A stretch of 64,000 bases of DNA from Devosia sp. Leaf420 (GTDB taxonomy: Bacteria; Pseudomonadota; Alphaproteobacteria; Rhizobiales; Devosiaceae): the NCBI RefSeq assembly GCF_001425445.1, contig NZ_LMQU01000013.1, forward strand, positions 186,001-250,000. The letters are read 5' to 3'. The notes beneath the pieces were generated by a model. It saw only the letters and a list, made by a program, of their open reading frames with translations, did not search any database and was not told the DNA's origin. The translations under genes were made by a program, and so were the position numbers. Below, piece by piece: positions 1-64,000 of this stretch. Each line of letters opens with the position of its first letter. The stretch's first letter is position 1.

Positions 1-1337
1 GGCTCACCATGAACCTGCTCGACACGCCGGGCCACTCCGACTTTTCCGAGGATACCTATCGCACGCTGACGGCCGTGGACGCGGCCATCATGGTGATCGA
101 CGCGGCCAAGGGCATCGAAAGCCAGACGTTGAAACTGTTCGAGGTGTGCCGCCTGCGCGACATTCCGATCATCACCTTCATCAACAAGGTGGACCGCGAG
201 GGCCTGGCGCCGCTCGATCTGATCGACGAAATCCAGAGCAAGCTGGCGCTCGACCTGACGCCGGTGCTGTGGCCGATCGGGCAGGGGGTGGATTTCCGGG
301 GTTATATCGACCTCCTGGAAAAGCGCGTGGTGACGCCGCAGGGCAAGACGCTGGCCGATTTCGAGGTGATCGACGATCTGCTGGAGGTCGAAAGCCTCGT
401 CGATGATCCTGTGTTCATGGTGGCGCTCGAGACGCTAGAACTGGCGCGGGCCATGTTGCCCGAATTCGATCTGCCGACCTTCCATGCGGGGCATATGAGC
501 CCGGTGCTGTTTGGCTCGGCGCTCAAGGGCATTGGCGTCGCTGAACTGCTGCGCACGCTGGGCGATTGGGGCCCGGAGCCGCGGCCGCAGCCTGCGCTGC
601 CAAACCCGATTGCGCCCGATGAAAAGAAGGTCTCGGGCTTCGTGTTCAAAGTGCAGGCGAATATGGACGCGAACCATCGCGACCGTATCGCCTTTGTGCG
701 CCTCTGCTCCGGCACCTTTACGCGCGGCATGCGCTTGAAGAATGTGCGTTCGGGCAAGGATATGGCGGTCGCCAATCCGATGTTCTTCTTCGGCAATAAT
801 CGAGAGCTGGCGGAAGAAGCCGTGGCGGGCGATATTGTTGGCATTCCCAATCACGGGACGCTGTCGGTGGGCGATACGTTGACCGAAGGCGCGACGATCA
901 ATGTGACCGGCATTCCGAACTTTGCGCCGGAGATCATTCGCCGTGTGCGTCTCGTCGACGCGATGAAGACCAAGCAGATGTCGAAGGCGCTATCCGATCT
1001 CGCGGAAGAAGGCGTAACGCAGGTGTTTCGCCGCATGGTGGGTGCGGACTGGATTGTCGGCGTTGTCGGGCAGTTGCAGCTCGAAGTTTTGGCGAGCCGG
1101 GTGAATAAGGAATATGGCGTGCCGATTACCTTTGAGCCGATGGGCTTTGAGGTGGCGCGCTGGGTCGATAGCGATGATGCGGACGAGTTGAAGCGCTTCA
1201 TTCAGGCGCAGAAGACCAATATGGCCGAGGACCGGGCCAATGCGCCGGTGTTTTTGGCGCAAAACGCGTGGTGGGCGGACCGGGCCAAGCAGGATTGGCC
1301 CAAGATCAAGTTCCTGACCACCAAGGAACGGCATTGA
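1..1337 (+). CDS. prfC: Peptide chain release factor 3 (5' end outside window)
   Basis: Translational GTPase that recycles RF1/RF2 from the ribosome after termination. The reading frame is open from base 3, so the start codon and P-loop lie upstream of the window. The visible part begins at the G3 motif DTPGH, followed by the RF3-typical DFSEDTYRTLTAVD. The G4 motif NKVD is near base 184. Domain II and the C-terminal RF3 domain (VTQVFRRMVGADWIVGVVGQ) follow. The stop overlaps the start of the next gene, so the two are probably one transcript. The choice of RF3 over EF-G rests on the DFSEDTYRTL signature and the short C-terminal half. Confidence 0.95.
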   Translation, partial: LTMNLLDTPGHSDFSEDTYRTLTAVDAAIMVIDAAKGIESQTLKLFEVCRLRDIPIITFINKVDREGLAPLDLIDEIQSKLALDLTPVLWPIGQGVDFRGYIDLLEKRVVTPQGKTLADFEVIDDLLEVESLVDDPVFMVALETLELARAMLPEFDLPTFHAGHMSPVLFGSALKGIGVAELLRTLGDWGPEPRPQPALPNPIAPDEKKVSGFVFKVQANMDANHRDRIAFVRLCSGTFTRGMRLKNVRSGKDMAVANPMFFFGNNRELAEEAVAGDIVGIPNHGTLSVGDTLTEGATINVTGIPNFAPEIIRRVRLVDAMKTKQMSKALSDLAEEGVTQVFRRMVGADWIVGVVGQLQLEVLASRVNKEYGVPITFEPMGFEVARWVDSDDADELKRFIQAQKTNMAEDRANAPVFLAQNAWWADRAKQDWPKIKFLTTKERH

Positions 1338-2503
1338 GCGCCCCCGATCGCATAGAGGAATTTGTCCTCGCGCTGCAGACCGGCTTTATCGATGGGTCGA
1401 TCATCAAGCTTAGGCTTGGCGGCTATCATGGCGCCGAGGCGGACTTGAAGAGCGTCGAGGGCCGAAAGGTGGCGCTTAAGGCCGGCGAGCGGATGAGCCT
1501 CGTCTGGAGCTACAAGACCCGGGACATCACCAAGAACCTGATCATCGACGAAGCCCTGAGTTTTGTCCGTGATGGCTTGTCGACGTCGTTTCGCAGCGGA
1601 CGGCTGGAGACGAGGGATTTCGACCTGCAGATCGAGCGGCAGGGCGACAAGTTTCGGCTGAAAAGGACCGAAGTCTCGGGGCGCGAAGTGGCGACCGGCG
1701 GGCACGATCGGGTAAAGAACCGGCCGCTTGAGGCGGGTGCAAAGCCGTGGATGCAGGCGCTGGGCATTGCCGGTGCGGACGGCAAGGTCCTGGCGGCGTC
1801 GCAGGATAAGTTTCGACAAATCAACAAGATGGTCGAAATTTTTGCGCCTTTGATTCACGAGCTTTCGGCCAAGACGCCGCGCATTGTCGATATGGGCGCG
1901 GGCAAGGGCTATCTCGATTTTGCGCTGTTCGATTATCTGCAGGGTAAGGGTGTGCCGGCCGAGGTGATCGGCGTCGAGATGCGGCCCAAGCTCGTGGATG
2001 ACGGCAATAAGCTGGCAGCGCAGAGTGGGTTCGAGGCGCTGCGGTTCGTGCCGGGGTCGATCCTCGACTATGACGCGAGCGGCGCCGATGCGGTGATTGC
2101 GCTTCACGCCTGCGACACGGCGACCGATGATGCGATCTTCAAGGGGATTTCGGCCGGTGCCGAGCTGATTGCCGTGGCGCCGTGCTGCCACAAGCAGGTG
2201 CGGCGGCAGATGGAGGCTGGCGCTTCGGACAATCGGCTGGAGTTCCTGCTTCGCCACGGCACCTTCATGGAAAAGCAGGCGGAGATGGTGACCGATGGTC
2301 TGCGGGCGCTGTTGCTCGAAGCCTCGGGCTATCGGACCAAGGTGTTCGAGTTTGTCTCGGATGCGCATACGCCCAAGAATAATCTGATCGTGGCGCAAAA
2401 GGGCAAGGCTGGCTCGCGCGAGGCGGCGCTGAAGAAGGTGGCTGAGGTGAAAGCCATGTTCGGGATCGAGCGGCATTATCTTGAGGGGTTGCTGGGGCTT
2501 TAG
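1334..2503 (+). CDS. SAM-dependent methyltransferase (Methyltransf_32-like)
   Basis: 389-residue protein with a Rossmann methyltransferase domain in its second half. The SAM-binding glycine motif is VDMGAGKGYLDFALFDYL, followed by an acidic GVEMRP strand end. An HACDTATDDAI segment and a PCCH motif follow, typical of the Methyltransf_32 family (GSTCD-like, possibly RNA or protein directed). The first ~180 residues have no recognised function. The start is a TTG whose last two bases belong to the prfC stop (TTGA overlap), with AAGGA just upstream, so translation is probably coupled to prfC. The substrate cannot be told from sequence. Confidence 0.8.
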   Translation: MSAPDRIEEFVLALQTGFIDGSIIKLRLGGYHGAEADLKSVEGRKVALKAGERMSLVWSYKTRDITKNLIIDEALSFVRDGLSTSFRSGRLETRDFDLQIERQGDKFRLKRTEVSGREVATGGHDRVKNRPLEAGAKPWMQALGIAGADGKVLAASQDKFRQINKMVEIFAPLIHELSAKTPRIVDMGAGKGYLDFALFDYLQGKGVPAEVIGVEMRPKLVDDGNKLAAQSGFEALRFVPGSILDYDASGADAVIALHACDTATDDAIFKGISAGAELIAVAPCCHKQVRRQMEAGASDNRLEFLLRHGTFMEKQAEMVTDGLRALLLEASGYRTKVFEFVSDAHTPKNNLIVAQKGKAGSREAALKKVAEVKAMFGIERHYLEGLLGL

Positions 2504-2533
2504 GGGCTGCCGAAATATCTGGAGCTGCCTGGA

Positions 2534-2690
2534 CATCCCCCTCATCCGGCGCTGCGCGCCACCTTCTCCCCTAGAGGGAGAAGAATGGTGCGGTGCTTTT
2601 GGATGCATAGGGTCCCTCTTATTCCTCTCCCACTCGGGGAGAGGGTGGATCGCGCAAAGCGCGAGACGGGTGAGGGGGCTCTAACGTAGG
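2534..2690. repeat. Intergenic two-armed palindromic repeat (REP/BIME-like)
   Basis: Two imperfect inverted arms face each other across about 40 bases. The left arm has CCCCTCATCCGGCGCTGCGC then CTTCTCCCCTAGAGGGAGAAG. The right arm is CTCTCCCACTCGGGGAGAGG then CGCGCAAAGCGCGAGACGGG. Each arm also folds locally into a hairpin. This looks like a mobile intergenic palindrome and could act as a transcription terminator after the methyltransferase gene. A related but different element lies at 34135-34256. Confidence 0.75.
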
Positions 2691-2770
2691 TCAGCCATTC
2701 ACCCTTCCGCCTACCCAACCTCGCTCGTGTGGCCTATATCCTCATGCACCAGCAAGCCTAAAAGGTCCCC

Positions 2771-3091
2771 ATGACCAAGATCACCTTTGTTACTTCAAGC
2801 GGCGACCGCATCGAGACGGAAGCCGAAAACGGCGCGACCGTGATGGAAACGGCCATCATCAACGCCGTGCCTGGAATTGTCGCGGAATGCGGCGGCGCCT
2901 GCACCTGCGCAACATGCCATGTCTATGTCGATGATGCCTGGCGCGAGACTGTCGGCGGGCCTTCGATGATGGAAGAAGACATGCTCGATTTCGCCTTCGA
3001 CGTGAAGGATGCGAGCCGGCTGTCCTGCCAGATCAAGGTGAAGGACAATCTCGACGGGCTCGTCGTTCACGTGCCGACCCGGCAGGGCTAA
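2771..3091 (+). CDS. [2Fe-2S] ferredoxin, adrenodoxin/putidaredoxin type
   Basis: 106-residue electron carrier. The cluster ligands are visible as CGGACTCATC (C-x5-C-x2-C) plus the distal Cys in RLSCQI. The acidic WRETVGGPSMMEEDMLDF segment is typical of the vertebrate-type/putidaredoxin class. It lies just upstream of siroheme synthase and sulfite reductase genes, which need low-potential electrons, and a second ferredoxin plus a ferredoxin-NADP reductase lie 5-6 kb downstream. A role in supplying the reductase is an inference from context. AAAGG sits 5-9 bases before the ATG. Confidence 0.92.
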   Translation: MTKITFVTSSGDRIETEAENGATVMETAIINAVPGIVAECGGACTCATCHVYVDDAWRETVGGPSMMEEDMLDFAFDVKDASRLSCQIKVKDNLDGLVVHVPTRQG

Positions 3092-3124
3092 GCGCCTCAG
3101 GCAATTCCAGCATTTCGCGTAGAG

Positions 3125-3144
3125 GCGGTTGGCCGCATTTTTTT
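3125..3144 (+). terminator. Possible weak terminator after ferredoxin
   Basis: Short GCGG-TTGG-CCGC hairpin followed by seven T residues, 33 bases downstream of the ferredoxin stop. The stem is only 4 bp, so efficiency is doubtful. Confidence 0.45.
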
Positions 3145-3163
3145 GCCTGCCACCGCCATTCCA

Positions 3164-3225
3164 CCTTAGCGTCATTCTAAGGTAACCCTGCCAAGGGAAA
3201 TATAAAAGCGATTGAATTTCAACGC
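3164..3225 (+). promoter_or_regulatory. Two palindromes in the cysG promoter region
   Basis: CCTTAG-N7-CTAAGG (3164-3182) and a second imperfect palindrome centred on TTGAATTTCAA (3208-3225, flanked by GCG and CGC) lie 57-118 bases before the cysG start. Both have the size of dimeric regulator operators. No regulator gene is in the window, so the identity of the binding protein is unknown. Confidence 0.4.
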
Positions 3226-3281
3226 CTTGCTCCAATCCCTTGCCTGCGACTATTTTGGCGCACAATTGGAATAGGACTAGT

Positions 3282-4676
3282 ATGACTCGCCTCAACACAT
3301 TTCCGTTGAGCTACAAGGTCAAGGGCAAGCGCATCATCATCGTCGGTGGCACCGACGAGGCCCTGAACAAAGTCCGGTTGATCGCTAAGACTACTGCTTC
3401 GATAGAGATATATACGCGACAGGTTGAGACGGATTTTTCCGGCTACGATCTGACCATTTTCGAGCGGCCGCTGGCCGTCGGTGATATCGATGGCGCTGCC
3501 ATGGTGTTCGTGGCTGACGAGGGCCCGGATGGCGCGTTGGCCGCCGCTGAGGCGCGCCGGCTGAACATTCCGCTCAATGTGGTGGACGTCCCTGACCAGT
3601 GCGATTTCTATACCCCCTCCATCGTTGATCGGGCGCCGCTGAGCGTCGCCATTTCGAGCGAAGGCGATGCGCCGGTTTTGGCGCGGCTGGTGCGCGCGCA
3701 GATCGAGGCGCTGCTCTCGCCCGGTATCGGGAAAATCGCCGGTCTGGCCGGTGGTTTACGCCAGAAGGTTGAGAGCCTGATTCATGATGGCGCCGCCCGG
3801 CGTCGCTACTACGAGGATTTGGTGACTTCGCCTGCCATCGAGAGCGCTTTGGCGCAGGGGCATGGCGAGGCTGAGGCAATCAAGCTGCTTGAGAGCCACG
3901 TTGCGACGGGTTCTGGCGCCGGCGTCGTCTGGCTGATCGGGGCAGGGCCGGGTTCGGCTGATCTGCTGACCCTCCGGGCGCAGCGCTATCTGCAGCAGGC
4001 GGATGTGGTGGTCTATGACCAACTCGTGCCGGCCGAAGTGGTGCAGATGGGGCGGCGCGATGCCGAGCAAATCTCGGTCGGTAAATCCAAGGGCAACCAT
4101 AGTTTCACCCAAAGCCAGATCAATGCGTTGATCGTGCGGCTCGCGGGCGAGGGCAAGCGCGTGGCGCGGCTCAAGTCGGGCGACCCAATGGTGTTCGGGC
4201 GAGCCGGCGAGGAAATCGCGGCGCTGCGTGACGCTGGGATTGGCTTCGAAATCGTGCCGGGCGTGACGTCGGCGCTCGCGGCTGCAGCCGATACAGCGAC
4301 ACCGGTGACGCTGCGGAAAGTGTCGACTGGCTTGGTCGTTGCGACGGCGCATGGGGCTGAGGATAGCGAATTGGCGCATTGGGCGGCTCTGTCGCTGACG
4401 GGGCTGACCCTCGCGCTTTATATGGGCAAATCGATCGCGGCGGAGACGGCGGCACGGCTGCTTGCGGCTGGTGCCGAGGCTGATCTGCCAATCGGCATCG
4501 TCGTCAATGCGGGACGGGCGAGCAGCCGGTCCTATTCGGGAAATCTGGGCGAATTGGCGCGCGGCGCGGTCGCATTCGAGGATGGCCCTGCCGTCATTCT
4601 CGTTGGCCGGGCCGTGGCGCATGGCGATTGGGTTGAGGCCGTCGCCGGAGAATTGGAAAGTTTCAAGGTAGCATGA
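3282..4676 (+). CDS. cysG: Siroheme synthase (uroporphyrinogen methyltransferase / precorrin-2 dehydrogenase / ferrochelatase)
   Basis: 464-residue fusion that makes siroheme, the cofactor of the reductase encoded two genes downstream. The N-terminal ~210 residues form the NAD-dependent dehydrogenase/chelatase module (IIIVGGTDEALNKVRL; CDFYTPSIVDRAPL). The C-terminal ~250 residues form the SUMT methyltransferase (LIGAGPGSADLLTLRAQRYL; YDQLVP; KSGDPMVFGRAGEE; EIVPGVTSALAA). The ATG at 3282 fits homologues better than the upstream in-frame start. Its stop overlaps the next start (ATGA), so cysG, DUF2849, cysI and cysH form one tightly coupled operon. Confidence 0.95.
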   Translation: MTRLNTFPLSYKVKGKRIIIVGGTDEALNKVRLIAKTTASIEIYTRQVETDFSGYDLTIFERPLAVGDIDGAAMVFVADEGPDGALAAAEARRLNIPLNVVDVPDQCDFYTPSIVDRAPLSVAISSEGDAPVLARLVRAQIEALLSPGIGKIAGLAGGLRQKVESLIHDGAARRRYYEDLVTSPAIESALAQGHGEAEAIKLLESHVATGSGAGVVWLIGAGPGSADLLTLRAQRYLQQADVVVYDQLVPAEVVQMGRRDAEQISVGKSKGNHSFTQSQINALIVRLAGEGKRVARLKSGDPMVFGRAGEEIAALRDAGIGFEIVPGVTSALAAAADTATPVTLRKVSTGLVVATAHGAEDSELAHWAALSLTGLTLALYMGKSIAAETAARLLAAGAEADLPIGIVVNAGRASSRSYSGNLGELARGAVAFEDGPAVILVGRAVAHGDWVEAVAGELESFKVA

Positions 4677-5002
4677 GCAAGGAAATCCTTACGGGGAACG
4701 AATTGATCTCGGGTGCGACGGTTTACCTGTCGGCATCCGGCGATTGGGTGGAAGCGCTGAGCGCGGCGCGTCTTTTTGAGAAGGAAGACGCAGCCGAGCG
4801 CGATGGCGCTGTTGCGGCGACCAAGGCGACCGGTCGCGTGATCAGCCTTGAAATCGAAGAAGTCGATGTCGTCGATGGGCAGATCGTGCCCAAGCGGCTT
4901 CGCGAACGTATCCGGGCTGCGGGTCCCACCGCGCCATTGACGCTCCACGGGCAGGCTTACGACCGCCAACATTTGGGTGAGGACGGTCATGTATCGATAT
5001 GA
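4673..5002 (+). CDS. DUF2849 domain protein of the sulfite reduction operon
   Basis: 109-residue small protein matching the DUF2849 pattern (ISGATVYLSASGDWVEAL near the N terminus; RERIRAAGPTAPLTLHGQAY near the C terminus). The family is almost always found between cysG and the siroheme reductase gene in alphaproteobacteria, but its function is not established. It overlaps cysG by 4 bases and the downstream reductase gene by 14 bases, indicating translational coupling. A role in reductase maturation or cofactor delivery is only a guess. Confidence 0.85.
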   Translation: MSKEILTGNELISGATVYLSASGDWVEALSAARLFEKEDAAERDGAVAATKATGRVISLEIEEVDVVDGQIVPKRLRERIRAAGPTAPLTLHGQAYDRQHLGEDGHVSI

Positions 5003-6647
5003 CGAATTTGACGCCGCGTTCGTCGCGGGCCGCACGGCGCAGTTCGCCGATCAGGTGAAGCGCCGCATTTCGGGGGAACTGAGCGAGGATCAGTTCCGGC
5101 CGCTGCGGCTGATGAACGGTCTCTATCTGCAGCTCCACGCCTATATGCTGCGCGTCGCCGTGCCTTATGGCACGCTTTCGTCCAAGCAGATGCGCAAGCT
5201 CGCCCACATCGCGCGGGTCTACGACCGTGGCTATGGCCATTTCACCACGCGCCAGAACATCCAGTACAACTGGCCTAAGCTGAAGGACATTCCGGTCATT
5301 CTGGAAGAGCTGGCATCGGTGGAGATGCACGCGATCCAGACCTCGGGCAATTGCATCCGCAATGTCACGACGGACCAGTTTGCCGGCGCCGCTGCCGATG
5401 AGATCATCGATCCGCGGCCAGTCGCCGAAATCCTGCGCCAGTGGTCGAGCCTTCATCCCGAATTCTCGTATCTACCGCGGAAGTTCAAGATCGCCATAAC
5501 CGGCGCACCGCAGGATCGCGCGGCCATCCGTTTCCACGACATCGGCCTGCAGGCGGCCGTGAACGGCGCCGGCGAGATCGGCTGGGAAGTGTGGGTTGGT
5601 GGTGGCCTCGGCCGTACGCCGATGATCGCCAAGCTGATCAACAGTTTTGTGCCCAATGAGCACCTGCTGGCTTATCTCGAATCCATCATGCGCGTTTACA
5701 ACCGCTATGGCCGCCGGGACAACAAGTACAAGGCGCGCATCAAGATCCTGGTGCACGAAGAGGGCCTTGAAACCATCAAGGGCCAGGTCGAGGCCGAATT
5801 CGCCGAAGTTCGCGGCGGTGTTCTCACTCTGCCGAGCGAGGAAGTCGATCGCATCAGCGCCTATTTCGCACTGCCGGCCTTTGCGCAGCAAAGCGTGACC
5901 AAGATCGATGTGGCATATGAGTCGGTCATTGATCCTGCCTATGGCCGTTGGCTAGACAACAACATCAATGCCCATGCCCAGCCGGGCTATGCATCGGTAA
6001 CGATCTCGCTGAAGCCAGTGGGCGGGGCGCCAGGCGATGCGACGGATATGCAGATGGAGGTCGTCGCTGACCTCGCTGAACGGTATTCGTATGACGAGCT
6101 GCGCGTTACCCATGAACAGAACCTGGTTCTGCCGCATGTGGCGCTGGCCGATCTGCGGGCGGTGTATGATGCACTGGTGGCTGCCGAGCTGGCTGAGGGC
6201 AACAACAACCTCATCACCGATATGATCTGCTGCCCGGGCCTCGACTTCTGCGCCCTGGCCAATGCCCGCTCTATTCCGATTGCGCAGGAGATTTCCAAAA
6301 AGTTCGCCGAGCCGGCGCGTCAGAAGGAAATCGGTGAGCTCAAGATTAAAATTTCAGGCTGCATCAACGCCTGTGGGCACCATCATGTGGGGCACATCGG
6401 CATTCTCGGCGTCGAGAAGAAGGGCGGCGAGCTCTATCAGATCACGCTGGGCGGTGACGCCACAGAGCATGCTTCGGTGGGCAAGATCATCGGGCCGGGT
6501 TTCGAGGCCGAGAACGTGCCGGGCGCTATCGAAAAGTTGGTCGATTTTTACATCGCCCAGCGCACGAGCGAATACGAAACTTTCATTGCAGCCTATCGGC
6601 GTCTTGGGGAAGCGCCGTTCAAGGAGGCCCTCTATGGGACTGCCTAA
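4989..6647 (+). CDS. cysI: Siroheme [4Fe-4S] sulfite/nitrite reductase
   Basis: 552-residue ferredoxin-type reductase that transfers six electrons to sulfite (or nitrite). Two ferredoxin-like half domains alternate with siroheme-binding domains. The substrate-side motif TTRQNIQYNW is near residue 85. The cluster and siroheme ligands are CCPGLDFC and SGCINACGHHHVGHIG in the C-terminal half. Placement with cysG and cysH argues for sulfite over nitrite. There is no flavoprotein subunit, so electrons probably come from ferredoxin. The ATG at 4989 lies inside the DUF2849 gene, and the 3' end overlaps cysH by 14 bases. Confidence 0.92.
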   Translation: MYRYDEFDAAFVAGRTAQFADQVKRRISGELSEDQFRPLRLMNGLYLQLHAYMLRVAVPYGTLSSKQMRKLAHIARVYDRGYGHFTTRQNIQYNWPKLKDIPVILEELASVEMHAIQTSGNCIRNVTTDQFAGAAADEIIDPRPVAEILRQWSSLHPEFSYLPRKFKIAITGAPQDRAAIRFHDIGLQAAVNGAGEIGWEVWVGGGLGRTPMIAKLINSFVPNEHLLAYLESIMRVYNRYGRRDNKYKARIKILVHEEGLETIKGQVEAEFAEVRGGVLTLPSEEVDRISAYFALPAFAQQSVTKIDVAYESVIDPAYGRWLDNNINAHAQPGYASVTISLKPVGGAPGDATDMQMEVVADLAERYSYDELRVTHEQNLVLPHVALADLRAVYDALVAAELAEGNNNLITDMICCPGLDFCALANARSIPIAQEISKKFAEPARQKEIGELKIKISGCINACGHHHVGHIGILGVEKKGGELYQITLGGDATEHASVGKIIGPGFEAENVPGAIEKLVDFYIAQRTSEYETFIAAYRRLGEAPFKEALYGTA

Positions 6648-7908
6648 ACTCGCGCCCGCTAAGGCGGCGCATGACAAGCTGAAGTCGCTGGGCATTCTGG
6701 CGCTCAATGGCATGTTTGACGAAATGGATGCGGTCGGCGTCTTGCGCTACGCCGTGTCCGATGTGCTTCCCGGCGATCTTGCTATCGTCTCGTCCTTCGG
6801 GGCGGACTCGGCGGTGCTGCTGCATATGGTGGCGCAGGTCGATCCATCGATGCCGGTCTATTTCCTCGAGACCGGCAAGCATTTTGCCGAGACGCTCGAT
6901 TATGTCGAAACGCTGAAGAAGCAATTCGGCTTGATCAATGTGCGCGCGATCCATCCGGACCCGAAGGATGTAGCGCGGTTCGATCCCAATGGCGACCTTT
7001 GGGAGACCGATCCGGATTCCTGCTGCCATATCCGCAAAACCGAGCCGCTTGAGCCGATCACCGAGCAATATGGTGGCTGGGTTACGGGGCGGAAGCGCTA
7101 TCAGACCAAGGAACGCGGCGTGCTGCCGCATTTTGAATTGACCAGCGATGATCGCATCAAAGTCAATCCGCTGGCCTATTTCTCCGATATCGACGTCATC
7201 GAATACCGCCAGAAGCATAACTTGCCCGAGCATCCGCTCTATGCCAAAGGCTACAAGTCCATTGGCTGCGCGCCTTGCACCTCGGTGGTTGCCGAGGGTG
7301 AAGATCCGCGCGCCGGACGGTGGCGCGGCCTCAATAAGAAGGAATGCGGCATCCATTATGATTTCAGTGGAGCGATCGCCAATCCGATGACTGCTGCAGC
7401 CCGCCATACGCTCTGGAAAGACGGCGCGTTCATCGCCGACCCGTTCAAGGACTGGGTGGAGGGCACTGCGCCATCCGAAGCGCGCTATACCCACGTCCCG
7501 TTGCCGGAGTTTCTGGCGAACCGTGCCGAGTATCTTGCAAACCAGCATCCGCTGGGGCTGCTGGTGTCGCCCGGTGAGAAGATCGAGGATGTTGTCGATG
7601 AGTTGTCGCGCTTCGCTTCGGTCGCGATAAAATTCCCAGCCTTCTCGGATGGGCGCGGCTATTCGACGGCGCGCCTTCTGGTTGAGCGGTTCAAATATGC
7701 GGGCGAAATCAGGGCTGTAGGCGATGTTCTGCAGGATCAGATTCCGCATATGCGCCGCTGTGGGTTCAATGCGCTGGTGGTCACCCACGAGCCGACCCGC
7801 GAAGCGCTGATCGAGAACCGCCTGCCGGAGATGGCGCTGTTTTATCAGCCGGTGGGCGTCACCGAAGTACCGGTCGGTACTCGGCCCTTCCTTCGTCGCG
7901 TTTCCTAG
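6634..7908 (+). CDS. cysH: Phosphoadenylyl/adenylyl-sulfate reductase fused to a DUF934 domain
   Basis: 424 residues in two parts. Residues 1 to ~257 are a CysH reductase: SSFGADSAVLL nucleotide-binding loop, Cys130-Cys131 and Cys212-Cys215 (CCH, CAPC) as [4Fe-4S] ligands, and catalytic Cys238 in KKECGIHY. The cluster cysteines mark it as the APS-using, iron-sulfur type. Residues ~258-424 match DUF934, which begins HTLWKDGAFIADPF and ends with RCGFNALVV. DUF934 is usually encoded by a separate neighbouring gene, so this is a fusion. It reduces activated sulfate to sulfite for the upstream reductase. Confidence 0.93.
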   Translation: MGLPKLAPAKAAHDKLKSLGILALNGMFDEMDAVGVLRYAVSDVLPGDLAIVSSFGADSAVLLHMVAQVDPSMPVYFLETGKHFAETLDYVETLKKQFGLINVRAIHPDPKDVARFDPNGDLWETDPDSCCHIRKTEPLEPITEQYGGWVTGRKRYQTKERGVLPHFELTSDDRIKVNPLAYFSDIDVIEYRQKHNLPEHPLYAKGYKSIGCAPCTSVVAEGEDPRAGRWRGLNKKECGIHYDFSGAIANPMTAAARHTLWKDGAFIADPFKDWVEGTAPSEARYTHVPLPEFLANRAEYLANQHPLGLLVSPGEKIEDVVDELSRFASVAIKFPAFSDGRGYSTARLLVERFKYAGEIRAVGDVLQDQIPHMRRCGFNALVVTHEPTREALIENRLPEMALFYQPVGVTEVPVGTRPFLRRVS

Positions 7909-7960
7909 GATAAGTGGAGCGCGTCGATCAGGTAATCCCTGGGGTTACTTCCAACACCGC

Positions 7961-9096
<1,136 letters not shown>

Positions 9097-9114
9097 GCCC
9101 ACCGAAAATGCGAT

Positions 9115-9185
9115 TGTCCCCCGGCCTTGAGCCGGGGGCCATCCCGAGATCTCAAGATGGATCCCGGCTCAAGGCAGGGATGACA
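9115..9185. repeat. REP-like palindromic repeat before second ferredoxin
   Basis: Contains the stem CCCCCGGC-CTTGA-GCCGGGGG and a second arm with TCCCGGCTCAAGGCAGGGA, the latter repeating the CTTGAGCCGGG core in opposite orientation. It lies between the reductase stop and the next ferredoxin and is a different type from the 7961-8026 element. Confidence 0.65.
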
Positions 9186-9281
9186 GCCGATGGTTTGAGG
9201 TGCACTTTGCCCAAACCAATGTCCTACTTGCCTTCCCGCCCCATACAACGCTAAGCACGCCCCGCTGTTGAGGAGCGCCCG

Positions 9282-9605
9282 ATGAAGATTTCCGTTACCG
9301 ACCAGGCAGGCGAAGTGCACGAGCTCGAAGGGCTCGAGGGCTGGCGCGTGATGGAGGTCATTCGCGATTGGGGTCTTAACATCAAGGCCGAGTGCGGCGG
9401 TGCGCTGAGCTGCGCCACATGCCATGTCTATGTCGATGATGATTGGCTCGGTGCGGTCGGTGCGCCGAGCGACGAGGAAGAGGATATGCTCGACAGCGTC
9501 GGCGATGTGAAATTGAACTCGCGCCTATCATGCCAGATCCTCTGCTCGGACGATCTCGATGGGCTGAAACTGACGCTGGCGCCGAGCGCTGCCAAAGACG
9601 CCTAG
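9282..9605 (+). CDS. Second [2Fe-2S] ferredoxin, putidaredoxin type
   Basis: 107 residues with the cluster motif CGGALSCATC (C-x5-C-x2-C) and distal Cys in RLSCQI. It shares the CATCHVYVDD.W core and the acidic EEDMLD segment with the ferredoxin at 2771 but differs elsewhere, so the two are diverged paralogues. It follows the ferredoxin-NADP reductase gene after a repeat element, suggesting a functional pair. GAGGAG just before the ATG supports the start. Its stop overlaps the stop of the opposing gene by 4 bases. Confidence 0.92.
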   Translation: MKISVTDQAGEVHELEGLEGWRVMEVIRDWGLNIKAECGGALSCATCHVYVDDDWLGAVGAPSDEEEDMLDSVGDVKLNSRLSCQILCSDDLDGLKLTLAPSAAKDA

Positions 9606-9925
9606 AGCGCGTTGATGTCGACGGGCTCGAAGCGGAGCGAAGTCGCTTCGCATTCGTGCCATTCCATTTCGGCGCCGGCCTGATCTTCCTTGCCATAGCA
9701 CCAGTCGCGCTCATTGAGCGCGGTGCCATAGACCGAGCGGGCCGCGCAATTGGCCCAGGTCTTTACGTCATTGCCGCTATTGCCGCGGCAAATGGCGTTT
9801 GCATCCTCATAAAGCTCGATGAGTTCCGGCGTCGTTTCCGACGGATCGGGAAACTGTTTGTCTCCCTGTGCATGGGCGGCGGGGACAATGGCAAGGGTAA
9901 GAGCGAAGACGGCGAGGGCTTTCAT
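9602..9925 (-). CDS. Small secreted protein with four cysteines, unknown function
   Basis: 107 residues. A Sec signal peptide (MKALAVFALTLAIVPAAHAQ, AHA-Q cleavage) precedes a mature part of about 87 residues. This has four cysteines (AICRGN, ANCAAR, DWCYGK, HECEAT), enough for two disulfides in the periplasm. No family is recognised with certainty. The start at 9925 was chosen because it begins the signal peptide; an upstream in-frame ATG would place 27 residues before it. It is convergent with the ferredoxin gene. Confidence 0.7.
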   Translation of the reverse strand: MKALAVFALTLAIVPAAHAQGDKQFPDPSETTPELIELYEDANAICRGNSGNDVKTWANCAARSVYGTALNERDWCYGKEDQAGAEMEWHECEATSLRFEPVDINAL

Positions 9926-10066
9926 GGGCAAACTCCGCGTTGGCAGAGAATGCTCGGCGAACATTGCGGCAGGACTGGGCCTGCTGGGCTCAGATTGTCG
10001 TTGCATTAAGAGACATCAGGCATATTGGAGGAAATACTAGCAATCATAATAACATAGGTTATTCAA

Positions 10067-10822
10067 GTGGGTGTTTCTTGTCAGGGTTGCCGCGGCGGAG
10101 AGGAGTTTCCTGTCGCCTTTACTATGGCGTTCCAGCCGATCGTCGATGTCAGCACCCAGACCGTATGGGGCTATGAAGCTCTCGTGCGCGGCATGGACGG
10201 GCAAGGCGCTGCGAGTGTGCTGTCTGCCGTAACCGACGCAAACCGCTATGTTTTCGATCAGGCTTGCCGTGTGAAAGCCATCGAATTGGCGGGGCACAAC
10301 CTGCCAATGGCGTCGGACGCGAGGCTCTCGATCAACTTCATGCCCAATGCGGTTTACGAACCCCGAGCCTGCATCCGAGCGACGCTCGGCGCTGCGGCCC
10401 GTGCGCAGTTCGACCCCAAGCGGTTGATGTTCGAATTCACTGAGAACGAGCGCATGCCCAATGTAGACCATGTCGCCAATATCGTTGCCGAATATAAGCG
10501 CATGGGCTTCATGACCGCGCTCGACGATTTCGGCGCTGGTTATGCCGGCCTCGGGCTGCTGGCAAAATTCCAGCCAGACCTCATCAAGATCGACATGGAA
10601 TTGCTCCGCGATGTCGATACATCAGTGGCGCGCCAGGCGATCATTGCCGGTATCGTCGGGATCAGCCGGCAGCTCGATATCAAGGTTTTGGCCGAAGGCG
10701 TCGAAAGCGAAGCGGAGCTGATGACGCTACGTGCTGCAGGGATCGCTCTGTTCCAGGGCTATTACTTCGCCAAGCCGCGCGTCGAGACCTTTGAAGAGCC
10801 AGCGATGCTGCTAGCCGCTTGA
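10067..10822 (+). CDS. EAL-domain cyclic-di-GMP phosphodiesterase
   Basis: 251 residues, essentially a single EAL domain with no sensory or membrane part. Catalytic and metal-binding motifs are present: EALVRG, SINFMPN, EFTENE, DDFGAGYAGLGLL, IKIDMELLRD, LAEGVES and QGYYFAKP. It is therefore probably active in hydrolysing c-di-GMP to pGpG. The start is a GTG, and the first residues hold a Cys pair (SCQGC) ahead of the domain. An ATG at 10124 would give only the EAL domain. The 3' end overlaps the opposing ycjF-like gene by 12 bases. With flagellar and curli genes nearby, a role in the motile/sessile switch is plausible but not shown. Confidence 0.88.
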   Translation: MGVSCQGCRGGEEFPVAFTMAFQPIVDVSTQTVWGYEALVRGMDGQGAASVLSAVTDANRYVFDQACRVKAIELAGHNLPMASDARLSINFMPNAVYEPRACIRATLGAAARAQFDPKRLMFEFTENERMPNVDHVANIVAEYKRMGFMTALDDFGAGYAGLGLLAKFQPDLIKIDMELLRDVDTSVARQAIIAGIVGISRQLDIKVLAEGVESEAELMTLRAAGIALFQGYYFAKPRVETFEEPAMLLAA

Positions 10823-11836
10823 GTTGCGGCCGGCATCACCCGTCACCTTGACCAGTTCGGGAATGAAATCCCGAACCATGGGCTGGGGTGAGGTTTCGAA
10901 CGGCATGGGGCGGACGACGCGCATGGCGGCAATGCCGACGCGCACAGTCATCAAGCCATTGACGACGCCTTCACCGAGCCGCGCGGAGAGCTTTGCCGCC
11001 AGCCCTTGGCCGACGAGTTGCTCGACGATCCCGTCGGTGAGGACGAGGCCGCCAGTGACAGCGAGGTGCGCCAGGATGGCGCCGGTCAGCCGCCAAAAGC
11101 CGAAAAAGCCGGGGCGGGCGCCGTATAGCGCTGCGATCGCGCCCGCAAGGCGCACGCTTTCATAGATGACGAAGGCGACATCGATCAGGGCGCGGGGCGA
11201 AACGGCGGTTACCAAAGCCACGCGGCGGGCCGACGCGGCCGTCAGGATTTTGGCGCGGGCGTCGAGCGAGGCCATGAGATTGCGTTCGGCGAGGGCGATG
11301 ATTTCGCCGCCATCGAAGAGATGGGGCAGGTTGGTCTTCACCGCCTCGCGGCCGCGGGCCATGTCGGGCCGATCCGCATAGATGGCTTCGAGCTGGTTGA
11401 CGACATGCTGCGCCGCCTTCTGATCGTCGTCGATGCGGGCGCGAGCAGCATCGGCCTTGAGCGCATCAAGCACCCGCAGGCGCCGCAGGGCAAAGACCTC
11501 GCGGGCAACCAAAGCAAGGACCGCGACGATGAAGGCGCCGAGGACACCCAGGCCGACATAGCCGAGCAAGGGTTGGGCAGCGAAGAGATCGCGGATCAGG
11601 CGGTCAGCCGCAAGCGCTAGGCCTGCCGAGATCAATATCCCGCCTGTGGTCCAGGCGAGCTTGCCGATCCAGCCCATGCGGCGCGGCGGCGGGCCGACGA
11701 GGACTGCGTCGGTTTCCGGCTCGTCAAAACTCGTCTCCACCAATTCGGCAGAGGCTGGCGCAAAGGCGCGTGGGACGCGGATGGCGGCTTCGGCATCGTC
11801 GGCGGTGCCGGTAGGGCGAGCTATGGGACGCTTCAT
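10811..11836 (-). CDS. YcjF/TIGR01620-family inner-membrane protein
   Basis: 341 residues with a charged N terminus, two membrane segments near residues 60-115 (KLAWTTGGILISAGLALAAD; LLGYVGLGVLGAFIVAVLAL), a long helical cytoplasmic part, and hydrophobic helices in the C-terminal DUF697-like region (ALYGARPGFFGFWRLTGAIL). It is paired with a YcjX-type GTPase gene upstream, with which it overlaps by 4 bases, as in the phage-shock-linked ycjXF pair of E. coli. The biochemical role of the family is not established; envelope stress is a context-based inference. Confidence 0.8.
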   Translation of the reverse strand: MKRPIARPTGTADDAEAAIRVPRAFAPASAELVETSFDEPETDAVLVGPPPRRMGWIGKLAWTTGGILISAGLALAADRLIRDLFAAQPLLGYVGLGVLGAFIVAVLALVAREVFALRRLRVLDALKADAARARIDDDQKAAQHVVNQLEAIYADRPDMARGREAVKTNLPHLFDGGEIIALAERNLMASLDARAKILTAASARRVALVTAVSPRALIDVAFVIYESVRLAGAIAALYGARPGFFGFWRLTGAILAHLAVTGGLVLTDGIVEQLVGQGLAAKLSARLGEGVVNGLMTVRVGIAAMRVVRPMPFETSPQPMVRDFIPELVKVTGDAGRNSSG

Positions 11837-13284
11837 GCCATCCAGTCTCCGATGAGATAATCGAGTGCGCGGTCAAAGCGGATGTGCGGCAAAACGGTTT
11901 CGCCAGAGCCATTCACCTCGCGCTTCTGCGGCGGGGTGAAGCGCAGGAAGTTAAGCGCGACCGGATTGCCGTCTTCAAATAGAGAATCCGGTCTTTTCGG
12001 CAAGTCGCCGGGAAACAATGCTATTTCGGTTTTGCCATCATAGGTGATGCCGTCGAGTTCTTCCCCCGCTTGCGGCGTGCCGATCAAGGTTGGCAGCGTC
12101 TCCCCACCTTCGCGAATCGTGCCTTCGCTGGTCGACCGAATGGCGGCAATGGCGATGGATTTGGTGGAGGCGCCGGCAAAGCGGGCACGCTTGGCGGCGT
12201 TCGACACCAGCCGATTGAGAATTGCTTCGAGGCGATCATGGCTTGTGTGGTGGACGTGGTCGGCCTTGGTCGCGGCAAAGAGGATGCGATCGATGCGGCG
12301 GCTGAACGGGCGCAAGAGCGGATTGGCTTCGCCCTGACGGAAGCAGGAGAGCACCGAGGTCAGCGCGGTTTCGAGATCGGCAACAGCAGCCGGCCCGGTA
12401 TTGAGCGCGCGCAGCGTATCGACGAGCACCACCTGGCGATCGAGCCGAGCAAAATGGTCGCGGAAGAACGGACGGACCACCTGGGCCTTGTAGGCCTCGT
12501 AGCGGTTTTCCAGCATGGCATAGAGGCTGGCATTGCGGATCGGCTGGCTCGGACGCGGCAGCGGCGCAAAGGTCAGCGCTGGCGAGCCTTCGAGATCGCC
12601 CGGTAACAGGAACCGGCCGGGCGGCAGGGTCGAGAGCGCGCCATGCTCGCGGCTGCGGCGGAGATAGGTGGTGAAGGCGCCGGCCAGTCGTTCGGCGTCC
12701 GGGTCGGTGGCGTCGCGGAGGGCGTCGGTATTGTCGAGCTCAAAGAGGAACCGCCCCGCCTCGTCCGCATGGCCGGGCTGGCGCGCTCGGGCTAGGGCCT
12801 CTTCGCTCCATTCGGCAAAGCTCTTGCCTAGGAGCGGCAGGTCGAGCAGCCACTCGCCGGGATAGTCGACGATATCGAGATTGAGTGTCGCGGGACCGCG
12901 CATTCCGCTCCACCATTTGGCCGACTGGTATTTCAAAACAATGCGGAGCTGGGAAATGCGTCGCGTACTTTCCGGCCACGTGGCGGGTTTGCCGGTCAGT
13001 GCGGCGAGGTGCTGCTCATAGGCAAAGCGCGGAATGGTCGCATCGGGATATTCGGCAAGCTTGGCGCCGATGAAGCGACCTTCTGCCAGCGGCGCGAAGC
13101 CGGGCAAGCGGCCTTGGGTTAGCAGATTGTGGATGAGGGAGGTGATGAAGATGGTCTTGCCGGCGCGGCTGAGGCCGGTGACGCCCAAACGAAGCGTCGG
13201 CGTCAGGATACCCGTCGCGGTATCGGTGAGATTGGCGAGGGCGATGCCGAGTTCGTCGGTCAGGTTGGTCGGCGGCTGGGGCAA
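11833..13284 (-). CDS. ycjX: YcjX-family GTPase-like protein (DUF463)
   Basis: 483 residues with a P-loop GVTGLSRAGKTIFITSLIHN near residue 33 and family motifs LNLDIVDYPGEWLLDLPLL, KLAEYPDATIPRFAYEQHL, LVDTLRALNTG and FAATKADHVHHTSHDRLE (the last includes the nucleotide-recognition TKAD). YcjX proteins are stress-linked P-loop NTPases encoded with a YcjF membrane partner, as here. The stop overlaps the ycjF-like start by 4 bases, so the pair is one coupled operon. Confidence 0.9.
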   Translation of the reverse strand: MPQPPTNLTDELGIALANLTDTATGILTPTLRLGVTGLSRAGKTIFITSLIHNLLTQGRLPGFAPLAEGRFIGAKLAEYPDATIPRFAYEQHLAALTGKPATWPESTRRISQLRIVLKYQSAKWWSGMRGPATLNLDIVDYPGEWLLDLPLLGKSFAEWSEEALARARQPGHADEAGRFLFELDNTDALRDATDPDAERLAGAFTTYLRRSREHGALSTLPPGRFLLPGDLEGSPALTFAPLPRPSQPIRNASLYAMLENRYEAYKAQVVRPFFRDHFARLDRQVVLVDTLRALNTGPAAVADLETALTSVLSCFRQGEANPLLRPFSRRIDRILFAATKADHVHHTSHDRLEAILNRLVSNAAKRARFAGASTKSIAIAAIRSTSEGTIREGGETLPTLIGTPQAGEELDGITYDGKTEIALFPGDLPKRPDSLFEDGNPVALNFLRFTPPQKREVNGSGETVLPHIRFDRALDYLIGDWMA

Positions 13285-13357
13285 GTTCGGTCCTCTTTAG
13301 CACCAAGATAGGCGGCGGGGCGGCGCGATCAAGGGAGCGCGCCCTGACCCAAAGAAT

Positions 13358-13382
13358 AACGGCGGGCACCCGGCCCGCCGTT
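13358..13382 (-). terminator. Terminator of metA
   Basis: Perfect 10-bp stem AACGGCGGGC/GCCCGCCGTT with a 5-base loop, 3 bases past the metA stop on the minus strand, followed by TATTCTTT. The stem is strong and the U-run moderate. Confidence 0.75.
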
Positions 13383-13385
13383 CCA

Positions 13386-14294
13386 TCACTGACCGATCTC
13401 GCCGAGATCGTATGGTGTCGTCTGATAAATCTCGTTGATCCAGTTCTGGAACAGGAGATGGGCGTGGCTGCGCCAGCGGTTTTCCGGTTCGGCCGAGGTG
13501 TCGCCATTGGGGAACAGATTTTCCGGCGGCGTCGTTTCAAGTCCCGCTTTCACATCGCGCTCGTATTCGTCGGCGAGCGAGCGGTTGTCATATTCCAGGT
13601 GATTGAGGAAATAGACCGCGCGGCCGCTTTTATCGCCCAACATGCAAAGGCCAATATCGCTATCGACCAGCACATCAAGATCGTCGCCGACGCTTGCGCG
13701 GTCGATGTCGTTGTAACGCGACACCGGGATCATCGGGCTATCAGACATGCCGCGGAGATAAGGCGAGCGGGTGTTGACGATCCGGTGGCGGAAGACGCCA
13801 AAGGCCTTTTCCTCCATGCGATTGCGCTTCACACCATGGAAGTGGTGCAGCGCGGCCTGAGCGCCCCAGCAGATATACATGGTCCGGTGCACATTGGTGC
13901 GTGTCCAGGCCATGATCTCCAGCATCTCGTTCCAGTAGCGAACGTCCTCGAACGGGATGTGGGCGATGGGCGCGCCGGTGACGATGAAGCCGTCGAACTT
14001 ACGTTCCTTCACCTCTTCCCAGGTCTGGTAGAAGGTTTTGAGGTAATCTTCCGAGGTGTGCTTGGACTGATGCTCGGTGATGCGCACGAGCGAGAGATTG
14101 ACCTGGAGCGGCGTCGCGCCGATGAGGCGGGAGAACTGCGTCTCGGTGCGCTCCTTGTTCGGCATCAGGTTGAGAAGGCCGATTTCGAGCGGGCGGATAT
14201 CCTGCCGCGAGGCGCGGCTGGTATCCATGACGTTGACGCCCTCGTCCTCGAGGATTTTGCGGGCGGGTAGATTATCGGGAATACGAATAGGCAT
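13386..14294 (-). CDS. metA: Homoserine O-acyltransferase (MetA family)
   Basis: 302 residues, the usual family length. It acylates homoserine to start methionine synthesis. Motifs: [19 protein letters not shown] near residue 41, FIVTGAPI near residue 103, and the catalytic triad Cys142 (ICWGAQ) with His232 and Glu234 (NHLEY). Position 111, which sets acetyl-CoA (Glu) versus succinyl-CoA (Gly) preference in characterised MetA enzymes, is Ala here (TGAPIAH), so the acyl donor cannot be assigned from that rule. It lies 67 bases downstream of the ATPase gene on the same strand, separated by a hairpin, so separate transcription is possible. Confidence 0.94.
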
Positions 14295-14339
14295 GTGAGC
14301 CTCAGCAATGGGGCAGAAAAAAGCGGCGTGTCGTCAGTT

Positions 14340-14362
14340 GCGCGTCCCCGTGGGGCACGCGC
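14340..14362 (-). terminator. Hairpin between ATPase gene and metA
   Basis: Stem GCGCGT-CCCC pairing with GGGG-C-ACGCGC (one bulged C), starting at the ATPase gene stop codon on the minus strand. A T6 tract appears only about 25 bases further on, close to the metA ribosome site. It may end ATPase transcripts or form part of a metA leader. I do not see a SAM-II riboswitch consensus here. Confidence 0.45.
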
Positions 14363-15228
14363 TAACGCATTCGCTTTTCGATGGCCGAGGCGATGAGATC
14401 GACGAATTCGTCGCCGTCGCGCACCAGCGCCAGATCCGAGGCTTCGACAGTGTAGCCGAAATTGTCGGCCAGCGCCTGATAGCGGGGCAGGCGATTATGC
14501 AGCAGCGCCTCGAAACCCCAGGCGCCAAACTGGGCGGGGTCGACGTCGTCGTCTTCGAGAATGCCGTGCATATGCTTGAACTCGGCCCATTTTTCCACGA
14601 GGAAGGCCGGCCGGTAATACATGGGCTTTGGGCTCTGCTTGAACCTTTGCACCAGTTGGGCCGCGTCCTTGTCCGTGCCCCTTATATAGAGCAGCAGCGA
14701 ATTGTCTGCGAGGGTGCGGACGACAGGATCTTCGGCATTGTCGTGGTCGATGACCTCGATCAGCGAGCCGCCGGTATCGGCGATGAAATCATCATAGCCA
14801 TAGAGCGTCTTGGCGCGATCGATGAAGTGGCGAACGTCCAATAGGGCAGAAATTTCCGCCACCCGGTGCTGCTCCTGCCGGCGCTGATATTCGGCGAGCG
14901 GCAGGCCACCCTTTTGCGGATTGCCGGGCGTGCCGAGATAGGTCGAGAGCGGATCGAGATTGTCGAAGGTGATGTTGGACGAGATATAGATCGAGTCCGA
15001 CCGCAGAAGCTCAGCCAAGAACGGCACCTTCATGGCTTCGGCCTTGAAGTTGTCGACGATGTACTCGCCCATATGGCGCGTGCCAATGCGATAATCGACC
15101 GAATAGTGGAACCAGCGGTTTTTCCGCAAGAGGTTGGAAAGCCGGGTTTTTCCAACGCCAGCCATGCCGAAAACCGTTACGGCGCGGCGCGGCGAATTGA
15201 TGAACTGATCAGGCGTTTCAAACAGCAT
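14362..15228 (-). CDS. Uncharacterised P-loop ATPase
   Basis: 288 residues from the ATG at 15228 (MLFETPDQFINSPRRAVTVF). A Walker A motif GMAGVGKT occurs near residue 22, so this is a nucleotide-binding protein. Further features are DDFIADTGGSLIEVIDHD near residue 160 (possible Walker B-like acidic segment) and LLYIRGTDKDAAQLVQRFKQ. There is no signal peptide or membrane segment. I recognise it only as an alphaproteobacterial ATPase of unknown role. An upstream in-frame ATG at 15270 would add 14 residues that do not look conserved. Confidence 0.7.
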   Translation of the reverse strand: MLFETPDQFINSPRRAVTVFGMAGVGKTRLSNLLRKNRWFHYSVDYRIGTRHMGEYIVDNFKAEAMKVPFLAELLRSDSIYISSNITFDNLDPLSTYLGTPGNPQKGGLPLAEYQRRQEQHRVAEISALLDVRHFIDRAKTLYGYDDFIADTGGSLIEVIDHDNAEDPVVRTLADNSLLLYIRGTDKDAAQLVQRFKQSPKPMYYRPAFLVEKWAEFKHMHGILEDDDVDPAQFGAWGFEALLHNRLPRYQALADNFGYTVEASDLALVRDGDEFVDLIASAIEKRMR

Positions 15229-15396
15229 TGGTCGGCAATTTCCCGGTCGGACGATCCAGGCCCAACCCAATAGACGAAGGCGCTCGGCAAGTCAGGCGGC
15301 ATTTTTTGCCATGTGCCCATTCCTTTTCTGCCGGTCTGCCGGGTGCGGCTCGGCGCCAAAATCCTGAAAGATCAACTAATTCATATGGTTAACGAA

Positions 15397-15414
15397 TTGG
15401 CACTCCCCTTGCAT
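15397..15414 (+). promoter_or_regulatory. Sigma-54 promoter of flgE
   Basis: TTGGCACTCCCCTTGCAT matches the sigma-54 consensus TGGCAC-N5-TTGC exactly, with GG at 15399-15400 and GC at 15411-15412 (GG-N10-GC spacing). Transcription would start about 12 bases past the GC, near 15424, leaving a leader of about 45 bases before flgE. The upstream activator site is not identified. Confidence 0.88.
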
Positions 15415-15467
15415 TGCTTGGGGCAAACAGGCGCTTGCCTCGTCTATTTGGGGAACTGGAGTTTTAA

Positions 15468-18188
15468 ATGGGTATTTTTGGCGCTCTTCAAAGTGCGGTG
15501 TCCGGCCTAAAGGCCCAGTCGCATGCCATGGAGAACATCTCCGGCAATATCGCCAATTCGCAGACCATCGGCTTCAAGCGGATCGATACGAGCTTTGTGG
15601 ACATGATCCCCGATGCTCCGGTCAAGCAGCAGATTGCCGGTGCCGTTTCGTCCTATTCGCGCTCCATGAATACCCTGCGCGGCGATATTCAGAATGCCGA
15701 AACCGAAACCTACATGGCTCTCAATGGCAACGGCTTCTTCGTTGTCGAGCAGGGCGATGGTTCGGGCGGCACGTTCTACACCCGTCGCGGTGACTTCGAC
15801 ATTGATCGCAACGGCTACCTCGTCAACGGCGCCGGTTATCGCCTGACGGGTCTTGGCATGAACAACGGCGTCGTGACCGGTTCGGTCGCCGAAGCCATCA
15901 AGATCGACAACTCGTTCCTGCCGGCCAAGCGCTCGACGACGATCGACTATCAGCTCAACCTGCCGCAGATCCCGAAAACGTCGTCCTATGTCTCGACGAC
16001 GCCGGGCAGCGAGCTCTTCAAGCCGTGGAATTATTCCAACGTCCAGGGTTCGCCAGCCTTTCCGAAGACCCCTGCGGGTTCGGGCGCGACATTGCCAGCG
16101 ACCACTCCGGCCTATGCCTTCGGCGCGACCGTCAATGGCACGGCAGCAGCCAATTCCATCGTCACCGACAACGATCGTCTCAACGTCACCGTCGGCGGCG
16201 TGACCTATGGCGTGCGGTTCAACACCAATGGCGTCTCGACGCCTGCAGCGACGCTGACCAGCGCGACGGCCGGTAATGCTGCCGTCAGCAAACAGACTAC
16301 GATCACTGTTGCCAGCCGTTCTACCCTAGCTTCGGACGACAATTTCTTCATCGGTTCCACCGCCATTCCACTTGGTGCTGGTGTTACCAACGACGCGCAA
16401 TTCCAGACGGCGATCGAATCTGCACTTGGTCTTGCGCCCGGCTCCGCCGTACTCACCGGTACATCGCTGGTCATCAGCTATCCTGCGGGCGCGTCTCCGG
16501 CCGAAACGTCTGCGGCGGGTACTGGCGTTGCGCTCAGCGCCCCTGGCACCCGCGCTGGTACGCTCGCCACCTCGGCCTCGACCGTCGTCACCGTGCCGAA
16601 GGAAGAACTCGCCAACCTCCGCGCTGCCGGCAACTTCAACATCAACGGCACCGCCGTCACCATCCTGCCGGCAACGGGTCCGATCACTCCAGCCAACTTC
16701 CAGGCTTCGGTGAACGCGGCTATCGCACCAGCAACGGCGACGTATGATGGCGTGACGGGTCAGTTGACCGTTACGTATCCCGCCGGCGCTCGCGCTGCCG
16801 ATACGACAGTGACCGGCTCTGGCACCGAAGTGGCTGCCAACGGCAGCATCACCACGATGCTCGCCGATATGGAAACCAAACTGCGCGCTCTCACCGGTGA
16901 TGCGGGCATGAGCGTCGGTATCCGCAACGGCCGCGTTGCCGTTATCATGGGCGATGCCAGCACGCAGTCCCTGGCGTTCACGACCGATCGCGTCGGCTCC
17001 ATCAGCGGCGATGCCATGGGCCTCAGCCTCACGACGGACACTGCCTCCGGCGTCGACGTCAAGTCGACCAACACTCTTGCGAGCCTCTTGATCGACCACG
17101 GCGATACGCTTTCGATCCAGGTCGGCTCTACCACGCGCACCTACCGCCTCGACACGTCGGGCACGCTCGCCGTCGGCGCGGGTGAAACCCGCATTAACGC
17201 CACCGGCACTGTCGCCGACATGCTGGCCTCCATCGAAGCCGACCTCAAGGCCAATGGCGGCCCAGGTGCTGCCGGCGTCGACGTCGACATGGTCGGTGGT
17301 CGCCTCAGCGTGACCTTTGCCGGCAACTACACCAATAACGTGATGATCTCGGGCAACGCCGCTGGCGCCACCAAGCTCAACATTGCCGGCAGCTATAACG
17401 CGACATCCGGTTCGGTCGACAACATCCTCTCGGCCGACTCCGATCGCTTCGTGTCGGAATCGATCTCGGGCGGCGGTATCACGGTCTACTCGAACACCGG
17501 CGAGCCGGTGAACGTGCAGATGCGCTGGGCCAAGATGGGCGGCACGACGGGCAACGAAACCTGGGGCCTCTTCTATGCCTCCGATAGCCGTCCTGGTGCT
17601 TCCGTCGCCTGGACCAAGCTTGCCGACTACAGCTATGACAACGGCATCCTGAGCGGCATTGCGCCGGCTGGTGGAGTCGCGACGGCAACGGGCACCGAGC
17701 AGCTGACCATCAGCAACCTGACGGTCAACGGCACCTCGCTCGGCCAGATGACTTATAATCACGGTCTCAAGGGCATGACGCAGTTTGCCGACAATAGCGG
17801 CGCTGCCAGCACCACAGCCCTCAAGCAGAACGGTTATGGCGCCGGCGAATTCATCTCGGTTGGCGTTTCCGATGCCGGTCGCGTCGTTGCCTCCTACACC
17901 AATGGCGAAACTCGCGAAGTCGCACAGATCGTGACGGCAAGCTTCAACAATGCCAACGCCCTCAAGCGCGGCGACGGCGGCACCTACACGGCAACCGTCG
18001 AATCCGGTGAGCCGATCGTCGACCAGTCCGGCTCGGGCATCGTGGGTGGTTCTACCGAAGCGTCCAACACCGACATCTCGGAAGAATTCACCAAGCTGAT
18101 CGTCACGCAGCAGGCCTATTCGGCCAACACCAAGATCGTAACGGCAGCCGACGAGATGCTCAAAGAAGCTCTCAACATGATCCGCTGA
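15468..18188 (+). CDS. flgE: Flagellar hook protein FlgE, greatly enlarged
   Basis: 906 residues, about twice the usual 400-450. Conserved ends form the D0/D1 coiled-coil core: N terminus MGIFGALQSAVSGLKAQ with NIANSQTIGFKR, and C terminus EEFTKLIVTQQAYSANTKIV. The FlgE/F/G-type segment FYTRRGDFDIDRNGYLVNGA is near residue 104. The extra length lies between residues ~210 and 670 and consists of Thr/Ala-rich beta modules, two clearly repeated (about 283-355 and 378-456, each ending SYPAGA or TYPAGA). This part would form outward-facing hook domains. Expression is probably from the sigma-54 promoter just upstream. Confidence 0.95.
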   Translation: MGIFGALQSAVSGLKAQSHAMENISGNIANSQTIGFKRIDTSFVDMIPDAPVKQQIAGAVSSYSRSMNTLRGDIQNAETETYMALNGNGFFVVEQGDGSGGTFYTRRGDFDIDRNGYLVNGAGYRLTGLGMNNGVVTGSVAEAIKIDNSFLPAKRSTTIDYQLNLPQIPKTSSYVSTTPGSELFKPWNYSNVQGSPAFPKTPAGSGATLPATTPAYAFGATVNGTAAANSIVTDNDRLNVTVGGVTYGVRFNTNGVSTPAATLTSATAGNAAVSKQTTITVASRSTLASDDNFFIGSTAIPLGAGVTNDAQFQTAIESALGLAPGSAVLTGTSLVISYPAGASPAETSAAGTGVALSAPGTRAGTLATSASTVVTVPKEELANLRAAGNFNINGTAVTILPATGPITPANFQASVNAAIAPATATYDGVTGQLTVTYPAGARAADTTVTGSGTEVAANGSITTMLADMETKLRALTGDAGMSVGIRNGRVAVIMGDASTQSLAFTTDRVGSISGDAMGLSLTTDTASGVDVKSTNTLASLLIDHGDTLSIQVGSTTRTYRLDTSGTLAVGAGETRINATGTVADMLASIEADLKANGGPGAAGVDVDMVGGRLSVTFAGNYTNNVMISGNAAGATKLNIAGSYNATSGSVDNILSADSDRFVSESISGGGITVYSNTGEPVNVQMRWAKMGGTTGNETWGLFYASDSRPGASVAWTKLADYSYDNGILSGIAPAGGVATATGTEQLTISNLTVNGTSLGQMTYNHGLKGMTQFADNSGAASTTALKQNGYGAGEFISVGVSDAGRVVASYTNGETREVAQIVTASFNNANALKRGDGGTYTATVESGEPIVDQSGSGIVGGSTEASNTDISEEFTKLIVTQQAYSANTKIVTAADEMLKEALNMIR
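16314..16835 (+). repeat. Tandem ~75-residue module inside flgE
   Basis: Two diverged copies in the same frame, about 16314-16532 and 16599-16835. They align as NFFIGSTAIPL..FQTAIESAL..LVISYPAGA.PAET..AGTGVAL and NFNINGTAVTI..FQASVNAAI..LTVTYPAGA.AADT..TGSGTEV. Confidence 0.8.
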
Positions 18189-18299
18189 GGTTTTCGCAAT
18201 GCCTTTGGAATGTTGCCCATTCGCTAACCGGCCTCACGGGCTGTCTGACCGGTTAATGCCTCGCCTAGGCAGGCGTTTGAGCAGCATTCCCTTTTTCTC

Positions 18300-18333
18300 A
18301 ACGGTCCCGGTGCTTGCGCCGGGACTCGCCGTT
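18300..18333 (+). terminator. Possible terminator between flgE and flgK
   Basis: Interrupted stem AACGG-TCCCGG pairing with CCGGGA-CTCG-CCGTT around an 8-base loop, followed by only TCTC. It could end flgE transcripts or just be a stable intergenic hairpin. The rest of the 213-base gap shows no promoter I can call with confidence. Confidence 0.4.
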
Positions 18334-18401
18334 TCTCAGATTCTTCGCGCGGTCGCCGTCCTTCGGGGCGGGGCAGGGCGCGGCGCCAAAGGAGACCCGT
18401 C

Positions 18402-20267
18402 ATGGGTTTGACAGTAGCGATCGGGAATGCCCTTTCGGGCCTGAAGGCCAGCCAGACAGCGCTGGAAGTCATCTCCCGCAATATTTCCAATGCCGGTACG
18501 CCCGGCTACCACAAGCAGACGCTGAACGCGCTCGAAGTCGGCCGGGGTGACAATTCCTATGTCCGCGCCGGCACGATCGAACGCGCCTTCGATAGCATCC
18601 TCCAGAACTACTATACCAAGCAGGTTCCCGAGACAGCATACTCGTCCACCCGGGCGACCTTCATGGACCGCCTCCAGACCTCGCTCGGCAAGCCCGGCAC
18701 CGCCGGTTCGCTCGATACTTCGCTCGGCAACCTGCAGAAGTCGCTCGATGCCCTCGCCACGAGCCCGGACAACTATGCGACCCGCGCCGATGTGGTGACC
18801 AAGGCCACCGACATGGCCAACACACTCAACCGCCTCTCGCTCGACGTGCAGTCCATGCGCCGCGAGACGGAAACGCGGATGGCCTCGTCGGTCGATCAGA
18901 TCAATTCCATGCTCGGTTCGCTCCGCGACGTGAACATGGTTTTGGCCGACTATGGCGTCGACAACAACACGCGCAACAGCCTCCTCGACCAGCGCGATCG
19001 CATCGTTTCGGGCGTATCCGAACTGATGGACGTGCGCGTCGACTACAATCCCGACGGCACTGTGCGCCTCGCGACCAAGTCGGGCACGGCACTGATCGAC
19101 GTGAAGCCGTCGGTCGTGCGTTTCGAGCAGTCCGGTTCCCTGACCCCGACGAGCGAATTCAATGTCGACGATCAGCAGAGCGGCGTCGGCAAGTTCATCC
19201 TTGAAACGCCGAATGGCACCAAGGTCGATCTCGTCAAGGAAGGCGCGATCCGCACCGGCACGCTCGGCGCCCTCATCGAAATGCGCGACGTGACCCTCCA
19301 GGACGCGCAGAAGCAGCTCGACGACGTCGCTGCCGCGCTCTCGCAGGTGTTCTCGACCGTGCAGGAGCCGGGTGCGGTCGTCACTGGTCCGCCATCGGGC
19401 TATGATCTTGATCTGAGCAAGCTCAAGGACGGTGACGACGCGATGATCAAATATCGCGGCGAAGACGGCGTCGAGCGCACGGCGCGCGTCGTCCGCGTTG
19501 ACGATGAATCGAAGCTCCCGCTCCAGACCCCCGATAGCTTCGGCAATCAGGTCGTGGGCCTCCGCATGGCCGGCACCGGTCCGGCCGGCACGGTCGACAT
19601 GAACTTCGTCGTCAGCACGCTCAACAGCTCGCTCGCATATGGCCCGAGTTTTTCGGGAACCGGGTCGACGCTGTCGGTGCGGGGCAATGGCAATGCCACC
19701 CCGATCTCAGCTTCGACCCGTTGGACTGCCGATGAGCTTTCCGCCGGCTCGCTGGGCATGCCGCTCTTTATCGACTCCGATGGCAACAAGGCTTTCACCA
19801 ATTCGCTCGGCGGCAACGGCCAGCGTCTCGGTTTTGCCGGCCGCATCACCGTCAATCCGGCGGTGATCACCGACAACAAGACGCTGGTGAACTACTCGGC
19901 CACCACAGCCTCTGGCGACAGCAAGCGCGTCGACTATCTCGTCGATCAGTTCGAGAATATGCGCTTCGGCTCCAACACCATGGTCGGGACCAAGAATGGC
20001 GGTTTCCGTCTTTCCGGCTCGCTGTCCGACATGGCCACCCAGGTCATGGAATATCAGGGCAGCGCCATCCAGACCGCGCTCGCCACCAGCAAGACCAATA
20101 CTCAGACGCTCGACGCCATCACCTCGCGGATGGATGAAAGCTATGGCGTCGATATCAACGAAGAAGTCGCGCGGCTGATGGAGTTGCAAAACGCCTATGC
20201 CGCCAATGCCCGCGTCGCGTCCGTCGTGCAGGAACTGCTCGACACGCTCATGCAGTCGTTCACCTAA
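18402..20267 (+). CDS. flgK: Flagellar hook-associated protein FlgK
   Basis: 621 residues, forming the hook-filament junction. N-terminal [20 protein letters not shown] with [16 protein letters not shown] is the axial-protein signature. The C terminus ([37 protein letters not shown]) is the D0 helix characteristic of HAP1. AAAGGAGACCC before the ATG is a good ribosome site. It is followed after 14 bases by flgL, the second junction protein, so the two are one operon. Confidence 0.93.
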
Positions 20268-20281
20268 GGGAGCCGCGCAAG

Positions 20282-22495
20282 ATGCTGATCAACAAGTCCA
20301 TGTATCCGGTCAAGGCAGGCTATAGCGCTATCTCGACCATGCAGTCGCAGCTCGGCAAGCTCCAGACCCAGCTCGGCAGCGGCCAGAAGGCGGAAACGCT
20401 GTCCGAAATGGGGTTCGACCGCACGGTGTCGCTGGCCTCGCGCAATCGCCTGACCAAGCTCGATTCCTTCGCTGCCAACATCAACACGGTGAACCTGCGC
20501 CTCAATTTCCTCGACCAAGCGTTCACCTCGCTCTCCAAGCTCAAGTCCGAAACCCGGACGTCGGCAACGCCGACGAGCTTTGGTGAGAACAACCTCACCA
20601 TGGTGAGCCTGCAGAAGGACTCGCAGAACCGTCTGTCGCAGCTCCTTGAAACGCTGAACCTCAGCGTGGCGGGCCGCTATCTCATGGGCGGCAACAAGAC
20701 GGAAGCTGCGCCCGTCGCGACCTACGACCAGATCATGAATGGCGACGGCACCTCGGACGGCTACCTCAAGGTCGCCGAAGAGCGCCGCAAGGCCGACCTC
20801 GGCAAGGATTCTTCGGATACCCTCGCCAATGTCGGCCTGCCGCGCACGACCGTTACCGGCCCCTGGAAGAACAATCTCGTTCTCTCCTCGGCCGAGTTCG
20901 AGCGCTTCGGCTATTCCATCACCTCGATCTCAGGCAATTCGGACTCGACCCAGACCATGGGCCCCACGGCCGACCCGCTGGCGCCCACCGTGCAGGTTTC
21001 GACCCAGCCGCTCGATGGCGAACTGGTCACCTTCAACATGACTCGCCGCGACGGTACCACGCAGACCCTGACGGCCAAGGCTGTCGCTGCGCCAGCCGTT
21101 CCCGATAGTTCGGCGACGCCGCCGGAATATGCGGTCGGTTCGACGCTCGAAGACACTGCCAAGAACCTCGAAAACCTGATGGGTCAGAAGCTTGGCAATC
21201 TCGACAACTTCAAGCAGTTCCTGTCCTCGGATGCCGATGTGAAAGTCATCGGCTATTCCGACGGCATGAAGGCCGTGTCGGTTAAATTCCAGACCCAGCC
21301 GACCGATGGCGAAACCATCACCATCGGCATCAAGAACGCAGCAACCGGTGTGACCACCGACTATGCGTTCAAGGCCGTTGCCGGTACGCCGGACCCCGCT
21401 GCGAACCCCAAGGAATATCAGATCGGGGTGAGCCGCGAGGAAACGCTGAAGAACCTGCAAGGCGCCCTCAAGACCCATCTTGGTGCCCTCGAAGCGCCGA
21501 TCAAGACCGGTCGGCTTGAAGCTGGTGTGGATGCTATGGCGCCCGAGAAGGTGCGCATTGCGGAAGAATCTCCGCCGACGGTTTTCGGCTACAAGCTCGC
21601 ATCCGCTTCAACCACCAGCAGCCGGATCAATGTCAGCGCCGTTGCCGGCAATCCGGCCAACATGACGGTCGAGTTCATGGGAGTGCCCCGCTCGGGCGAA
21701 TCCGTCACTCTCAACCTGACCATGCCAGACGGCACCAGCAAGGCCGTTATGCTGCAGGCGGTCGATCGTCAGCCCGGCACCGGTCAGTTCGTCATCGGCG
21801 CCAACAAGGAAGAGACGGCTGCCAATTTCGAAGCTGCCCTCAAGATCAAGCTCGATCAGACCAGCAAGACCGATCTCGTCGCAGCATCGAGCTTTGCCGC
21901 GGCCGACGATTTCTTCTCGGCCGATGGGGTGGCGCGCCGCATCGACATGACCGGCGGCGATCCAGAAACGGCGACCGTCTACTCGACGCCCGGCGCTCGC
22001 GATACCGTCAAATGGTACACCGGCGAAATCGGCACAGCGGGGGACAATCCCCGTCGCTCGGCAACGGCTGCGGTCGATGATTCCACCAAGGTCGGCTATG
22101 GCGTCCGCGCCAATGAGTCCGGTCTCCGCGAACTTGTCAAAACCCTCGCTGCCATGAGCAGCCAGGAATACGACGTCAACGACAACACCGCCCAGGCGCG
22201 CTTCAGCTCCATGGTGGAAAAGCAGATGGCGAGCACGTCGAGCGCGACCGCGACCCATGACGGCTCGGTCGAACAGATCGGTCTTGAACTGGGCGTCGTG
22301 CGGGCGACTGTTGGCGGCGCCAAGGAGCGCAACACGGCCTTCTCGGGCCAGCTCCAGACGCTGCTGAGCGAAGTCGAAACCGTCAGCATGGAAGAAACTG
22401 CCATGCAGCTTCTGGCGCTCAAGACGCGCCTAGAGGCGAGCTACCAGACCACGGCCAGCGTCGCGAACCTGAGCCTCGTTAATTACCTCAAATAG
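20282..22495 (+). CDS. flgL: Flagellar hook-associated protein FlgL, enlarged with three internal repeats
   Basis: 737 residues against a usual 300-400. It is identified by gene order after flgK and by flagellin-like helical ends: an N terminus with TMQSQLGKLQTQLGSGQKAE and a C terminus with EETAMQLLALKTRLEASYQT then LSLVNYL. The middle contains three related beta modules (about residues 237-310, 335-400 and 463-535), each of the form GE.VT-N-DGT----A.AV---P---Y.IG---EET-KNL--A. These probably form extra surface domains at the hook-filament junction. Confidence 0.9.
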   Translation: MLINKSMYPVKAGYSAISTMQSQLGKLQTQLGSGQKAETLSEMGFDRTVSLASRNRLTKLDSFAANINTVNLRLNFLDQAFTSLSKLKSETRTSATPTSFGENNLTMVSLQKDSQNRLSQLLETLNLSVAGRYLMGGNKTEAAPVATYDQIMNGDGTSDGYLKVAEERRKADLGKDSSDTLANVGLPRTTVTGPWKNNLVLSSAEFERFGYSITSISGNSDSTQTMGPTADPLAPTVQVSTQPLDGELVTFNMTRRDGTTQTLTAKAVAAPAVPDSSATPPEYAVGSTLEDTAKNLENLMGQKLGNLDNFKQFLSSDADVKVIGYSDGMKAVSVKFQTQPTDGETITIGIKNAATGVTTDYAFKAVAGTPDPAANPKEYQIGVSREETLKNLQGALKTHLGALEAPIKTGRLEAGVDAMAPEKVRIAEESPPTVFGYKLASASTTSSRINVSAVAGNPANMTVEFMGVPRSGESVTLNLTMPDGTSKAVMLQAVDRQPGTGQFVIGANKEETAANFEAALKIKLDQTSKTDLVAASSFAAADDFFSADGVARRIDMTGGDPETATVYSTPGARDTVKWYTGEIGTAGDNPRRSATAAVDDSTKVGYGVRANESGLRELVKTLAAMSSQEYDVNDNTAQARFSSMVEKQMASTSSATATHDGSVEQIGLELGVVRATVGGAKERNTAFSGQLQTLLSEVETVSMEETAMQLLALKTRLEASYQTTASVANLSLVNYLK
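20990..21886 (+). repeat. Three tandem modules inside flgL
   Basis: Copies at about 20990-21211, 21284-21481 and 21668-21886, in frame. Alignable cores are DGELVTFNMTRRDGTTQTL..EYAVGSTLEDTAKNLENLM, DGETITIGIKNAATGVTTD..EYQIGVSREETLKNLQGAL and SGESVTLNLTMPDGTSKAV..QFVIGANKEETAANFEAAL. Confidence 0.88.
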
Positions 22496-22537
22496 GGCGC
22501 CAGAAGGCGAACAGCGAGGCCAGAAGGCCGAGAGATC

Positions 22538-22563
22538 AAGGGGCGCGAAAGCGTCCCTTTTCT
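22538..22563 (+). terminator. Terminator of flgK-flgL operon
   Basis: AAGGGGCGC-GAAA-GCGTCCCTT, a 9-bp stem (one G-T pair) closed by a GAAA tetraloop, followed by TTCTTTT. It lies 42 bases after the flgL stop. Confidence 0.85.
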
Positions 22564-22623
22564 TTTGGGATATCGACTACCGCCTTCGCCTGACTTCCGA
22601 TCAGGGCAAAGAGCCCTAGAAAC

Positions 22624-22651
22624 AAAAAGGCCCCCGGTTATTTCCGGAGGC
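22624..22651 (-). terminator. Terminator of flbT-flaF operon
   Basis: Read on the minus strand: GCCTCCGG-AAATAA-CCGGGGGC (8 bp with one T-G pair) then CTTTTTG. It lies 42 bases past the flaF stop and converges with the flgL terminator. Confidence 0.8.
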
Positions 22652-22693
22652 TCTTGGCATCGCATCGAGGCGATCTTTGGGGGAGGTGCCTAT

Positions 22694-23068
22694 TCAGGCC
22701 TGGTCGGAACCGCGGAGGCCGGCGGCCAACTGACGGTTGATATTGATCAGGGGCAGAAGCTTGGCCTTGATCGGCTCCATATGGAGCTCGCGGGTCTCGT
22801 TCATGACGAAGAGACCGAGATTGGCGATGTTCTGCCGAACCTGGGCCGGAAGCGGATTATCTTCGCGGGTGACGGAGGTGAGGAAGATGTTCCAGATGCG
22901 GCGGTTGAAAAGCAGTGCCTCGTTGAGGCTCTCCTGCTTCAGGTCCCACGCGTCATGGATAAGCTGGAGGTTGGCAGCCGCCCGCGAAAGCAGATTTGCT
23001 TCGCGATCACGCGGGGCTTCCGTCTTGCGGGCCGTCTGCTGATAGGCCTGCGCTCCCTGATGGTACAT
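22694..23068 (-). CDS. flaF: Flagellar biosynthesis regulator FlaF
   Basis: 124 residues, all-helical, matching FlaF (QGAQAYQQTARKTEAPRDRE at the N terminus; LNEALLFNRRIWNIFLTSV near residue 48; LGLFVMNETRELHMEP near residue 84). In Caulobacter, FlaF is a flagellin secretion chaperone that works against the translational repressor FlbT. Its 5' end lies inside the flbT gene (62-base overlap, different frame), so the two are coupled. Both follow the large flagellin gene on the same strand. Confidence 0.92.
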   Translation of the reverse strand: MYHQGAQAYQQTARKTEAPRDREANLLSRAAANLQLIHDAWDLKQESLNEALLFNRRIWNIFLTSVTREDNPLPAQVRQNIANLGLFVMNETRELHMEPIKAKLLPLININRQLAAGLRGSDQA

Positions 23069-23444
23069 TTGCTAGAAGGTCCTGTTCGTACTGAATAAGC
23101 TTACGGGCTGCCTTGAGAGCTTTGTACAATTGGCCGGTTAAAATCTCGTTGTTGATCCCGTTGATCAGCGTAATCATCGAGGGCGCCGCTTGAATTATGT
23201 CGTTGACAAGGCGGAAATATTCTTCGCGCAAACGGGCCGTATCGTCCTCGAGATACATGAGCTGGACGGCCAGGTAGATTCGCTTTGCGGGGGTATCTGC
23301 CGTGGCGATGGTGAGGATGTCTTTTTCCCGCAGGATAGGGGCCTTGCCGTCGATGAAGAGGCGTGTGCGCTGGTCTGAATTGGTGATGATGCACTGGCCG
23401 ATGATAAGGCGTTCACCGGGCTTCAATTCGACTTTCAGCGACAT
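23007..23444 (-). CDS. flbT: Flagellin mRNA regulator FlbT
   Basis: 145 residues matching FlbT (MSLKVELKPGERLIIGQCII at the N terminus; FLI-type strand RLFIDGKAPILREKDILT; RIYLAVQLMYLEDD). FlbT binds flagellin mRNA leaders and blocks translation until the hook is complete in Caulobacter. The start at 23444 was chosen by family length. The C-terminal ~20 residues overlap flaF. It lies 253 bases downstream of the large flagellin gene, past that gene's terminator, so it may have its own promoter. Confidence 0.92.
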   Translation of the reverse strand: MSLKVELKPGERLIIGQCIITNSDQRTRLFIDGKAPILREKDILTIATADTPAKRIYLAVQLMYLEDDTARLREEYFRLVNDIIQAAPSMITLINGINNEILTGQLYKALKAARKLIQYEQDLLANVPSGSAGLSADGPQDGSPA

Positions 23445-23639
23445 AGGCTCTGTTTCCTGTTCTGGGAATGCCGCCGGTCGTCTGGCGGGCTTGTGCAATC
23501 GATAGCAGTCACTTGGCTCACACGCCAGCCACTCGCGCAAATCCCCCAGAAAAGGCCACGGCGACAGGGGCGGCGCGATGCGATTCTTGGAAGGCGTTGG
23601 TGGAAAAGGGCAGGGGTACCGGCTCCGATTCCCATATGC

Positions 23640-23672
23640 CCAAAAGAAGAAGGCGGGCTTGTGGCCCGCCTT
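23640..23672 (-). terminator. Terminator of the large flagellin gene
   Basis: Minus-strand stem AAGGCGGGC/GCCCGCCTT (9 bp, 5-base loop) followed by CTTCTTTT, 25 bases past the flagellin stop. Confidence 0.85.
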
Positions 23673-23697
23673 CCTTTTATCGTTGTGCTGCTTGCGA

Positions 23698-26460
23698 TTA
23701 ACGCAGGAGCTGCAGCACAGCCTGGTCCTGCTGCGACGCCATCGACAGAGCCGAAGACGACAGCTGCTGACGGGTCTGAAGAGCCAGAAGGTTGGCCGCT
23801 TCTTCATTCGTATCAGCCAAGGTCAGGTTCGCCGCGCCGGTTTCGAGCGTGTTGATCATGTTCTTGGTGAACGACTGACGGTTTTCGACAGACGACAGGT
23901 TCGAACCGAAAGCCGAAGCCTGCGAGCGCAGTTCGGTCAGAGCCGAAGAGAGCTTGCCGAGGAAGGCGTCGATCTTTTCGTCGGTGTCGAGGTCTTCAGC
24001 AACAAGGCTTTCAACGCCGAGGTTCGAGGCATTGATACCGCGGGTGTTACCGTTGGCATCCTTGGCCTGGATGTCGATCGAGGACGTGCCGGACTCGTTG
24101 AAGGTAATCTTCAGCTTGTCGCCACGGAGCAGGTTGATGCCGTTGAAGGACGAGTCATCAGCGAGCTTGTCGAGCTGGTCACGCAGTTCGTTGAACTGCT
24201 TGGACAGGTTCGCACGGACCGAGTTGCCATCGATCTTGAGGGCATTCACGGCGCCGTTGCCGTTGGTATCGACACCGATATCGAGAGCCTGGGTCGACAG
24301 GTTTTCGATACGGAGCTTGCCGTTGTCGTTCGACGCACGAACCTTGCCGCCATGGTCGCGGTTGATCAGTTCGACGAACTTGTCGACGGTCTTGGTGGCG
24401 TTGAGCTGGCTCTTTTCAGCAACGCCGGTGTTCACACCGTTGGTACCGAAGAGGGCAGTTGCATCGTCACCCGAGACAGCCAGGGTCTTGGCTTCTGCAG
24501 TCTTGCCAACGAGCTGGAACTTGCCAGCTGCGTCGAACTTGGCTTCGACACCAGTGATGCCAGCAGCTTCGAGATCGGAATTGACCGATGCGATGGTCGC
24601 ATCCTGCCAGTTCTTGATATCGAGAGCGTTCACCGGAGTACCGACGCCACCCTTTACGCCACCGATCGAAACGTTGGCAGTCTTGCCATCGTAGGAAACG
24701 GTGAAGGTGTTCTTTTCGGCAGCGACGGTCGCAACCGAAGCACCCTGCGCGGTGACAGTGGCAGTCTGAACGCCGTCAATTTCCGGCACCATGGGCTGGC
24801 CGTTGTTCGACGTAACAGCACCGTTGATACCGGCGGAGAGCGGGGAGCCGTTGGTGACGTCAAGAGTACCAGCAGTAGCGCCGATAGCTGTGCCAAGAGT
24901 GCCGGTGGTGGAGATGGAAAAGTCAGTACCATCTGCCTTGGTGATCGAGAACCCGGTAGTCGTAAGCGTGACAGTAAGACCGCTACTACCACCTTCAAGG
25001 GCGGTCTTGAGCGCCGTTGCTTGGGTGGTGTTGTCACCACCAGCGGTAAACGTATAGCTCTGAGCACCAACGGAGATCGTCTGACCGGCATAGGCCTGAA
25101 GGTTTGTGCCCGTGCTCGTGAAGTCCACGGTGCCCATCAGCGTGCCTGAGTCGGACGCAACTGCAGCTGCAACGTAGGTCTTGTCGGACGTGACGGTCGG
25201 AGCTGTTGCAGCGCCGGCAGTCTTTGCAGTCAACGTGAACGTCGAACCGGTGTTGGTGATGTCGTAGTTCGCGTTGATGTTGGCGTCGCCCTGCAGTGCA
25301 GAGAGTACCTGTGCGTCCGTTGCGCCGCTGGCGATGGCGATCGGGCCAGATGCGCCAGCGATCGTCAGGTTCTGAGCACCGTTTGAGGTACCGATCGTGA
25401 ACACCGACGAGGCCTTGGTTGCAGGCGTGCCAGGAGAGTAGTTCGGAACACCGGCAACGGTCGGGACAGCGCCACCCCACTGGGTGCTGGTGAGCTTGAT
25501 GTCCTTGGTAGTTGCGTCGGCTTCGACGGTGTAACCACCGGCGGTTGCCTTGGCCTGCAGGTTCGCAACGAAGTCGTCGAAGGTTGCACCGGTTGCAACA
25601 CTCTGGCCACCAGCGGTGATCGAGGTGCTCACAGCCGAGTAGTTGAACGTTACAGCGCCCTTGGTGGCGTTGTTGACGCCAGTTGCAGCGTTGTTGTCCG
25701 GATCAAGATTGATCGCGGCAGCAGCAGCCGAGGGATCGACCGTTTCGATGATGATCTTGCCTGCATTGTCGCCAGTGCCAACCGACACAGCGTACTTAGC
25801 AGTCGTGGCAGGAGCGGCATCGAGCGTCGTCTGGATGGTGGCCTTGAGACCAGCAGCAGTAACGTCAGCACCAGCAGTGACGGTCACGCCAGCAACAGAG
25901 AAGGTGTCACCGGTAGTGAACCCAGCAGGCGAACCCAGCGTAATAACCGAACGAGCACCAGCACCCTGAGCGCCAGCAGTGGTCGACTGTGGGCCAAGGT
26001 AGGCGGTAGCAGCTTCAGTCGAGATCTGGGCCTTGGTGCCGGCAACGGTCGCCGAAGCGAGGCTGATGTCGGCGTTGAGGTCGCCGAACTGACCGCCGCC
26101 AAGGTTGATCTTGGTGCTGTCGTTGACGTCGAACGACTTGGTCGAGAACGACTTGTCCTGACGGGCCTGGCGCAGCGTCGACTGCATGGATTCCATGTTC
26201 TTCGTCAGGGCGGTGATGCCGTTGTTAGCGGCTTCGATGACCTTGATACCCGAGGCCATGGAATCGAGCAGATTGCTCATGTCGGCAGCGCGGCTGTTGA
26301 GAGCTGCGGCGGTGAAGAAGCTCGACGGATTGTCGAGAGCCGAGTTCACCTTGTTACCGGTGGCAAGACGGTTCTGCGTCTTGTCCATCATGCCGGCGGT
26401 ATTCTGGAGGCTCAGAAGGTTCGCGCGAACGGCCTTCGAGAGAGAAACATCGGAACCCAT
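23698..26460 (-). CDS. Giant flagellin (920 residues)
   Basis: The conserved N terminus (MGSDVSLSKAVRANLLSLQN, then TQNRLATGNKVNSALDNP near residue 30) and C terminus (ANLLALQTRQQLSSSALSMA then QAVLQLLR) form the flagellin D0/D1 core. Residues ~170-690 are a Thr/Ala/Gly-rich insertion made of about five beta modules of flagellin-IN type, for example TFTVSYDGKTANVSIGGVKG and YTFTAGGDNTTQATALKTAL. Usual alphaproteobacterial flagellins are 270-400 residues, so outer domains should be large. It has its own terminator and probably a FlbT-controlled leader. The start at 26460 fits the flagellin N terminus; an upstream in-frame start would add 20 residues. Confidence 0.95.
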   Translation of the reverse strand: MGSDVSLSKAVRANLLSLQNTAGMMDKTQNRLATGNKVNSALDNPSSFFTAAALNSRAADMSNLLDSMASGIKVIEAANNGITALTKNMESMQSTLRQARQDKSFSTKSFDVNDSTKINLGGGQFGDLNADISLASATVAGTKAQISTEAATAYLGPQSTTAGAQGAGARSVITLGSPAGFTTGDTFSVAGVTVTAGADVTAAGLKATIQTTLDAAPATTAKYAVSVGTGDNAGKIIIETVDPSAAAAAINLDPDNNAATGVNNATKGAVTFNYSAVSTSITAGGQSVATGATFDDFVANLQAKATAGGYTVEADATTKDIKLTSTQWGGAVPTVAGVPNYSPGTPATKASSVFTIGTSNGAQNLTIAGASGPIAIASGATDAQVLSALQGDANINANYDITNTGSTFTLTAKTAGAATAPTVTSDKTYVAAAVASDSGTLMGTVDFTSTGTNLQAYAGQTISVGAQSYTFTAGGDNTTQATALKTALEGGSSGLTVTLTTTGFSITKADGTDFSISTTGTLGTAIGATAGTLDVTNGSPLSAGINGAVTSNNGQPMVPEIDGVQTATVTAQGASVATVAAEKNTFTVSYDGKTANVSIGGVKGGVGTPVNALDIKNWQDATIASVNSDLEAAGITGVEAKFDAAGKFQLVGKTAEAKTLAVSGDDATALFGTNGVNTGVAEKSQLNATKTVDKFVELINRDHGGKVRASNDNGKLRIENLSTQALDIGVDTNGNGAVNALKIDGNSVRANLSKQFNELRDQLDKLADDSSFNGINLLRGDKLKITFNESGTSSIDIQAKDANGNTRGINASNLGVESLVAEDLDTDEKIDAFLGKLSSALTELRSQASAFGSNLSSVENRQSFTKNMINTLETGAANLTLADTNEEAANLLALQTRQQLSSSALSMASQQDQAVLQLLR

Positions 26461-26491
26461 ACTAGGTTTTCCTTCTGGACGTGTGGTGCTT

Positions 26492-26510
26492 CGCCTCAAT
26501 TCTTGAGACG
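26492..26510 (-). promoter_or_regulatory. 5' UTR hairpin of the large flagellin gene
   Basis: Minus-strand CGTCTCAA-GAA-TTGAGGCG, 8 bp with one T-G pair, 31-50 bases before the flagellin start codon. It is a candidate target for FlbT, which acts on the 5' UTR of flagellin mRNA in Caulobacter. Inference only. Confidence 0.45.
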
Positions 26511-26532
26511 TCTGCAGCATGGGCTCGACTTG

Positions 26533-26547
26533 CTAAAATCTTCTTAA
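26533..26547 (-). promoter_or_regulatory. Imperfect CtrA-like box before the large flagellin gene
   Basis: Minus strand reads TTAA-GAAGATT-TTAG: the spacing is right for TTAA-N7-TTAA but one base differs. The region is AT-rich, so chance occurrence is possible. Confidence 0.25.
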
Positions 26548-26949
26548 ATTCGTTCAATCTTTACGCTGTCGGTAAGCCCTTCATTCACCACGGTTTTCCG
26601 CGGATTTTCTGGGATTTGCAGGTTGGTTGGTGGAGCTCCAGGGCGCTAAATATTTCGCGCCGGATGATCTTTGGAGGCGGCGGTTTCCCGGATTCTGCTC
26701 ACATCACGTCGGCAAGATCACACGACTCGCCCCTAGCTCTATTAGCCCAGGGCCTAAATCGCCCTCACGTGTACGCGCGCGATTCGACCTATCAGGCGAG
26801 GGGCAAAATCCGGGCTCGGCTGAATTAGATAAAATTTGAAATAAATTGCGATGTTTGCCGAGAGGGGCGCGCAGCTTTTGGACCTTAAACCTGATTTCGC
26901 CGGCAAGAAACGCCGGAAGAAAAAAATCTCTGGAGCAGGAAGTCCAAAC

Positions 26950-28059
26950 ATGAGCATCAATCTTTCGTCCAACGCCCGTACCGGTCTCACAGTTCTGCGC
27001 AACGTTTCTGAGCAGATGGCCACCACGCAGAGCCGCCTGGTAACTGGTAAGGCCGTGAATAGCCCGCTGGATAACGTCTCGAAGTTCTTCACTGCCTCTT
27101 CGATGGACACCCGCGCTGCTTCGATCGACTCGCTGATGGACAATATCAACGCTGCTCAGTCCTCGATGAAGGCCGCTTCGGAAGGCATCAAGGGCATCCA
27201 GGGCCTCATCAAGGAAGCCCGCGGTCTCACCAGCCAGGCACTGACCTCCTCGGCAACCAATGCGAAGGTCACCGGCACTGCAACCGTGACCGGCACCACG
27301 GCGATCACCGCCGCAGATACGCTGGTTCTGACGACCACGAGCGGCACCTACACTTACACTGCACCGGGTGGTGGTGGCACCGTCCAGGGCCTGATCGACG
27401 GCATCAACGCTGACGCAGACGTCGGTGTGAAGGCTGCGATCGTCGACGGCAAGCTGACCCTCTCCGGCTCGAACAACGAATCCATCACGATCGCCGGCAC
27501 CGGCACCGGCCTGACCGCTCCAGGCTTCACCGCCGCGACCACTGCTGCTCCGAAGAATGCGACCCGTGAAGCGCTTGCCAAGCAGTTCGATGCCCTCAAG
27601 ACCGAAATCGATCGGATTGCCAAGGACGCAGGCATCAACGGCACCAACCTGCTCAATGGTGACAAGATCAAGCTGGCGCTCAACGAAGACGGTTCGTCCT
27701 CGACCTCGATCGATGGCACGGTGGTGAATGCTGCAAGCCTCGGCGTTGCCGGTGCAGCCGGTACCTGGCAGTCCGACAAGAACATCACCGACTCTCTCGA
27801 TGACCTGATCGCTGCTGCCGATACGCTGGAAGCCACTGCCGCATCGTTCAGCTCGACCCAGTCGATCATCAATGCCCGCAAGGATTTCAACGCCTCGCTC
27901 TCGGATATCCTCAAGTCCAGCGCCAATTCGCTGACTGCCGCCGATATGGATCAGGAAGCTGCGAACCTCGTCGCTCTCCAGACCCGCCAGCAGATGGCCA
28001 CCACGGCCCTCTCGATCATGCAGTCTTCCGAGACCACGGCTCTCCGCCTCATCTCGTAA
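26950..28059 (+). CDS. Flagellin (369 residues)
   Basis: Flagellin with N terminus MSINLSSNARTGLTVLRNVS and C terminus ANLVALQTRQQMATTALSIM then ETTALRLIS. The middle, about residues 115-200, carries one beta module (ITAADTLVLTTTSGTYTYTA..LIDGINADADVGVKAAIVDG..LTLSGSNNESITI) of the kind present several times in the giant flagellin next door. The two flagellins are divergently arranged. The start at 26950 is preceded by GGAGCAGGAAG; the longer in-frame start at 26851 adds non-conserved sequence. Confidence 0.95.
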   Translation: MSINLSSNARTGLTVLRNVSEQMATTQSRLVTGKAVNSPLDNVSKFFTASSMDTRAASIDSLMDNINAAQSSMKAASEGIKGIQGLIKEARGLTSQALTSSATNAKVTGTATVTGTTAITAADTLVLTTTSGTYTYTAPGGGGTVQGLIDGINADADVGVKAAIVDGKLTLSGSNNESITIAGTGTGLTAPGFTAATTAAPKNATREALAKQFDALKTEIDRIAKDAGINGTNLLNGDKIKLALNEDGSSSTSIDGTVVNAASLGVAGAAGTWQSDKNITDSLDDLIAAADTLEATAASFSSTQSIINARKDFNASLSDILKSSANSLTAADMDQEAANLVALQTRQQMATTALSIMQSSETTALRLIS

Positions 28060-28086
28060 TCGCTCACGATACTTCACTGAAAACTT

Positions 28087-28112
28087 GGCCCGCCATCTTG
28101 GCGGGCCTTTTT
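28087..28112 (+). terminator. Terminator of the small flagellin gene
   Basis: GGCCCGCC-ATCTT-GGCGGGCC followed by TTTTT; perfect 8-bp stem, 27 bases after the stop. Confidence 0.9.
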
Positions 28113-28141
28113 CGTTTGAGCGCCGTAATCGCGCGCAAGAG

Positions 28142-28172
28142 AAAACCCGGGCTGAAACTCAGCCCGGGTTTT
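28142..28172 (-). terminator. Terminator of the small hypothetical gene (possibly bidirectional)
   Basis: Perfect 14-bp stem AAAACCCGGGCTGA/TCAGCCCGGGTTTT with a 3-base loop, 12 bases past the hypothetical gene stop on the minus strand. Symmetry means it could also back up the flagellin terminator on the plus strand. Confidence 0.8.
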
Positions 28173-28184
28173 CATGTTTGGTCG

Positions 28185-28511
28185 TCAGATGATCTTGTCG
28201 GTTACCGGCAAGGTTGAGAGGGGCGACGACCACTCCCGCTTGAGGCGCTGGATATATTCGTAAGCCGTTGGCGGCGCCAAAGCCTGTTCATTACCCAGCA
28301 GCCCCGCTTCGAAAATCGTCTCTGCGGGGAGGCTCTCATCGAGTTGCGTTACCGTCGAACCGCCATTTGCATTTTCGGGTTCGTCGTCGGTTGGACGGTC
28401 CGTTTGGGGATCGTTCTGGTTTTTTCGGCCCTTTGGCCGCGTAAACCGGGGAAGATGCGGCGAAAATGCGATACCGATCGTATCGGTTTTCGGCGCTATT
28501 CTGGCGCTCAT
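28185..28511 (-). CDS. Hypothetical protein in the flagellar locus
   Basis: 108 residues, no signal peptide or membrane segment. The N-terminal half is basic and polar (PKGRKNQNDPQTDRPTDDEP), probably disordered. The C-terminal half has a more ordered-looking stretch LPAETIFEAGLLGNEQALAP followed by TAYEYIQRLKREW. I do not recognise a family. It is flanked by its own terminator and lies between a flagellin and the flgN-flgI operon, so a flagellar role is possible. The start at 28511 was preferred over 28532 because seven fewer residues give a more typical N terminus. Confidence 0.55.
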   Translation of the reverse strand: MSARIAPKTDTIGIAFSPHLPRFTRPKGRKNQNDPQTDRPTDDEPENANGGSTVTQLDESLPAETIFEAGLLGNEQALAPPTAYEYIQRLKREWSSPLSTLPVTDKII

Positions 28512-28650
28512 ATTCCTATCCTGGAGCCACAATTGGCCACTGGCAGGCTATGAGACGGGCTCTGTGTAATCCGTTCGGAGCAATCGTCGGATTTTAAGAA
28601 AGTAGTCATCACTCCGGAAGGTTTGGTTCACCATGACAGCGGGCAAAGAA

Positions 28651-28680
28651 AAAGGGCCTTCGCTCCTGCGAAAGCCCTTT
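28651..28680 (-). terminator. Terminator of flgI-rod protein-flgN operon
   Basis: Minus-strand stem AAAGGGCTTTCG-CAGGAG-CGAAGGCCCTTT (12 bp with a mismatch) followed by TTCTTT, 68 bases past the flgN-like gene. Confidence 0.8.
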
Positions 28681-28748
28681 GGCCGGTGATGACAGCAAGC
28701 GCTCCTTCTGGAGCACTGGTCTTTCAAGACGCGCGCGCCGGCGATTCC

Positions 28749-29219
28749 TCAGAGCGCGCGGTTGATGGCGATGCCCTTGGCCGCCGCAGCGCGCGGCATT
28801 CTCACTTCGCCGCTGCGATCATAGGTGCGGGTGCGGTCTTTCTGGCCGACGGTTTCGGCGACATCTTCCAGAATATCCTCGGCAATAGTCTTGGCCGTGG
28901 CGATGACACGGAGGTTTTCCGCCATTTGCGTTGCAAGGCTATCGTGATTGCTGTGCAGCCGATCGAGCGACACGGGCGCTTCGGCCGAAAGACGCGTCGT
29001 CTGGCGTTGCACCGAACGGGCGTAAACCACGTAATCCTGTGCAAGCTGGGTCTTTTCGGCGGTGAGGCCTGCGGCATCGCGAAAACGGCCGGCGCGGAGC
29101 AGGGTGGTTTCTTCGTTCATCACGTTGACCAGCGCCTGGAGCGCGGTCTCGGCCTGGGTGCAGAGCTCCTCGGCTGGCAGGCTGTCGAGGGACGCAATAC
29201 GATCTGCTGCTGCGGACAT
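28749..29219 (-). CDS. flgN: FlgN-like flagellar export chaperone
   Basis: 156 residues, mostly helical, with a hydrophobic-acidic first helix (LCTQAETALQALVNVMNEET) and central helices containing LTAEKTQLAQDYVVYARSVQ, as in alphaproteobacterial FlgN proteins that escort FlgK and FlgL to the export gate. The assignment rests on this pattern plus its position after the rod-binding gene. The start overlaps the upstream stop (TAATG). It is the last gene of the flgI operon. Confidence 0.75.
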   Translation of the reverse strand: MSAAADRIASLDSLPAEELCTQAETALQALVNVMNEETTLLRAGRFRDAAGLTAEKTQLAQDYVVYARSVQRQTTRLSAEAPVSLDRLHSNHDSLATQMAENLRVIATAKTIAEDILEDVAETVGQKDRTRTYDRSGEVRMPRAAAAKGIAINRAL

Positions 29220-29539
29220 TAACGGTACACTCCTGTTACACGCGGATTAGTTTGTTGGCTGGCTTCCTGCAGGGCGATCATGTCGCCCATCAATTGGTCG
29301 GCAATGCCGAGGCCGCCATTTTGAGCCATGGAATTGGCAAGTTGTTCGGACTGGATCGAGCGCCAGGTCTCTTCACCGAAGCCGCCGCCGAAGCCGTTGT
29401 CGGATTTGGCCGTCGCGAACATTTCCTTAGTGAGAAGGTTGAGGAAGACGCCTTCGAAATCCTCGGCCTGCTTACGGATCTTGTCGATCTGGTGGCTGTT
29501 GAGGCTGGTCTTGATGCCGTTGACGATTGTGGTTTCCAT
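29219..29539 (-). CDS. Rod-binding protein (FlgJ N-terminal domain / CheL type)
   Basis: 106 residues corresponding to the rod-binding half of FlgJ only, without a muramidase domain (KQAEDFEGVFLNLLTKEMF near residue 23; GGFGEETWRSIQSEQLANSM near residue 51). In alphaproteobacteria this short form (often called CheL) acts as a rod capping or assembly factor. It overlaps flgI by one base and the flgN-like gene by three. Confidence 0.88.
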   Translation of the reverse strand: METTIVNGIKTSLNSHQIDKIRKQAEDFEGVFLNLLTKEMFATAKSDNGFGGGFGEETWRSIQSEQLANSMAQNGGLGIADQLMGDMIALQEASQQTNPRVTGVYR

Positions 29540-30663
29540 CAGAGCACCTCGATTTCAGCTTGAAGAGCGCCAGTCGCCTTGATGGCCTGGAGGATGGCGA
29601 TCAGATCGCGGGGCGAAATGCCGAGCGCGTTGAGCCCGTCGACGAGTTCCTGCAAGGTTACGGATTCGTTGATCACCTGCAGGGCCGTATCGGTCTGGCT
29701 GACGCTGAGATCGGTGCTTGGCTGTACGGCGGTCTGGCCCTGGCTAAAGGGTGCTGGCTGCACGACGGTCGGGTTTTCGGCAATCGAGACAGTCAGGTTC
29801 GACTGGGCCACGGCAACGCTCGACACGCGGACATCCTTGCCCATGACGATGATACCGCTGTTTTCGTCGATGACGATCTTGGCCGACTGGTCGGTCTGGA
29901 TGATGAGCTGCTCAACGTCGGTCAGCAGATCGACGATATTGCCGTTGAAATTGACGGGTAGGGTGAGGCGAACGGTGGACGGATCTTCCGGCACGGCTGT
30001 CGCTGCACCGATGAAATCGTTGATTGCCATGGCGATGCGGCGCGAGGTGGTGAGATCCGGGTTCCGCAGGGCAAGGCGCAGCGAATGCTGGGCGCCGAGT
30101 TCGAAACCGATTTCGCGTTCCACCAAGGCGCCAGAGGAAATGCGGCCGGTGGTTGGCACGCCCGAAACGATGCTCGCCGCGTCGCCTTCCGCGCTAAAAC
30201 CGTTGATGGTGACCGGGCCCTGCGCGATGGCAAAGACTTCGCCGTCGGCGCCGAGGAGGGGAGTTACCAGCAAAGTACCGCCCTGGAGGCTCTTGGCATT
30301 GCCGAGCGAAGCAACAGAAATGTCGATGCGCTGACCCTGCGTGGCGAAAGGTGGCAGGCTGGCGGTCACCATCACGGCGGCAACATTTGCCGTTCGGACA
30401 TTCTCGCCGGCTGTGTTGACGCCAAGCCGTTCGAGCATGGATTGCAGCGACTGCTTGGTGAATGGCGAATTGTTGAGGCTGTCGCCTGTGCCATTGAGAC
30501 CAACGACGAGACCATAGCCGACAAGCTGATTCTCGCGGATGCCTTCGACGTCGACGATGTCCTTGATACGGGCAGGCGCTGCGGCTGCCTGGGCGATAGG
30601 GCCCAGTGCCAGCGCGGCGCCGACCGCTATAAGAAGGCCAATACGGAAGAAGCTCTTTGGCAT
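29539..30663 (-). CDS. flgI: Flagellar P-ring protein FlgI
   Basis: 374 residues with a Sec signal peptide (hydrophobic core IGLLIAVGAALALG) and family motifs RIKDIVDVEGIRENQLVGYG, GLNGTGDSLNNSPFTKQSL and SLGNAKSLQGGTLLVTPL. It forms the periplasmic P ring around the rod. The start at 30663 begins the signal peptide; the frame is open further up but adds non-signal sequence. It is the first gene of flgI-rod protein-flgN, with a sigma-54-type promoter about 60 bases upstream. Confidence 0.95.
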   Translation of the reverse strand: MPKSFFRIGLLIAVGAALALGPIAQAAAAPARIKDIVDVEGIRENQLVGYGLVVGLNGTGDSLNNSPFTKQSLQSMLERLGVNTAGENVRTANVAAVMVTASLPPFATQGQRIDISVASLGNAKSLQGGTLLVTPLLGADGEVFAIAQGPVTINGFSAEGDAASIVSGVPTTGRISSGALVEREIGFELGAQHSLRLALRNPDLTTSRRIAMAINDFIGAATAVPEDPSTVRLTLPVNFNGNIVDLLTDVEQLIIQTDQSAKIVIDENSGIIVMGKDVRVSSVAVAQSNLTVSIAENPTVVQPAPFSQGQTAVQPSTDLSVSQTDTALQVINESVTLQELVDGLNALGISPRDLIAILQAIKATGALQAEIEVL

Positions 30664-30720
30664 CTGTTTCCCCGAGAGTGCGCGGCACCATCCCCATGGC
30701 GCTGCAGTTCGCAACACTCA

Positions 30721-30738
30721 ATGCCAGAAGCGTGCCAA
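30721..30738 (-). promoter_or_regulatory. Sigma-54 promoter of flgI
   Basis: Minus strand reads TTGGCACGCTTCTGGCAT: a perfect -24 element (TTGGCACG), correct GG-N10-GC spacing, and a -12 element TGGC instead of TTGC. The GC pair is at 30724-30723 and the flgI start at 30663, giving a leader near 48 bases. Confidence 0.75.
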
Positions 30739-30843
30739 ACTCGGATTTTCTGCATAAATCATTGTAATGCTTAAGTTTACGGCCGGATATCGCGCTCGGC
30801 TGCCCGCCCTAAATGTGCCGGTGTGCAATTCTTGCCGGGAACA

Positions 30844-30859
30844 TTAAGTGGTCCTTAAC
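30844..30859 (+). promoter_or_regulatory. CtrA box before fliX
   Basis: TTAA-GTGGTCC-TTAAC matches the full CtrA consensus TTAA-N7-TTAAC. It ends 51 bases before the fliX start, where it could overlap a -35 region. fliX is also a CtrA-controlled early flagellar gene in Caulobacter. Confidence 0.82.
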
Positions 30860-30910
30860 CATGTCGGGCAGATTTTGCCTGTGACAGGAATTTGGGAGTG
30901 ACTGAGTCCC

Positions 30911-31330
30911 GTGCGTATCGAAACCGCCAATCGCATGAGTAGTGTGTCTTCACGTGCCGCCGTGGGGAAATATGCTGCCGGCCAGTCTTTTACGATGTCG
31001 GATGTTTCGGGCCCCGCACGGGTGGCCCGCACAGCGCCGGTCGTCGCTTTGACCCCGCTCGACGCGATTCTTGCTATCCAGTCGGTTGGCGATGCCATGG
31101 GCGGCAAGCGCAAGGCGGTGAAGCGCGGCAGCAACCTGCTCGACCTCCTCGAAGGCATCAAGGCCGATCTGCTCGTTGGCGATATCACGCCCGATCGGCT
31201 CGATGCGCTGGTCAAGGAACTCAGCACCTATCGCGACCGGACCGAACCGGGGCTTGATGACCTGTTGGACGATATCGAACTGCGCGTCCGCGTCGAGCTC
31301 GCCAAGCAGGGTCTCTTCCCGCCTTTCTGA
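30911..31330 (+). CDS. fliX: Flagellar assembly trans-acting regulator FliX
   Basis: 139 residues from a GTG. It matches the FliX pattern: N-terminal MRIETANR; a central stretch containing ALTPLDAILAIQSVGDA; a basic KRKAVKRGSNLLDLLEGIKA; and C-terminal DDLLDDIELRVRVELAKQG. In Caulobacter, FliX couples early basal-body assembly to FlbD, the sigma-54 activator of later flagellar genes. Its presence beside three sigma-54 flagellar promoters supports the same circuit here. It is divergent from flgI and has a CtrA box upstream. Confidence 0.92.
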   Translation: MRIETANRMSSVSSRAAVGKYAAGQSFTMSDVSGPARVARTAPVVALTPLDAILAIQSVGDAMGGKRKAVKRGSNLLDLLEGIKADLLVGDITPDRLDALVKELSTYRDRTEPGLDDLLDDIELRVRVELAKQGLFPPF

Positions 31331-31504
31331 GCCAAAGGATAAGTCACAGTTCAGTCAGCTTCATAAAAATGTTGCCTATTACGGGCTATGTGGCTGATGC
31401 GAAGGGCCTTTTCTTAGTTAAGGCACTTTAAGAACTTCGCTTGCTCGGGGTTGACGTCCGGCCTATATAGGCCGCCGAGGGGTGCATTGGAGTTGAGTCA
31501 GCTA

Positions 31505-31921
31505 ATGTCTTCGGTTGAAGTTATCGAATACCGGCCGAGTGAAGACGAGCCGTTCATGAACCCGCGTATGCGGGAATACTTCCGGAATAAACTGCTTGCC
31601 TGGAAAGACGAGATCCTGCGCGAAAGCCGCGGCACGCTCGAAAACCTGCAAGAAGAAAGCCAGAACCATCCGGATATGGCCGATCGGGCCAGCTCGGAAA
31701 GCGATCGGGCGCTGGAATTGCGGACGCGTGACCGTCAGCGCAAGCTGATTGGCAAGATCGACTCCGCCATGAAGCGGATCGACGATGGCACTTACGGCTA
31801 TTGCGAAGAAACCGGCGACCCGATCGGCGTCGCCCGTCTCGATGCCCGCCCAACTGCAACGCTGAGCCTTGAAGCTCAGGAACTGCACGAGCGGCGCGAA
31901 AAGGTCTATCGCGACGAATAA
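31505..31921 (+). CDS. dksA: DksA-family transcription factor lacking most zinc cysteines
   Basis: 138 residues. A coiled coil includes the functional tip NHPDMADRASSE (Asp-x-x-Asp-x-Ala type), which inserts into the RNA polymerase secondary channel. The following zinc-finger region reads YCEETGDPIGVARLDARPTA then LSLEAQE, keeping only the first of the four canonical cysteines. It can therefore hardly bind zinc in the usual way, as reported for the Rhodobacter DksA. The ATG at 31505 gives the normal N terminus. A strong terminator follows directly. Confidence 0.92.
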   Translation: MSSVEVIEYRPSEDEPFMNPRMREYFRNKLLAWKDEILRESRGTLENLQEESQNHPDMADRASSESDRALELRTRDRQRKLIGKIDSAMKRIDDGTYGYCEETGDPIGVARLDARPTATLSLEAQELHERREKVYRDE

Positions 31922-31924
31922 ATC

Positions 31925-31950
31925 AAAGCCCGCCGCAAGGCGGGCTTTTT
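31925..31950 (+). terminator. Terminator of dksA
   Basis: AAAGCCCGCC-GCAA-GGCGGGCTTT then TT: a 10-bp perfect stem starting 4 bases after the stop codon. Confidence 0.92.
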
Positions 31951-31965
31951 GTTTGCCGTGATGAT

Positions 31966-32388
31966 TCAGACTTCACCAGTCCGTTCGCGGTTGCGATCAT
32001 GGATGGCCTGAACGTCTGGCGTCAGTTGCTCGGCAAAATCGCTCAGTTCATAGATCGGGCGAATGTCGATATCGCTTTCTTCGAACATCGGATTGGGGCA
32101 GCGCTTCACCCATTCGACGGCCTCGTCCATATCGCGCACTTCCCAGATCCAATAGCCGGCGACGATTTCCTTGGTCTCGGTGAAGGGGCCATCCATCACC
32201 GTGCGGTCTGTGCCATTGAAATGCACGCGCTTGGCCTGCTTGGTCGGCTTCAGCCCATCGCCGCCGAGCATGATGCCGGCGCTGATTAGTTGCTCGTTAT
32301 ATTTGCCCATGGCTTCAAGCATTTCGGTGGGCGGCATGCGGCCATCTTCACTGTCCTGGGTGGCTTTTACAAAAACGACAACGCGCAT
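31966..32388 (-). CDS. YciI/DGPF-domain protein
   Basis: 140 residues with a ferredoxin-like alpha/beta fold of the YCII family. The hallmark DGPF motif is in VMDGPFTETKEIVAGYWIWE near residue 64, preceded by VVVFVKATQDSEDG at the N terminus. Members of the PhnB/DGPF group often sit beside extracytoplasmic sigma factors, but none is present here, so no function is proposed. It is convergent with dksA across that gene's terminator. Confidence 0.85.
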   Translation of the reverse strand: MRVVVFVKATQDSEDGRMPPTEMLEAMGKYNEQLISAGIMLGGDGLKPTKQAKRVHFNGTDRTVMDGPFTETKEIVAGYWIWEVRDMDEAVEWVKRCPNPMFEESDIDIRPIYELSDFAEQLTPDVQAIHDRNRERTGEV

Positions 32389-32489
32389 TTCTCGTCTCCT
32401 TCAGTGCGGCAGAAATTGCCTCTCACCCTGGCGACGAATTCAAGCGAAGCCCTTCGACATTTTTGCGACGTCATTTTTCGAAAAAGACA

Positions 32490-32510
32490 ACGGGGCCGAA
32501 TGGGCCCCGT
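32490..32510 (-). terminator. Terminator of the downstream curlin gene
   Basis: Minus strand ACGGGGCC-CATTC-GGCCCCGT (8 bp) followed by TGTCTTTTTCG, 26 bases past the curlin stop. Confidence 0.85.
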
Positions 32511-32536
32511 CTGACTGGTGACGCTTTGAGAGAAAT

Positions 32537-32941
32537 TTAGAAGCCGAAGACGGTGGTGATGCCGCTCTGGCCGTCGCCGTTCTGCATGCATTGCGCATCG
32601 CTGGCATTGCCGAACTGAAAGAGGCCGCAGGTATTGTTGTTGCCGTGCTGGCTGATGGTACCATGGTGGCCATTACCGTCCTGGACGATGAGGCCGGAAT
32701 TGTTGCTGCCGCTCTGATCGAACCCGGCGGCGTTCCAATTGCCGTTCTGTGCGACATTGCCACCATTGTCAGAAAAACCCTTCACAAGGGAATAGACCCG
32801 CAGGCCTAGGCCAAGGGCCTGCGCCTGATCAGGATCGCTCGGCGCAAAGCCGAACGAGATCTGGCCGGCCATGGCAGGCGAAATGCCGATGACGAGAGCG
32901 GTGATGGCGGCTGCTGCGGTCTTTGTGAAGGTGGCGGTCAT
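32537..32941 (-). CDS. Curlin-like amyloid subunit
   Basis: 134 residues with a signal peptide (hydrophobic TAAAAITALVIGIS, AMA-G cleavage). The mature part has four or five curlin repeats of the N-x-x-x-Q-x-G-x-x-N type (GGNVAQNGNWN, AAGFDQSGSNN, GLIVQDGNGHHG, TISQHGNNNT, LFQFGNAS). The C terminus has a Cys pair (NTCGLF and AQCMQN). It is probably a major or minor fibre subunit (CsgA/CsgB type). The start at 32941 begins the signal peptide. The CsgG/E/F secretion genes are not in this window. Confidence 0.82.
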   Translation of the reverse strand: MTATFTKTAAAAITALVIGISPAMAGQISFGFAPSDPDQAQALGLGLRVYSLVKGFSDNGGNVAQNGNWNAAGFDQSGSNNSGLIVQDGNGHHGTISQHGNNNTCGLFQFGNASDAQCMQNGDGQSGITTVFGF

Positions 32942-33079
32942 TTGGTTCTCCAAGCGGTTCTGCGTTCCCGGTGCTGGTGGTTCCCAGCGCATGAAAAGAG
33001 CTTAGAGCCATTGGGCTGAACCCATCCGGAGCAGGGCGTTCAGAATGCGTTCAGCGATTCCCTGTCGCCAAAAGATAAA

Positions 33080-33097
33080 GCCCCGGCGGACCGGGGC
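33080..33097 (-). terminator. Terminator of csgH
   Basis: Minus strand GCCCCGG-TCCG-CCGGGGC then TTTATCTTTT; perfect 7-bp stem, 27 bases past the csgH stop. It separates csgH from the downstream curlin gene. Confidence 0.85.
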
Positions 33098-33124
33098 AAT
33101 GTCGGATCAGTGGAGCAGATACGG

Positions 33125-33502
33125 TTAGATGCGGCCGGTGCTCTGCGAGCAATCATAGCTCTTGCCGCCGATCGTGACCGTGAAGCTGACCTTGGCATTG
33201 GCGCTTGAATTGATCATCACCTGGCCGATCGAGACTTCGGTATTGGCCATGGCCGCAAAGGGGCCGCCCTGGTTGATATTGCTCGATCCACCGCCGCCCG
33301 ACGAGCGCAGCGAGAAGGTGTAGTCGCCGGTCAGCACGGTCGGGCTCATCAGCCGGCCCTGATAGGTGGTCATGCCCGATTGTGTCGTCGTTTCAACGCC
33401 GCAGGTGAAGTTGCCGCCATCGGCATTGGCCGTCGCGACCGCGCCAATTCCAGCGAGCGCTACGACACCGGCGATAAGGCCTTGGGTCAGTGGGGTAATC
33501 AT
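33125..33502 (-). CDS. csgH: Curli assembly protein CsgH
   Basis: 125 residues with an N-terminal signal sequence (hydrophobic LIAGVVALAGIGAV, ANA-D cleavage). The mature beta-rich domain has two cysteines (NFTCGVE near its start, YDCSQS near its end) that can form one disulfide. The features VLTGDYTFSLRSSGGGGSSN and GPFAAMANTEVSIGQV match alphaproteobacterial CsgH, a periplasmic inhibitor of premature curlin polymerisation. It lies between two curlin-like genes on the same strand, consistent with that role. Confidence 0.8.
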   Translation of the reverse strand: MITPLTQGLIAGVVALAGIGAVATANADGGNFTCGVETTTQSGMTTYQGRLMSPTVLTGDYTFSLRSSGGGGSSNINQGGPFAAMANTEVSIGQVMINSSANAKVSFTVTIGGKSYDCSQSTGRI

Positions 33503-33530
33503 GTCGTCCTCCTGATACGCGGGGAAGGGC

Positions 33531-33550
33531 GGGGCTGGCGAACCAGCCCC
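33531..33550 (-). terminator. Stable hairpin between curlin gene and csgH
   Basis: GGGGCTGG-CGAA-CCAGCCCC, a perfect 8-bp stem without a following U-run on the minus strand. It is better seen as an mRNA-stability or partial-termination element favouring the upstream curlin message. Confidence 0.5.
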
Positions 33551-33562
33551 TGGCCTTTGACT

Positions 33563-33997
33563 TCAGTTGCAGGCCTGCACGAAGGCAGTCACATTGCCAG
33601 AACCCTGCTGCACGACGTTGGCATTGCAATTATTGCCCACCTGCACGCCGGCCGTGATGTTGCCATTGCCGTCCTGGGTGATGACCGAGGTGTGGTTGTT
33701 GCCGAACTGGCCGACACCAGCCTGGTTGTTCCAGCCGTTCTGGTAGACGTCCCCCTTGTTCCAATTGCCCTGCTGGCCGATGGCGGAGACATTGTTGCCG
33801 CCCTTCTGCTGGCTCGTTGCCTTGTTCCACCAGCCGGTCTGCTTGGTCGAAAAAGTCTGGTTCCAGCCCGACTGGCTGCCGCCCACCTGATTGCCCCAGC
33901 CGTACTGGTCGATATGGATGCCGGCGGCCATCGCAGGCGCAGCGGCAGAAGCGATGACGGTGGTGGCAAGAGCGGCGATGAAGAGCTTGCGGATCAT
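33563..33997 (-). CDS. Tryptophan-rich curlin-like amyloid subunit
   Basis: 144 residues with a signal peptide (LFIAALATTVIASAAAPAMA). The mature part has curlin-type repeats rich in Asn, Gly and Gln: QYGWGNQVGGSQSGWNQ, KQTGWWNKATSQQKGGNN, IGQQGNWNKGDVYQNGWNN, VGQFGNNHTSVITQDGNGN. Tryptophan appears at the position before Asn in several repeats, which is unusual for CsgA. The last part holds two cysteines (NNCNAN, VQACN). It is the first gene of the curlin-csgH pair and probably the major fibre subunit. Confidence 0.82.
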   Translation of the reverse strand: MIRKLFIAALATTVIASAAAPAMAAGIHIDQYGWGNQVGGSQSGWNQTFSTKQTGWWNKATSQQKGGNNVSAIGQQGNWNKGDVYQNGWNNQAGVGQFGNNHTSVITQDGNGNITAGVQVGNNCNANVVQQGSGNVTAFVQACN

Positions 33998-34134
33998 TTT
34001 GTCGTCTCCAGGTGGGGCGGTCCCTCCGACCGCGCTGATGGAAACCGTTTTAGGCTCCTGATCCGGAACCGGGCCTGAAGCGAGAATTCAGAATTCGTTC
34101 AGGTGACGCGGTAGTTCGAAAATCGTGGATGCCG

Positions 34135-34256
34135 TCACCCCCTCCCGGCCTCCCCCATCAAGGGGGAGGTGCGGATCGAGTTTGGGGCTAGATCCAGCCA
34201 AAGCCACCGGCCAGACACCTCCCCCTTTGATGGGGGAGGAAGGGAGGGGGTGATGA
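34135..34256. repeat. Large inverted repeat of purine/pyrimidine-rich arms
   Basis: The left arm (from GTCACCCCCTCCC through CTCCCCCATCAAGGGGGAGGTG) is repeated in inverted orientation at the right end with two or three mismatches, about 37 bases per arm, around a 45-base centre. Each arm also contains its own hairpin (CTCCCCC/GGGGGAG). It sits between the curlin gene and the M32 peptidase gene and could end transcription of the latter. Confidence 0.8.
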
Positions 34257-34275
34257 ACAATCACCAACCTCACCT

Positions 34276-35775
34276 TCAAACCCGCCCATACCGCCGCTTC
34301 AAATGGTTCTTGAAGAACTCGGCATTGAGCGGCTCGCCCGTCGCTCGCGTAATCAACTCCGGCGTCGAATAGCGCGAGGCCTCGGACCACACATTATCCG
34401 CTCGCCATTGGTTGATCGCGCCGAACTCGCCGCGGCTCATCTGGCTCTTCGCGTCCGGCACGGCCTTTTCCATCGCTGCCCATTGCTGTGCCGCGATCAT
34501 GGCGCCCAGCGTATAGCTCGGGAAATAGCCAAGCGCGCCGCCCGGCCAATGGACGTCCTGCATCGGCCCGTCCTTGGGGTCGTTGATGGTCGAGATCCCC
34601 AGATATTCCGTCATCTTGGCGTCCCAGGCCTCCGGGATCTGGCTCGCCCCCAGCTTGCCCGCAATCAGCTCCTGCTCCAGTTCGTAGCGGAGGATAACGT
34701 GGAGCGGGTAGGTGACCTCGTCGGCATCGACGCGGATGTAGCCGCGCTCGACATGGTTCACCTCGTTGAGAATATCGGCGATGTCCCAGCCGGGAATCGC
34801 ATCATCGCCGAGATGCTGGCGCACCAGCGGCAGCATGAATTCCCAGAATTCGGGGCTGCGCGAGAGCTGCATTTCGACAAAAAGACTCTGGCTTTCATGC
34901 ATGCCCATGCCACGCGCCTTGCCCAGCGGCCAGTGCGACCAGTCCTTGGGAAGGCCCTGCTCATAAAGCGCGTGGCCGGTCTCGTGCAGTACGCCCATAA
35001 GCGAGGACAGAAATTCATCGGTCCGATAGCGCGTCGTCATCCGCACGTCGGTCGGTACGCCACCGCAGAACGGATGATGCGATACCGCAAGCGAACCATG
35101 GGTGAAATCGAAGCCAACCGCGCGCATGGCCGCGAGGCCAAGCTCACGCTGCTTTTCGATCGGGTAAGGGCCGTTGAGGCTTTTTCGCGGACGCTTGGCG
35201 AGGCGCTCTTCCTGCACCGCCAGTGCCTCGGGCACGAAATCCTTCAGAAAACTCTTGAGGTCGGCAAAGATCGGATCGATGCCGGCAGTGCGATTGCCCG
35301 GATCATATTGATCCATCAGGGCATCGTAGGCACCAAGCCCCGTGGCGGCCGAGCGCAGCCCTGCCTCTTCGCGCACGAGTGCGACCACGCCTTCCAGCGC
35401 CGGCAGGAACGAATCCCAATCGCCCTTGGCCCGCAATTCGCGCCAGAGCTGTTCCGATCGCATGGTCGCTGCCGTCCGGCGCTCGACGAATTCGGTCGGG
35501 AGGCAAGTCGCGTTGACATAACTGCGCTCGAACTCTGCGACCGCCAGTTTCTGGTCGGTGTCGAGATCTTCGTTCTTGGCCGCATCGATCCAATCGGCAA
35601 TTTCCGGCGCTGTCGCTTGGGCATGGTACATGCCGGCAAGGTTCGACATCGCCTCAGCCCGCTTCTCGCCGCCACCTACCGCCATATGCGTCGCTTCGTC
35701 GGCGCCAAGAATGGAAAGCGCGTGCTCCAGCGCTTCAAGCTTGCGGCCAAGGGCATCGAGTTTTTGGAAGGACAT
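34276..35775 (-). CDS. M32-family metallocarboxypeptidase (Taq type)
   Basis: 499 residues, the normal length for the thermostable carboxypeptidase Taq family. The zinc motif HETGH is in GVLHETGHALYEQGLPKDW. Other family features are HPFCGGVPTDVRMTTRY just before it, and HESQSLFVEMQLSRS after it, which supplies the third ligand Glu. It is cytoplasmic, with no signal peptide. It removes C-terminal residues from peptides. There is no functional link to the neighbouring curli or flagellar genes. Confidence 0.95.
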   Translation of the reverse strand: MSFQKLDALGRKLEALEHALSILGADEATHMAVGGGEKRAEAMSNLAGMYHAQATAPEIADWIDAAKNEDLDTDQKLAVAEFERSYVNATCLPTEFVERRTAATMRSEQLWRELRAKGDWDSFLPALEGVVALVREEAGLRSAATGLGAYDALMDQYDPGNRTAGIDPIFADLKSFLKDFVPEALAVQEERLAKRPRKSLNGPYPIEKQRELGLAAMRAVGFDFTHGSLAVSHHPFCGGVPTDVRMTTRYRTDEFLSSLMGVLHETGHALYEQGLPKDWSHWPLGKARGMGMHESQSLFVEMQLSRSPEFWEFMLPLVRQHLGDDAIPGWDIADILNEVNHVERGYIRVDADEVTYPLHVILRYELEQELIAGKLGASQIPEAWDAKMTEYLGISTINDPKDGPMQDVHWPGGALGYFPSYTLGAMIAAQQWAAMEKAVPDAKSQMSRGEFGAINQWRADNVWSEASRYSTPELITRATGEPLNAEFFKNHLKRRYGRV

Positions 35776-35995
35776 GCGGCAGGTCTCCGAAACGAGGTGC
35801 CGCGATGTTTTTCATAGGGATGGGGCAGGATCAAGTTCCTCGCGCCGTCCTTAAAAAACAACAGAGGCGCAGCCGGGGAGCCGCGCCTCGTGGGGAAGGC
35901 CTTTGGCTTCTGCTTTGGCCTGGGCGATCCTTCTGGATCTGCCCGGGGGAACGGCGGCACGCAGTGGGGACAACATGCCGCCGGAAGAAGGTGGC

Positions 35996-36014
35996 GCGCC
36001 CGTTGGCCGGGCGC
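35996..36014 (-). terminator. Possible terminator after flgH
   Basis: Minus strand GCGCCCG-GCCAA-CGGGCGC, 7-bp stem, 8 bases past the flgH stop. The following bases are only moderately T-rich (CTTCTTCC). Confidence 0.45.
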
Positions 36015-36022
36015 TGCCGAAA

Positions 36023-36766
36023 TCAGAATGGCAGGATGGCGTCGAGAACCTGCTGGCCGTAACGCGGCTGCTGCACGTCGGTGATCTGGCCGCGGCCACC
36101 ATAGGAGATGCGGGCCTCGGCGATCTTGGTCGATGGGATCGTGTTATTGGCCTGGATGTCGGACGGGCGCACAATGCCGGAGACGATGAGGTCGCGGACT
36201 TCGAAATTGACGCGCACTTCCTGGCGGCCTTCGATCACGAGATTGCCGTTGGGCAGCACCTGGGTGATCACCGCGGCGATCGAGGTCTGGAGGGCTTCCG
36301 AACGGTTCACCGAGCCAGCGCCGGCATCGTTGATGCCAGAGGTGAAGTCGATGGCCTTGGCCGGATCGATCGCACCGGCCGTCACGTTTTCGACCGCGGC
36401 GCCGAAGATGCCGCCCATGCCGGCATTGTTGCTCGAAGAGCGATTGCGGTTGGATGTATTGCTGATCTTGGCGCTATCGTCGACGGTCACCATGACGGTG
36501 AGGATGTCGCCGACGCGGTGAGCGCGTTCATCCTTGAAGAAGCCCTTGGCCGAGGTGCGGTAGAGCGAATTCGACTGATAGGTGTCCGCGATCGGCTCAG
36601 GCATCGGCATGCGCACGGGCTGGTAGCCGGCGAGCGTCGTCGGGTCCTGGATCTGGGTCAGTGGTGGGGCATTGCCGACGCTGGCAAGGCGATCCATGGT
36701 GTTGCAGGCGCCGAGGGCTGCCGTCAGGGTGAGGATGGTGGCGATCTTAAGAGTCTTCATTTTCAT
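36023..36766 (-). CDS. flgH: Flagellar L-ring lipoprotein FlgH
   Basis: 247 residues with a lipoprotein signal (TLTAALGAC lipobox, Cys near residue 20). Family motifs are SLYRTSAKGFFKDERAHRVG, ILTVMVTVDDSAKISN and LPNGNLVIEGRQEVRVN near residue 170. It forms the outer-membrane L ring. It is the last gene of flgF-flgG-flgA-flgH, 10 bases after flgA. The start at 36766 has AGGA in front; an alternative Met two codons later is possible. Confidence 0.94.
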   Translation of the reverse strand: MKMKTLKIATILTLTAALGACNTMDRLASVGNAPPLTQIQDPTTLAGYQPVRMPMPEPIADTYQSNSLYRTSAKGFFKDERAHRVGDILTVMVTVDDSAKISNTSNRNRSSSNNAGMGGIFGAAVENVTAGAIDPAKAIDFTSGINDAGAGSVNRSEALQTSIAAVITQVLPNGNLVIEGRQEVRVNFEVRDLIVSGIVRPSDIQANNTIPSTKIAEARISYGGRGQITDVQQPRYGQQVLDAILPF

Positions 36767-36776
36767 TCGGTCCTGA

Positions 36777-37727
36777 TTAGAGGCCAGCCATCGACACGGC
36801 AGCACCATCGACTTCGACGGTGCCCGGCGATACGGCGGTCGCGGTGATCACGCGATTGGACATGAGATTGAGCACTTGCAGGCTGGTGCCGCGGCTCGCG
36901 CTGGTAATCGCCTGGCCCTTGACGGTTAGAGTCATGGGGCCGCGGCGATAGATGATGGTGACGACGTCGTTCTTGGCGACCGTCAGCGGCGCGCTGACAT
37001 CGCTCGCGCGGAGCAGCATGCCTTCGCGGCTCTGGCGGTTGAGCGCCATGCCCACGAGCTGTTCGATCGGCACATAGCCATAGGCATCGGCCTGACCGAC
37101 CGGCACCGATTTCATCACGACGTTCTCGGGGCGGAGGATCGTTCCGGCCGGCAAGTTGGCGGCGAGGTGCGGCATGTCGATCGTCATGTCGATCGTGCCG
37201 CTGACATCGAGCGTCTGCGTGCCGTCAGCGAGCATGAACCGGACCGAGAAGTCGCGGCCGCCCTTGGTGTAGCGCAGGCTATCGAGCCGCACGGCAACGC
37301 CATTGGTCGAGACCTGGATCGGATCGATGAAGCGCGAGAACTGGATGGTGCTGTTGACGCCGGGGCCGATGAGGCCGCGGGTCGACAATTCGGTCATCAC
37401 CAGATTTTCAAGCGTTGCTTCATCCACCGTCATGCCCGCGCGAGTGACGGTCACGGCGTTGATGCCATTGGCTTCAAAATTGGCGATGCCGACGCGGGCA
37501 GCGGCAGCGCGAATGGTGGCGATATCGACCTGGCCGGTGGTGCCGGGGGCAGGGGCGCTGAAGATCGCCGTTTCGGCCAGCGCGCCAGCGTCGTCGAACA
37601 TGTCGGCAACGGTCACGACCTTGTTGGTCACGGTTACATTGCCGCGCAGCGCGGGCGCTGCTTCGGCGGTGGCAACCGTGAGCGACAGGGCGCTGACGAG
37701 AGCGAGGCGGAAGAGGAAGGTCACCAT
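36777..37727 (-). CDS. flgA: Flagellar P-ring assembly chaperone FlgA
   Basis: 316 residues, longer than the enterobacterial protein (~220) as usual in this group. It has a signal peptide (RLALVSALSLTVATAEA). The conserved SAF/FlgA C-terminal domain includes LPAGTILRPENVVMKSVPVG, QLVGMALNRQSREGMLLRAS and VVTIIYRRGPMTLTVKGQA. It helps FlgI assemble the P ring in the periplasm. The N-terminal part (RGNVTVTNKVVTVADMFDDA) is the alphaproteobacterial extension. Confidence 0.92.
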   Translation of the reverse strand: MVTFLFRLALVSALSLTVATAEAAPALRGNVTVTNKVVTVADMFDDAGALAETAIFSAPAPGTTGQVDIATIRAAAARVGIANFEANGINAVTVTRAGMTVDEATLENLVMTELSTRGLIGPGVNSTIQFSRFIDPIQVSTNGVAVRLDSLRYTKGGRDFSVRFMLADGTQTLDVSGTIDMTIDMPHLAANLPAGTILRPENVVMKSVPVGQADAYGYVPIEQLVGMALNRQSREGMLLRASDVSAPLTVAKNDVVTIIYRRGPMTLTVKGQAITSASRGTSLQVLNLMSNRVITATAVSPGTVEVDGAAVSMAGL

Positions 37728-37736
37728 TGCCCCCTA

Positions 37737-38522
37737 TCAGCGCAGCTGGCTGGTGGCCTGCATCATCTGGTCTGCACCAGAGATGACGCGGGCATTCATT
37801 TCATAGGCGCGCTGGGCAGCGATCAGGTCAGCGATTTCAGTCACCGAATTGACGTTGGCCATTTCGAGATACGACTGCAGCATGCTGCCATTGCCATCGG
37901 CATTGGCGACGCCGATCTGCGGCGCGCCGCTGGCTGCGGTCTCGAGGAAGAGGTTGTCGCCCATCGATTCGAGACCGGACTTGTTGACGAAGCGCGCCAA
38001 CTGCAGCTGGCCGAGCTGGGTTGCCGGGCCGCCAGTGCCGATAAAGGCTTCGACCGTACCATCGGGCGAGATGTTCACGCCGGTTGCATTGCCGGGAATG
38101 GTGATGCCGCCCGAAAGGGCAAAACCGCTCGAATTGACCAGCGTGCCGTCTTCGTTGCGCTCGAACGAACCGTCACGGGTATAGGCCGTGCGACCATCGG
38201 GCAGGTCGACCATGAAGAAGCCTTCGCCGCGGACAGCGACGTCGAGTTCGCGTTCGGTCGGGTTGACGCTACCCTGGCTCATTACGCGGGGCGTGGCGAC
38301 GGTGCGAACACCCGAACCGATTTCAAGGCCGGCCGGCACGAGCGTGCCCTGATCCGAGGTCTGCGAACCGGCGCGCGAGATCTGCTGGTAAAGCAGATCC
38401 TCGAACTCGGCGCGCTGACGCTTGAAGCCGGGCGTGCGCATGTTGGCGATATTGTTGGAGATGACTTCGACATTGCGTTCCTGCGCGCTCATGCCGGTCG
38501 ATGCGATGTAAAGAGCTTTCAT
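37737..38522 (-). CDS. flgG: Flagellar distal rod protein FlgG
   Basis: 261 residues, standard length. N-terminal MKALYIASTGMSAQERNVEV with ISNNIANMRTPGFKRQR is the rod signature. The C terminus (NSVTEIADLIAAQRAYEMNA, then ISGADQMMQATSQLR) matches FlgG. It lies 15 bases after flgF, 9 bases before flgA. Confidence 0.96.
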   Translation of the reverse strand: MKALYIASTGMSAQERNVEVISNNIANMRTPGFKRQRAEFEDLLYQQISRAGSQTSDQGTLVPAGLEIGSGVRTVATPRVMSQGSVNPTERELDVAVRGEGFFMVDLPDGRTAYTRDGSFERNEDGTLVNSSGFALSGGITIPGNATGVNISPDGTVEAFIGTGGPATQLGQLQLARFVNKSGLESMGDNLFLETAASGAPQIGVANADGNGSMLQSYLEMANVNSVTEIADLIAAQRAYEMNARVISGADQMMQATSQLR

Positions 38523-38537
38523 GGCAGTTCCTCAATG

Positions 38538-39278
38538 TCACGCGTTCATGGAGCCGAGGCGCTTGATCGCATCGCGACGCATGTCGTCCTGCTTCTGGCC
38601 CAGCGAGGCGATGGATTCGTAGGCTCGCGTCACGCGGATCATTTCGGCCATTTCGGAAACGCTCGAGACGTTCGACTTCTCGGTAAAGCCCTGCAGCACC
38701 CGCGAATTGGTCGCCGGCACCGGCGTGCCGCCGGCGAGCAGGTTGTTGCCCTGGCGGGTCAAAGCCTGCGGGTCGGCGAATTCGACGACGCGAAGCTGGC
38801 CCTTGGCGCCTTCGCTCGACGAGATCGACCCATCGGCTGCAATCTTGATATCGGTTTCTTCGGGGCCGAATTGGATCTGGCCGCCGGTGCCCATGACGGG
38901 GTTGCCGGCGAGATCGACGAGCGTGCCCGCATTGTTGAGCTGGAAGGCGCCGGAGCGGGTGTAGCGTTCACCAGCAGCAGTCTGCACGGTGAAGAAGCCG
39001 TCACCCGAAATCGCAACGTCGAGGGGCGCATCGGTCTGAACCATCGCACCGGCAGAAAAGTCCTGCACCGTTGCCCAGTCCTGAACATAGGACAGAGTGC
39101 GATCCTGACCCGAGAAGTCGCCATGGCGGGCGACCGGCATCTTATACTCTTCGTACAAGAGCTGTTCGGCCTTGAAGCCACCCGTGTTAACGTTGGCGAT
39201 ATTGTTGGCCACCATGTCCATCTGGCGCTGCAGAGCCATTTGGCGCGACAGGCCGATGAGTTGTGCGTTCTCGATCAT
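38538..39278 (-). CDS. flgF: Flagellar proximal rod protein FlgF
   Basis: 246 residues. N-terminal IGLSRQMALQRQMDMVANNI with NTGGFKAEQ and C-terminal SSVSEMAEMIRVTRAYESIA are of the FlgF type; it is shorter and more diverged than FlgG next door. It is the first gene of the minus-strand flgF-flgG-flgA-flgH operon, with a sigma-54-type promoter about 65 bases upstream. Confidence 0.92.
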   Translation of the reverse strand: MIENAQLIGLSRQMALQRQMDMVANNIANVNTGGFKAEQLLYEEYKMPVARHGDFSGQDRTLSYVQDWATVQDFSAGAMVQTDAPLDVAISGDGFFTVQTAAGERYTRSGAFQLNNAGTLVDLAGNPVMGTGGQIQFGPEETDIKIAADGSISSSEGAKGQLRVVEFADPQALTRQGNNLLAGGTPVPATNSRVLQGFTEKSNVSSVSEMAEMIRVTRAYESIASLGQKQDDMRRDAIKRLGSMNA

Positions 39279-39343
39279 TTCGATCCCCGGTTCGTATCCC
39301 CGAGATGGCTGACTTCCCCAAGCCTGCCGCCTCGCATCTCAAA

Positions 39344-39363
39344 ATGCAGAAACCATGCCAGAT
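39344..39363 (-). promoter_or_regulatory. Sigma-54 promoter of flgF operon
   Basis: Minus strand CTGGCATGGTTTCTGCATTT: -24 TGGCAT (consensus TGGCAC) and -12 CTGCAT (consensus TTGCA) with exact GG-N10-GC spacing (GG at 39359-39358, GC at 39347-39346). The predicted start of transcription is near 39334, about 56 bases before flgF. Confidence 0.68.
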
Positions 39364-39478
39364 TGGGTTCTTCTGCGTTTTCAATGGGTTATTGAAATGG
39401 ACCGGTTAACTTTGCCGGGTGCTCGTTTTACTTCGCGGCAAGTAATGCCCGGCAGATATTGCCGACTAGGGGTCAAAA

Positions 39479-39494
39479 GTAACCAAGCGTTAAC
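39479..39494 (+). promoter_or_regulatory. CtrA box of the fliL operon
   Basis: GTAA-CCAAGCG-TTAAC: correct 7-base spacing, one mismatch in the first half-site. The fliLM operon of Caulobacter is a direct CtrA target. With the box near -35, transcription would begin around 39510-39530, which favours the fliL ATG at 39560. Confidence 0.65.
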
Positions 39495-39559
39495 CAAGAT
39501 GGCATTAGGTGGACTCATCGCCGGAATCGTCCGGCATGGTTGCATCTGGCGGGGTTTGC

Positions 39560-40093
39560 ATGGCGACGGAAGCGGAAGTTGGCGAGGAAGTGCCAGCCAA
39601 GAAGGGCATCAACAAGCTCTTCATTATTATTGGTGCTGCGGCCATCGTAGTCCTCATCGCAGGTGCCGGCCTGTTCTTCTTCATGTCCAAGGGCAGCGCA
39701 CCTGCCGAAGCTGCGGCGGAAGGCCACGAAGCTGCAGCCGGTGAACATGGCGCCCCAGCGGGCGAGCACGGCGCAACTGCTGCTGCCGATACCTTCATCT
39801 TCAATCTCGAACCGATGATGGTGAACCTGCAGAGCGCTGATGGCGCCCAGAATTACATGAAGCTCACCGTCGCCCTCGAAGTGGCCGACGAGCATATGAT
39901 GACCGAAATCCAGCCACGCCTTGCCAAGGTGATCGATGCGTTCCAGGTCTATATGCGCGAGCTGCGCAAGTCCGATCTCGAAGGTTCGGCTGGCGTATAC
40001 CGTCTCAAGGAAGAGTTGCTGCGTCGCGTGAACCTTGCGGTCTATCCCGCTCGGATCGAAAGCATTCTCTTCAAGGAAATGCTGGTGCAGTGA
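39560..40093 (+). CDS. fliL: Flagellar stator-associated membrane protein FliL
   Basis: 177 residues. A short cytoplasmic N terminus is followed by one membrane helix (LFIIIGAAAIVVLIAGAGLF), then an Ala/Gly/His-rich linker with repeated GEHGA units (EGHEAAAGEHGAPAGEHGAT). The periplasmic FliL domain follows (FIFNLEPMMVNLQ..NYMKLTVALEVA) and ends RIESILFKEMLVQ. FliL surrounds and strengthens the stators. The ATG at 39560 was chosen over in-frame GTG 39509 and ATG 39536 because of the CtrA box position. It overlaps fliM by a TGATG junction. Confidence 0.9.
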   Translation: MATEAEVGEEVPAKKGINKLFIIIGAAAIVVLIAGAGLFFFMSKGSAPAEAAAEGHEAAAGEHGAPAGEHGATAAADTFIFNLEPMMVNLQSADGAQNYMKLTVALEVADEHMMTEIQPRLAKVIDAFQVYMRELRKSDLEGSAGVYRLKEELLRRVNLAVYPARIESILFKEMLVQ

Positions 40094-41259
40094 TGGCTGG
40101 CCCTTCAGATCAAGACAAGCTTTCGGAAAACTGGGGTCTCGACGACCTCGATAGCCCCACGCCAAGCTTCAACATTCCCGGCGAGGGTGAAGACGGCGAA
40201 GAAGACTGGGCTGCCATGCTCAAGGCCAGCCAGGAAGGCGCCGCCGACGGTGTCGAGCGCGTTCTCAACCAGGACGAGATCGACAATCTCTTCGGTTTCG
40301 ATGCGGCAACGGCGAGCAATGTGGAGCTGACCGGCGTTCAGGCGCTGATCAACAACGCGCTCGTCAGCTACGAGCGTCTGCCGATGCTCGAAATCGTCTT
40401 CGACCGCCTTGTGCGTCTCGCAACGACGTCGCTGCGTAACTTCACGTCAGATAACGTTGAAGTCTCGCTCGACTCCATCTCTTCGGTGCGTTTCGGCGAT
40501 TATCTCAATTCGATCCCGCTGCCGGCCATTCTTTCGGTCATCAAGGCGGAAGAATGGGAGAATTACGGTCTTCTGACCGTCGACTCGAGCCTGATCTATT
40601 CGATGATCGACGTGCTGCTCGGCGGCCGCCGGACGGGCGTTGCCATGCGCATCGAAGGCCGTCCTTATACGACCATCGAGCAGGCACTGGCCCAGCGGCT
40701 GATCGAAGTCATTCTCGAAGACACCAAGCGCGCCTTCGAGCCGGTGACGACGGTCAATTTCAAGCTCGAACGCATGGAAACCAATCCACGCTTCGCGGCG
40801 ATCTCGCGGCCCAATAATGCCGCGATCCTGATCGAGCTGCGGATCGAAATGGACGAGCGCGGCGGCAAGATCGAAATTCTCTTGCCCTACGCCACGATCG
40901 AACCCATCCGCGAACAGCTCCTGCAAATGTTCATGGGTGAAAAGTTCGGCCGCGATCCAATCTGGGAAGGGCACCTCGCCACCGAGATCTATCAGGCCGA
41001 TGTCGAGATCGACGCCGTGCTGCACGAGCAGGAATTGCCGCTCTCGCGCCTTCTCGCGCTCAAGCCCGGCGATACCGTGATGTTCGAGCGCTCGCCGAAT
41101 GATCCCATTCTGCTTCGCTGCGGCGATGTCGAGCTTACCGAGGCCATTATGGGCCATATCGGAAACCACGTTTCAGTGCGCGTCACGCGCCCCCTCAATC
41201 CGCCCAAGGTCACCATGGCGGCATTTGAGGCAGTTGATGAATCTATGGAAGGTCGCTGA
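40093..41259 (+). CDS. fliM: Flagellar switch protein FliM
   Basis: 388 residues. The N-terminal region is acidic and includes LNQDEIDNLFGFD, the CheY-linked LxQxEIDxL-type motif near residue 57. The central CheC-like domain contains IFDRLVRLATTSLRNFTSDN (here VFDRLVR..) and the LLGGRRTG motif. The C-terminal SpoA domain ends with PGDTVMFERSPNDPILLRCG. It forms the C ring with FliG and FliN, which are not in this window. It is coupled to fliL and to the DUF6468 gene (ATGA-type overlaps). Confidence 0.95.
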   Translation: MAGPSDQDKLSENWGLDDLDSPTPSFNIPGEGEDGEEDWAAMLKASQEGAADGVERVLNQDEIDNLFGFDAATASNVELTGVQALINNALVSYERLPMLEIVFDRLVRLATTSLRNFTSDNVEVSLDSISSVRFGDYLNSIPLPAILSVIKAEEWENYGLLTVDSSLIYSMIDVLLGGRRTGVAMRIEGRPYTTIEQALAQRLIEVILEDTKRAFEPVTTVNFKLERMETNPRFAAISRPNNAAILIELRIEMDERGGKIEILLPYATIEPIREQLLQMFMGEKFGRDPIWEGHLATEIYQADVEIDAVLHEQELPLSRLLALKPGDTVMFERSPNDPILLRCGDVELTEAIMGHIGNHVSVRVTRPLNPPKVTMAAFEAVDESMEGR

Positions 41260-41717
41260 TGTTGGGGTTGTCGATGGGATTGTTCATTGAGGCCGCTGTG
41301 TCGGTGCTCATGGCGCTTACCCTGGGGTATTGCGTTGTACTCAACCGTAAGCTCGCCCGGCTTCACGCCGATCGGGATGCGCTCAAATTGATGGTCAGCG
41401 ATCTGGTCGCGGCCACCAATCTTGCCAATCAGGCGATCAAGGAACTCAAGGCCACCGCTGTCGAGGCCGACATGGTCCTCAGCTCGCGGCTTGAAGAAGC
41501 CGAGCGCTTCGGCATCGAATTGGCCAATCACGTCAATTCAGGCACCGCGCTGATGCAGAAGATCGTTCGCGTCACCAATGCCGTGCGTCAGAGCCCGGTG
41601 ATTATGCCGGCCCCTGCAGCCAATGAGTCGATCGGCACAGGTAAGGAAAACAACAAGGTGCGTGCGGCCCTCGAGCAGCTTTCGACCCGCGTGCGGAACC
41701 GTGGAGTGGCCGCGTGA
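41259..41717 (+). CDS. DUF6468 flagellar-operon membrane protein
   Basis: 152 residues. One N-terminal membrane helix (LFIEAAVSVLMALTLGYCVV) is followed by a long amphipathic coiled-coil-like segment (KLARLHADRDALKLMVSDLV, LANQAIKELKATAVEADMVL) and a basic C terminus. It matches the alphaproteobacterial DUF6468 proteins that lie between fliM and motE-like genes; the function is unknown. It overlaps fliM by one base at the stop/start (TGATG) and motE by 4 bases (GTGA), so the four genes fliL to motE are strictly coupled. Confidence 0.82.
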   Translation: MLGLSMGLFIEAAVSVLMALTLGYCVVLNRKLARLHADRDALKLMVSDLVAATNLANQAIKELKATAVEADMVLSSRLEEAERFGIELANHVNSGTALMQKIVRVTNAVRQSPVIMPAPAANESIGTGKENNKVRAALEQLSTRVRNRGVAA

Positions 41718-42739
41718 ACCGGATCCGCCTCCTTCCTGTCGTTATCTTGATGATCGGGGCGCTCCTCGTTCTCAAGACCGTGGGTCTCGTGACCCAGGGC
41801 AGCTATGCGCTGACCGGCGTCAACGTTGCCCTCGCGGCAGGTGGTGGCGGTGGTGGCCACGGCGGTTCGTCCGAGCCTGCAGCGACATCGACCCTGTCCC
41901 AGCCAACAGTGGCCGATACGTCGCCCACAATTGCCGACACCGCGCCAACGGCGGGTGAACAACCTCCCGTCGCTGCGGGCGGTCACGGCGCACCCGCGCC
42001 CGCCAATGATCATGGCGCAACGCCAGCGCCGGAAGCCGGCCATGGCGGTGAGGCGACCCAGGTCGCCGAAGCCAATATCGAAGGCGCGGCCGATGGTGGA
42101 CATGGCGCCCCCGAAGGCTCCAATAGCGTTGCAGAATTCAATGCCTGCGCGCCGCGTCCGGTGGGCGAGGAAACGCCCGATGGCCAATTGACCGCCGTCG
42201 GTGCCGATTGTCCGCCAATCAAAGACGCCACGCCGCAGCTTTCGACGCCCAGTGGCAATGTCGATCTCGGCGCTTCGGACCCGACGCTGACCGAACAGGT
42301 GCTGCTCGACCGGCTCTCGGCCCGCCGCACCGAACTCGACAGCTATGAGCAGGAACTGGCTCTGCGCGCTTCGCTCATCGATGCCGCCGAAAAGCGCGTC
42401 AACGAACGCACCGCCACGCTCCAGGCCCTCGAATCGCAGATCTCGGGTCTGGTCGAAGAGCGCAAGAAGCTCGAGGAAGATCAGTTCGCTTCGATCGTGT
42501 CGATGTACAAGACCATGAAGCCCAAAGATGCTGCCGGCATCTTCAATGCGCTCGAAATGGATGTGCTGCTGCGCGTTGCCAAAATGATGCCGCCTCGCAA
42601 CATGGCTCCGATTCTGGCGGCGATGGACCGAACCAAGGCCGAGGCCCTAACCGTCGCACTCGCCTCGCAAACCTCGGAAAATCCCGAGCAGATGGGCGCT
42701 GCCGACCTCGCCGCCTTGCCCCAGATCGTCGGGCAGTAA
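41714..42739 (+). CDS. motE: MotE-family periplasmic motility chaperone
   Basis: 341 residues from a GTG. Parts: an N-terminal signal/anchor helix (RLLPVVILMIGALLVLKTVG); a ~110-residue Gly/His/Ala/Pro linker with GGHGA and NDHGA units; a region with two cysteines (NACAPRP, GADCPP); a coiled coil (RLSARRTELDSYEQELALRA through LVEERKKLEED); and a C-terminal MgtE_N/FliG-N-like domain (FASIVSMYKTMKPKDAAGIF, MPPRNMAPILAAMDRTKAEA). This is the COG3334 layout; in Sinorhizobium, MotE is a chaperone for the periplasmic motility protein MotC. It ends the fliL operon. Confidence 0.85.
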   Translation: MNRIRLLPVVILMIGALLVLKTVGLVTQGSYALTGVNVALAAGGGGGGHGGSSEPAATSTLSQPTVADTSPTIADTAPTAGEQPPVAAGGHGAPAPANDHGATPAPEAGHGGEATQVAEANIEGAADGGHGAPEGSNSVAEFNACAPRPVGEETPDGQLTAVGADCPPIKDATPQLSTPSGNVDLGASDPTLTEQVLLDRLSARRTELDSYEQELALRASLIDAAEKRVNERTATLQALESQISGLVEERKKLEEDQFASIVSMYKTMKPKDAAGIFNALEMDVLLRVAKMMPPRNMAPILAAMDRTKAEALTVALASQTSENPEQMGAADLAALPQIVGQ

Positions 42740-42750
42740 ACTTCTCAAGG

Positions 42751-42780
42751 AGCCCGCGGTGTTTACGCTGCGGGCTTTTT
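42751..42780 (+). terminator. Terminator of fliL-fliM-DUF6468-motE operon
   Basis: AGCCCGC...GCGGGCT, a 7-bp stem with a 12-base loop, followed by TTTTTG, 12 bases past the motE stop. Confidence 0.82.
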
Positions 42781-42831
42781 GCTGTCTTCCGGCTGCATTT
42801 CCCTATCCCACCCAAGACTTAAGCGCCGCGC

Positions 42832-42847
42832 GTAATCGGGTGTTAAG
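42832..42847 (+). promoter_or_regulatory. CtrA-like box before the TPR gene
   Basis: GTAA-TCGGGTG-TTAAG: 7-base spacing, one mismatch in each half-site compared with TTAA-N7-TTAAC. It resembles the fliL box (GTAA first half). It lies 92 bases before the predicted start codon. Confidence 0.4.
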
Positions 42848-42938
42848 CATGCTTGCTTAGTCTGCGGCCAGTGCTTGGTTGTTGGCATGTTCTGGGTTTC
42901 CAGGGGTGTTCAGCTCTGCGTCGGGGCAGGTGGAAGTC

Positions 42939-45900
42939 GTGAATAAGACCATCAATTCGGGTTGGCTGAGGCCGCGTCATCTTCTGGCAGCGGCATATCT
43001 GTCGGTCAGCCTCCTCACGGTTTCCGTTGCCATGGGGCAGGATCAGGCCCAATTCTTTGCGACGCAGGAAGAAGGTTACGGCCGGCTCGTAATCAGCTTT
43101 CCCGATCGCGACACCATGCCGGCCTATTCGATGCGCATGACCAATGGTGTTCTCGCGCTCGAGTTCAGCGAGCCCATCAACGTCTCTCTGCCCGACGTCG
43201 CCTCGATTCTCCCCGATTATCTCTCGGTTGCGCGCCTCGATCCCTCGGGCAAAGGGCTACGCATTGGCCTCCGCACGACGCTCAATTTCAACCGCACCGA
43301 AGCGGGCACCAAACTTTTCATCGATCTGCTGCCCTCCAACTGGCAGGGCTCGCCGCCACCGCTCCCCGATGACGTCATCGCCGAGATGACCCAGCGCGCC
43401 GAGCGCCTGGCGCTCCGCGCCGACCAGCAGCGCAAGGCCAATGTCGTTGCCGAGCAGAACCCCAAGGGCACGCTGCGAATCGGCCGCAATCCGACCTTCA
43501 TGCGCCTGCAGTTCGATTGGACCATTCCGACCCAGGCCAAGTTCGAGCAGGAAGGCGAGGTCGGCAATCTTGAATTCGAATGGCCGGTCGAGGTCGATCT
43601 GCGCGATCTGCTGTCCGATCTGCCGCCCGAAATCGTCACCGCCAAGAACACCGTCGATCTCGATGGCAGCGGGGTCAACCTCCGCTTTGCCAAAGGCATC
43701 ACGCCGCGATTCTATTCGACCGGGCCCAACCAATATGTCCTCGATATCGACGTTGAGGGTCAGGGCCTGCCGGAATTTTCGGCCGAGGCGCTTGCCGCCG
43801 AAGTGCCACATGATACCGCTGATGCTGGCGCCGAGGCCGGGCAGGGCGCCTCCACTGGGCAAGACCTCACCGTTGTGCCGCCCAGCGAAATTACGCCCTT
43901 CGTCACCAATATCGGCAGCACCGTCCGCGTCGTCTTTCCGTTCACGCAGGAAACGCCCGCTGCCATTTTCCGGCGCGGCGATTCTGTCTGGCTGATGTTC
44001 GATACGAGCAGCACCATCCAGATCCCCAGCGATCTCGAAGAGCTCTCCGACATTTCCGACGAGTTCGTCGTCTCGATGGCGGACAATGCCCAGATCGTTC
44101 GTCTCGACCTGTCCAAGGATCGGCTCGCGACCATGGGGTCCGAGGGTCAGTCCTGGGTGCTCTCGCTGGGCGATGTCATGATGGCGCCGACCGAACCGAT
44201 GGAATTGACCCGTCGCCGCGACATGCGCGGCGATTTCGAGATGACCGCTAATCTCGTTCGCCCAGGCCGTGTCCACCAGTTTCAGGATCCGCTCGTTGGC
44301 GACACGCTCGACGTGGTCACCATCTATCCACCGGCGCGCGGCATCACGCGCTCGCTCGATTATGTCGACTTCACCGCCATGACGAGTGTCCACGGCCTCG
44401 TCATTCGCCCCAAGGCCGACGATCTCTCGATTTCGCTCGAAAATGCCCTTGCCGTCATCGGCACTAATGAAGGGCTCGAAGTTTCCTCGACCGACAGCCT
44501 CCGTCACGGCGTCGCCGCCACCGTGCCAACCGATCGCCCCGGCTATGTTGATTATGAGCCCCTGGTGCAGTCGGACGCGGGAGTCTTCGGCAAGCAGCGC
44601 GACGAGCTGGAAGCCGCCGCCGCCGCCAGCGATGGCCGCGCGCGCGATGCGGCGCGCGTCGATCTCGCGGAGTTCTACGTCGCCAATGGCTTTGCCATGG
44701 AGGCCCTCGGTGTGCTCCGCGTTACCGAAGGCAATCTGCGCAATGATGAATTGCTGGCCAAGCTGAAGATGAGCATGGCCGCCGCCAACATCATGGCTGG
44801 CCGTCCCCAGGATGCGCTGACGCAGCTCAACACGCCCGACTATGATCAGGACATCGATGGCATGTTCTGGCGCGCCATCGCCCGCTCGCATGCCGGCGAC
44901 TATGCCGGAGCGCGCGCCGATGCCACCCAGGCCTATTCAATCATCGATTCCTATCCCGGCTGGGCGCGCGAGACCTTCCTTCTCGCCGCCACCCGCGCCG
45001 CCATCGAAGAGCATTATGCCGACCAGGCCCAGCAGATGATCGGCGACGTCCGCTTCTCCGATCTCGGCAATGACCAGGTGGCCGATTTCAATCTCCTCAC
45101 CGGCCGCATCGCCGAAGAGCGCGGCGAACTCAACAACGCTATCGATATCTACGGCCAGGTCATCGCCATGGAAGTGCGCGAGCCGCGCGCCGAGGCTGTC
45201 TACCGCACGCTCAAAATCCTCGACCAGCAGAAGCGTCTCGACATCGTCAAGGGCGCCCAGACGCTCTCTGCCGAAGCGCTGCTCTGGCGCGGCGATGCGC
45301 TTGAGGCCTCGATGCAAGGCATGCTGGCCGATCTCTATTTCCGCTCCGGCGAATATCGTCAGGGTTTTGAATCGGTGATGGCCGCTGTGGCGAGCGATCC
45401 CGATAGCCGTGACGTGCAGGCGCTCAGCGACAATGCGCAAAAGACTTTCAACGAGCTTTTCCTCAATGGCCTCGCCGATTCCATCGGCCCGGTCGAAGCG
45501 CTCAGCATCTATTACGACTTCCGCCAGTTGACCCCGCCGGGCACGCGCGGCGATGAGATGATCCGCAATCTCGCCCGTCGCCTCGTCCGCGTTGATCTGC
45601 TGCCGCAGGCGGCAGAGCTGCTTAAGTATCAGCTCGACAATCGTCTGCGCGGCGTGGCCCGCACGCAGGTCGCTTCCGATCTGGCGGTCATTTATCTCGC
45701 CGATCAGCAGCCTGCCGAGGCGATGCGTGTCCTCAACGACACGCGGCTGCCCGATCTGCCAGACGGGCTCGGTCGTCAGCGCCGCATTCTCGAAGCCCGC
45801 GCGCTCCTCGATGGCGGCCGCGATCAGCTCGCGCTCGACATGATCCGCGAATTGACCGGCAAGGATGTCGACCTCATGCGCATCGACGCGCATTGGAAGG

Positions 45901-46283
45901 CCAAGCGTTATGGTCAGGCCGGCCAACTCATCGAAGGCCTCTATCCGGCAACGCCGGGCGTACCCCTCAGCAAGTCCGCCCGCATGGCCGTTCTACAGGC
46001 CGCAGTCGGCTACGTCATGAGCAATGATTCGAGCGGCATTGCCCGCCTCAGGTCGAAATATTCCGACGCCATGGTCAGCTCGCCCGAATGGCCGATGTTC
46101 GACTATGTCACCGGCCCAATCGAAGCCACCAGCAACCAGTTCCGCCAAGTCGCCACCGAAATCGCCTCCGTCAACGGGCTCGAAACCTTCCTCTCGGCCT
46201 ATCGCGAAGTCTACGGCAGCGAAGGCGCGCTGACTCCGGAGTCGGCGGCGCAGCCGGATGGTGCGGTAGCGACGCTGAAGTAG
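42939..46283 (+). CDS. Large periplasmic beta-domain/TPR protein linked to motility genes
   Basis: 1114 residues from a GTG preceded by GGAAG. A signal peptide (HLLAAAYLSVSLLTVSVAMG) precedes two distinct halves. Residues ~40-540 are beta-rich, with about four similar AMIN-like segments: GRLVISFPDRDTMPAYSM.., FMRLQFDWTIPTQAKFEQ.., STVRVVFPFTQETPAAIF.. and TSVHGLVIRPKADDLSISLE. Residues ~560-1090 are helical TPR-like repeats (DAARVDLAEFYVANGFAMEA; AEERGELNNAIDIYGQVIAM; VASDLAVIYLADQQPAEAMR). It is probably a periplasmic scaffold. Position after motE and a CtrA-like box suggest a stator-related or cell-envelope role; the exact function is unknown. Confidence 0.75.
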   Translation: MNKTINSGWLRPRHLLAAAYLSVSLLTVSVAMGQDQAQFFATQEEGYGRLVISFPDRDTMPAYSMRMTNGVLALEFSEPINVSLPDVASILPDYLSVARLDPSGKGLRIGLRTTLNFNRTEAGTKLFIDLLPSNWQGSPPPLPDDVIAEMTQRAERLALRADQQRKANVVAEQNPKGTLRIGRNPTFMRLQFDWTIPTQAKFEQEGEVGNLEFEWPVEVDLRDLLSDLPPEIVTAKNTVDLDGSGVNLRFAKGITPRFYSTGPNQYVLDIDVEGQGLPEFSAEALAAEVPHDTADAGAEAGQGASTGQDLTVVPPSEITPFVTNIGSTVRVVFPFTQETPAAIFRRGDSVWLMFDTSSTIQIPSDLEELSDISDEFVVSMADNAQIVRLDLSKDRLATMGSEGQSWVLSLGDVMMAPTEPMELTRRRDMRGDFEMTANLVRPGRVHQFQDPLVGDTLDVVTIYPPARGITRSLDYVDFTAMTSVHGLVIRPKADDLSISLENALAVIGTNEGLEVSSTDSLRHGVAATVPTDRPGYVDYEPLVQSDAGVFGKQRDELEAAAAASDGRARDAARVDLAEFYVANGFAMEALGVLRVTEGNLRNDELLAKLKMSMAAANIMAGRPQDALTQLNTPDYDQDIDGMFWRAIARSHAGDYAGARADATQAYSIIDSYPGWARETFLLAATRAAIEEHYADQAQQMIGDVRFSDLGNDQVADFNLLTGRIAEERGELNNAIDIYGQVIAMEVREPRAEAVYRTLKILDQQKRLDIVKGAQTLSAEALLWRGDALEASMQGMLADLYFRSGEYRQGFESVMAAVASDPDSRDVQALSDNAQKTFNELFLNGLADSIGPVEALSIYYDFRQLTPPGTRGDEMIRNLARRLVRVDLLPQAAELLKYQLDNRLRGVARTQVASDLAVIYLADQQPAEAMRVLNDTRLPDLPDGLGRQRRILEARALLDGGRDQLALDMIRELTGKDVDLMRIDAHWKAKRYGQAGQLIEGLYPATPGVPLSKSARMAVLQAAVGYVMSNDSSGIARLRSKYSDAMVSSPEWPMFDYVTGPIEATSNQFRQVATEIASVNGLETFLSAYREVYGSEGALTPESAAQPDGAVATLK

Positions 46284-46451
46284 GAGAGGCCATCGCTGGA
46301 AATTGTTGGCGAGATAAAGATGTCGCCAAAAGTCACGTGAGTGACGGGTAGCTATTCATAGAGGCCGTTTTCGACCCCGTTCAAGAAATGGATTAGCTCC
46401 TGAAAGCGGATACACCCGCCTCAGGCCGTTAGGAAAAAGTCGATCCATCGC

Positions 46452-46820
46452 TCAGAACTGCAGGATCAATATAGCTATCGCCACAGCAACGACAATCGCC
46501 ATGATCAAGATATGGATGTGCACCCTACGCTCCTGCGCTGATCCAGATCGGGCCAGAACCTTCAGCCGGTGCGCACGGAGGCCACGGTCGAGATTTTCGG
46601 GCTCGTAAAGGCTTGTGCAAACCGGAGTGAAGTCCGGCTGCATGTGCCAAACGAGCGCCCGAAGATTGGCCGGTGAGCCAACTGGTATAAGCTGGCATCC
46701 GACTACACGCTCGCCCGCCGCTACCGGAGAGGATGCCTCGATTAGCACACTCTCCGGGACCGGCTCTCTACGGCCAGGCAGCACACGCTGCACGCCGTAG
46801 AGCTTCTTTTCCTGCCTCAT
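46452..46820 (-). CDS. Small C-tail membrane protein coupled to nhaA, unknown function
   Basis: 122 residues. The bulk is hydrophilic (PGRREPVPESVLIEASSPVA; SPANLRALVWHMQPDFTPVC) and the last 20 residues form a single membrane segment (IHILIMAIVVAVAIAILILQ), so the protein looks tail-anchored. The start codon overlaps the nhaA stop (ATGA), so translation follows that of the antiporter. I recognise no family. No terminator-like hairpin is obvious in the 168-base gap to the TPR gene stop. Confidence 0.6.
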   Translation of the reverse strand: MRQEKKLYGVQRVLPGRREPVPESVLIEASSPVAAGERVVGCQLIPVGSPANLRALVWHMQPDFTPVCTSLYEPENLDRGLRAHRLKVLARSGSAQERRVHIHILIMAIVVAVAIAILILQF

Positions 46821-48016
46821 CAGACTGGTTTTGCCTTCTGCTCGGGCGCGCGCGCTTGAGACGTGCCGAGCACGAGCGCGCCGAGCAAGGCTGAGATTAG
46901 AGATCCCAAGAGAACGCCGAGTTTGACCTCGTCCTGCAGCAGCGTTGAGTCAGGGAAGGCAAGCAAGCCAATAAAGAGGCTCATGGTGAAGCCAATGCCG
47001 CAAAGAAGGGACACCCCATAGACCTGCCGCCATGTTGCATACATCGGCAATTCGGCCCAGCCGGCACGAATGACGAGTGCGGCCGCCGCAAAGACCCCGA
47101 CCTGCTTGCCGATGACGAGGCCCGCCGCAACACCGAGCGGCACTGGATCGGCAAGTTGGCCGATCGACATACCCGCGAAAGACACGCCGGCATTGGCAAA
47201 ACCGAAGATCGGCAGGATCAGGAAGGTCACCCAGGGTTGCAGGCCGTGCTCAAGCTTATGCAGCGGGGAATTCATGTCGTCAGGACGCGTAGGGCTCGGG
47301 CGTAGCGGGATCGTCAGCGCGAGAACGACGCCAGCAAGCGTAGCGTGGATGCCTGATTGCAGGACGAAGAACCAGAGCACCGCGCCGAGCAGCAAATAGG
47401 GCCACAGCACACGCACCCCAGTCCGGTTCATGGCAACGAGCGCAACGATGAGACCAGCAGCGAGGCCAAGGTTCATCATATCAATTGAGGTCGTATAGAA
47501 GAGCGCAATGATGATGACAGCGCCAAGGTCATCGATGATGGCGAGAGCGGTCAGGAACACTTTTAGCGTTGTGGGCACGCGCGATCCCAAAAGCGACAGT
47601 ACGCCAAGCGCGAAGGCAATGTCCGTCGCGGCCGGGATGGCCCAGCCGTTGGGGTGACCTGTTGGTCCCATATTGAACGCCAGATAAATCAGCGCAGGCC
47701 CCACCATACCGCCTATGGCGGCAGAGCCGGGCAGAACGCGCCTCGGCCATGTCGAAAGCTGCCCATCGATGACCTCCCGCTTGATCTCGAGACCGACCAA
47801 CAGAAAGAACAGCGCCATCAAGCCGTCATTGATCCAATGATGCACCGAGAGGCCGCCGACATAGGCGTGAAGCCCATCGAAGTAAGCGGCGGCGAGCGGC
47901 GAATTGGCGACCAGGATGGCGAGCGCCGCGGCAACCATGAGAATGATACCGCCCGAAGAGGCGTTGTCGAGAAAGGCGCGGAGAAGAGAAACGGGACGCG
48001 TGGGCGCAGCAGACAT
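46820..48016 (-). CDS. nhaA: Na+/H+ antiporter NhaA
   Basis: 398 residues with 11-12 membrane helices. It matches Nha[19 protein letters not shown] carries the pH/ion-site Asp equivalent to E. coli Asp133, and [18 protein letters not shown] the Asp163-Asp164 pair that binds Na+ or Li+. Also [20 protein letters not shown] and [19 protein letters not shown]. It exports Na+ (and Li+) in exchange for protons. AAGGAG lies 10-15 bases before the ATG. The leader contains a folded RNA candidate at 48055-48112. Confidence 0.96.
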
Positions 48017-48054
48017 TGTCGCCAGCTCCTTAAGACACGGATGTTCGGAAAAGT

Positions 48055-48112
48055 GGTTTAGGCCCGACGCGACAAAGCGCGTGGCAGCTCAACAGCCGCC
48101 GCTGGGTAAACC
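48055..48112 (-). ncRNA. Structured leader RNA of nhaA, candidate cation (nhaA-I/Li+-type) riboswitch
   Basis: Minus-strand three-way junction. P1 is GGTTTA-CCC pairing with GGG-CC-TAAACC (2-base bulge). P2 is GGCGGCT-GTTG-AGCTGCC (7 bp, one G-U). P3 is ACGCG-CTTTGT-CGCGT (5 bp). It ends 39 bases before the nhaA start codon. The CCAGC straddling P1 and the junction could instead pair with GCTGG beside the AAGGAG ribosome site, a possible on/off switch. nhaA-I motif RNAs, reported as Li+-sensing, precede nhaA in alphaproteobacteria; I could not compare with that consensus directly. Confidence 0.5.
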
Positions 48113-48402
48113 AGAAATGCAATGAAGATGGAGTGGCTTTGTTCAGCCAAGCACAAGTGGGCCATGGGTCTCTTTCGAGATTCTGTTCCGCTGGCGGCCC
48201 GACCAGCGCAATCCTGCCCCATGAGGGCACCCGAGGAAGGTCTAGCGACCTGTGTCGGAAAGTTCAAGCAATGTTGGGATGCGGTTAGCGACCATGAAGC
48301 GTGCCAAATCTCTTCCCGCACCAATGTTGGCTTATGATGAATGTGAGTTTAAAGCCGCCAACCTTCGTCCCAACCCTCGTCTGCCGTTTAGCCCAACACC
48401 AC
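48113..48402. other. Intergenic region upstream of the nhaA leader
   Basis: Part of a 386-base gap between nhaA and fliP (both minus strand). Apart from the leader RNA I see no gene, repeat or clear terminator here. It should hold the nhaA promoter, which I cannot place with confidence. Short open frames in it lack coding character. Confidence 0.5.
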
Positions 48403-49197
48403 CTAACTCACAAAACTTCGCACCAGCGATCCGACGACCAGATACCAGCCGTCCACGAGCACGAAGAAGATCAGCTTGAAGGGCAGGGAGATCACGACGG
48501 GCGGCAGCATCATCATACCCATGCTCATCAGCACCGACGCGACGACCATGTCGATGATGACGAAGGGCAGGAACAGCAGGAAGCCGATTTCGAAGGCGCG
48601 CCGCAGTTCTGAAATCAGGAAAGCCGGGATCAGCAATTGCAGCGGAATGGCTTCCGCTTCATCGGGGATTTCCGCATCCGTCAGATCGTAGAACAGCGAC
48701 AGGTCCTGATCCCGGACATTGGCGCGCATGAAGGCATGGAGCGGCGCCACGGTCGGCTCGAAGGCTTCGGTGATCTCGATCTGCCCGGCCAAGAGCGGCG
48801 CGATGCCGTTGTCATAGCTCTGCTGCAGCGTCGGCTGCATGATGAAGAAGGTGAGGAACAGCGCCAGCGAGATCATTACCGAGTTCGGCGGCGCCGTCTG
48901 GAGACCGATGGCCGTGCGGAGCAGGGACAGCACGACGACGATACGGGTAAAACTCGTCACCATCACGAGGATGGATGGCGCGAGTGACAGGATGGTCAGA
49001 AGGCCGATGAACTGGATGGCGCGCTCGGCGATCGCAGTGTCGTCGCCGAAGCCGATGGAGATGTCCTGCGCCTGGGCGATGCCTGTTGCCAGAAGTGTCA
49101 GCCCGGCAGCAAGCGCCAGGCCGATAAAGGCCGTTTTCTTGAGGCGCCTGCGCGGGGCGCTAGTTTCTGTTGCTCTCGCCCTGCGCTTCGTGATCAC
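48403..49197 (-). CDS. fliP: Flagellar type III export protein FliP
   Basis: 264 residues with a cleavable-type signal (FIGLALAAGLTLLATGIAQA) and four membrane helices. Family motifs are SLAPSILVMVTSFTRIVVVL, RTAIGLQTAPPNSVMISLAL and IPAFLISELRRAFEIGFLLF, then ASVLMSMGMMMLPPVVISLP. It forms the core of the export gate with FliQ and FliR. The 5' end overlaps the fliO gene by 38 bases in another frame. Confidence 0.95.
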   Translation of the reverse strand: MITKRRARATETSAPRRRLKKTAFIGLALAAGLTLLATGIAQAQDISIGFGDDTAIAERAIQFIGLLTILSLAPSILVMVTSFTRIVVVLSLLRTAIGLQTAPPNSVMISLALFLTFFIMQPTLQQSYDNGIAPLLAGQIEITEAFEPTVAPLHAFMRANVRDQDLSLFYDLTDAEIPDEAEAIPLQLLIPAFLISELRRAFEIGFLLFLPFVIIDMVVASVLMSMGMMMLPPVVISLPFKLIFFVLVDGWYLVVGSLVRSFVS

Positions 49198-49816
49198 GCG
49201 TTATGCTTTCGTTAACCGGCTCGTCTTCGCCTTCTTTAGCTGAGTCGGCCGCGTTTACGGGCGAAATGTCCGCTTTATACCCCGGCGGCAAAGTGTCCTG
49301 CGTCGTTACCGGGCGCAGCAGGCCCGTGTGGCGCAGCGATTTGCCCGGCGCATGCTCGCGCACCTTGTTGGCTTCACGGGCGCGATCTGCGGCGGCGCCG
49401 GGGCCCGCGGCTACAGTCGCAGCCGGCACAATCGTCGGCTTTATATCGGTCTTGCGCCCTTCACTGGCTGGGCGGCGACCAACCATGGGTACAGGGCGGC
49501 GCGAGGTTTGCGCGGCGGGCGGCTCCGGAGGCGTGATCCCCGATTCCACGACGAGGTCCTGGCTGCCGCCGGTCAGGATCAGGTGTTCGACATTGTCGCG
49601 CCGCACGATCAGCAATTGCCGCTTCTGATCGACCACCAGAGTGTCGATGATCGCGAGGCGCCGATTGCGTCCGCGCACGCCGTTGCTCGACACGTTGAAG
49701 ACCAGTTTGAGCAGCCATACACCGAAGATGATGAGGACGATTACGGCCCCGAGGGCGAAGAAAGCGGTCAGGTATGTACTGCCGCTACCGCCGAAAAGGC
49801 TGGTGATGAACTGCAC
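49160..49816 (-). CDS. fliO: Flagellar biosynthesis protein FliO
   Basis: 218 residues. One N-terminal membrane helix (AFFALGAVIVLIIFGVWLLK) is followed by the FliO domain (RRLAIIDTLVVDQKRQLLIV, VEHLILTGGSQDLVVESGI). A Pro/Ala/charged C-terminal tail of about 110 residues is likely disordered. FliO helps FliP assemble. The gene is first in a two-gene minus-strand operon facing flgB. The long tail accounts for the overlap with fliP. Confidence 0.85.
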   Translation of the reverse strand: MQFITSLFGGSGSTYLTAFFALGAVIVLIIFGVWLLKLVFNVSSNGVRGRNRRLAIIDTLVVDQKRQLLIVRRDNVEHLILTGGSQDLVVESGITPPEPPAAQTSRRPVPMVGRRPASEGRKTDIKPTIVPAATVAAGPGAAADRAREANKVREHAPGKSLRHTGLLRPVTTQDTLPPGYKADISPVNAADSAKEGEDEPVNESITRDHEAQGESNRN

Positions 49817-49926
49817 TGATTCTAACTCCTAAAGTGGCCGCCGTGATTCTGACGGGCATTTTCTGCCCAGTCAAACCAGGCAATCGTGCAGATTGCGAGG
49901 CAATTTGGGACAGCATGCGTGCTCAA

Positions 49927-49942
49927 TTAACTCTTCTTTAAC
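49927..49942 (+). promoter_or_regulatory. CtrA box of the flgB operon
   Basis: TTAA-CTCTTCT-TTAAC, an exact match to TTAA-N7-TTAAC, 52 bases before the flgB start. Early basal-body operons are CtrA targets in Caulobacter. It might also affect the divergent fliO promoter. Confidence 0.82.
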
Positions 49943-49993
49943 CACAAATGGGCAGGATTTTCCTATCTAGCCTGGACTCAAGGAGCGCTGGCG

Positions 49994-50401
49994 ATGGGAT
50001 TGTTGGATATGCCGGTCTTCGCGGCGCTGACGGACAAGATGCGCTGGCATCAGGCCCGGCAGGGATTGCTCGCCGAAAACGTCGCCAACGCCGATAACCC
50101 CGGCTTCAAGGGTCGCGACCTCAAGCAATACAACTTCGAGGATCGGTTCAAGGTCGCACAGGCGCCGACGGTGGCGACTGCAGCGACCCAGCCTATGCAC
50201 TTTTCCACCAGCCTTGGCGGCGGTTCAAGCTTTGCCGATCAGCGCATGGTGAATTTCGAAGTCACGCCGCGCGGAAATGGCATCACGCTCGAAGACGAAA
50301 TGATGAAGGTCACGACCAATATGATGGATTATCAGGCCGCGACCTCCCTTTACCAGAAGTCGGTCAAGATCTTGAAGACCGCACTCGGCAAGACAGCATA
50401 A
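49994..50401 (+). CDS. flgB: Flagellar basal-body rod protein FlgB
   Basis: 135 residues. N-terminal ALTDKMRWHQARQGLLAENV with ANADNPGFKGRDL is the proximal-rod signature. The C terminus MMKVTTNMMDYQAATSLYQK then ILKTALGK matches FlgB. AAGGAGCGCTGGCG precedes the ATG. First gene of flgB-flgC-fliE-fliQ-fliR-flhB, 14 bases before flgC. Confidence 0.95.
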   Translation: MGLLDMPVFAALTDKMRWHQARQGLLAENVANADNPGFKGRDLKQYNFEDRFKVAQAPTVATAATQPMHFSTSLGGGSSFADQRMVNFEVTPRGNGITLEDEMMKVTTNMMDYQAATSLYQKSVKILKTALGKTA

Positions 50402-50415
50402 GGAGGGCGTGACCC

Positions 50416-50826
50416 ATGGACTTCAACACTTCGATCGGCATCGCCGCAACTGGCCTTCATGCCCAATCCGCCCGTATGCGCGTCATCGCTGAAAACATTG
50501 CCAATGCCGACTCGACGGCCTCGACCCCGGGCGGCCAGCCCTACCGTCGCCGCGTGCCGACGTTCGAAACGGTGATGAACCAGGAGCTTGGCGGTAAGGT
50601 CATCACCATGGGCAAGGTTGCCCTCGATCAAAGCGATTTCACGAGCCGTTACGAACCCGGCCATCCGGCCGCGGATGCCAGCGGCTACGTCCAGTATCCC
50701 AACGTCAATACGCTCATCGAGACGATGGACATGCGCGAGGCCCAGCGCAGTTACGAGGCCAATCTCAACGTGGTTACCATCTCTCGCCAGATGCTCGGGC
50801 AAACGCTCGACATCCTGCGCGGCTGA
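50416..50826 (+). CDS. flgC: Flagellar basal-body rod protein FlgC
   Basis: 136 residues, standard length. N-terminal TSIGIAATGLHAQSARMRVI with ENIANADST. The FlgC-type segment YVQYPNVNTLIETMDMREAQ and RSYEANLNVVTISRQMLGQT follow at the C terminus. AGGAGGGCG precedes the ATG. Confidence 0.96.
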   Translation: MDFNTSIGIAATGLHAQSARMRVIAENIANADSTASTPGGQPYRRRVPTFETVMNQELGGKVITMGKVALDQSDFTSRYEPGHPAADASGYVQYPNVNTLIETMDMREAQRSYEANLNVVTISRQMLGQTLDILRG

Positions 50827-50846
50827 CGTTCTAGGGGGCAAATATC

Positions 50847-51341
50847 ATGGCGTCGACACCATTCAACATCGCAGCCGCGGCCTATGGCAATGCCAGCCGC
50901 CTCGCGTCGCAAATCAGCCGTCCGGAAGTCGAAAGCACGATCGCCGGGATTTCCGGTGGTCCGAACTTCGCACAGATGCTGGCCCAGTCGGTCCAGGGCA
51001 TCGCCGAAACCGGCCGCGCCGCCGACCCGACTGCCGTCGCGTCGCTCAACGATGCCGCAAGCCGTCTTCTCTCCCAGGCGTCGCAGCCGGGCGCGCAGCT
51101 CGGCACCAATGCCGGCAAATCAGGCAATGAATTCGCCCAGATGCTGGCCCAGTCGGTGCAGGGTGTCGTCGATACCGGCCGCTCCTCGGACAAAATGGCC
51201 ATCGACATGGTCAACGGCAAAGCCAATGTCGTCGATATGGTCACCGCCATGTCCCAGACCGAGTTTGCCATCGACAGCATCGTGACCATTCGCGACCGCG
51301 TCATCCAGTCCTATGAATCGATCATGAGCATGCCGATCTAA
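50847..51341 (+). CDS. fliE: Hook-basal body complex protein FliE, with internal duplication
   Basis: 164 residues against the usual 100-115. The C-terminal half (NEFAQMLAQSVQGVVDTGRS, MAIDMVNGKANVVDMVTAMS, then IVTIRDRVIQSYESIMSMPI) is a complete FliE core. The sequence PNFAQMLAQSVQGIAETGRA near residue 39 repeats the start of that core (NEFAQML.., residue 94), indicating a partial duplication. FliE links the MS ring to the rod. Confidence 0.92.
   Translation: MASTPFNIAAAAYGNASRLASQISRPEVESTIAGISGGPNFAQMLAQSVQGIAETGRAADPTAVASLNDAASRLLSQASQPGAQLGTNAGKSGNEFAQMLAQSVQGVVDTGRSSDKMAIDMVNGKANVVDMVTAMSQTEFAIDSIVTIRDRVIQSYESIMSMPI
50961..51185 (+). repeat. Duplicated 60-base segment within fliE
   Basis: Copies at 50961-51020 and 51126-51185, 165 bases apart and in the same frame. 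The core CAGATGCTGGCCCAGTCGGT is identical in both. Confidence 0.88.
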
Positions 51342-51450
51342 GGCATGCTTTCGCTCTCGCAACTTTGAGGGCTGCCGCTGCATAGAATTCGCGGCGGATT
51401 CAGGAATCAGTTACCTATGGCTTCGCGATTCTGTTCGCGGAGCGACTAAA

Positions 51451-51717
51451 ATGACCGGCGCCGAAGTTCTCGACATTGCCAATCAGGGCATTTGGACGCT
51501 CGTCATCGTGTCCCTGCCCATGATGCTCGTCGGTCTCGTCGTGGGCGTCGTCATCGCGCTCTTTCAGGCGCTGACGCAGATCCAGGAACAGACCCTGGTC
51601 TTCGTGCCCAAGATCATCGCCATCTTCGTCACCATGCTGATCGCCCTGCCGTTCATGGGCGCGACCATGTCGGCTTATATGACGCGCGTGGTCGACATGA
51701 TCATCGTCGGCGGCTGA
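51451..51717 (+). CDS. fliQ: Flagellar type III export protein FliQ
   Basis: 88 residues with two membrane helices (LVIVSLPMMLVGLVVGVVIA; IIAIFVTMLIALPFMGATMS) and the family motif FQALTQIQEQTLVFVPKII. Part of the export gate. The 109-base gap from fliE shows no clear promoter. The stop overlaps the fliR start (TGATG). Confidence 0.95.
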   Translation: MTGAEVLDIANQGIWTLVIVSLPMMLVGLVVGVVIALFQALTQIQEQTLVFVPKIIAIFVTMLIALPFMGATMSAYMTRVVDMIIVGG

Positions 51718-52487
51718 TGTTTACGCTCAACATCGATTGGGCGCCTGGCGCCGCCTTTACCTATCTCATCCTGTTTTCGCGCATCGCCGCGATGCTGATG
51801 CTGATGCCGGCATTGGGTGAAGACACGATCCCCGCGCGCTTGCGTCTCTCCTTTGCGCTGCTGCTGACTTTGGTACTATACCCATTGCTGCGCGACGTGA
51901 TTCCGCCCGCTTCGACCGATTTCGGCCCGATGCTGGGACTGCTGTTCCATGAGATCGCCGTTGGCCTCATTATCGGGGCCATCGTGCGCATCACCACCAT
52001 GGCCACCCAGGTCGCGGGCGCCATCGTCGCCTTCCAGACTGGCCTTTCCGGCGCCATGGCGGCCGACCCGACCCAGCAGGGCATGCAGGCTGCGGTGTTT
52101 TCAAGCTTTCTGTCGTTCCTCGGCATCACGCTGATCTTTGCGACCGATCTCCATCACATGATCCTCGCGGCGATCTACGACAGCTATGATGTGTTCTCGC
52201 CGACCATGCCCATCATGTCGGAAGATGCCATGCAACTGGCGCTCAAGACCGTCGCCGGCGCCTTCTCGGTCGGCGTGCAGATGTCTGCGCCCTTCATCGT
52301 CTTCGGACTCGTGTTCAACCTTGGCGCCGGCATCCTGGCGCGCCTGATGCCTGCCTTGCAGGTCTATTTTCTGCTCATGCCCGCCAACATCCTCGCCGGC
52401 CTCGTGCTTTTCGCGCTCCTGCTCATGATGATGATGGGGTGGTATCTCTCCGCCTTTGAAAATCATCTGGCCATGTGGCGGGGGTAG
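51717..52487 (+). CDS. fliR: Flagellar type III export protein FliR
   Basis: 256 residues with about six membrane helices. Family features are FSRIAAMLMLMPALGEDTIP near residue 20, LGLLFHEIAVGLIIGAIVRI near residue 73, and PALQVYFLLMPANILAGLVL near the C terminus. The ATG at 51717 overlaps the fliQ stop. FlhB follows after 3 bases. Confidence 0.94.
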   Translation: MFTLNIDWAPGAAFTYLILFSRIAAMLMLMPALGEDTIPARLRLSFALLLTLVLYPLLRDVIPPASTDFGPMLGLLFHEIAVGLIIGAIVRITTMATQVAGAIVAFQTGLSGAMAADPTQQGMQAAVFSSFLSFLGITLIFATDLHHMILAAIYDSYDVFSPTMPIMSEDAMQLALKTVAGAFSVGVQMSAPFIVFGLVFNLGAGILARLMPALQVYFLLMPANILAGLVLFALLLMMMMGWYLSAFENHLAMWRG

Positions 52488-52490
52488 TCG

Positions 52491-53573
52491 ATGTCAGACG
52501 AGGCCCCGGAGCAGGAAAGCAAAACAGAAGATCCCTCCCATAGAAAGCTCGAGGAAGCCCATAAAAAGGGCGATGTCGCCAAGAGCCACGAGGTAACGGC
52601 CTGGTTCATGCTGGTGGGCATGGCCGTCGTGGTCTCGTCGATGGCGCCTTGGGTCGCCCAGCAGATCAGCAATCCACTGCAGATCATCATGATGAATGCC
52701 GATCGCTTCGACGTCGAGGGGTCGGGTTTCTCTGCCTTTTTCAATGGGCTCGCGCTCGCCATGATCGGCGCAGTGCTAGCCCCGCTTGGCGTGCTCTATG
52801 TCTGCGGCGTCGTTGCCAATCTCATCCAGCACAAGCCGCTGTTCTCTACCGAGCCCGTCACCCCGAAATTCTCCAAGATTTCTCCGCTCGCTGGAGCCAA
52901 GCGCCTGTTCTCGGGCGAAGCGCTGGTCAATTTTGGCAAGGGGCTCGCCAAGATCGCCGTTGTCGGCACCGTCGTCGTGATGACTGTCTGGCCCGAGCGA
53001 GATCGCCTCGACACCATGATGACGGCCGACCCGATCGTCATCCTGCTCGATTTCCAGGAATTGGCGGTCAAGATCCTGACCTCCGTGCTCATCGTCGTCA
53101 CCGCCATTGCGGCCGCCGACTACTTCTACACACGCAACAAGTGGTGGAAGCGGCAGATGATGACCATGCAGGAAACGCGCGACGAATATAAGCAGATGGA
53201 AGGCGATCCGCACGTCAAGGGCCGCATTCGCCAGCTCCGGCAGGAGAAGGCGCGTAAGCGCATGATGCAGGCCGTGCCCGACGCCACGGTCGTTGTCACC
53301 AACCCGACCCACTATGCCGTGGCGCTTAAATACGAAAAGGGCATGGGCGCACCAAAATGCGTCGCTAAGGGCGCCGACGCGGTCGCCTTGCGCATTCGCA
53401 CCGTGGCCAAGGAAAGCGATGTGCCGATCATCGAAAATCCGCCGCTCGCCCGCGCGCTCTACGCGTCGGTTGACGTTGACCAGGATATCCCCGCCGAACA
53501 CTTCAAGGCTGTCGCCGAGATTATCGGCTTCGTCATGCGCCTCAAGCACGGGCAGAGCTGGAAGGCGCGCTGA
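52491..53573 (+). CDS. flhB: Flagellar export switch protein FlhB
   Basis: 360 residues. A charged N terminus (ESKTEDPSHRKLEEAHKKGD) precedes four membrane helices and a cytoplasmic domain with the self-cleaving NPTH motif (VVVTNPTHYAVALKYEKGMG) near residue 268. FlhB cleavage switches export from rod/hook to filament substrates. Its last 115 bases overlap, on the opposite strand, the 3' end of the next gene. Confidence 0.95.
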   Translation: MSDEAPEQESKTEDPSHRKLEEAHKKGDVAKSHEVTAWFMLVGMAVVVSSMAPWVAQQISNPLQIIMMNADRFDVEGSGFSAFFNGLALAMIGAVLAPLGVLYVCGVVANLIQHKPLFSTEPVTPKFSKISPLAGAKRLFSGEALVNFGKGLAKIAVVGTVVVMTVWPERDRLDTMMTADPIVILLDFQELAVKILTSVLIVVTAIAAADYFYTRNKWWKRQMMTMQETRDEYKQMEGDPHVKGRIRQLRQEKARKRMMQAVPDATVVVTNPTHYAVALKYEKGMGAPKCVAKGADAVALRIRTVAKESDVPIIENPPLARALYASVDVDQDIPAEHFKAVAEIIGFVMRLKHGQSWKAR

Positions 53574-54118
53574 TCGCGGCTGTGCTGCTGGAGGCCTAGG
53601 GTTGAGATCACGAAATCCGCCCGCGCGACGACCGGGATTTTTGGAAGCTCGATCACGTCATATCCCATTGCGGGGTAGTCGCGCTTTAGCCGCTCATATT
53701 CCACCAGTGCGGCGTCTAGCCCATGTTGCCGCTCGGCATCTCTGCGGTAGATCTCTGGCCATGGCGGCGTCAAAAACACTGTCTTGTGGAAGCTCGGATA
53801 GCCAGCCTCATAGAGCACGCCGCGATTGCCCGTCACTTCGGCCAGACCAGACAGAGCATCGAAAAGCCCGCGGTCGAAAAATACCGGGCCATCGAGTGTA
53901 CTTGCCGTCGCAAGATCCTCTCGCGAGAGCGACACTACTCTGGTCAGAAACCCCTTGAGATCCAGCCAGGGCAGGGCGCTTCCGCCCGCGGCTTCTTCCT
54001 CGATAACGATCCTTCGCCCGGGCTCTTCGATCACGGCAAAGCCGCGCCGGGACAGTTCGGTCAGCAGCGTGGATTTGCCGCCGCCTGAGCAGCCGGAAAT
54101 AATGATCAACCCGTTCAA
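53459..54118 (-). CDS. Small AAA/P-loop ATPase (AAA_28-like)
   Basis: 219 residues from a TTG at 54118, which has AAAGGA about 10 bases upstream and begins directly at the first strand (NGLIIISGCSGGGKSTLLTE, Walker A). Other features are AVIEEPGRRIVIEEE and PVFFDRGLFDALSGLAEVTG, then VFLTPPWPEIYRRDAERQHG. These resemble the AAA_28 family of kinase-like ATPases, of unknown substrate. The last ~38 residues lie antisense to the end of flhB and may not be conserved. No operon partner is seen. Confidence 0.75.
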   Translation of the reverse strand: MNGLIIISGCSGGGKSTLLTELSRRGFAVIEEPGRRIVIEEEAAGGSALPWLDLKGFLTRVVSLSREDLATASTLDGPVFFDRGLFDALSGLAEVTGNRGVLYEAGYPSFHKTVFLTPPWPEIYRRDAERQHGLDAALVEYERLKRDYPAMGYDVIELPKIPVVARADFVISTLGLQQHSRDQRAFQLCPCLRRMTKPIISATALKCSAGISWSTSTDA

Positions 54119-54277
54119 ATTCGAATTCCTTTCGTGAGGTTTTATTGCGCCAAACCGCAGGGATTTGAGGCACAGGGCGGGAAAAGCCGCCTTCGCTCTC
54201 CCAACGGGGGAATCCATTTGCTAAACCAATGTCGAGTGTCCCGAATCGGGGCAGGTTTTGCGCTGGAGCTCCCATTC

Positions 54278-56848
54278 ATGGCCACGACGCCGCTCGGCGA
54301 AGACAACTACCCCGATCCGTTGGTTTCTGCTGCCAAGGGCGGTGCCGGTCTCTGGCGCGTCGCGGCGCTGGGGCTTGTTCTGGTCGGCGCCGCGGTTGCC
54401 TTTGCGCTCTTTGGTGAGCGGGTCCCGGCCGAAGTGGTCATGACTTTTGTGGGGCTGCTGGCCGTCGCCGGAGTCTTCTTCCTCTTTGGCTTGGCTGCCG
54501 GGCTGTTCCGCTTCGCGGCGTCCGAAGAGCGCCGGACGATCGCCCGAGCTGTGGTCGATACGGCTGCACGCGGGATCGTCGTGGCCGATCGCGATGGCAA
54601 GATCGCCTATGTGAATTCGCACTATGGCAATTTTAATGGAGCGCTGACCAATGGCGTGCCCGTCAGCCTGCCGCGCCTTTTCGCCGGACAGGCCGATGCC
54701 GGCGAGGCCATTTACCGGCTTACCCGCGCCGCCAAGGATGGCCGTAATGCAATCGAGGATTTGCGCATCGTCGGCGGCCTCGGTGGGTCGCAGACCGAGA
54801 GCGCTCGGGCCTTCTGGTATCGCATTTCCGTCCGGCCGCTGCCAGCCACCGATGAGACGACCAAGCCGATGGTCGTCTGGACCGTCGAAGACATTACGCG
54901 CGACCGCGAAAGCAACGAAACCGCTTTCCTCGATCTCCAGCGCGCCATCGATTATCTCGATCATTCTCCCGCCGGCTTCTTCTCCGCCGATGCTCAAGGC
55001 CGCATCCAATACCTCAACTCGACGCTCGCCGATTGGCTGGGCTACGACCTTGCCGAGTTCAACGCCGGTCATTTGAGCCTTGGCGATGTGGTCCGTGGCG
55101 ATGGTGCGACGCTCCTGATGCGCGGCCGTCGCGATGGCGAAATCCACACCGAGATCATCGATATCGACCTCGTGCGCCGCAATGGCACCGCCTTGCCGGT
55201 TCGTATGTTGCACCGCGCCGCGCGTCTTGCTGATGGCGAATTGGGCGAGACGCGGACCCTCGTCCTCGATCGCTCCAGCGCCCCCGAAAGCGAAGAAGAA
55301 CTCCGCGCCGCCGAAGTCCGCTTCTCGCGCTTCTTCAACGACACGCCTTTCGCCATTGCTACCCTCGATGGCCAAGGCCGCATTGTGCGAACCAACGCTC
55401 CATTCGGGCGCATCTTCCGCTGGTCTGGCGAGGAAAAGAGCTTGGAACTGCAGCCGATGCATGACCTCATCGGCGAAGGCAGCCGCGACAAGCTTATGCG
55501 CGCACTGTCCGACGCTACGGCACAGCGCAGTGAAGTCGAACCCGTCGACGCGCAGTTGAGCGTCGAAGGCGAGCATGCCGTCAGGCTCTATATCTCCGCG
55601 TCCGAAGTCAGTGCCGGCTCACCTGAGCAGATCAACGTCTATGCGCTCGATATGACCGATCAGCGCAAGCTCGAAGCCCAGTTCGCTCAGAGCCAGAAGA
55701 TGCAGGCGGTCGGCCAGCTTGCGGGGGGCGTCGCGCACGATTTCAACAATCTGCTCACCGCCATCATCGGCTTCTCCGATCTCCTGCTGCTCAAGCACAA
55801 GCCGGGCGATCCGTCGTTCAGCGAACTCATGCAGATCAAGCAGAATGCCAATCGCGCTGCCGGTCTTACTCGTCAGCTACTCGCCTTCTCGCGCCGCCAG
55901 ACTTTGCGCCCGCAAGTGCTCGAACTGCCGCTGATCGTCGATGACCTCACCGTGCTGTTGAAGCGCATGATCGGCGAGAAGAACAATCTGACGGTCGAGC
56001 ACGGCCGAAATATCTGGCCAGTCCGTGCCGACGTGGTGCAGCTCGAACAGGTCATCATTAATCTCGTCGTCAATGCGCGCGACGCCATGCCCGATGGTGG
56101 CTCGATCACAGTCCGCACCAACAACATCACCGAAGACGAAGCCCGCGACCTCAAGTTCGATGGCATGGCCGCTGCAGACTATGTCCTTATCGACGTCCAG
56201 GATACGGGCACCGGCATGAGCCCCGAAGTCATGGCGAAAATCTTTGAGCCCTTCTTCACCACCAAGGAATTGGGCAAGGGCACAGGCCTCGGCCTCTCGA
56301 CGGTCTACGGCATCGTCAAGCAGACCGAAGGCTTCATCTATCCCGTCTCGGTTGTCGGCGTCGGCACGACCTTCAAGATTTTCCTGCCGCGCTATGTCCC
56401 GACCGCGGAAGAGACCGCGGCCAAGGTCGCCATCGCCACGGCGCCGGCCAAGGACCTCACCGGCCACGAACGCATTCTCCTTGTCGAAGACGAGGAAAGC
56501 GTTCGCGCCTTCTCGGCCCGCGCACTGCGCACCACCGGCTATGAAGTCTTCGAAGCCGATGGCGGCGAAGAGGCGCTCGAAGTGCTCGAACACCTCGATT
56601 ACAAGGTCGACCTCATCATTTCCGACGTCGTCATGCCGGAAATGGACGGGCCGACCATGCTCAAGGTCATCCGCGAAAAGATGACGAACCTGAAAATCAT
56701 ATTTGTGTCGGGTTACGCCGAAGAAAGCGTGCGCCGCGATATCGAGGATGATCAGAGCGTCGACTTCCTGCCAAAACCCTATTCGCTCGACCAGATCAAT
56801 TCCAAGGTCAAGGAAGTGCTTCGGCGCCAGGACAAGACTGACGGCTAG
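54278..56848 (+). CDS. cckA: Hybrid histidine kinase CckA
   Basis: 856 residues. Two membrane helices near residues 27-47 and 55-76, then PAS-like sensor domains ([60 protein letters not shown]). The kinase has the H-box [20 protein letters not shown] (His near residue 486) and ATPase motifs [14 protein letters not shown] and [15 protein letters not shown]. The receiver domain has its phospho-acceptor Asp near residue 782 ([12 protein letters not shown]). In Caulobacter it phosphorylates CtrA through ChpT; both are outside the window. The ATG at 54278 gives the short cytoplasmic N terminus usual for CckA. Confidence 0.93.
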
Positions 56849-56891
56849 GGCAGGGCGCAACATCGCCCTGCCACCTCAGTTCGGAGCTTTC

Positions 56892-57287
56892 ATGAACCAC
56901 CAAAACCGCATCGAAGGCCCGAACGAATATAACGTCCTCGGCGAAGCGCTGCAGCCGTGCTCCGACGATCCTCTCACGGGCTTCTTCCGCACCGGCTATT
57001 GCGCGGCTGGCCCAGAAAACTCGGCCGTGCATCTTGTCTGCATCGAAGCCACAGCCGAGTTCCTCGCCTATTCCAAATCCGTCGGCAACGACCTCTCGAC
57101 GCCACGCCCCGAGTTCGGCTTTACCGGCATCGTCCCCGGCAATCGCTGGTGCCTCGTCGCCGCCCGCTGGCTGCAGGCCCATGAAGCCGGCAAGGCGCCA
57201 CGCATCCATCTCCGCGCCACCAACCGCAAGGTTCTCGACCTCGTTCCGCTAGACATTCTGAAGCGTTACGCAATCGACTTGAACTGA
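56892..57287 (+). CDS. DUF2237 family protein
   Basis: 131 residues. It matches DUF2237: YNVLGEALQPCSDDPLTGFF near the N terminus, then GYCAAGPENSAVHLVCIEAT, and GNDLSTPRPEFGFTGIVPGN then RWCLVAARW. The conserved cysteines (QPC, GYC, LVC, RWC) suggest a metal or redox role, but the function is unknown. It begins 43 bases after cckA on the same strand and may be co-transcribed. It is convergent with the GST pseudogene, 10 bases apart. Confidence 0.88.
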   Translation: MNHQNRIEGPNEYNVLGEALQPCSDDPLTGFFRTGYCAAGPENSAVHLVCIEATAEFLAYSKSVGNDLSTPRPEFGFTGIVPGNRWCLVAARWLQAHEAGKAPRIHLRATNRKVLDLVPLDILKRYAIDLN

Positions 57288-57297
57288 CGCATCAACC

Positions 57298-57941
57298 TCA
57301 GTCGTATGCCCGTAGTTCGTCGTAAGATACCATCACATGCTCGCGGAAAGCCTGCCGCTGCGTGAGTTGGTGATAATAGCGCTCGATATTGGGCCAGCTT
57401 GGTCGCGGAATATCGATGTCGAAATAGCGATAGAGCACGTGTCCAAACTGGATATCGGCGAGCGTAAAATCGCCGCCCGCCATAAATGTATGCCGCGCCA
57501 ACTGCGCCTCGGCAATCGCGAGGATTGCATGCAGCTTTTCAAGCGCCGCTGCGATCGCCACGGGATCACGCCGTGACGGCGCCGTCCGTACCACGCGCCA
57601 AAATACCGGGGCCGTAAAAGCCAGCGTCACATTGATCTTGGCCCACTCTGCCCACTGATCCACCGGCGCCCGCACTGCCGGATCGCTCGGCCAAAACGGA
57701 GCATCGCCGTAGCGCCCCGCGAGATAACGCAAAATGGCGCCCGTCTCCCAGATAGGCTGATTGAGCCCATCCTGCAGCACTGGCACCGTCCCATTCGGGT
57801 TTATCGCCAAAATTCCGGCGTATCATTGCCGCCGAAGCGATGCCCGACATCGTAGCGCTCGTAGGGCAGCCCGAGTTCGCCGATGCACCACATCAGCGCC
57901 TGCACATTCGACGATGTCTTGCGCCCCCAGACTGTCAGCAT
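57298..57941 (-). pseudogene. Glutathione S-transferase gene broken by a one-base frameshift
   Basis: From the ATG at 57941 the frame encodes a thioredoxin-fold N terminus (MLTVWGRKTSSNVQALMWCI, then GNDTPEFWR) and stops. The rest continues in another frame from AINPNGTVPVLQDGLNQPIW to the C-terminal helical domain ending SYDELRAYD. Adding one T to the TTTT run (AAAA at 57809-57812 on the plus strand) restores EF-L-AINPNGTVPVL, the usual GST active-site region. It is therefore either a recent frameshift or a sequencing error. About 214 residues if repaired. It is third in a minus-strand row with the aldo-keto reductase and GguC-like genes. Confidence 0.88.
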
Positions 57942-57949
57942 GTGATGGC

Positions 57950-58966
57950 TCAGGCGGTTCCGCCCGGTATCGGCGTCCCCTCGGCCAATAGACCCTTCTC
58001 CGCTAGCGCGGTCCACAACGCGTCTGGGATCTTCGCATCCCACCAATTCAAAATGCCATCCAGCTCCTCGGGAGAGCGAGGACCCGGCAGCACATTGCAC
58101 ACGGCCGGATGGGTCAGCGGAAACTGCAGCGCCGCCGCGGGCAGTGGCACGCCGAACTCACGACACACGGCCTCGATCCCGCGAACCTTGGTGACGATCT
58201 CTTCCGGCGCGCGCTCATAATTGAACTTGTCGCCGCCAACCAGAATGCCGGAATTGAACGGTCCGCCGACGACGACCGACGCCTTGCGCGCGATACAGGT
58301 CGAGAGGAATGGCTCCAGCGAAGTCTGTTCCAAGAGCGTATAACGCCCGGCAAGCAGGAACACGTCCCAATCACCAAGCGCAAAGGCGTCCATCAACACC
58401 TGCCACTCGTTGACGCCGAGCCCGATCGCCTTGATCACTCCGCTATCGCGGAGCTCGCGCAGCGCCTTGTACCCGCCGCTCGCCAGTTGCGCCCAGAGCG
58501 GCTTGTTGCCCTCAACCCCATGCGTCGCTGTGCCGATATCATGGACATAGACGATATCCACACGGTCGAGCCCCAGCCGCTGCAGGCTATCTTCGAACGA
58601 GCGCATCACGCCATCGTAGGTGTAAACGTAGTGCTGATCGAATGGCAGGGGATCGACCCAGTTGCCTTTGTCCTGCCGGTCTGGCGAAACCGGCTTGAGC
58701 AACCGCCCGACCTTGGTTGACACCACGGGTCGAACCGCTGCTTCGCGCAGCACGTCGCCGACGAGATGCTCCGATCGCCCCAAGCCATATTGCGGCGCGG
58801 TATCGACATAGGTGATGCCCTTGTCGAGCGCGTGTTGCACCGTGGCTCGAGCCTGGTCAGCCGGCACGCGCGAGAAAATCCCGGCCAGCGATGCGCAGCC
58901 AAGCCCCAGTGTCGTCACCTCGAGCGCCGTCTCGCCCACGCGCCGCGTGTCAAACCCGCTGGTCAC
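57950..58966 (-). CDS. Aldo-keto reductase (L-fucose/D-threo-aldose 1-dehydrogenase-like)
   Basis: 338 residues, TIM-barrel NAD(P)-dependent oxidoreductase. Catalytic residues visible are Asp and Tyr in YVDTAPQYGLGRSEHLVGDV, Lys in VVSTKVGRLL, and His in DIVYVHDIGTAT. The N-terminal TTLGLGCASLAGIFSRV and the PLPAAALQFPLTHPAVCNVL segment match the sugar-dehydrogenase branch of the superfamily. Gene order after an AraD1/GguC protein favours sugar (L-fucose, D-arabinose or similar) oxidation, but the substrate is inferred. Confidence 0.88.
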   Translation of the reverse strand: MTSGFDTRRVGETALEVTTLGLGCASLAGIFSRVPADQARATVQHALDKGITYVDTAPQYGLGRSEHLVGDVLREAAVRPVVSTKVGRLLKPVSPDRQDKGNWVDPLPFDQHYVYTYDGVMRSFEDSLQRLGLDRVDIVYVHDIGTATHGVEGNKPLWAQLASGGYKALRELRDSGVIKAIGLGVNEWQVLMDAFALGDWDVFLLAGRYTLLEQTSLEPFLSTCIARKASVVVGGPFNSGILVGGDKFNYERAPEEIVTKVRGIEAVCREFGVPLPAAALQFPLTHPAVCNVLPGPRSPEELDGILNWWDAKIPDALWTALAEKGLLAEGTPIPGGTA

Positions 58967-59042
58967 CAGAAACCTCCCTTAACTCCCTCCAAAACAACTG
59001 ACATGTTAGTTGCGGCGAGTAAAGTGCAGCGCCCTTCGACAA

Positions 59043-59074
59043 ACAAAAAGGCCCCTCGCTTTTCAGCGAGAGGC
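59043..59074 (-). terminator. Terminator of the gguC-like gene
   Basis: Minus strand GGCCTCTCGCT-GAAA-AGCGAGGGGCC (11 bp with one mismatch) followed by TTTTTG, 23 bases past the gene stop. Confidence 0.88.
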
Positions 59075-59097
59075 CCGATTTCAGTCTTGCTAGACCC

Positions 59098-60093
59098 TCA
59101 GTAGAGCCCGCTGATCAGCACTGGCTTTTCCTGCTCGAGACGCACCGGATTGCGCAGCGGCAAACCGAACTGGCCTTCTTCGATTTCGAAGATGTCGTTT
59201 TCCTTGGTCGAAATGCCATCCGCAAAGCTCAGCGTCGCCGTCCCGAACATATGGACATGCACATCGCCTGGCTCACGGAAGAGGCCATATTTGAAGTGGT
59301 GATATTCGAGGTTGGCGATGGTGTGGCTCATATTGTCCTCGCCGGAGAGGAATGGCTTTTCCCAAAGCACTTCGCCGTCGCGACGAATGCGCGACATGCC
59401 TTCGATATGATTGGGCAGATCGCCAACCCGCAGTTCCGGCCCAAAAGAGCAGGCGCGCAGTTTGGAATGCGCCAGGTAGAGATAGTTGATCCGCTCGGTC
59501 ACGTGGTCGGAAAATTCGTTGGCGAGCGCAAAGCCAAGGCGGCGCGGCTGGCCATTGGCGCCGATCAAATAAATGCCGGCGATTTCAGGCTCTTCGCCCG
59601 CGTCGAGCGCAAAGGAGGGCGAGGGGATCGGATGGCCTGGATTGGAAACAATATGGCCATTGCCTTTATAGAACCATTCGGGCTGCACGCCCTTTTCGCC
59701 GCCAGTTGGCTTGCCGTTTTCCAGCCCCATGCGGAACATTTTCATGCTGTCGGTCAATTCGCCCGCCGGCTTTTCACCATTGCTCTTGTGCATGGCGTCG
59801 CGCGTTGCGGCCGATCCGAGATGGGTCAGGCCAGTACCAGTTACATGCATATGCGTCGCGTCGGGGTGATCGATAGGAGCCAGCAACCGGCCCTCGGCCA
59901 AAAGGGCGGCCTTATCTACAGTGCCACAAAGACCACGCGCATCGATCGCGGCCGATAGACCGCCAAGGCCCGCCAGGGCTGCCTGAGCCAGTTCATAGAC
60001 ACTGCTGACGCCCTCGACCTTGCGAGTCGCTCCGTCGCGCGTCACGCCCACGGCGCGGGTGCCATTGTCATCGAAATACTGGATAAGGTGCAT
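59098..60093 (-). CDS. gguC: AraD1/GguC family protein (fumarylacetoacetate hydrolase-like fold)
   Basis: 331 residues. It matches the AraD1/GguC family: MHLIQYFDDNGTRAVGV at the N terminus, MHVTGTGLTHLGSAATRDAM near residue 75, GFALANEFSDHVTERINYLY, KLRACSFGPELRVGDLP, and GDVHVHMFGTATLSFADGI. Acidic residues in the EPEIAGIYLIG and EFSDH stretches fit an FAH-type metal site. The family is linked to pentose/sugar-acid breakdown (2-keto-3-deoxy sugar acids), consistent with the adjacent aldo-keto reductase. The ATG at 60093 was chosen over an upstream in-frame start. Confidence 0.85.
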   Translation of the reverse strand: MHLIQYFDDNGTRAVGVTRDGATRKVEGVSSVYELAQAALAGLGGLSAAIDARGLCGTVDKAALLAEGRLLAPIDHPDATHMHVTGTGLTHLGSAATRDAMHKSNGEKPAGELTDSMKMFRMGLENGKPTGGEKGVQPEWFYKGNGHIVSNPGHPIPSPSFALDAGEEPEIAGIYLIGANGQPRRLGFALANEFSDHVTERINYLYLAHSKLRACSFGPELRVGDLPNHIEGMSRIRRDGEVLWEKPFLSGEDNMSHTIANLEYHHFKYGLFREPGDVHVHMFGTATLSFADGISTKENDIFEIEEGQFGLPLRNPVRLEQEKPVLISGLY

Positions 60094-60243
60094 GACTTTC
60101 CTTGCCTCCTGGGGCCTTCGGGAGCTTGGCAGGCATAAAGCGCAACCAGTCGCAGCATGTCTAGTCAAAAATCATACTTTTGAGACTCGCGGTCCCAATC
60201 ATCCGCAGAATCATCACACAAGGTCGCATCGGTCAATCTAAAT

Positions 60244-60265
60244 GTTCTCTTTTTGTACCTTGACA
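60244..60265 (+). promoter_or_regulatory. SOS operator overlapping region of the recA promoter
   Basis: GTTC-TCTTTTT-GTAC (60244-60258) matches the alphaproteobacterial LexA box GTTC-N7-GTTC with one mismatch. It is followed immediately by TTGACA (60260-60265), a perfect -35 hexamer. The -10 is not obvious at 17 bases. A second partial box in the reverse sense (GTTC-N7-GTTT) lies at 60271-60285. LexA bound here would block RNA polymerase. Confidence 0.7.
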
Positions 60266-60369
60266 GCAATGAAACATAATGAGAACAAATACAGCACGAC
60301 TTGTGGACATTGATCTCTCGACCCAGCGCGTTGCGTGGTCCTCGAGAGCGTGAAATAAGGAGAGAAATC

Positions 60370-61440
60370 ATGGCTAGCTCGCCGCTTCGCGTTGTTGAGG
60401 GTGGATCGATGGATAAAGACAAGGCTCTTGCGGCAGCGCTGAGCCAGATCGAGCGGAATTTCGGCAAGGGCTCGATCATGCGCCTGGGCGAAAATTCCGC
60501 AATCGAAGTGGAATCGATCTCGACCGGCTCGCTCGGTCTCGATATCGCGCTTGGTATTGGCGGATTGCCCAAGGGCCGTATCGTCGAAATCTTCGGGCCG
60601 GAAAGCTCGGGCAAGACGACGCTGGCTTTGCATGTCATTGCCGAAGCGCAGCGCAAAGGGGGCATCTGCGCCTTTGTCGACGCGGAACATGCGCTCGATC
60701 CGGTCTATGCGCGTAAGCTCGGCGTCAATGTCGATGACCTGTTGATTTCCCAGCCGGATGCCGGCGAACAGGCGCTCGAAATCACCGACACGCTGGTCCG
60801 GTCCGGTGCTATCGACGTTCTCGTCGTCGACTCGGTTGCAGCGCTCACCCCGCGCGCCGAACTCGAAGGCGAAATGGGTGATGCGCTTCCAGGCCTTCAG
60901 GCCCGCCTGATGAGCCAGGCCATGCGCAAGCTGACCTCGTCGATTTCGAAGTCCAAGTGCCTCGTTATCTTCATCAATCAGATCCGTATGAAGATCGGCG
61001 TGATGTATGGTTCGCCCGAAACCACGACGGGCGGTAATGCGCTGAAATTCTATGCTTCGGTTCGTCTCGATATCCGCCGCATCGGCGCGCTCAAGGATCG
61101 CGAAGAAATCGTTGGCAACCAGACCCGCGTCAAGGTGGTCAAGAACAAGCTTGCTCCGCCGTTCCGTCAGGTCGAATTCGACATCATGTATGGCGAAGGC
61201 ATTTCCAAGACTGGCGAATTGCTCGATCTCGGCGTCAAGTCCGGCATCGTCGACAAATCTGGTGCCTGGTTCTCCTGGGATAGCCAGCGCCTGGGGCAGG
61301 GCCGTGAAAACGCCCGTCAGTTCCTCAAGGACAATCCGGAGATTGCCAACACGATCGAGCAGGGCGTCCGCGAGAGTTCGGGCCTCCTTGGCGAAGTCTT
61401 GCTCGTGGCCGGTGGCGAGGAAGACGCCGGCGACGAATAA
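60370..61440 (+). CDS. recA: Recombinase RecA
   Basis: 356 residues, standard. Walker A is [14 protein letters not shown] near residue 77, Walker [15 protein letters not shown], loop L1 [20 protein letters not shown], and L2 region [20 protein letters not shown] with [19 protein letters not shown]. It carries out homologous strand exchange and LexA self-cleavage. AAGGAGAGAAATC precedes the ATG at 60370. Upstream SOS-type box and -35 element suggest DNA-damage control. Confidence 0.98.
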
Positions 61441-61471
61441 AGCCTCCACAAAAGTCCCATGCATACTTTTT

Positions 61472-61499
61472 GACCCTCGCCATCGGCGGGGGTCTTTTT
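61472..61499 (+). terminator. Terminator of recA
   Basis: GACCCTCGCC-ATC-GGCGGGGGTC, a 10-bp stem (one T-G pair) followed by TTTTT, 31 bases after the recA stop. Confidence 0.9.
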
Positions 61500-61705
61500 C
61501 TAGGGCGAGTTGTAATTGGCAGTTGGTCCGATGCTGCTCTTCTCCTTGTGGTGAGGAAACAAGTGCTGATGTATCGGCATCAGCCACCCCAACCTTCTCC
61601 CATCCCAATATCGCCGCAATGCTGGACATTTCCGTCATTCGCACGATAGAAAGCCACGTTTCTTTCTGGACGCGCCCGCGTTCTGTTCGTCATGAAAGCC
61701 TGTTG

Positions 61706-64000
61706 ATGACCAGCGTAAACGATCTCCGCTCGAGCTTTGTCGATTACTTCGCCCGCAATGGCCACGAAGCCGTCGCCTCGAGCCCGCTCGTGCCGCGCAA
61801 CGATCCGACGCTGATGTTCACCAATGCCGGCATGGTGCAGTTCAAGAATGTCTTTACGGGTCTTGAAAAGCGCCCCTATTCGACGGCGACGACGGCCCAG
61901 AAGTGCGTGCGTGCCGGCGGCAAGCATAACGACCTCGACAATGTTGGCTTTACTGCGCGCCACCACACATTCTTTGAAATGCTGGGCAATTTCTCGTTCG
62001 GCGACTATTTCAAACCGCAAGCGATCGAGCTCGCCTGGAACCTTCTCACCAAGGACTGGGGCCTTTCGCGCGACAAGCTGATGGTCACTGTCTATCAGGA
62101 CGATGACGAAGCGCTCGAACTCTGGAAGAAGATCGCCGGTCTTTCCGAAGACCGCATCGTGCGCCTCGGCGCCAAGTCGAATTTCTGGCAGATGGGCGAT
62201 ACCGGTCCCTGCGGTCCGTGCTCGGAAATCTTCTATGACCATGGTGACAAGGTCTGGGGCGGCCCTCCGGGCTCGCCGGATGAAGATGGCGATCGCTGGA
62301 TCGAAATCTGGAACCTCGTCTTCATGCAGTTCGAACAGCATTCCGATGGGTCCCGCACCGGCCTGCCGCGTCCGTCCATCGACACCGGCATGGGTCTCGA
62401 ACGCGTTGCTGCTGTCATGCAGGGCGTTCACGACAATTACGACATCGATCTCTTCAAGGCGCTGATCTCGGCCGCCGCCAATGCCACGAATGCCGACGTC
62501 GATGGTCCGGACAATCGGAGCCTCCGCGTCATTGCTGATCACCTCCGTTCGATGAGCTTCCTCATTGCCGAAGGCGTACTGCCCTCAAATGAAGGCCGCG
62601 GCTATGTTCTTCGCCGCATCATGCGCCGCGCCATGCGTCACGCAACCCTTCTGGGCGCGAGCGAACCGACGATCTACAAGCTCGTCCCGGCGCTCGTTCG
62701 GGAAATGGGCCAGGCCTATCCCGAACTTAGCCGCGGCGAAGCCATGATCGCCGAGACCGTTCGCCTCGAAGAAGGTCGCTTTCTCAAGACGCTTGGCCGT
62801 GGCCTGCAGATTCTTGAATCGGAAACATCCGGCCTCGGCGAAGGTGATGTGCTCAACGGCGCAGCCGCTTTCAAGCTCTATGATACCTATGGTTTCCCGC
62901 TCGATTTGACGCAGGACGCCCTGCGTTCGCGCAATATCACGGTCGATCAGGCAGGGTTCGACGCTGCCATGGCCCAGCAAAAGGCTGAAGCCCGCAAGAA
63001 CTGGGCTGGCTCGGGTGAAGCGGCCACCGACACCGTCTGGTATGGTCTTGCCGACAAGCTCGGACCGACAGAATTCCTCGGCTACGAAACCGAGACGGCC
63101 GAAGGCGAGATCAAGGCATTGCTGGTCGATGGCGCAGAAGTCGCTGAGATCGCTGCCGGTCAGGACGGCGTCGTCGTCGTCAACCAGACCCCATTCTATG
63201 GCGAGAGCGGCGGCCAGGTCGGCGACTCCGGCGTCATCAAGGGCGAAGGCTTTGCTGCCGACGTTCTCGATACCGGCAAGCACCATGGCGTCTTCAGCCA
63301 CAAGGTGAAGGTCACCGAAGGCACCCTCAAGGTCGGTCAGGCTGTCGAGCTCGTCGTCGATCACGAGCGGCGCTCCTCGATCCGCTCCAACCATTCGGCC
63401 ACCCACCTGCTGCACGAAGCCCTGCGCCTCGTGCTCGGCGACCACGTCGCGCAAAAGGGGTCGATGGTGTCCTCCGATCGCCTGCGCTTCGACTTTGTGC
63501 ACACAAAGCCGATGACCCCGCAGGAAATCGCCCAGGTTGAGGATATCGCCAACACGATCATCCTTCAGAACACCGCGGTCGAAACGCGCCTTATGGGCGT
63601 CGATGAAGCCAAGGAATCGGGTGCGCGCGCTCTCTTCGGCGAGAAGTATGGCGATGAAGTCCGTGTCGTTTCCATGGGCGAGCCGACCGGCAATGGCCTC
63701 GGCTGGTCCGTCGAACTTTGTGGCGGCACGCATGTGCGTCGCACCGGCGATATTGGTCTTGTTTCGATTGTTACCGAGACCGCCTCGGCCGCAGGCGTCC
63801 GCCGCATCGAGGCTTTGACCGGCAAGGCCGCGCGTCATCGCGGCAACACCAATGTCAACATTGTCTCGTCGGCTGCAAGCCTTCTCCGCTCCGGCACGCA
63901 TGAAGTGCTCGAGCGCATCGAAGCCCTGCAGAACCAGATCAAGAGCGCGGAAAAGGCCCTGAGCGACGCGCGCCAGAAGCTGGCGCTCGGCGGCAGCGGC
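61706..64000 (+). CDS. alaS: Alanyl-tRNA synthetase (3' end outside window)
   Basis: 765 codons visible, open to the last base. Class II motifs: [20 protein letters not shown] at the N terminus, [14 protein letters not shown], and [20 protein letters not shown] (motif 2 region). The aminoacylation domain continues with [14 protein letters not shown]. The editing domain has [13 protein letters not shown] (HxxxH zinc/editing site) and [15 protein letters not shown]. The C-terminal C-Ala oligomerisation domain begins at the window edge. The ATG at 61706 starts directly at the conserved N terminus. The 265-base gap after recA holds only the recA terminator and presumably the alaS promoter. Confidence 0.97.

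Follow-up and report, generated by a model that had tools for sequence, protein, structure and literature searches.

The 64-kb stretch of Devosia sp. Leaf420 DNA that was analysed here (the window) carries flagellar genes, of which flgE, flgK, flaF, flbT, two flagellin genes, flgI, fliX, flgH and flgA, and further flgG, flgF, fliL, fliM, fliP, flgC, fliE, fliR and flhB, are supported by Pfam matches (Table 1). The genes flgF, flgG and flgC have general rod domains in common and were distinguished by position and length, and flgB (49994), for which no Pfam match was found, is named by its position only. FliX stays below the NCBIfam equivalog cut-offs (best score 92.3 versus 175). The genes flbT and flaF adjoin a flagellin gene; the flbT start was inferred from the beginning of its Pfam and NCBIfam matches, and the ATG of flagellin 1 was set through the leader analysis. 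The called GTG start of flgI is directly abutted by its sigma-54 site, and the true start probably lies downstream of it.

Table 1. Genes and putative regulatory elements in the window.
Feature	Position	Strand	Details
Sigma-54 promoter of flgE, TGGCACTCCCCTTGCA	15398..15413	+	one mismatch
Sigma-54 promoter of flgI, TGGCACGCTTCTGGCA	30722..30737	-	one mismatch
Sigma-54 promoter of flgF, TGGCATGGTTTCTGCA	39345..39360	-	two mismatches
CtrA box of fliX, TTAAGTGGTCCTTAACC	30844..30860	+	exact TTAA-N7-TTAA
CtrA box of fliL, GTAACCAAGCGTTAACC	39479..39495	+	GTAA-N7-TTAACC, one mismatch
CtrA box of flgB operon, TTAACTCTTCTTTAACC	49927..49943	+	exact TTAA-N7-TTAA
Palindrome upstream of flgE	15298..15310		exact
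Palindrome, upstream side of fliX CtrA box	30824..30836		one mismatch
Palindrome downstream of fliX CtrA box	30867..30879		GGCA-N5-TGCC
Two palindromes between flgF and fliL	39437..39463		both exact
Palindrome, fliO/flgB intergenic region	49855..49867		mostly 70–72 bp upstream of the box in relatives
Palindrome just downstream of flgB CtrA box	49951..49963		one mismatch here
flgE, hook protein, 906 aa	15468..18188	+	Pfam PF06429, PF22692, PF00460
flaF	22694..23068	-	Pfam PF07309
flbT	23007..23444	-	Pfam PF07378; NF009432, 185.3 bits (cut-off 153)
Flagellin 1, about 920 aa	23698..26460	-	Pfam PF00669, PF00700
Flagellin 1 leader	26461..26509	-	AGAA-loop hairpin and shorter 3-bp hairpin over ribosome-binding site
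Flagellin 2 leader hairpin	26900..26916	+	CCGGC stem, 7-nt loop containing AGAA
Flagellin 2	26950..28059	+	Pfam PF00669
flgI, P-ring protein	29539..30717	-	Pfam PF02119
fliX	30911..31330	+	Pfam PF10768, 108.8 bits
flgF, rod protein	38538..39278	-	Pfam rod and FlgE/F/G domains; flgF, not flgG, by position
cckA	54134..56848	+	NCBIfam NF046020, 1261.7 bits (cut-off 1000)

The same genome encodes FlbD (NF050807, 823.8 bits, cut-off 750), CtrA (NF045991, 420.7 bits, cut-off 350; contig C11) and RpoN (a single PF04552 match). The flbD gene lies between fliF and flhA, 10 kb from ctrA and on a contig other than that of the window, where fliK and flgD are also found. CckA, CtrA, FlbD, FliX, RpoN, FlbT and FlaF are thus all encoded in one genome, as the preliminary description of this DNA had proposed for the parts of the cascade; flbD, rpoN and ctrA were all found when sought elsewhere in the genome, and an absence of flbD or ctrA is thereby refuted. 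Flagellar control of the VisNR/Rem or FtcR type is that of the Rhizobiaceae and Brucella. Ten OmpR-type DNA-binding domains are present in the genome, and an NCBIfam scan of nine of them (all except L017; E-values up to 1e-45) gave none named Rem or FtcR, in a library that may hold no such model. Of the 397 genomes that represent the order in this sample, 213, or about half, have an FlbD above its cut-off, and FliX is found in 207 of 385 genomes of the class. With these numbers, and with FlbD–FliX control already published for Bradyrhizobium, the suggestion that retention of the circuit here would be notable is not supported; the families without FlbD, with the model rhizobia presumably among them, form one side of a split in the order.

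Exactly two TTAA-N7-TTAA sequences occur in the 64 kb, at 30844 (fliX) and 49927 (flgB). In relatives, the box was recovered at fliX in 66 of 81 sequences (up to one mismatch; dinucleotide shuffles gave a mean of 0.28 and a maximum of 2), at fliL in 40/40 (up to two mismatches) and at flgB in 27/27 full-length loci from 30 loci in all (up to two mismatches), many of the rows in these and the following conservation counts being close relatives. A box with one mismatch also precedes fliF, as seen in the strain's own genome. The CtrA motif by itself is weak proof, because the bare box is not enriched genome-wide (23 sites versus 32 for a reversed control), and the promoter sites are taken as real because they are conserved at orthologous positions. 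A box within one mismatch is missing from 15 of the 81 fliX regions, most plainly in Maritalea and Pleomorphomonas, so this gene can lose its input from CtrA; when the whole class was searched for FliX, only six of the 30 top-scoring loci had a fliX box with at most one mismatch.

For sigma-54, the pattern TGGCACG-N4-TTGCW with obligatory GG and GC was used, and sites with up to one mismatch are found in the 64 kb only at 15398 (flgE) and at 30737 on the reverse strand (flgI), while five sites have two mismatches, namely the flgF site (39360, reverse strand) and four that lie inside ORFs. The flgE site is present in all 42 rows left after filtering by match and length, four of them repeats (at most two mismatches in 36, three in 6), and the flgF site in 40/40 (up to two mismatches). 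At flgI, 62 of 81 loci have a site with up to two mismatches (shuffles: mean 1.34, maximum 5), and the remaining 19 have one at this threshold once the stretch is extended into the called ORF, which gives 81/81 in total, with the shuffle control applying to the unextended stretches. Class-wide, 29 of the 30 FliX loci have a flgI site with up to three mismatches and 25 with up to two, here without shuffle control. The preliminary assignment of TTAA boxes to the early genes and of sigma-54 promoters to flgE, flgI and flgF is therefore upheld. It also states that none of the promoters clearly carries both, which is correct for individual promoters, as a CtrA half-site next to the flgE promoter is not conserved in relatives, but not for the divergent fliX/flgI and fliL/flgF regions, where CtrA box and sigma-54 site lie side by side.

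The early and middle tiers are linked by an element that was absent from the preliminary description, the palindrome GGCA-N5-TGCC, which is probably the FlbD site. Upstream of flgE, 39 of 43 sequences have exact copies (42 sites versus 0.4 in shuffles; this genome counted twice), as do 76 of 81 fliX/flgI regions and 39 of 40 fliL/flgF regions (54 sites versus 0.5), the shuffle expectation being 0.3–0.5 sites per set for these three. At fliX, 56 of the 66 box-bearing sequences have the upstream palindrome beginning 20 bp ahead of the box, and 54 have the downstream one beginning 8 bp past it. At flgB, the downstream palindrome always lies 9–10 bp past the box (27/27 with at most one mismatch, 25/27 exact), and 24/27 also carry a copy with up to one mismatch within 110 bp upstream of the box (14 of them an exact one), usually at 70–72 bp. 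The order palindrome–box–palindrome is likewise seen at the fliF promoter of the strain's own genome. Median distances from palindrome to sigma-54 site in relatives are 86 bp for flgI (range 10–109), 87 bp for flgF (nearest copy; 74–103) and 86 bp for flgE (63–88), and the corresponding values in this genome are 86, 76 and 90, and 87 bp. Since the palindrome borders the CtrA boxes and sits 86–87 bp from the sigma-54 sites, it is probably shared by the divergent promoters.

At the flagellin promoters of the window, the best sigma-54 match has four mismatches for both genes, and among the rows listed for relatives (for flagellin 1 all 19, with the window among them; for flagellin 2, 25 out of as many as 38) none falls below three. 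The flagellin genes of the window also have no exact palindrome, one copy with a single mismatch being present in the flagellin 2 leader, and an isolated exact palindrome was seen at flagellin in at least four relatives among the rows listed. Retention of the complete Caulobacter order is therefore not supported at this tier. In another order, two genomes (L236 and L240) have a flagellin promoter with both sigma-54 site and palindrome. The flagellin 1 leader is the genome's best match to our RNA model R1 (26.3 bits, E 0.038), whose 26 training rows include this leader, and the flagellin 2 hairpin, with a loop of 7 nt versus 4–5 nt in the others, is missed by the model. An AGRA hairpin of at least 4 bp is present in 90 of 134 flagellin leaders, versus 5.1 in shuffles, and two AGRA hairpins of at least 3 bp are present in 67. 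The hairpins show strong covariation, the loop staying AGRA while the stems vary, and a second, weaker hairpin covers the ribosome-binding site.

These leader hairpins are a candidate FlbT target, and this is the newest part of our findings. It is possible, although we would not favour it, that they have no specific binder and only influence how flagellin is translated or how stable its mRNA is: a hairpin that covers the ribosome-binding site could work alone, and an AGRA hairpin of at least 4 bp is missing from 44 of the 134 leaders. However, the maintenance of the AGRA loop despite stem changes and the two hairpins in half of the leaders argue against this, as does model R1, which finds a flagellin leader in another order as well. 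We regard it as improbable that the palindrome is bound not by FlbD but by another protein, either a sigma-54 activator such as NtrC/NtrX or a repressor. The pairing of palindrome and FlbD is drawn from sequence comparison, and the genome does contain six clear sigma-54 activators, besides two weak matches; moreover, a tighter palindrome pattern has 23 sites genome-wide, 17 inside ORFs and 6 intergenic, and two of the latter are not beside known flagellar genes. Yet the other four intergenic sites are flagellar, the conserved palindromes cluster at flagellar promoters and at enhancer distance from sigma-54 sites, and FlbD itself is encoded between two flagellar genes, fliF and flhA. Of the 30 best-scoring class-wide FliX loci, 20 likewise have an exact palindrome between fliX and flgI (shuffles: mean 0.36, maximum 3), at distances of 52 to 117 bp from the sigma-54 site (copy nearest 86 taken), just 3 of the 20 falling within 80–92. 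CsrA targets have AGGA-type loops and a hairpin overlapping the ribosome-binding site as their known layout, and the leaders resemble this with their many AGGA loops and their one overlapping hairpin, but it is very unlikely that they are a CsrA target instead of an FlbT target, as about half of the loops are AGAA without GGA and CsrA (PF02599) has no match in this genome, the one genome searched. That the TTAA boxes are chance AT-rich words and the early genes are driven otherwise is hardly credible, for although the bare box is rarer than its reversed control, its conservation at fliX is far above shuffles and complete at flgB and fliL, and its spacing to the palindromes is nearly fixed at fliX and flgB.

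From the genes, boxes, palindromes, spacings, hairpins and conservation seen in the sequence, we infer who binds what, where RNA polymerase would be positioned and in which direction control would run, and we are fairly confident of a Caulobacter-type flagellar hierarchy with an altered last tier. CckA would lead to phosphorylated CtrA, which would switch on the early operons of fliX, flgB and fliL from boxes near their −35 regions and would also drive the fliF-flbD-flhA stretch on the other contig. FlbD, gated by FliX, would then occupy the palindromes; at flgE, flgI and flgF, where these lie some 86 bp ahead of the sigma-54 promoter, it would act as an enhancer. At the early promoters, the CtrA box is flanked by palindromes, one of which probably covers the −10 region in the case of fliX and flgB; therefore, FlbD should silence the early genes while activating the middle ones. 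In the fliX/flgI and fliL/flgF regions, one set of sites would serve repression on one arm and activation on the other. The flagellin genes seem to be outside sigma-54 control, and their translation is probably gated by FlbT via the leader hairpins: the upstream AGRA hairpin would recruit FlbT, and with the second hairpin over the ribosome-binding site, FlbT would withhold flagellin translation until the hook is complete. With flagellin seemingly free of a sigma-54 promoter here, the passage from hook to filament would be controlled mainly by this RNA switch. We see the balance as even for this latter proposal, in which FlbT has the AGRA hairpins as its RNA target, these are kept well outside Devosia too, and they form the main checkpoint.

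Our analysis corrects the view that the Hyphomicrobiales generally lost the Caulobacter flagellar circuit, and it provides testable rules: early promoters would have a CtrA box with GGCA-N5-TGCC on either side, and middle promoters the same palindrome at a distance of some 86 bp from their sigma-54 site, with sharing of the sites in divergent regions. The likeness to Caulobacter crescentus, as far as described in the cited work, comprises the CtrA–FliX/FlbD–sigma-54–FlbT regulators together with FlaF (PMC3930126, PMC3096577, PMC7064773, PMC6180460), and the use of CtrA on early genes and of sigma-54 on those for hook, P-ring and rod. Caulobacter FlbD is described as working through ftr sites, repressing fliF and activating middle genes (PMC3930126), and the Devosia palindromes are found where ftr sites would be expected in both tiers, a comparison by position. 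A difference is that the six Caulobacter flagellin genes are all described as RpoN-dependent (PMC3930126), whereas the Devosia flagellin promoters examined show no sigma-54 site. In the same order, Bradyrhizobium diazoefficiens has FlbD–FliX as flagellar class II regulators (Dardis et al., 2021, cited in PMC9977809, PMC12918737, PMC13390405), a likeness at the level of the regulators, known from the title; some Bradyrhizobium are described as having a lateral flagellum in addition (PMC6406911). The fla2 system of Rhodobacter (Cereibacter) sphaeroides is similar in its CtrA boxes in divergent flagellar promoters, but it is stated to be expressed without RpoN (unpublished results in PMC6180460), and FlbD is absent from the Rhodobacteraceae shown in that paper. 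FlbT has been proposed for Caulobacter and Brucella to bind the flagellin 5′ leader, and what the review says on this (PMC4347634) includes no RNA motif and lists the mechanism as unresolved; here, comparison of flagellin leaders brings out a recurrent RNA element, the AGRA-loop hairpins, often two per leader, as putative FlbT binding sites.

The window, with a G+C content of 60.5%, comes from contig 13 of a genome of 4.2 Mb that had been described as Hyphomicrobiales-like. The placement can be made more exact, as a FlgI scan of named genomes (best 80 of 138 relatives) puts Devosia records first, the FlgI of an uncultured Devosia MAG being 97% identical and that of D. soli 91%, and the genome is therefore Devosia or very near. 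The flagellar genes in the window are backed by Pfam matches except for flgB, whose name rests on position. FlbD (823.8 bits, cut-off 750), CckA (1261.7 bits, cut-off 1000), FlbT (185.3 bits, cut-off 153), and CtrA (420.7 bits, cut-off 350) all exceed their NCBIfam cut-offs, RpoN is encoded in a single copy, and FliX has a Pfam match but remains under the NCBIfam equivalog cut-offs. The flbD gene lies between fliF and flhA, with ctrA 10 kb further on, and the GAFTGA motif, through which sigma-54 activators touch RNA polymerase, is intact in FlbD. The FleQ domain PF06490, tried as an FlbD marker, has no match in the genome, and FlbD was therefore identified through NCBIfam.

Coordinates of features in the window and of one palindrome at another locus
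Feature	Position (strand)	Remarks
FlgE	15468-18188	906 aa, against an open frame of mostly 450-730 aa in relatives; the matches leave a gap at about residues 200-530, an additional central segment of roughly 300 aa
Protein at flgL position	20282-22495	also long, 737 aa; no flagellar Pfam match
Flagellin 1	23698-26460 (-)	also long, about 920 aa
Flagellin 2	26950-28059 (+)	
flgI sigma-54 site	30717-30737	stretch holding the site and the called GTG start, which the site abuts
Exact GGCA-N5-TGCC palindrome	32408-32420	intergenic, between a YCII-domain gene and a curlin gene
Curlin-repeat genes and CsgH gene	32537-33997 (-)	between dksA and the flgH operon, within the flagellar region
nhaA gene	46820-48016	
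nhaA-I RNA (RF03057)	48189-48232 (-)	45.7 bits; upstream of nhaA; known riboswitch family; only match in the Rfam search of the window
Palindrome at locus L210	G000:C9:128598-128610	locus positions 1501-1513; lies where an orphan ORF of 104 aa without Pfam match begins

The preliminary description had assigned CtrA boxes (TTAA-N7-TTAA) to the early operons fliX, fliL, and flgB, and sigma-54 promoters to the middle operons flgE, flgI, and flgF, and this pattern is confirmed by the site counts in the window together with the conservation at orthologous regions. The box occurs exactly twice in the 64 kb, upstream of fliX and flgB, and with one mismatch upstream of fliL. Only flgE and flgI are preceded by a sigma-54 site with no more than one mismatch (two sites in all); five further sites have two mismatches, one of them at flgF and the other four inside ORFs. 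Genome-wide, the bare CtrA box is not enriched (23 sites versus 32 for the reversed control), and motif counts alone are therefore insufficient for the claim. Many of the compared sequences come from close relatives, and the following counts are therefore of sequences, not of independent events. The 80 loci retrieved with FlgI all have fliX divergent from flgI, and with the window added, 66 of 81 sequences retain the fliX CtrA box (mean of 0.28 and max of 2 in shuffles). A flgI sigma-54 site is found between the called starts in 62 of the 81 (shuffles: mean 1.34, max 5), and in the remaining 19 it appears once the stretch enters the called ORF, a count made without shuffle control. Because these 19 sites appear only inside the called ORF, and because the site abuts the called GTG in the window, this start is probably too early and the true flgI start downstream. 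The fliL CtrA box and the flgF sigma-54 site are each present in 40/40 regions, the flgB CtrA box in all 27 usable loci (3 of 30 were truncated), and the flgE sigma-54 site, with at most three mismatches, in 42/42 sequences passing the filters, four of which are repeats. Five Maritalea loci (L082, L083, L085, L087, and L088) have no fliX CtrA box; their fliL box and sigma-54 sites are present. D. riboflavina (L025) and D. soli (L021) have the fliX and fliL elements in common with the window. A CtrA half-site next to the flgE promoter (TTAACCAT) was discarded as a sign of dual control, as it is not conserved in relatives; the same stretch has an IHF-like motif, found in 25 of 43 sequences when up to one mismatch is allowed (shuffles: mean 3.7, max 9).

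The alignment of 64 fliX/flgI regions revealed two further conserved blocks that flank the CtrA box, and at fliX both fit the palindrome GGCA-N5-TGCC, a single mismatch being frequent in the upstream block. The palindrome is present without mismatch in 76/81 fliX/flgI regions (92 sites versus 0.3 in shuffles), 39/40 fliL/flgF regions (54 versus 0.5), 39/43 flgE regions (42 versus 0.4, the source genome being counted twice), and 25/27 flgB regions, there always 9-10 bp past the CtrA box. With one mismatch allowed, palindromes flank the fliX box on both sides in 59/66 sequences, starting 20 bp before it in 56/66 and 8 bp after it in 54/66; at flgB, a copy is found within 110 bp upstream in 24/27, mostly at 70-72 bp, and the fliL copies precede the box by 3-16 bp. 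Palindrome and sigma-54 site are separated by a median of 86 bp at flgI (n=62, range 10-109), 87 bp at flgF (n=39, range 74-103), and 86 bp at flgE (n=39, range 63-88), the values in the window being 86 bp, 76 and 90 bp (two copies), and 87 bp, respectively. The fliF promoter, analyzed in the source genome only, has the same palindrome-box-palindrome order as fliX. A tighter pattern, which misses the flgE and flgB palindromes, gave 23 distinct sites genome-wide, with 21 forward matches and 18 reverse ones (9 and 10 in the reversed control). Of these sites, 17 fall within ORFs as called in our analysis, and four of the six intergenic sites are flagellar (fliX/flgI, fliL/flgF, fliF, and fliK-flgD). 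The exact palindrome next to the curlin gene may link curli to the flagellar regulator.

The palindromes adjoin the CtrA boxes (at fliX and flgB, one closely follows the box and probably covers the -10 region) and lie about 86 bp from the sigma-54 promoters; in the divergent fliX/flgI and fliL/flgF regions, the same palindromes are in place for both promoters. By analogy, these would be the positions at which ftr-type sites should sit, and we therefore regard the palindromes as putative FlbD sites. The ftr element itself is presumably a similar palindrome, which we use as a lead only. According to PMC3930126, Caulobacter FlbD represses the early fliF and activates middle genes at ftr elements, and is gated by FliX. 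FlbD bound at the palindromes would shut the early genes and open the middle genes in one move.

Retention of such a circuit in this genome had been suggested to be notable, which is not supported: FlbD exceeds the cut-off in 213/397 genomes of the order, where 32 of 52 families by hand count have at least one FlbD genome at E<1e-170, and FliX in 207/385 genomes of the class. FlbD-FliX control in Bradyrhizobium has reportedly already been published by Dardis et al. in 2021; our limited literature search found nothing related to CtrA control of flagella in Devosia. The 30 best-scoring FliX loci of the class include one from Devosia's order. In 29 of the 30, flgI is divergent and preceded by a sigma-54 site with up to three mismatches (up to two in 25); 20 contain an exact palindrome (0.36 on average and at most 3 in shuffles), and only six a fliX CtrA box with at most one mismatch. 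These counts indicate an old FlbD/sigma-54 wiring of flgI and a more variable CtrA input on fliX. A fixed enhancer distance of 86 bp throughout the class is ruled out by the spread of 52-117 bp, with 3/20 loci within 80-92 bp.

Upstream of the flagellin genes, every sigma-54 match among the sequences listed has at least three mismatches (flagellin 1: 19 of 19 sequences; flagellin 2: 25 of up to 38), and the best match at the flagellins of the window has four mismatches. The sole palindrome there is one in the leader of flagellin 2, with one mismatch; at least four relatives have an isolated exact palindrome upstream of a flagellin. In two genomes from one other family of the class (L236 and L240), a flagellin has a sigma-54 site, palindromes, and a leader hairpin with an AGAA or AGGA (AGRA) loop.

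Such AGRA hairpins with at least four pairs are present in 90/134 leaders (shuffles: mean 5.1, max 11). Among tetranucleotides with at least 15 occurrences, AGAA ranks first and AGGA second as loops (38% and 35%, versus 4.5% over all positions), and the 131 hairpins have 32 different 4-bp stems. The analysis of the upper position, anchored on the loop only and with a 5-nt loop, covered 100 leaders that have a single AGRA there; pairing was 70-92% per position, versus 47-70% with partners dealt anew, and the inner four pairs formed in 65. The lower hairpin, over the ribosome-binding site, is weaker (43-80% versus 33-62%; inner four pairs in 15/84), and 67/134 leaders have both hairpins with at least three pairs each. 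A 4-nt upper loop across all leaders at once was not supported; the 5-nt loop was. In 26 leaders selected for hairpins, 40 cells change on both sides, versus 9.8 when shuffled, a count that the selection favors. The RNA model built from these 26 leaders was run on 640 kb, made up of the window, two stretches of the source genome, and 26 of the 80 named loci. It gave 36 matches at E<=1, each of them at the start of a flagellin, 17 being training rows and 19 not; it misses flagellin 2 of the window. Its best match in the genome is the flagellin 1 leader (E 0.038, a training row), and three others (E 0.39 to 8.4) are not at flagellin starts as judged by reading frames. Across 20 regions of the class (380 kb, three regions from Devosia's order), the model scores highest at the start of a flagellin in another order (E 4.4e-5), and 5 of the 10 flagellin leaders found have an AGRA hairpin. 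Searched against Rfam, the flagellin leaders gave no match at E<=1. CsrA as the binder was dismissed, as it is absent from the genome. FlbT is the natural candidate, since it has been proposed to bind flagellin leaders, by a mechanism that PMC4347634 lists as unresolved. This leader element is the part most worth a test at the bench.

In conclusion, the proposed circuit largely stands, as its regulators are encoded and its early and middle tiers are as in Caulobacter; the flagellin tier does not fit. Caulobacter flagellins are RpoN-dependent (PMC3930126), whereas here none has a sigma-54 site with fewer than three mismatches among the sequences listed. The system is a variant of the Caulobacter hierarchy, alike in its early and middle tiers and different in its flagellin tier.
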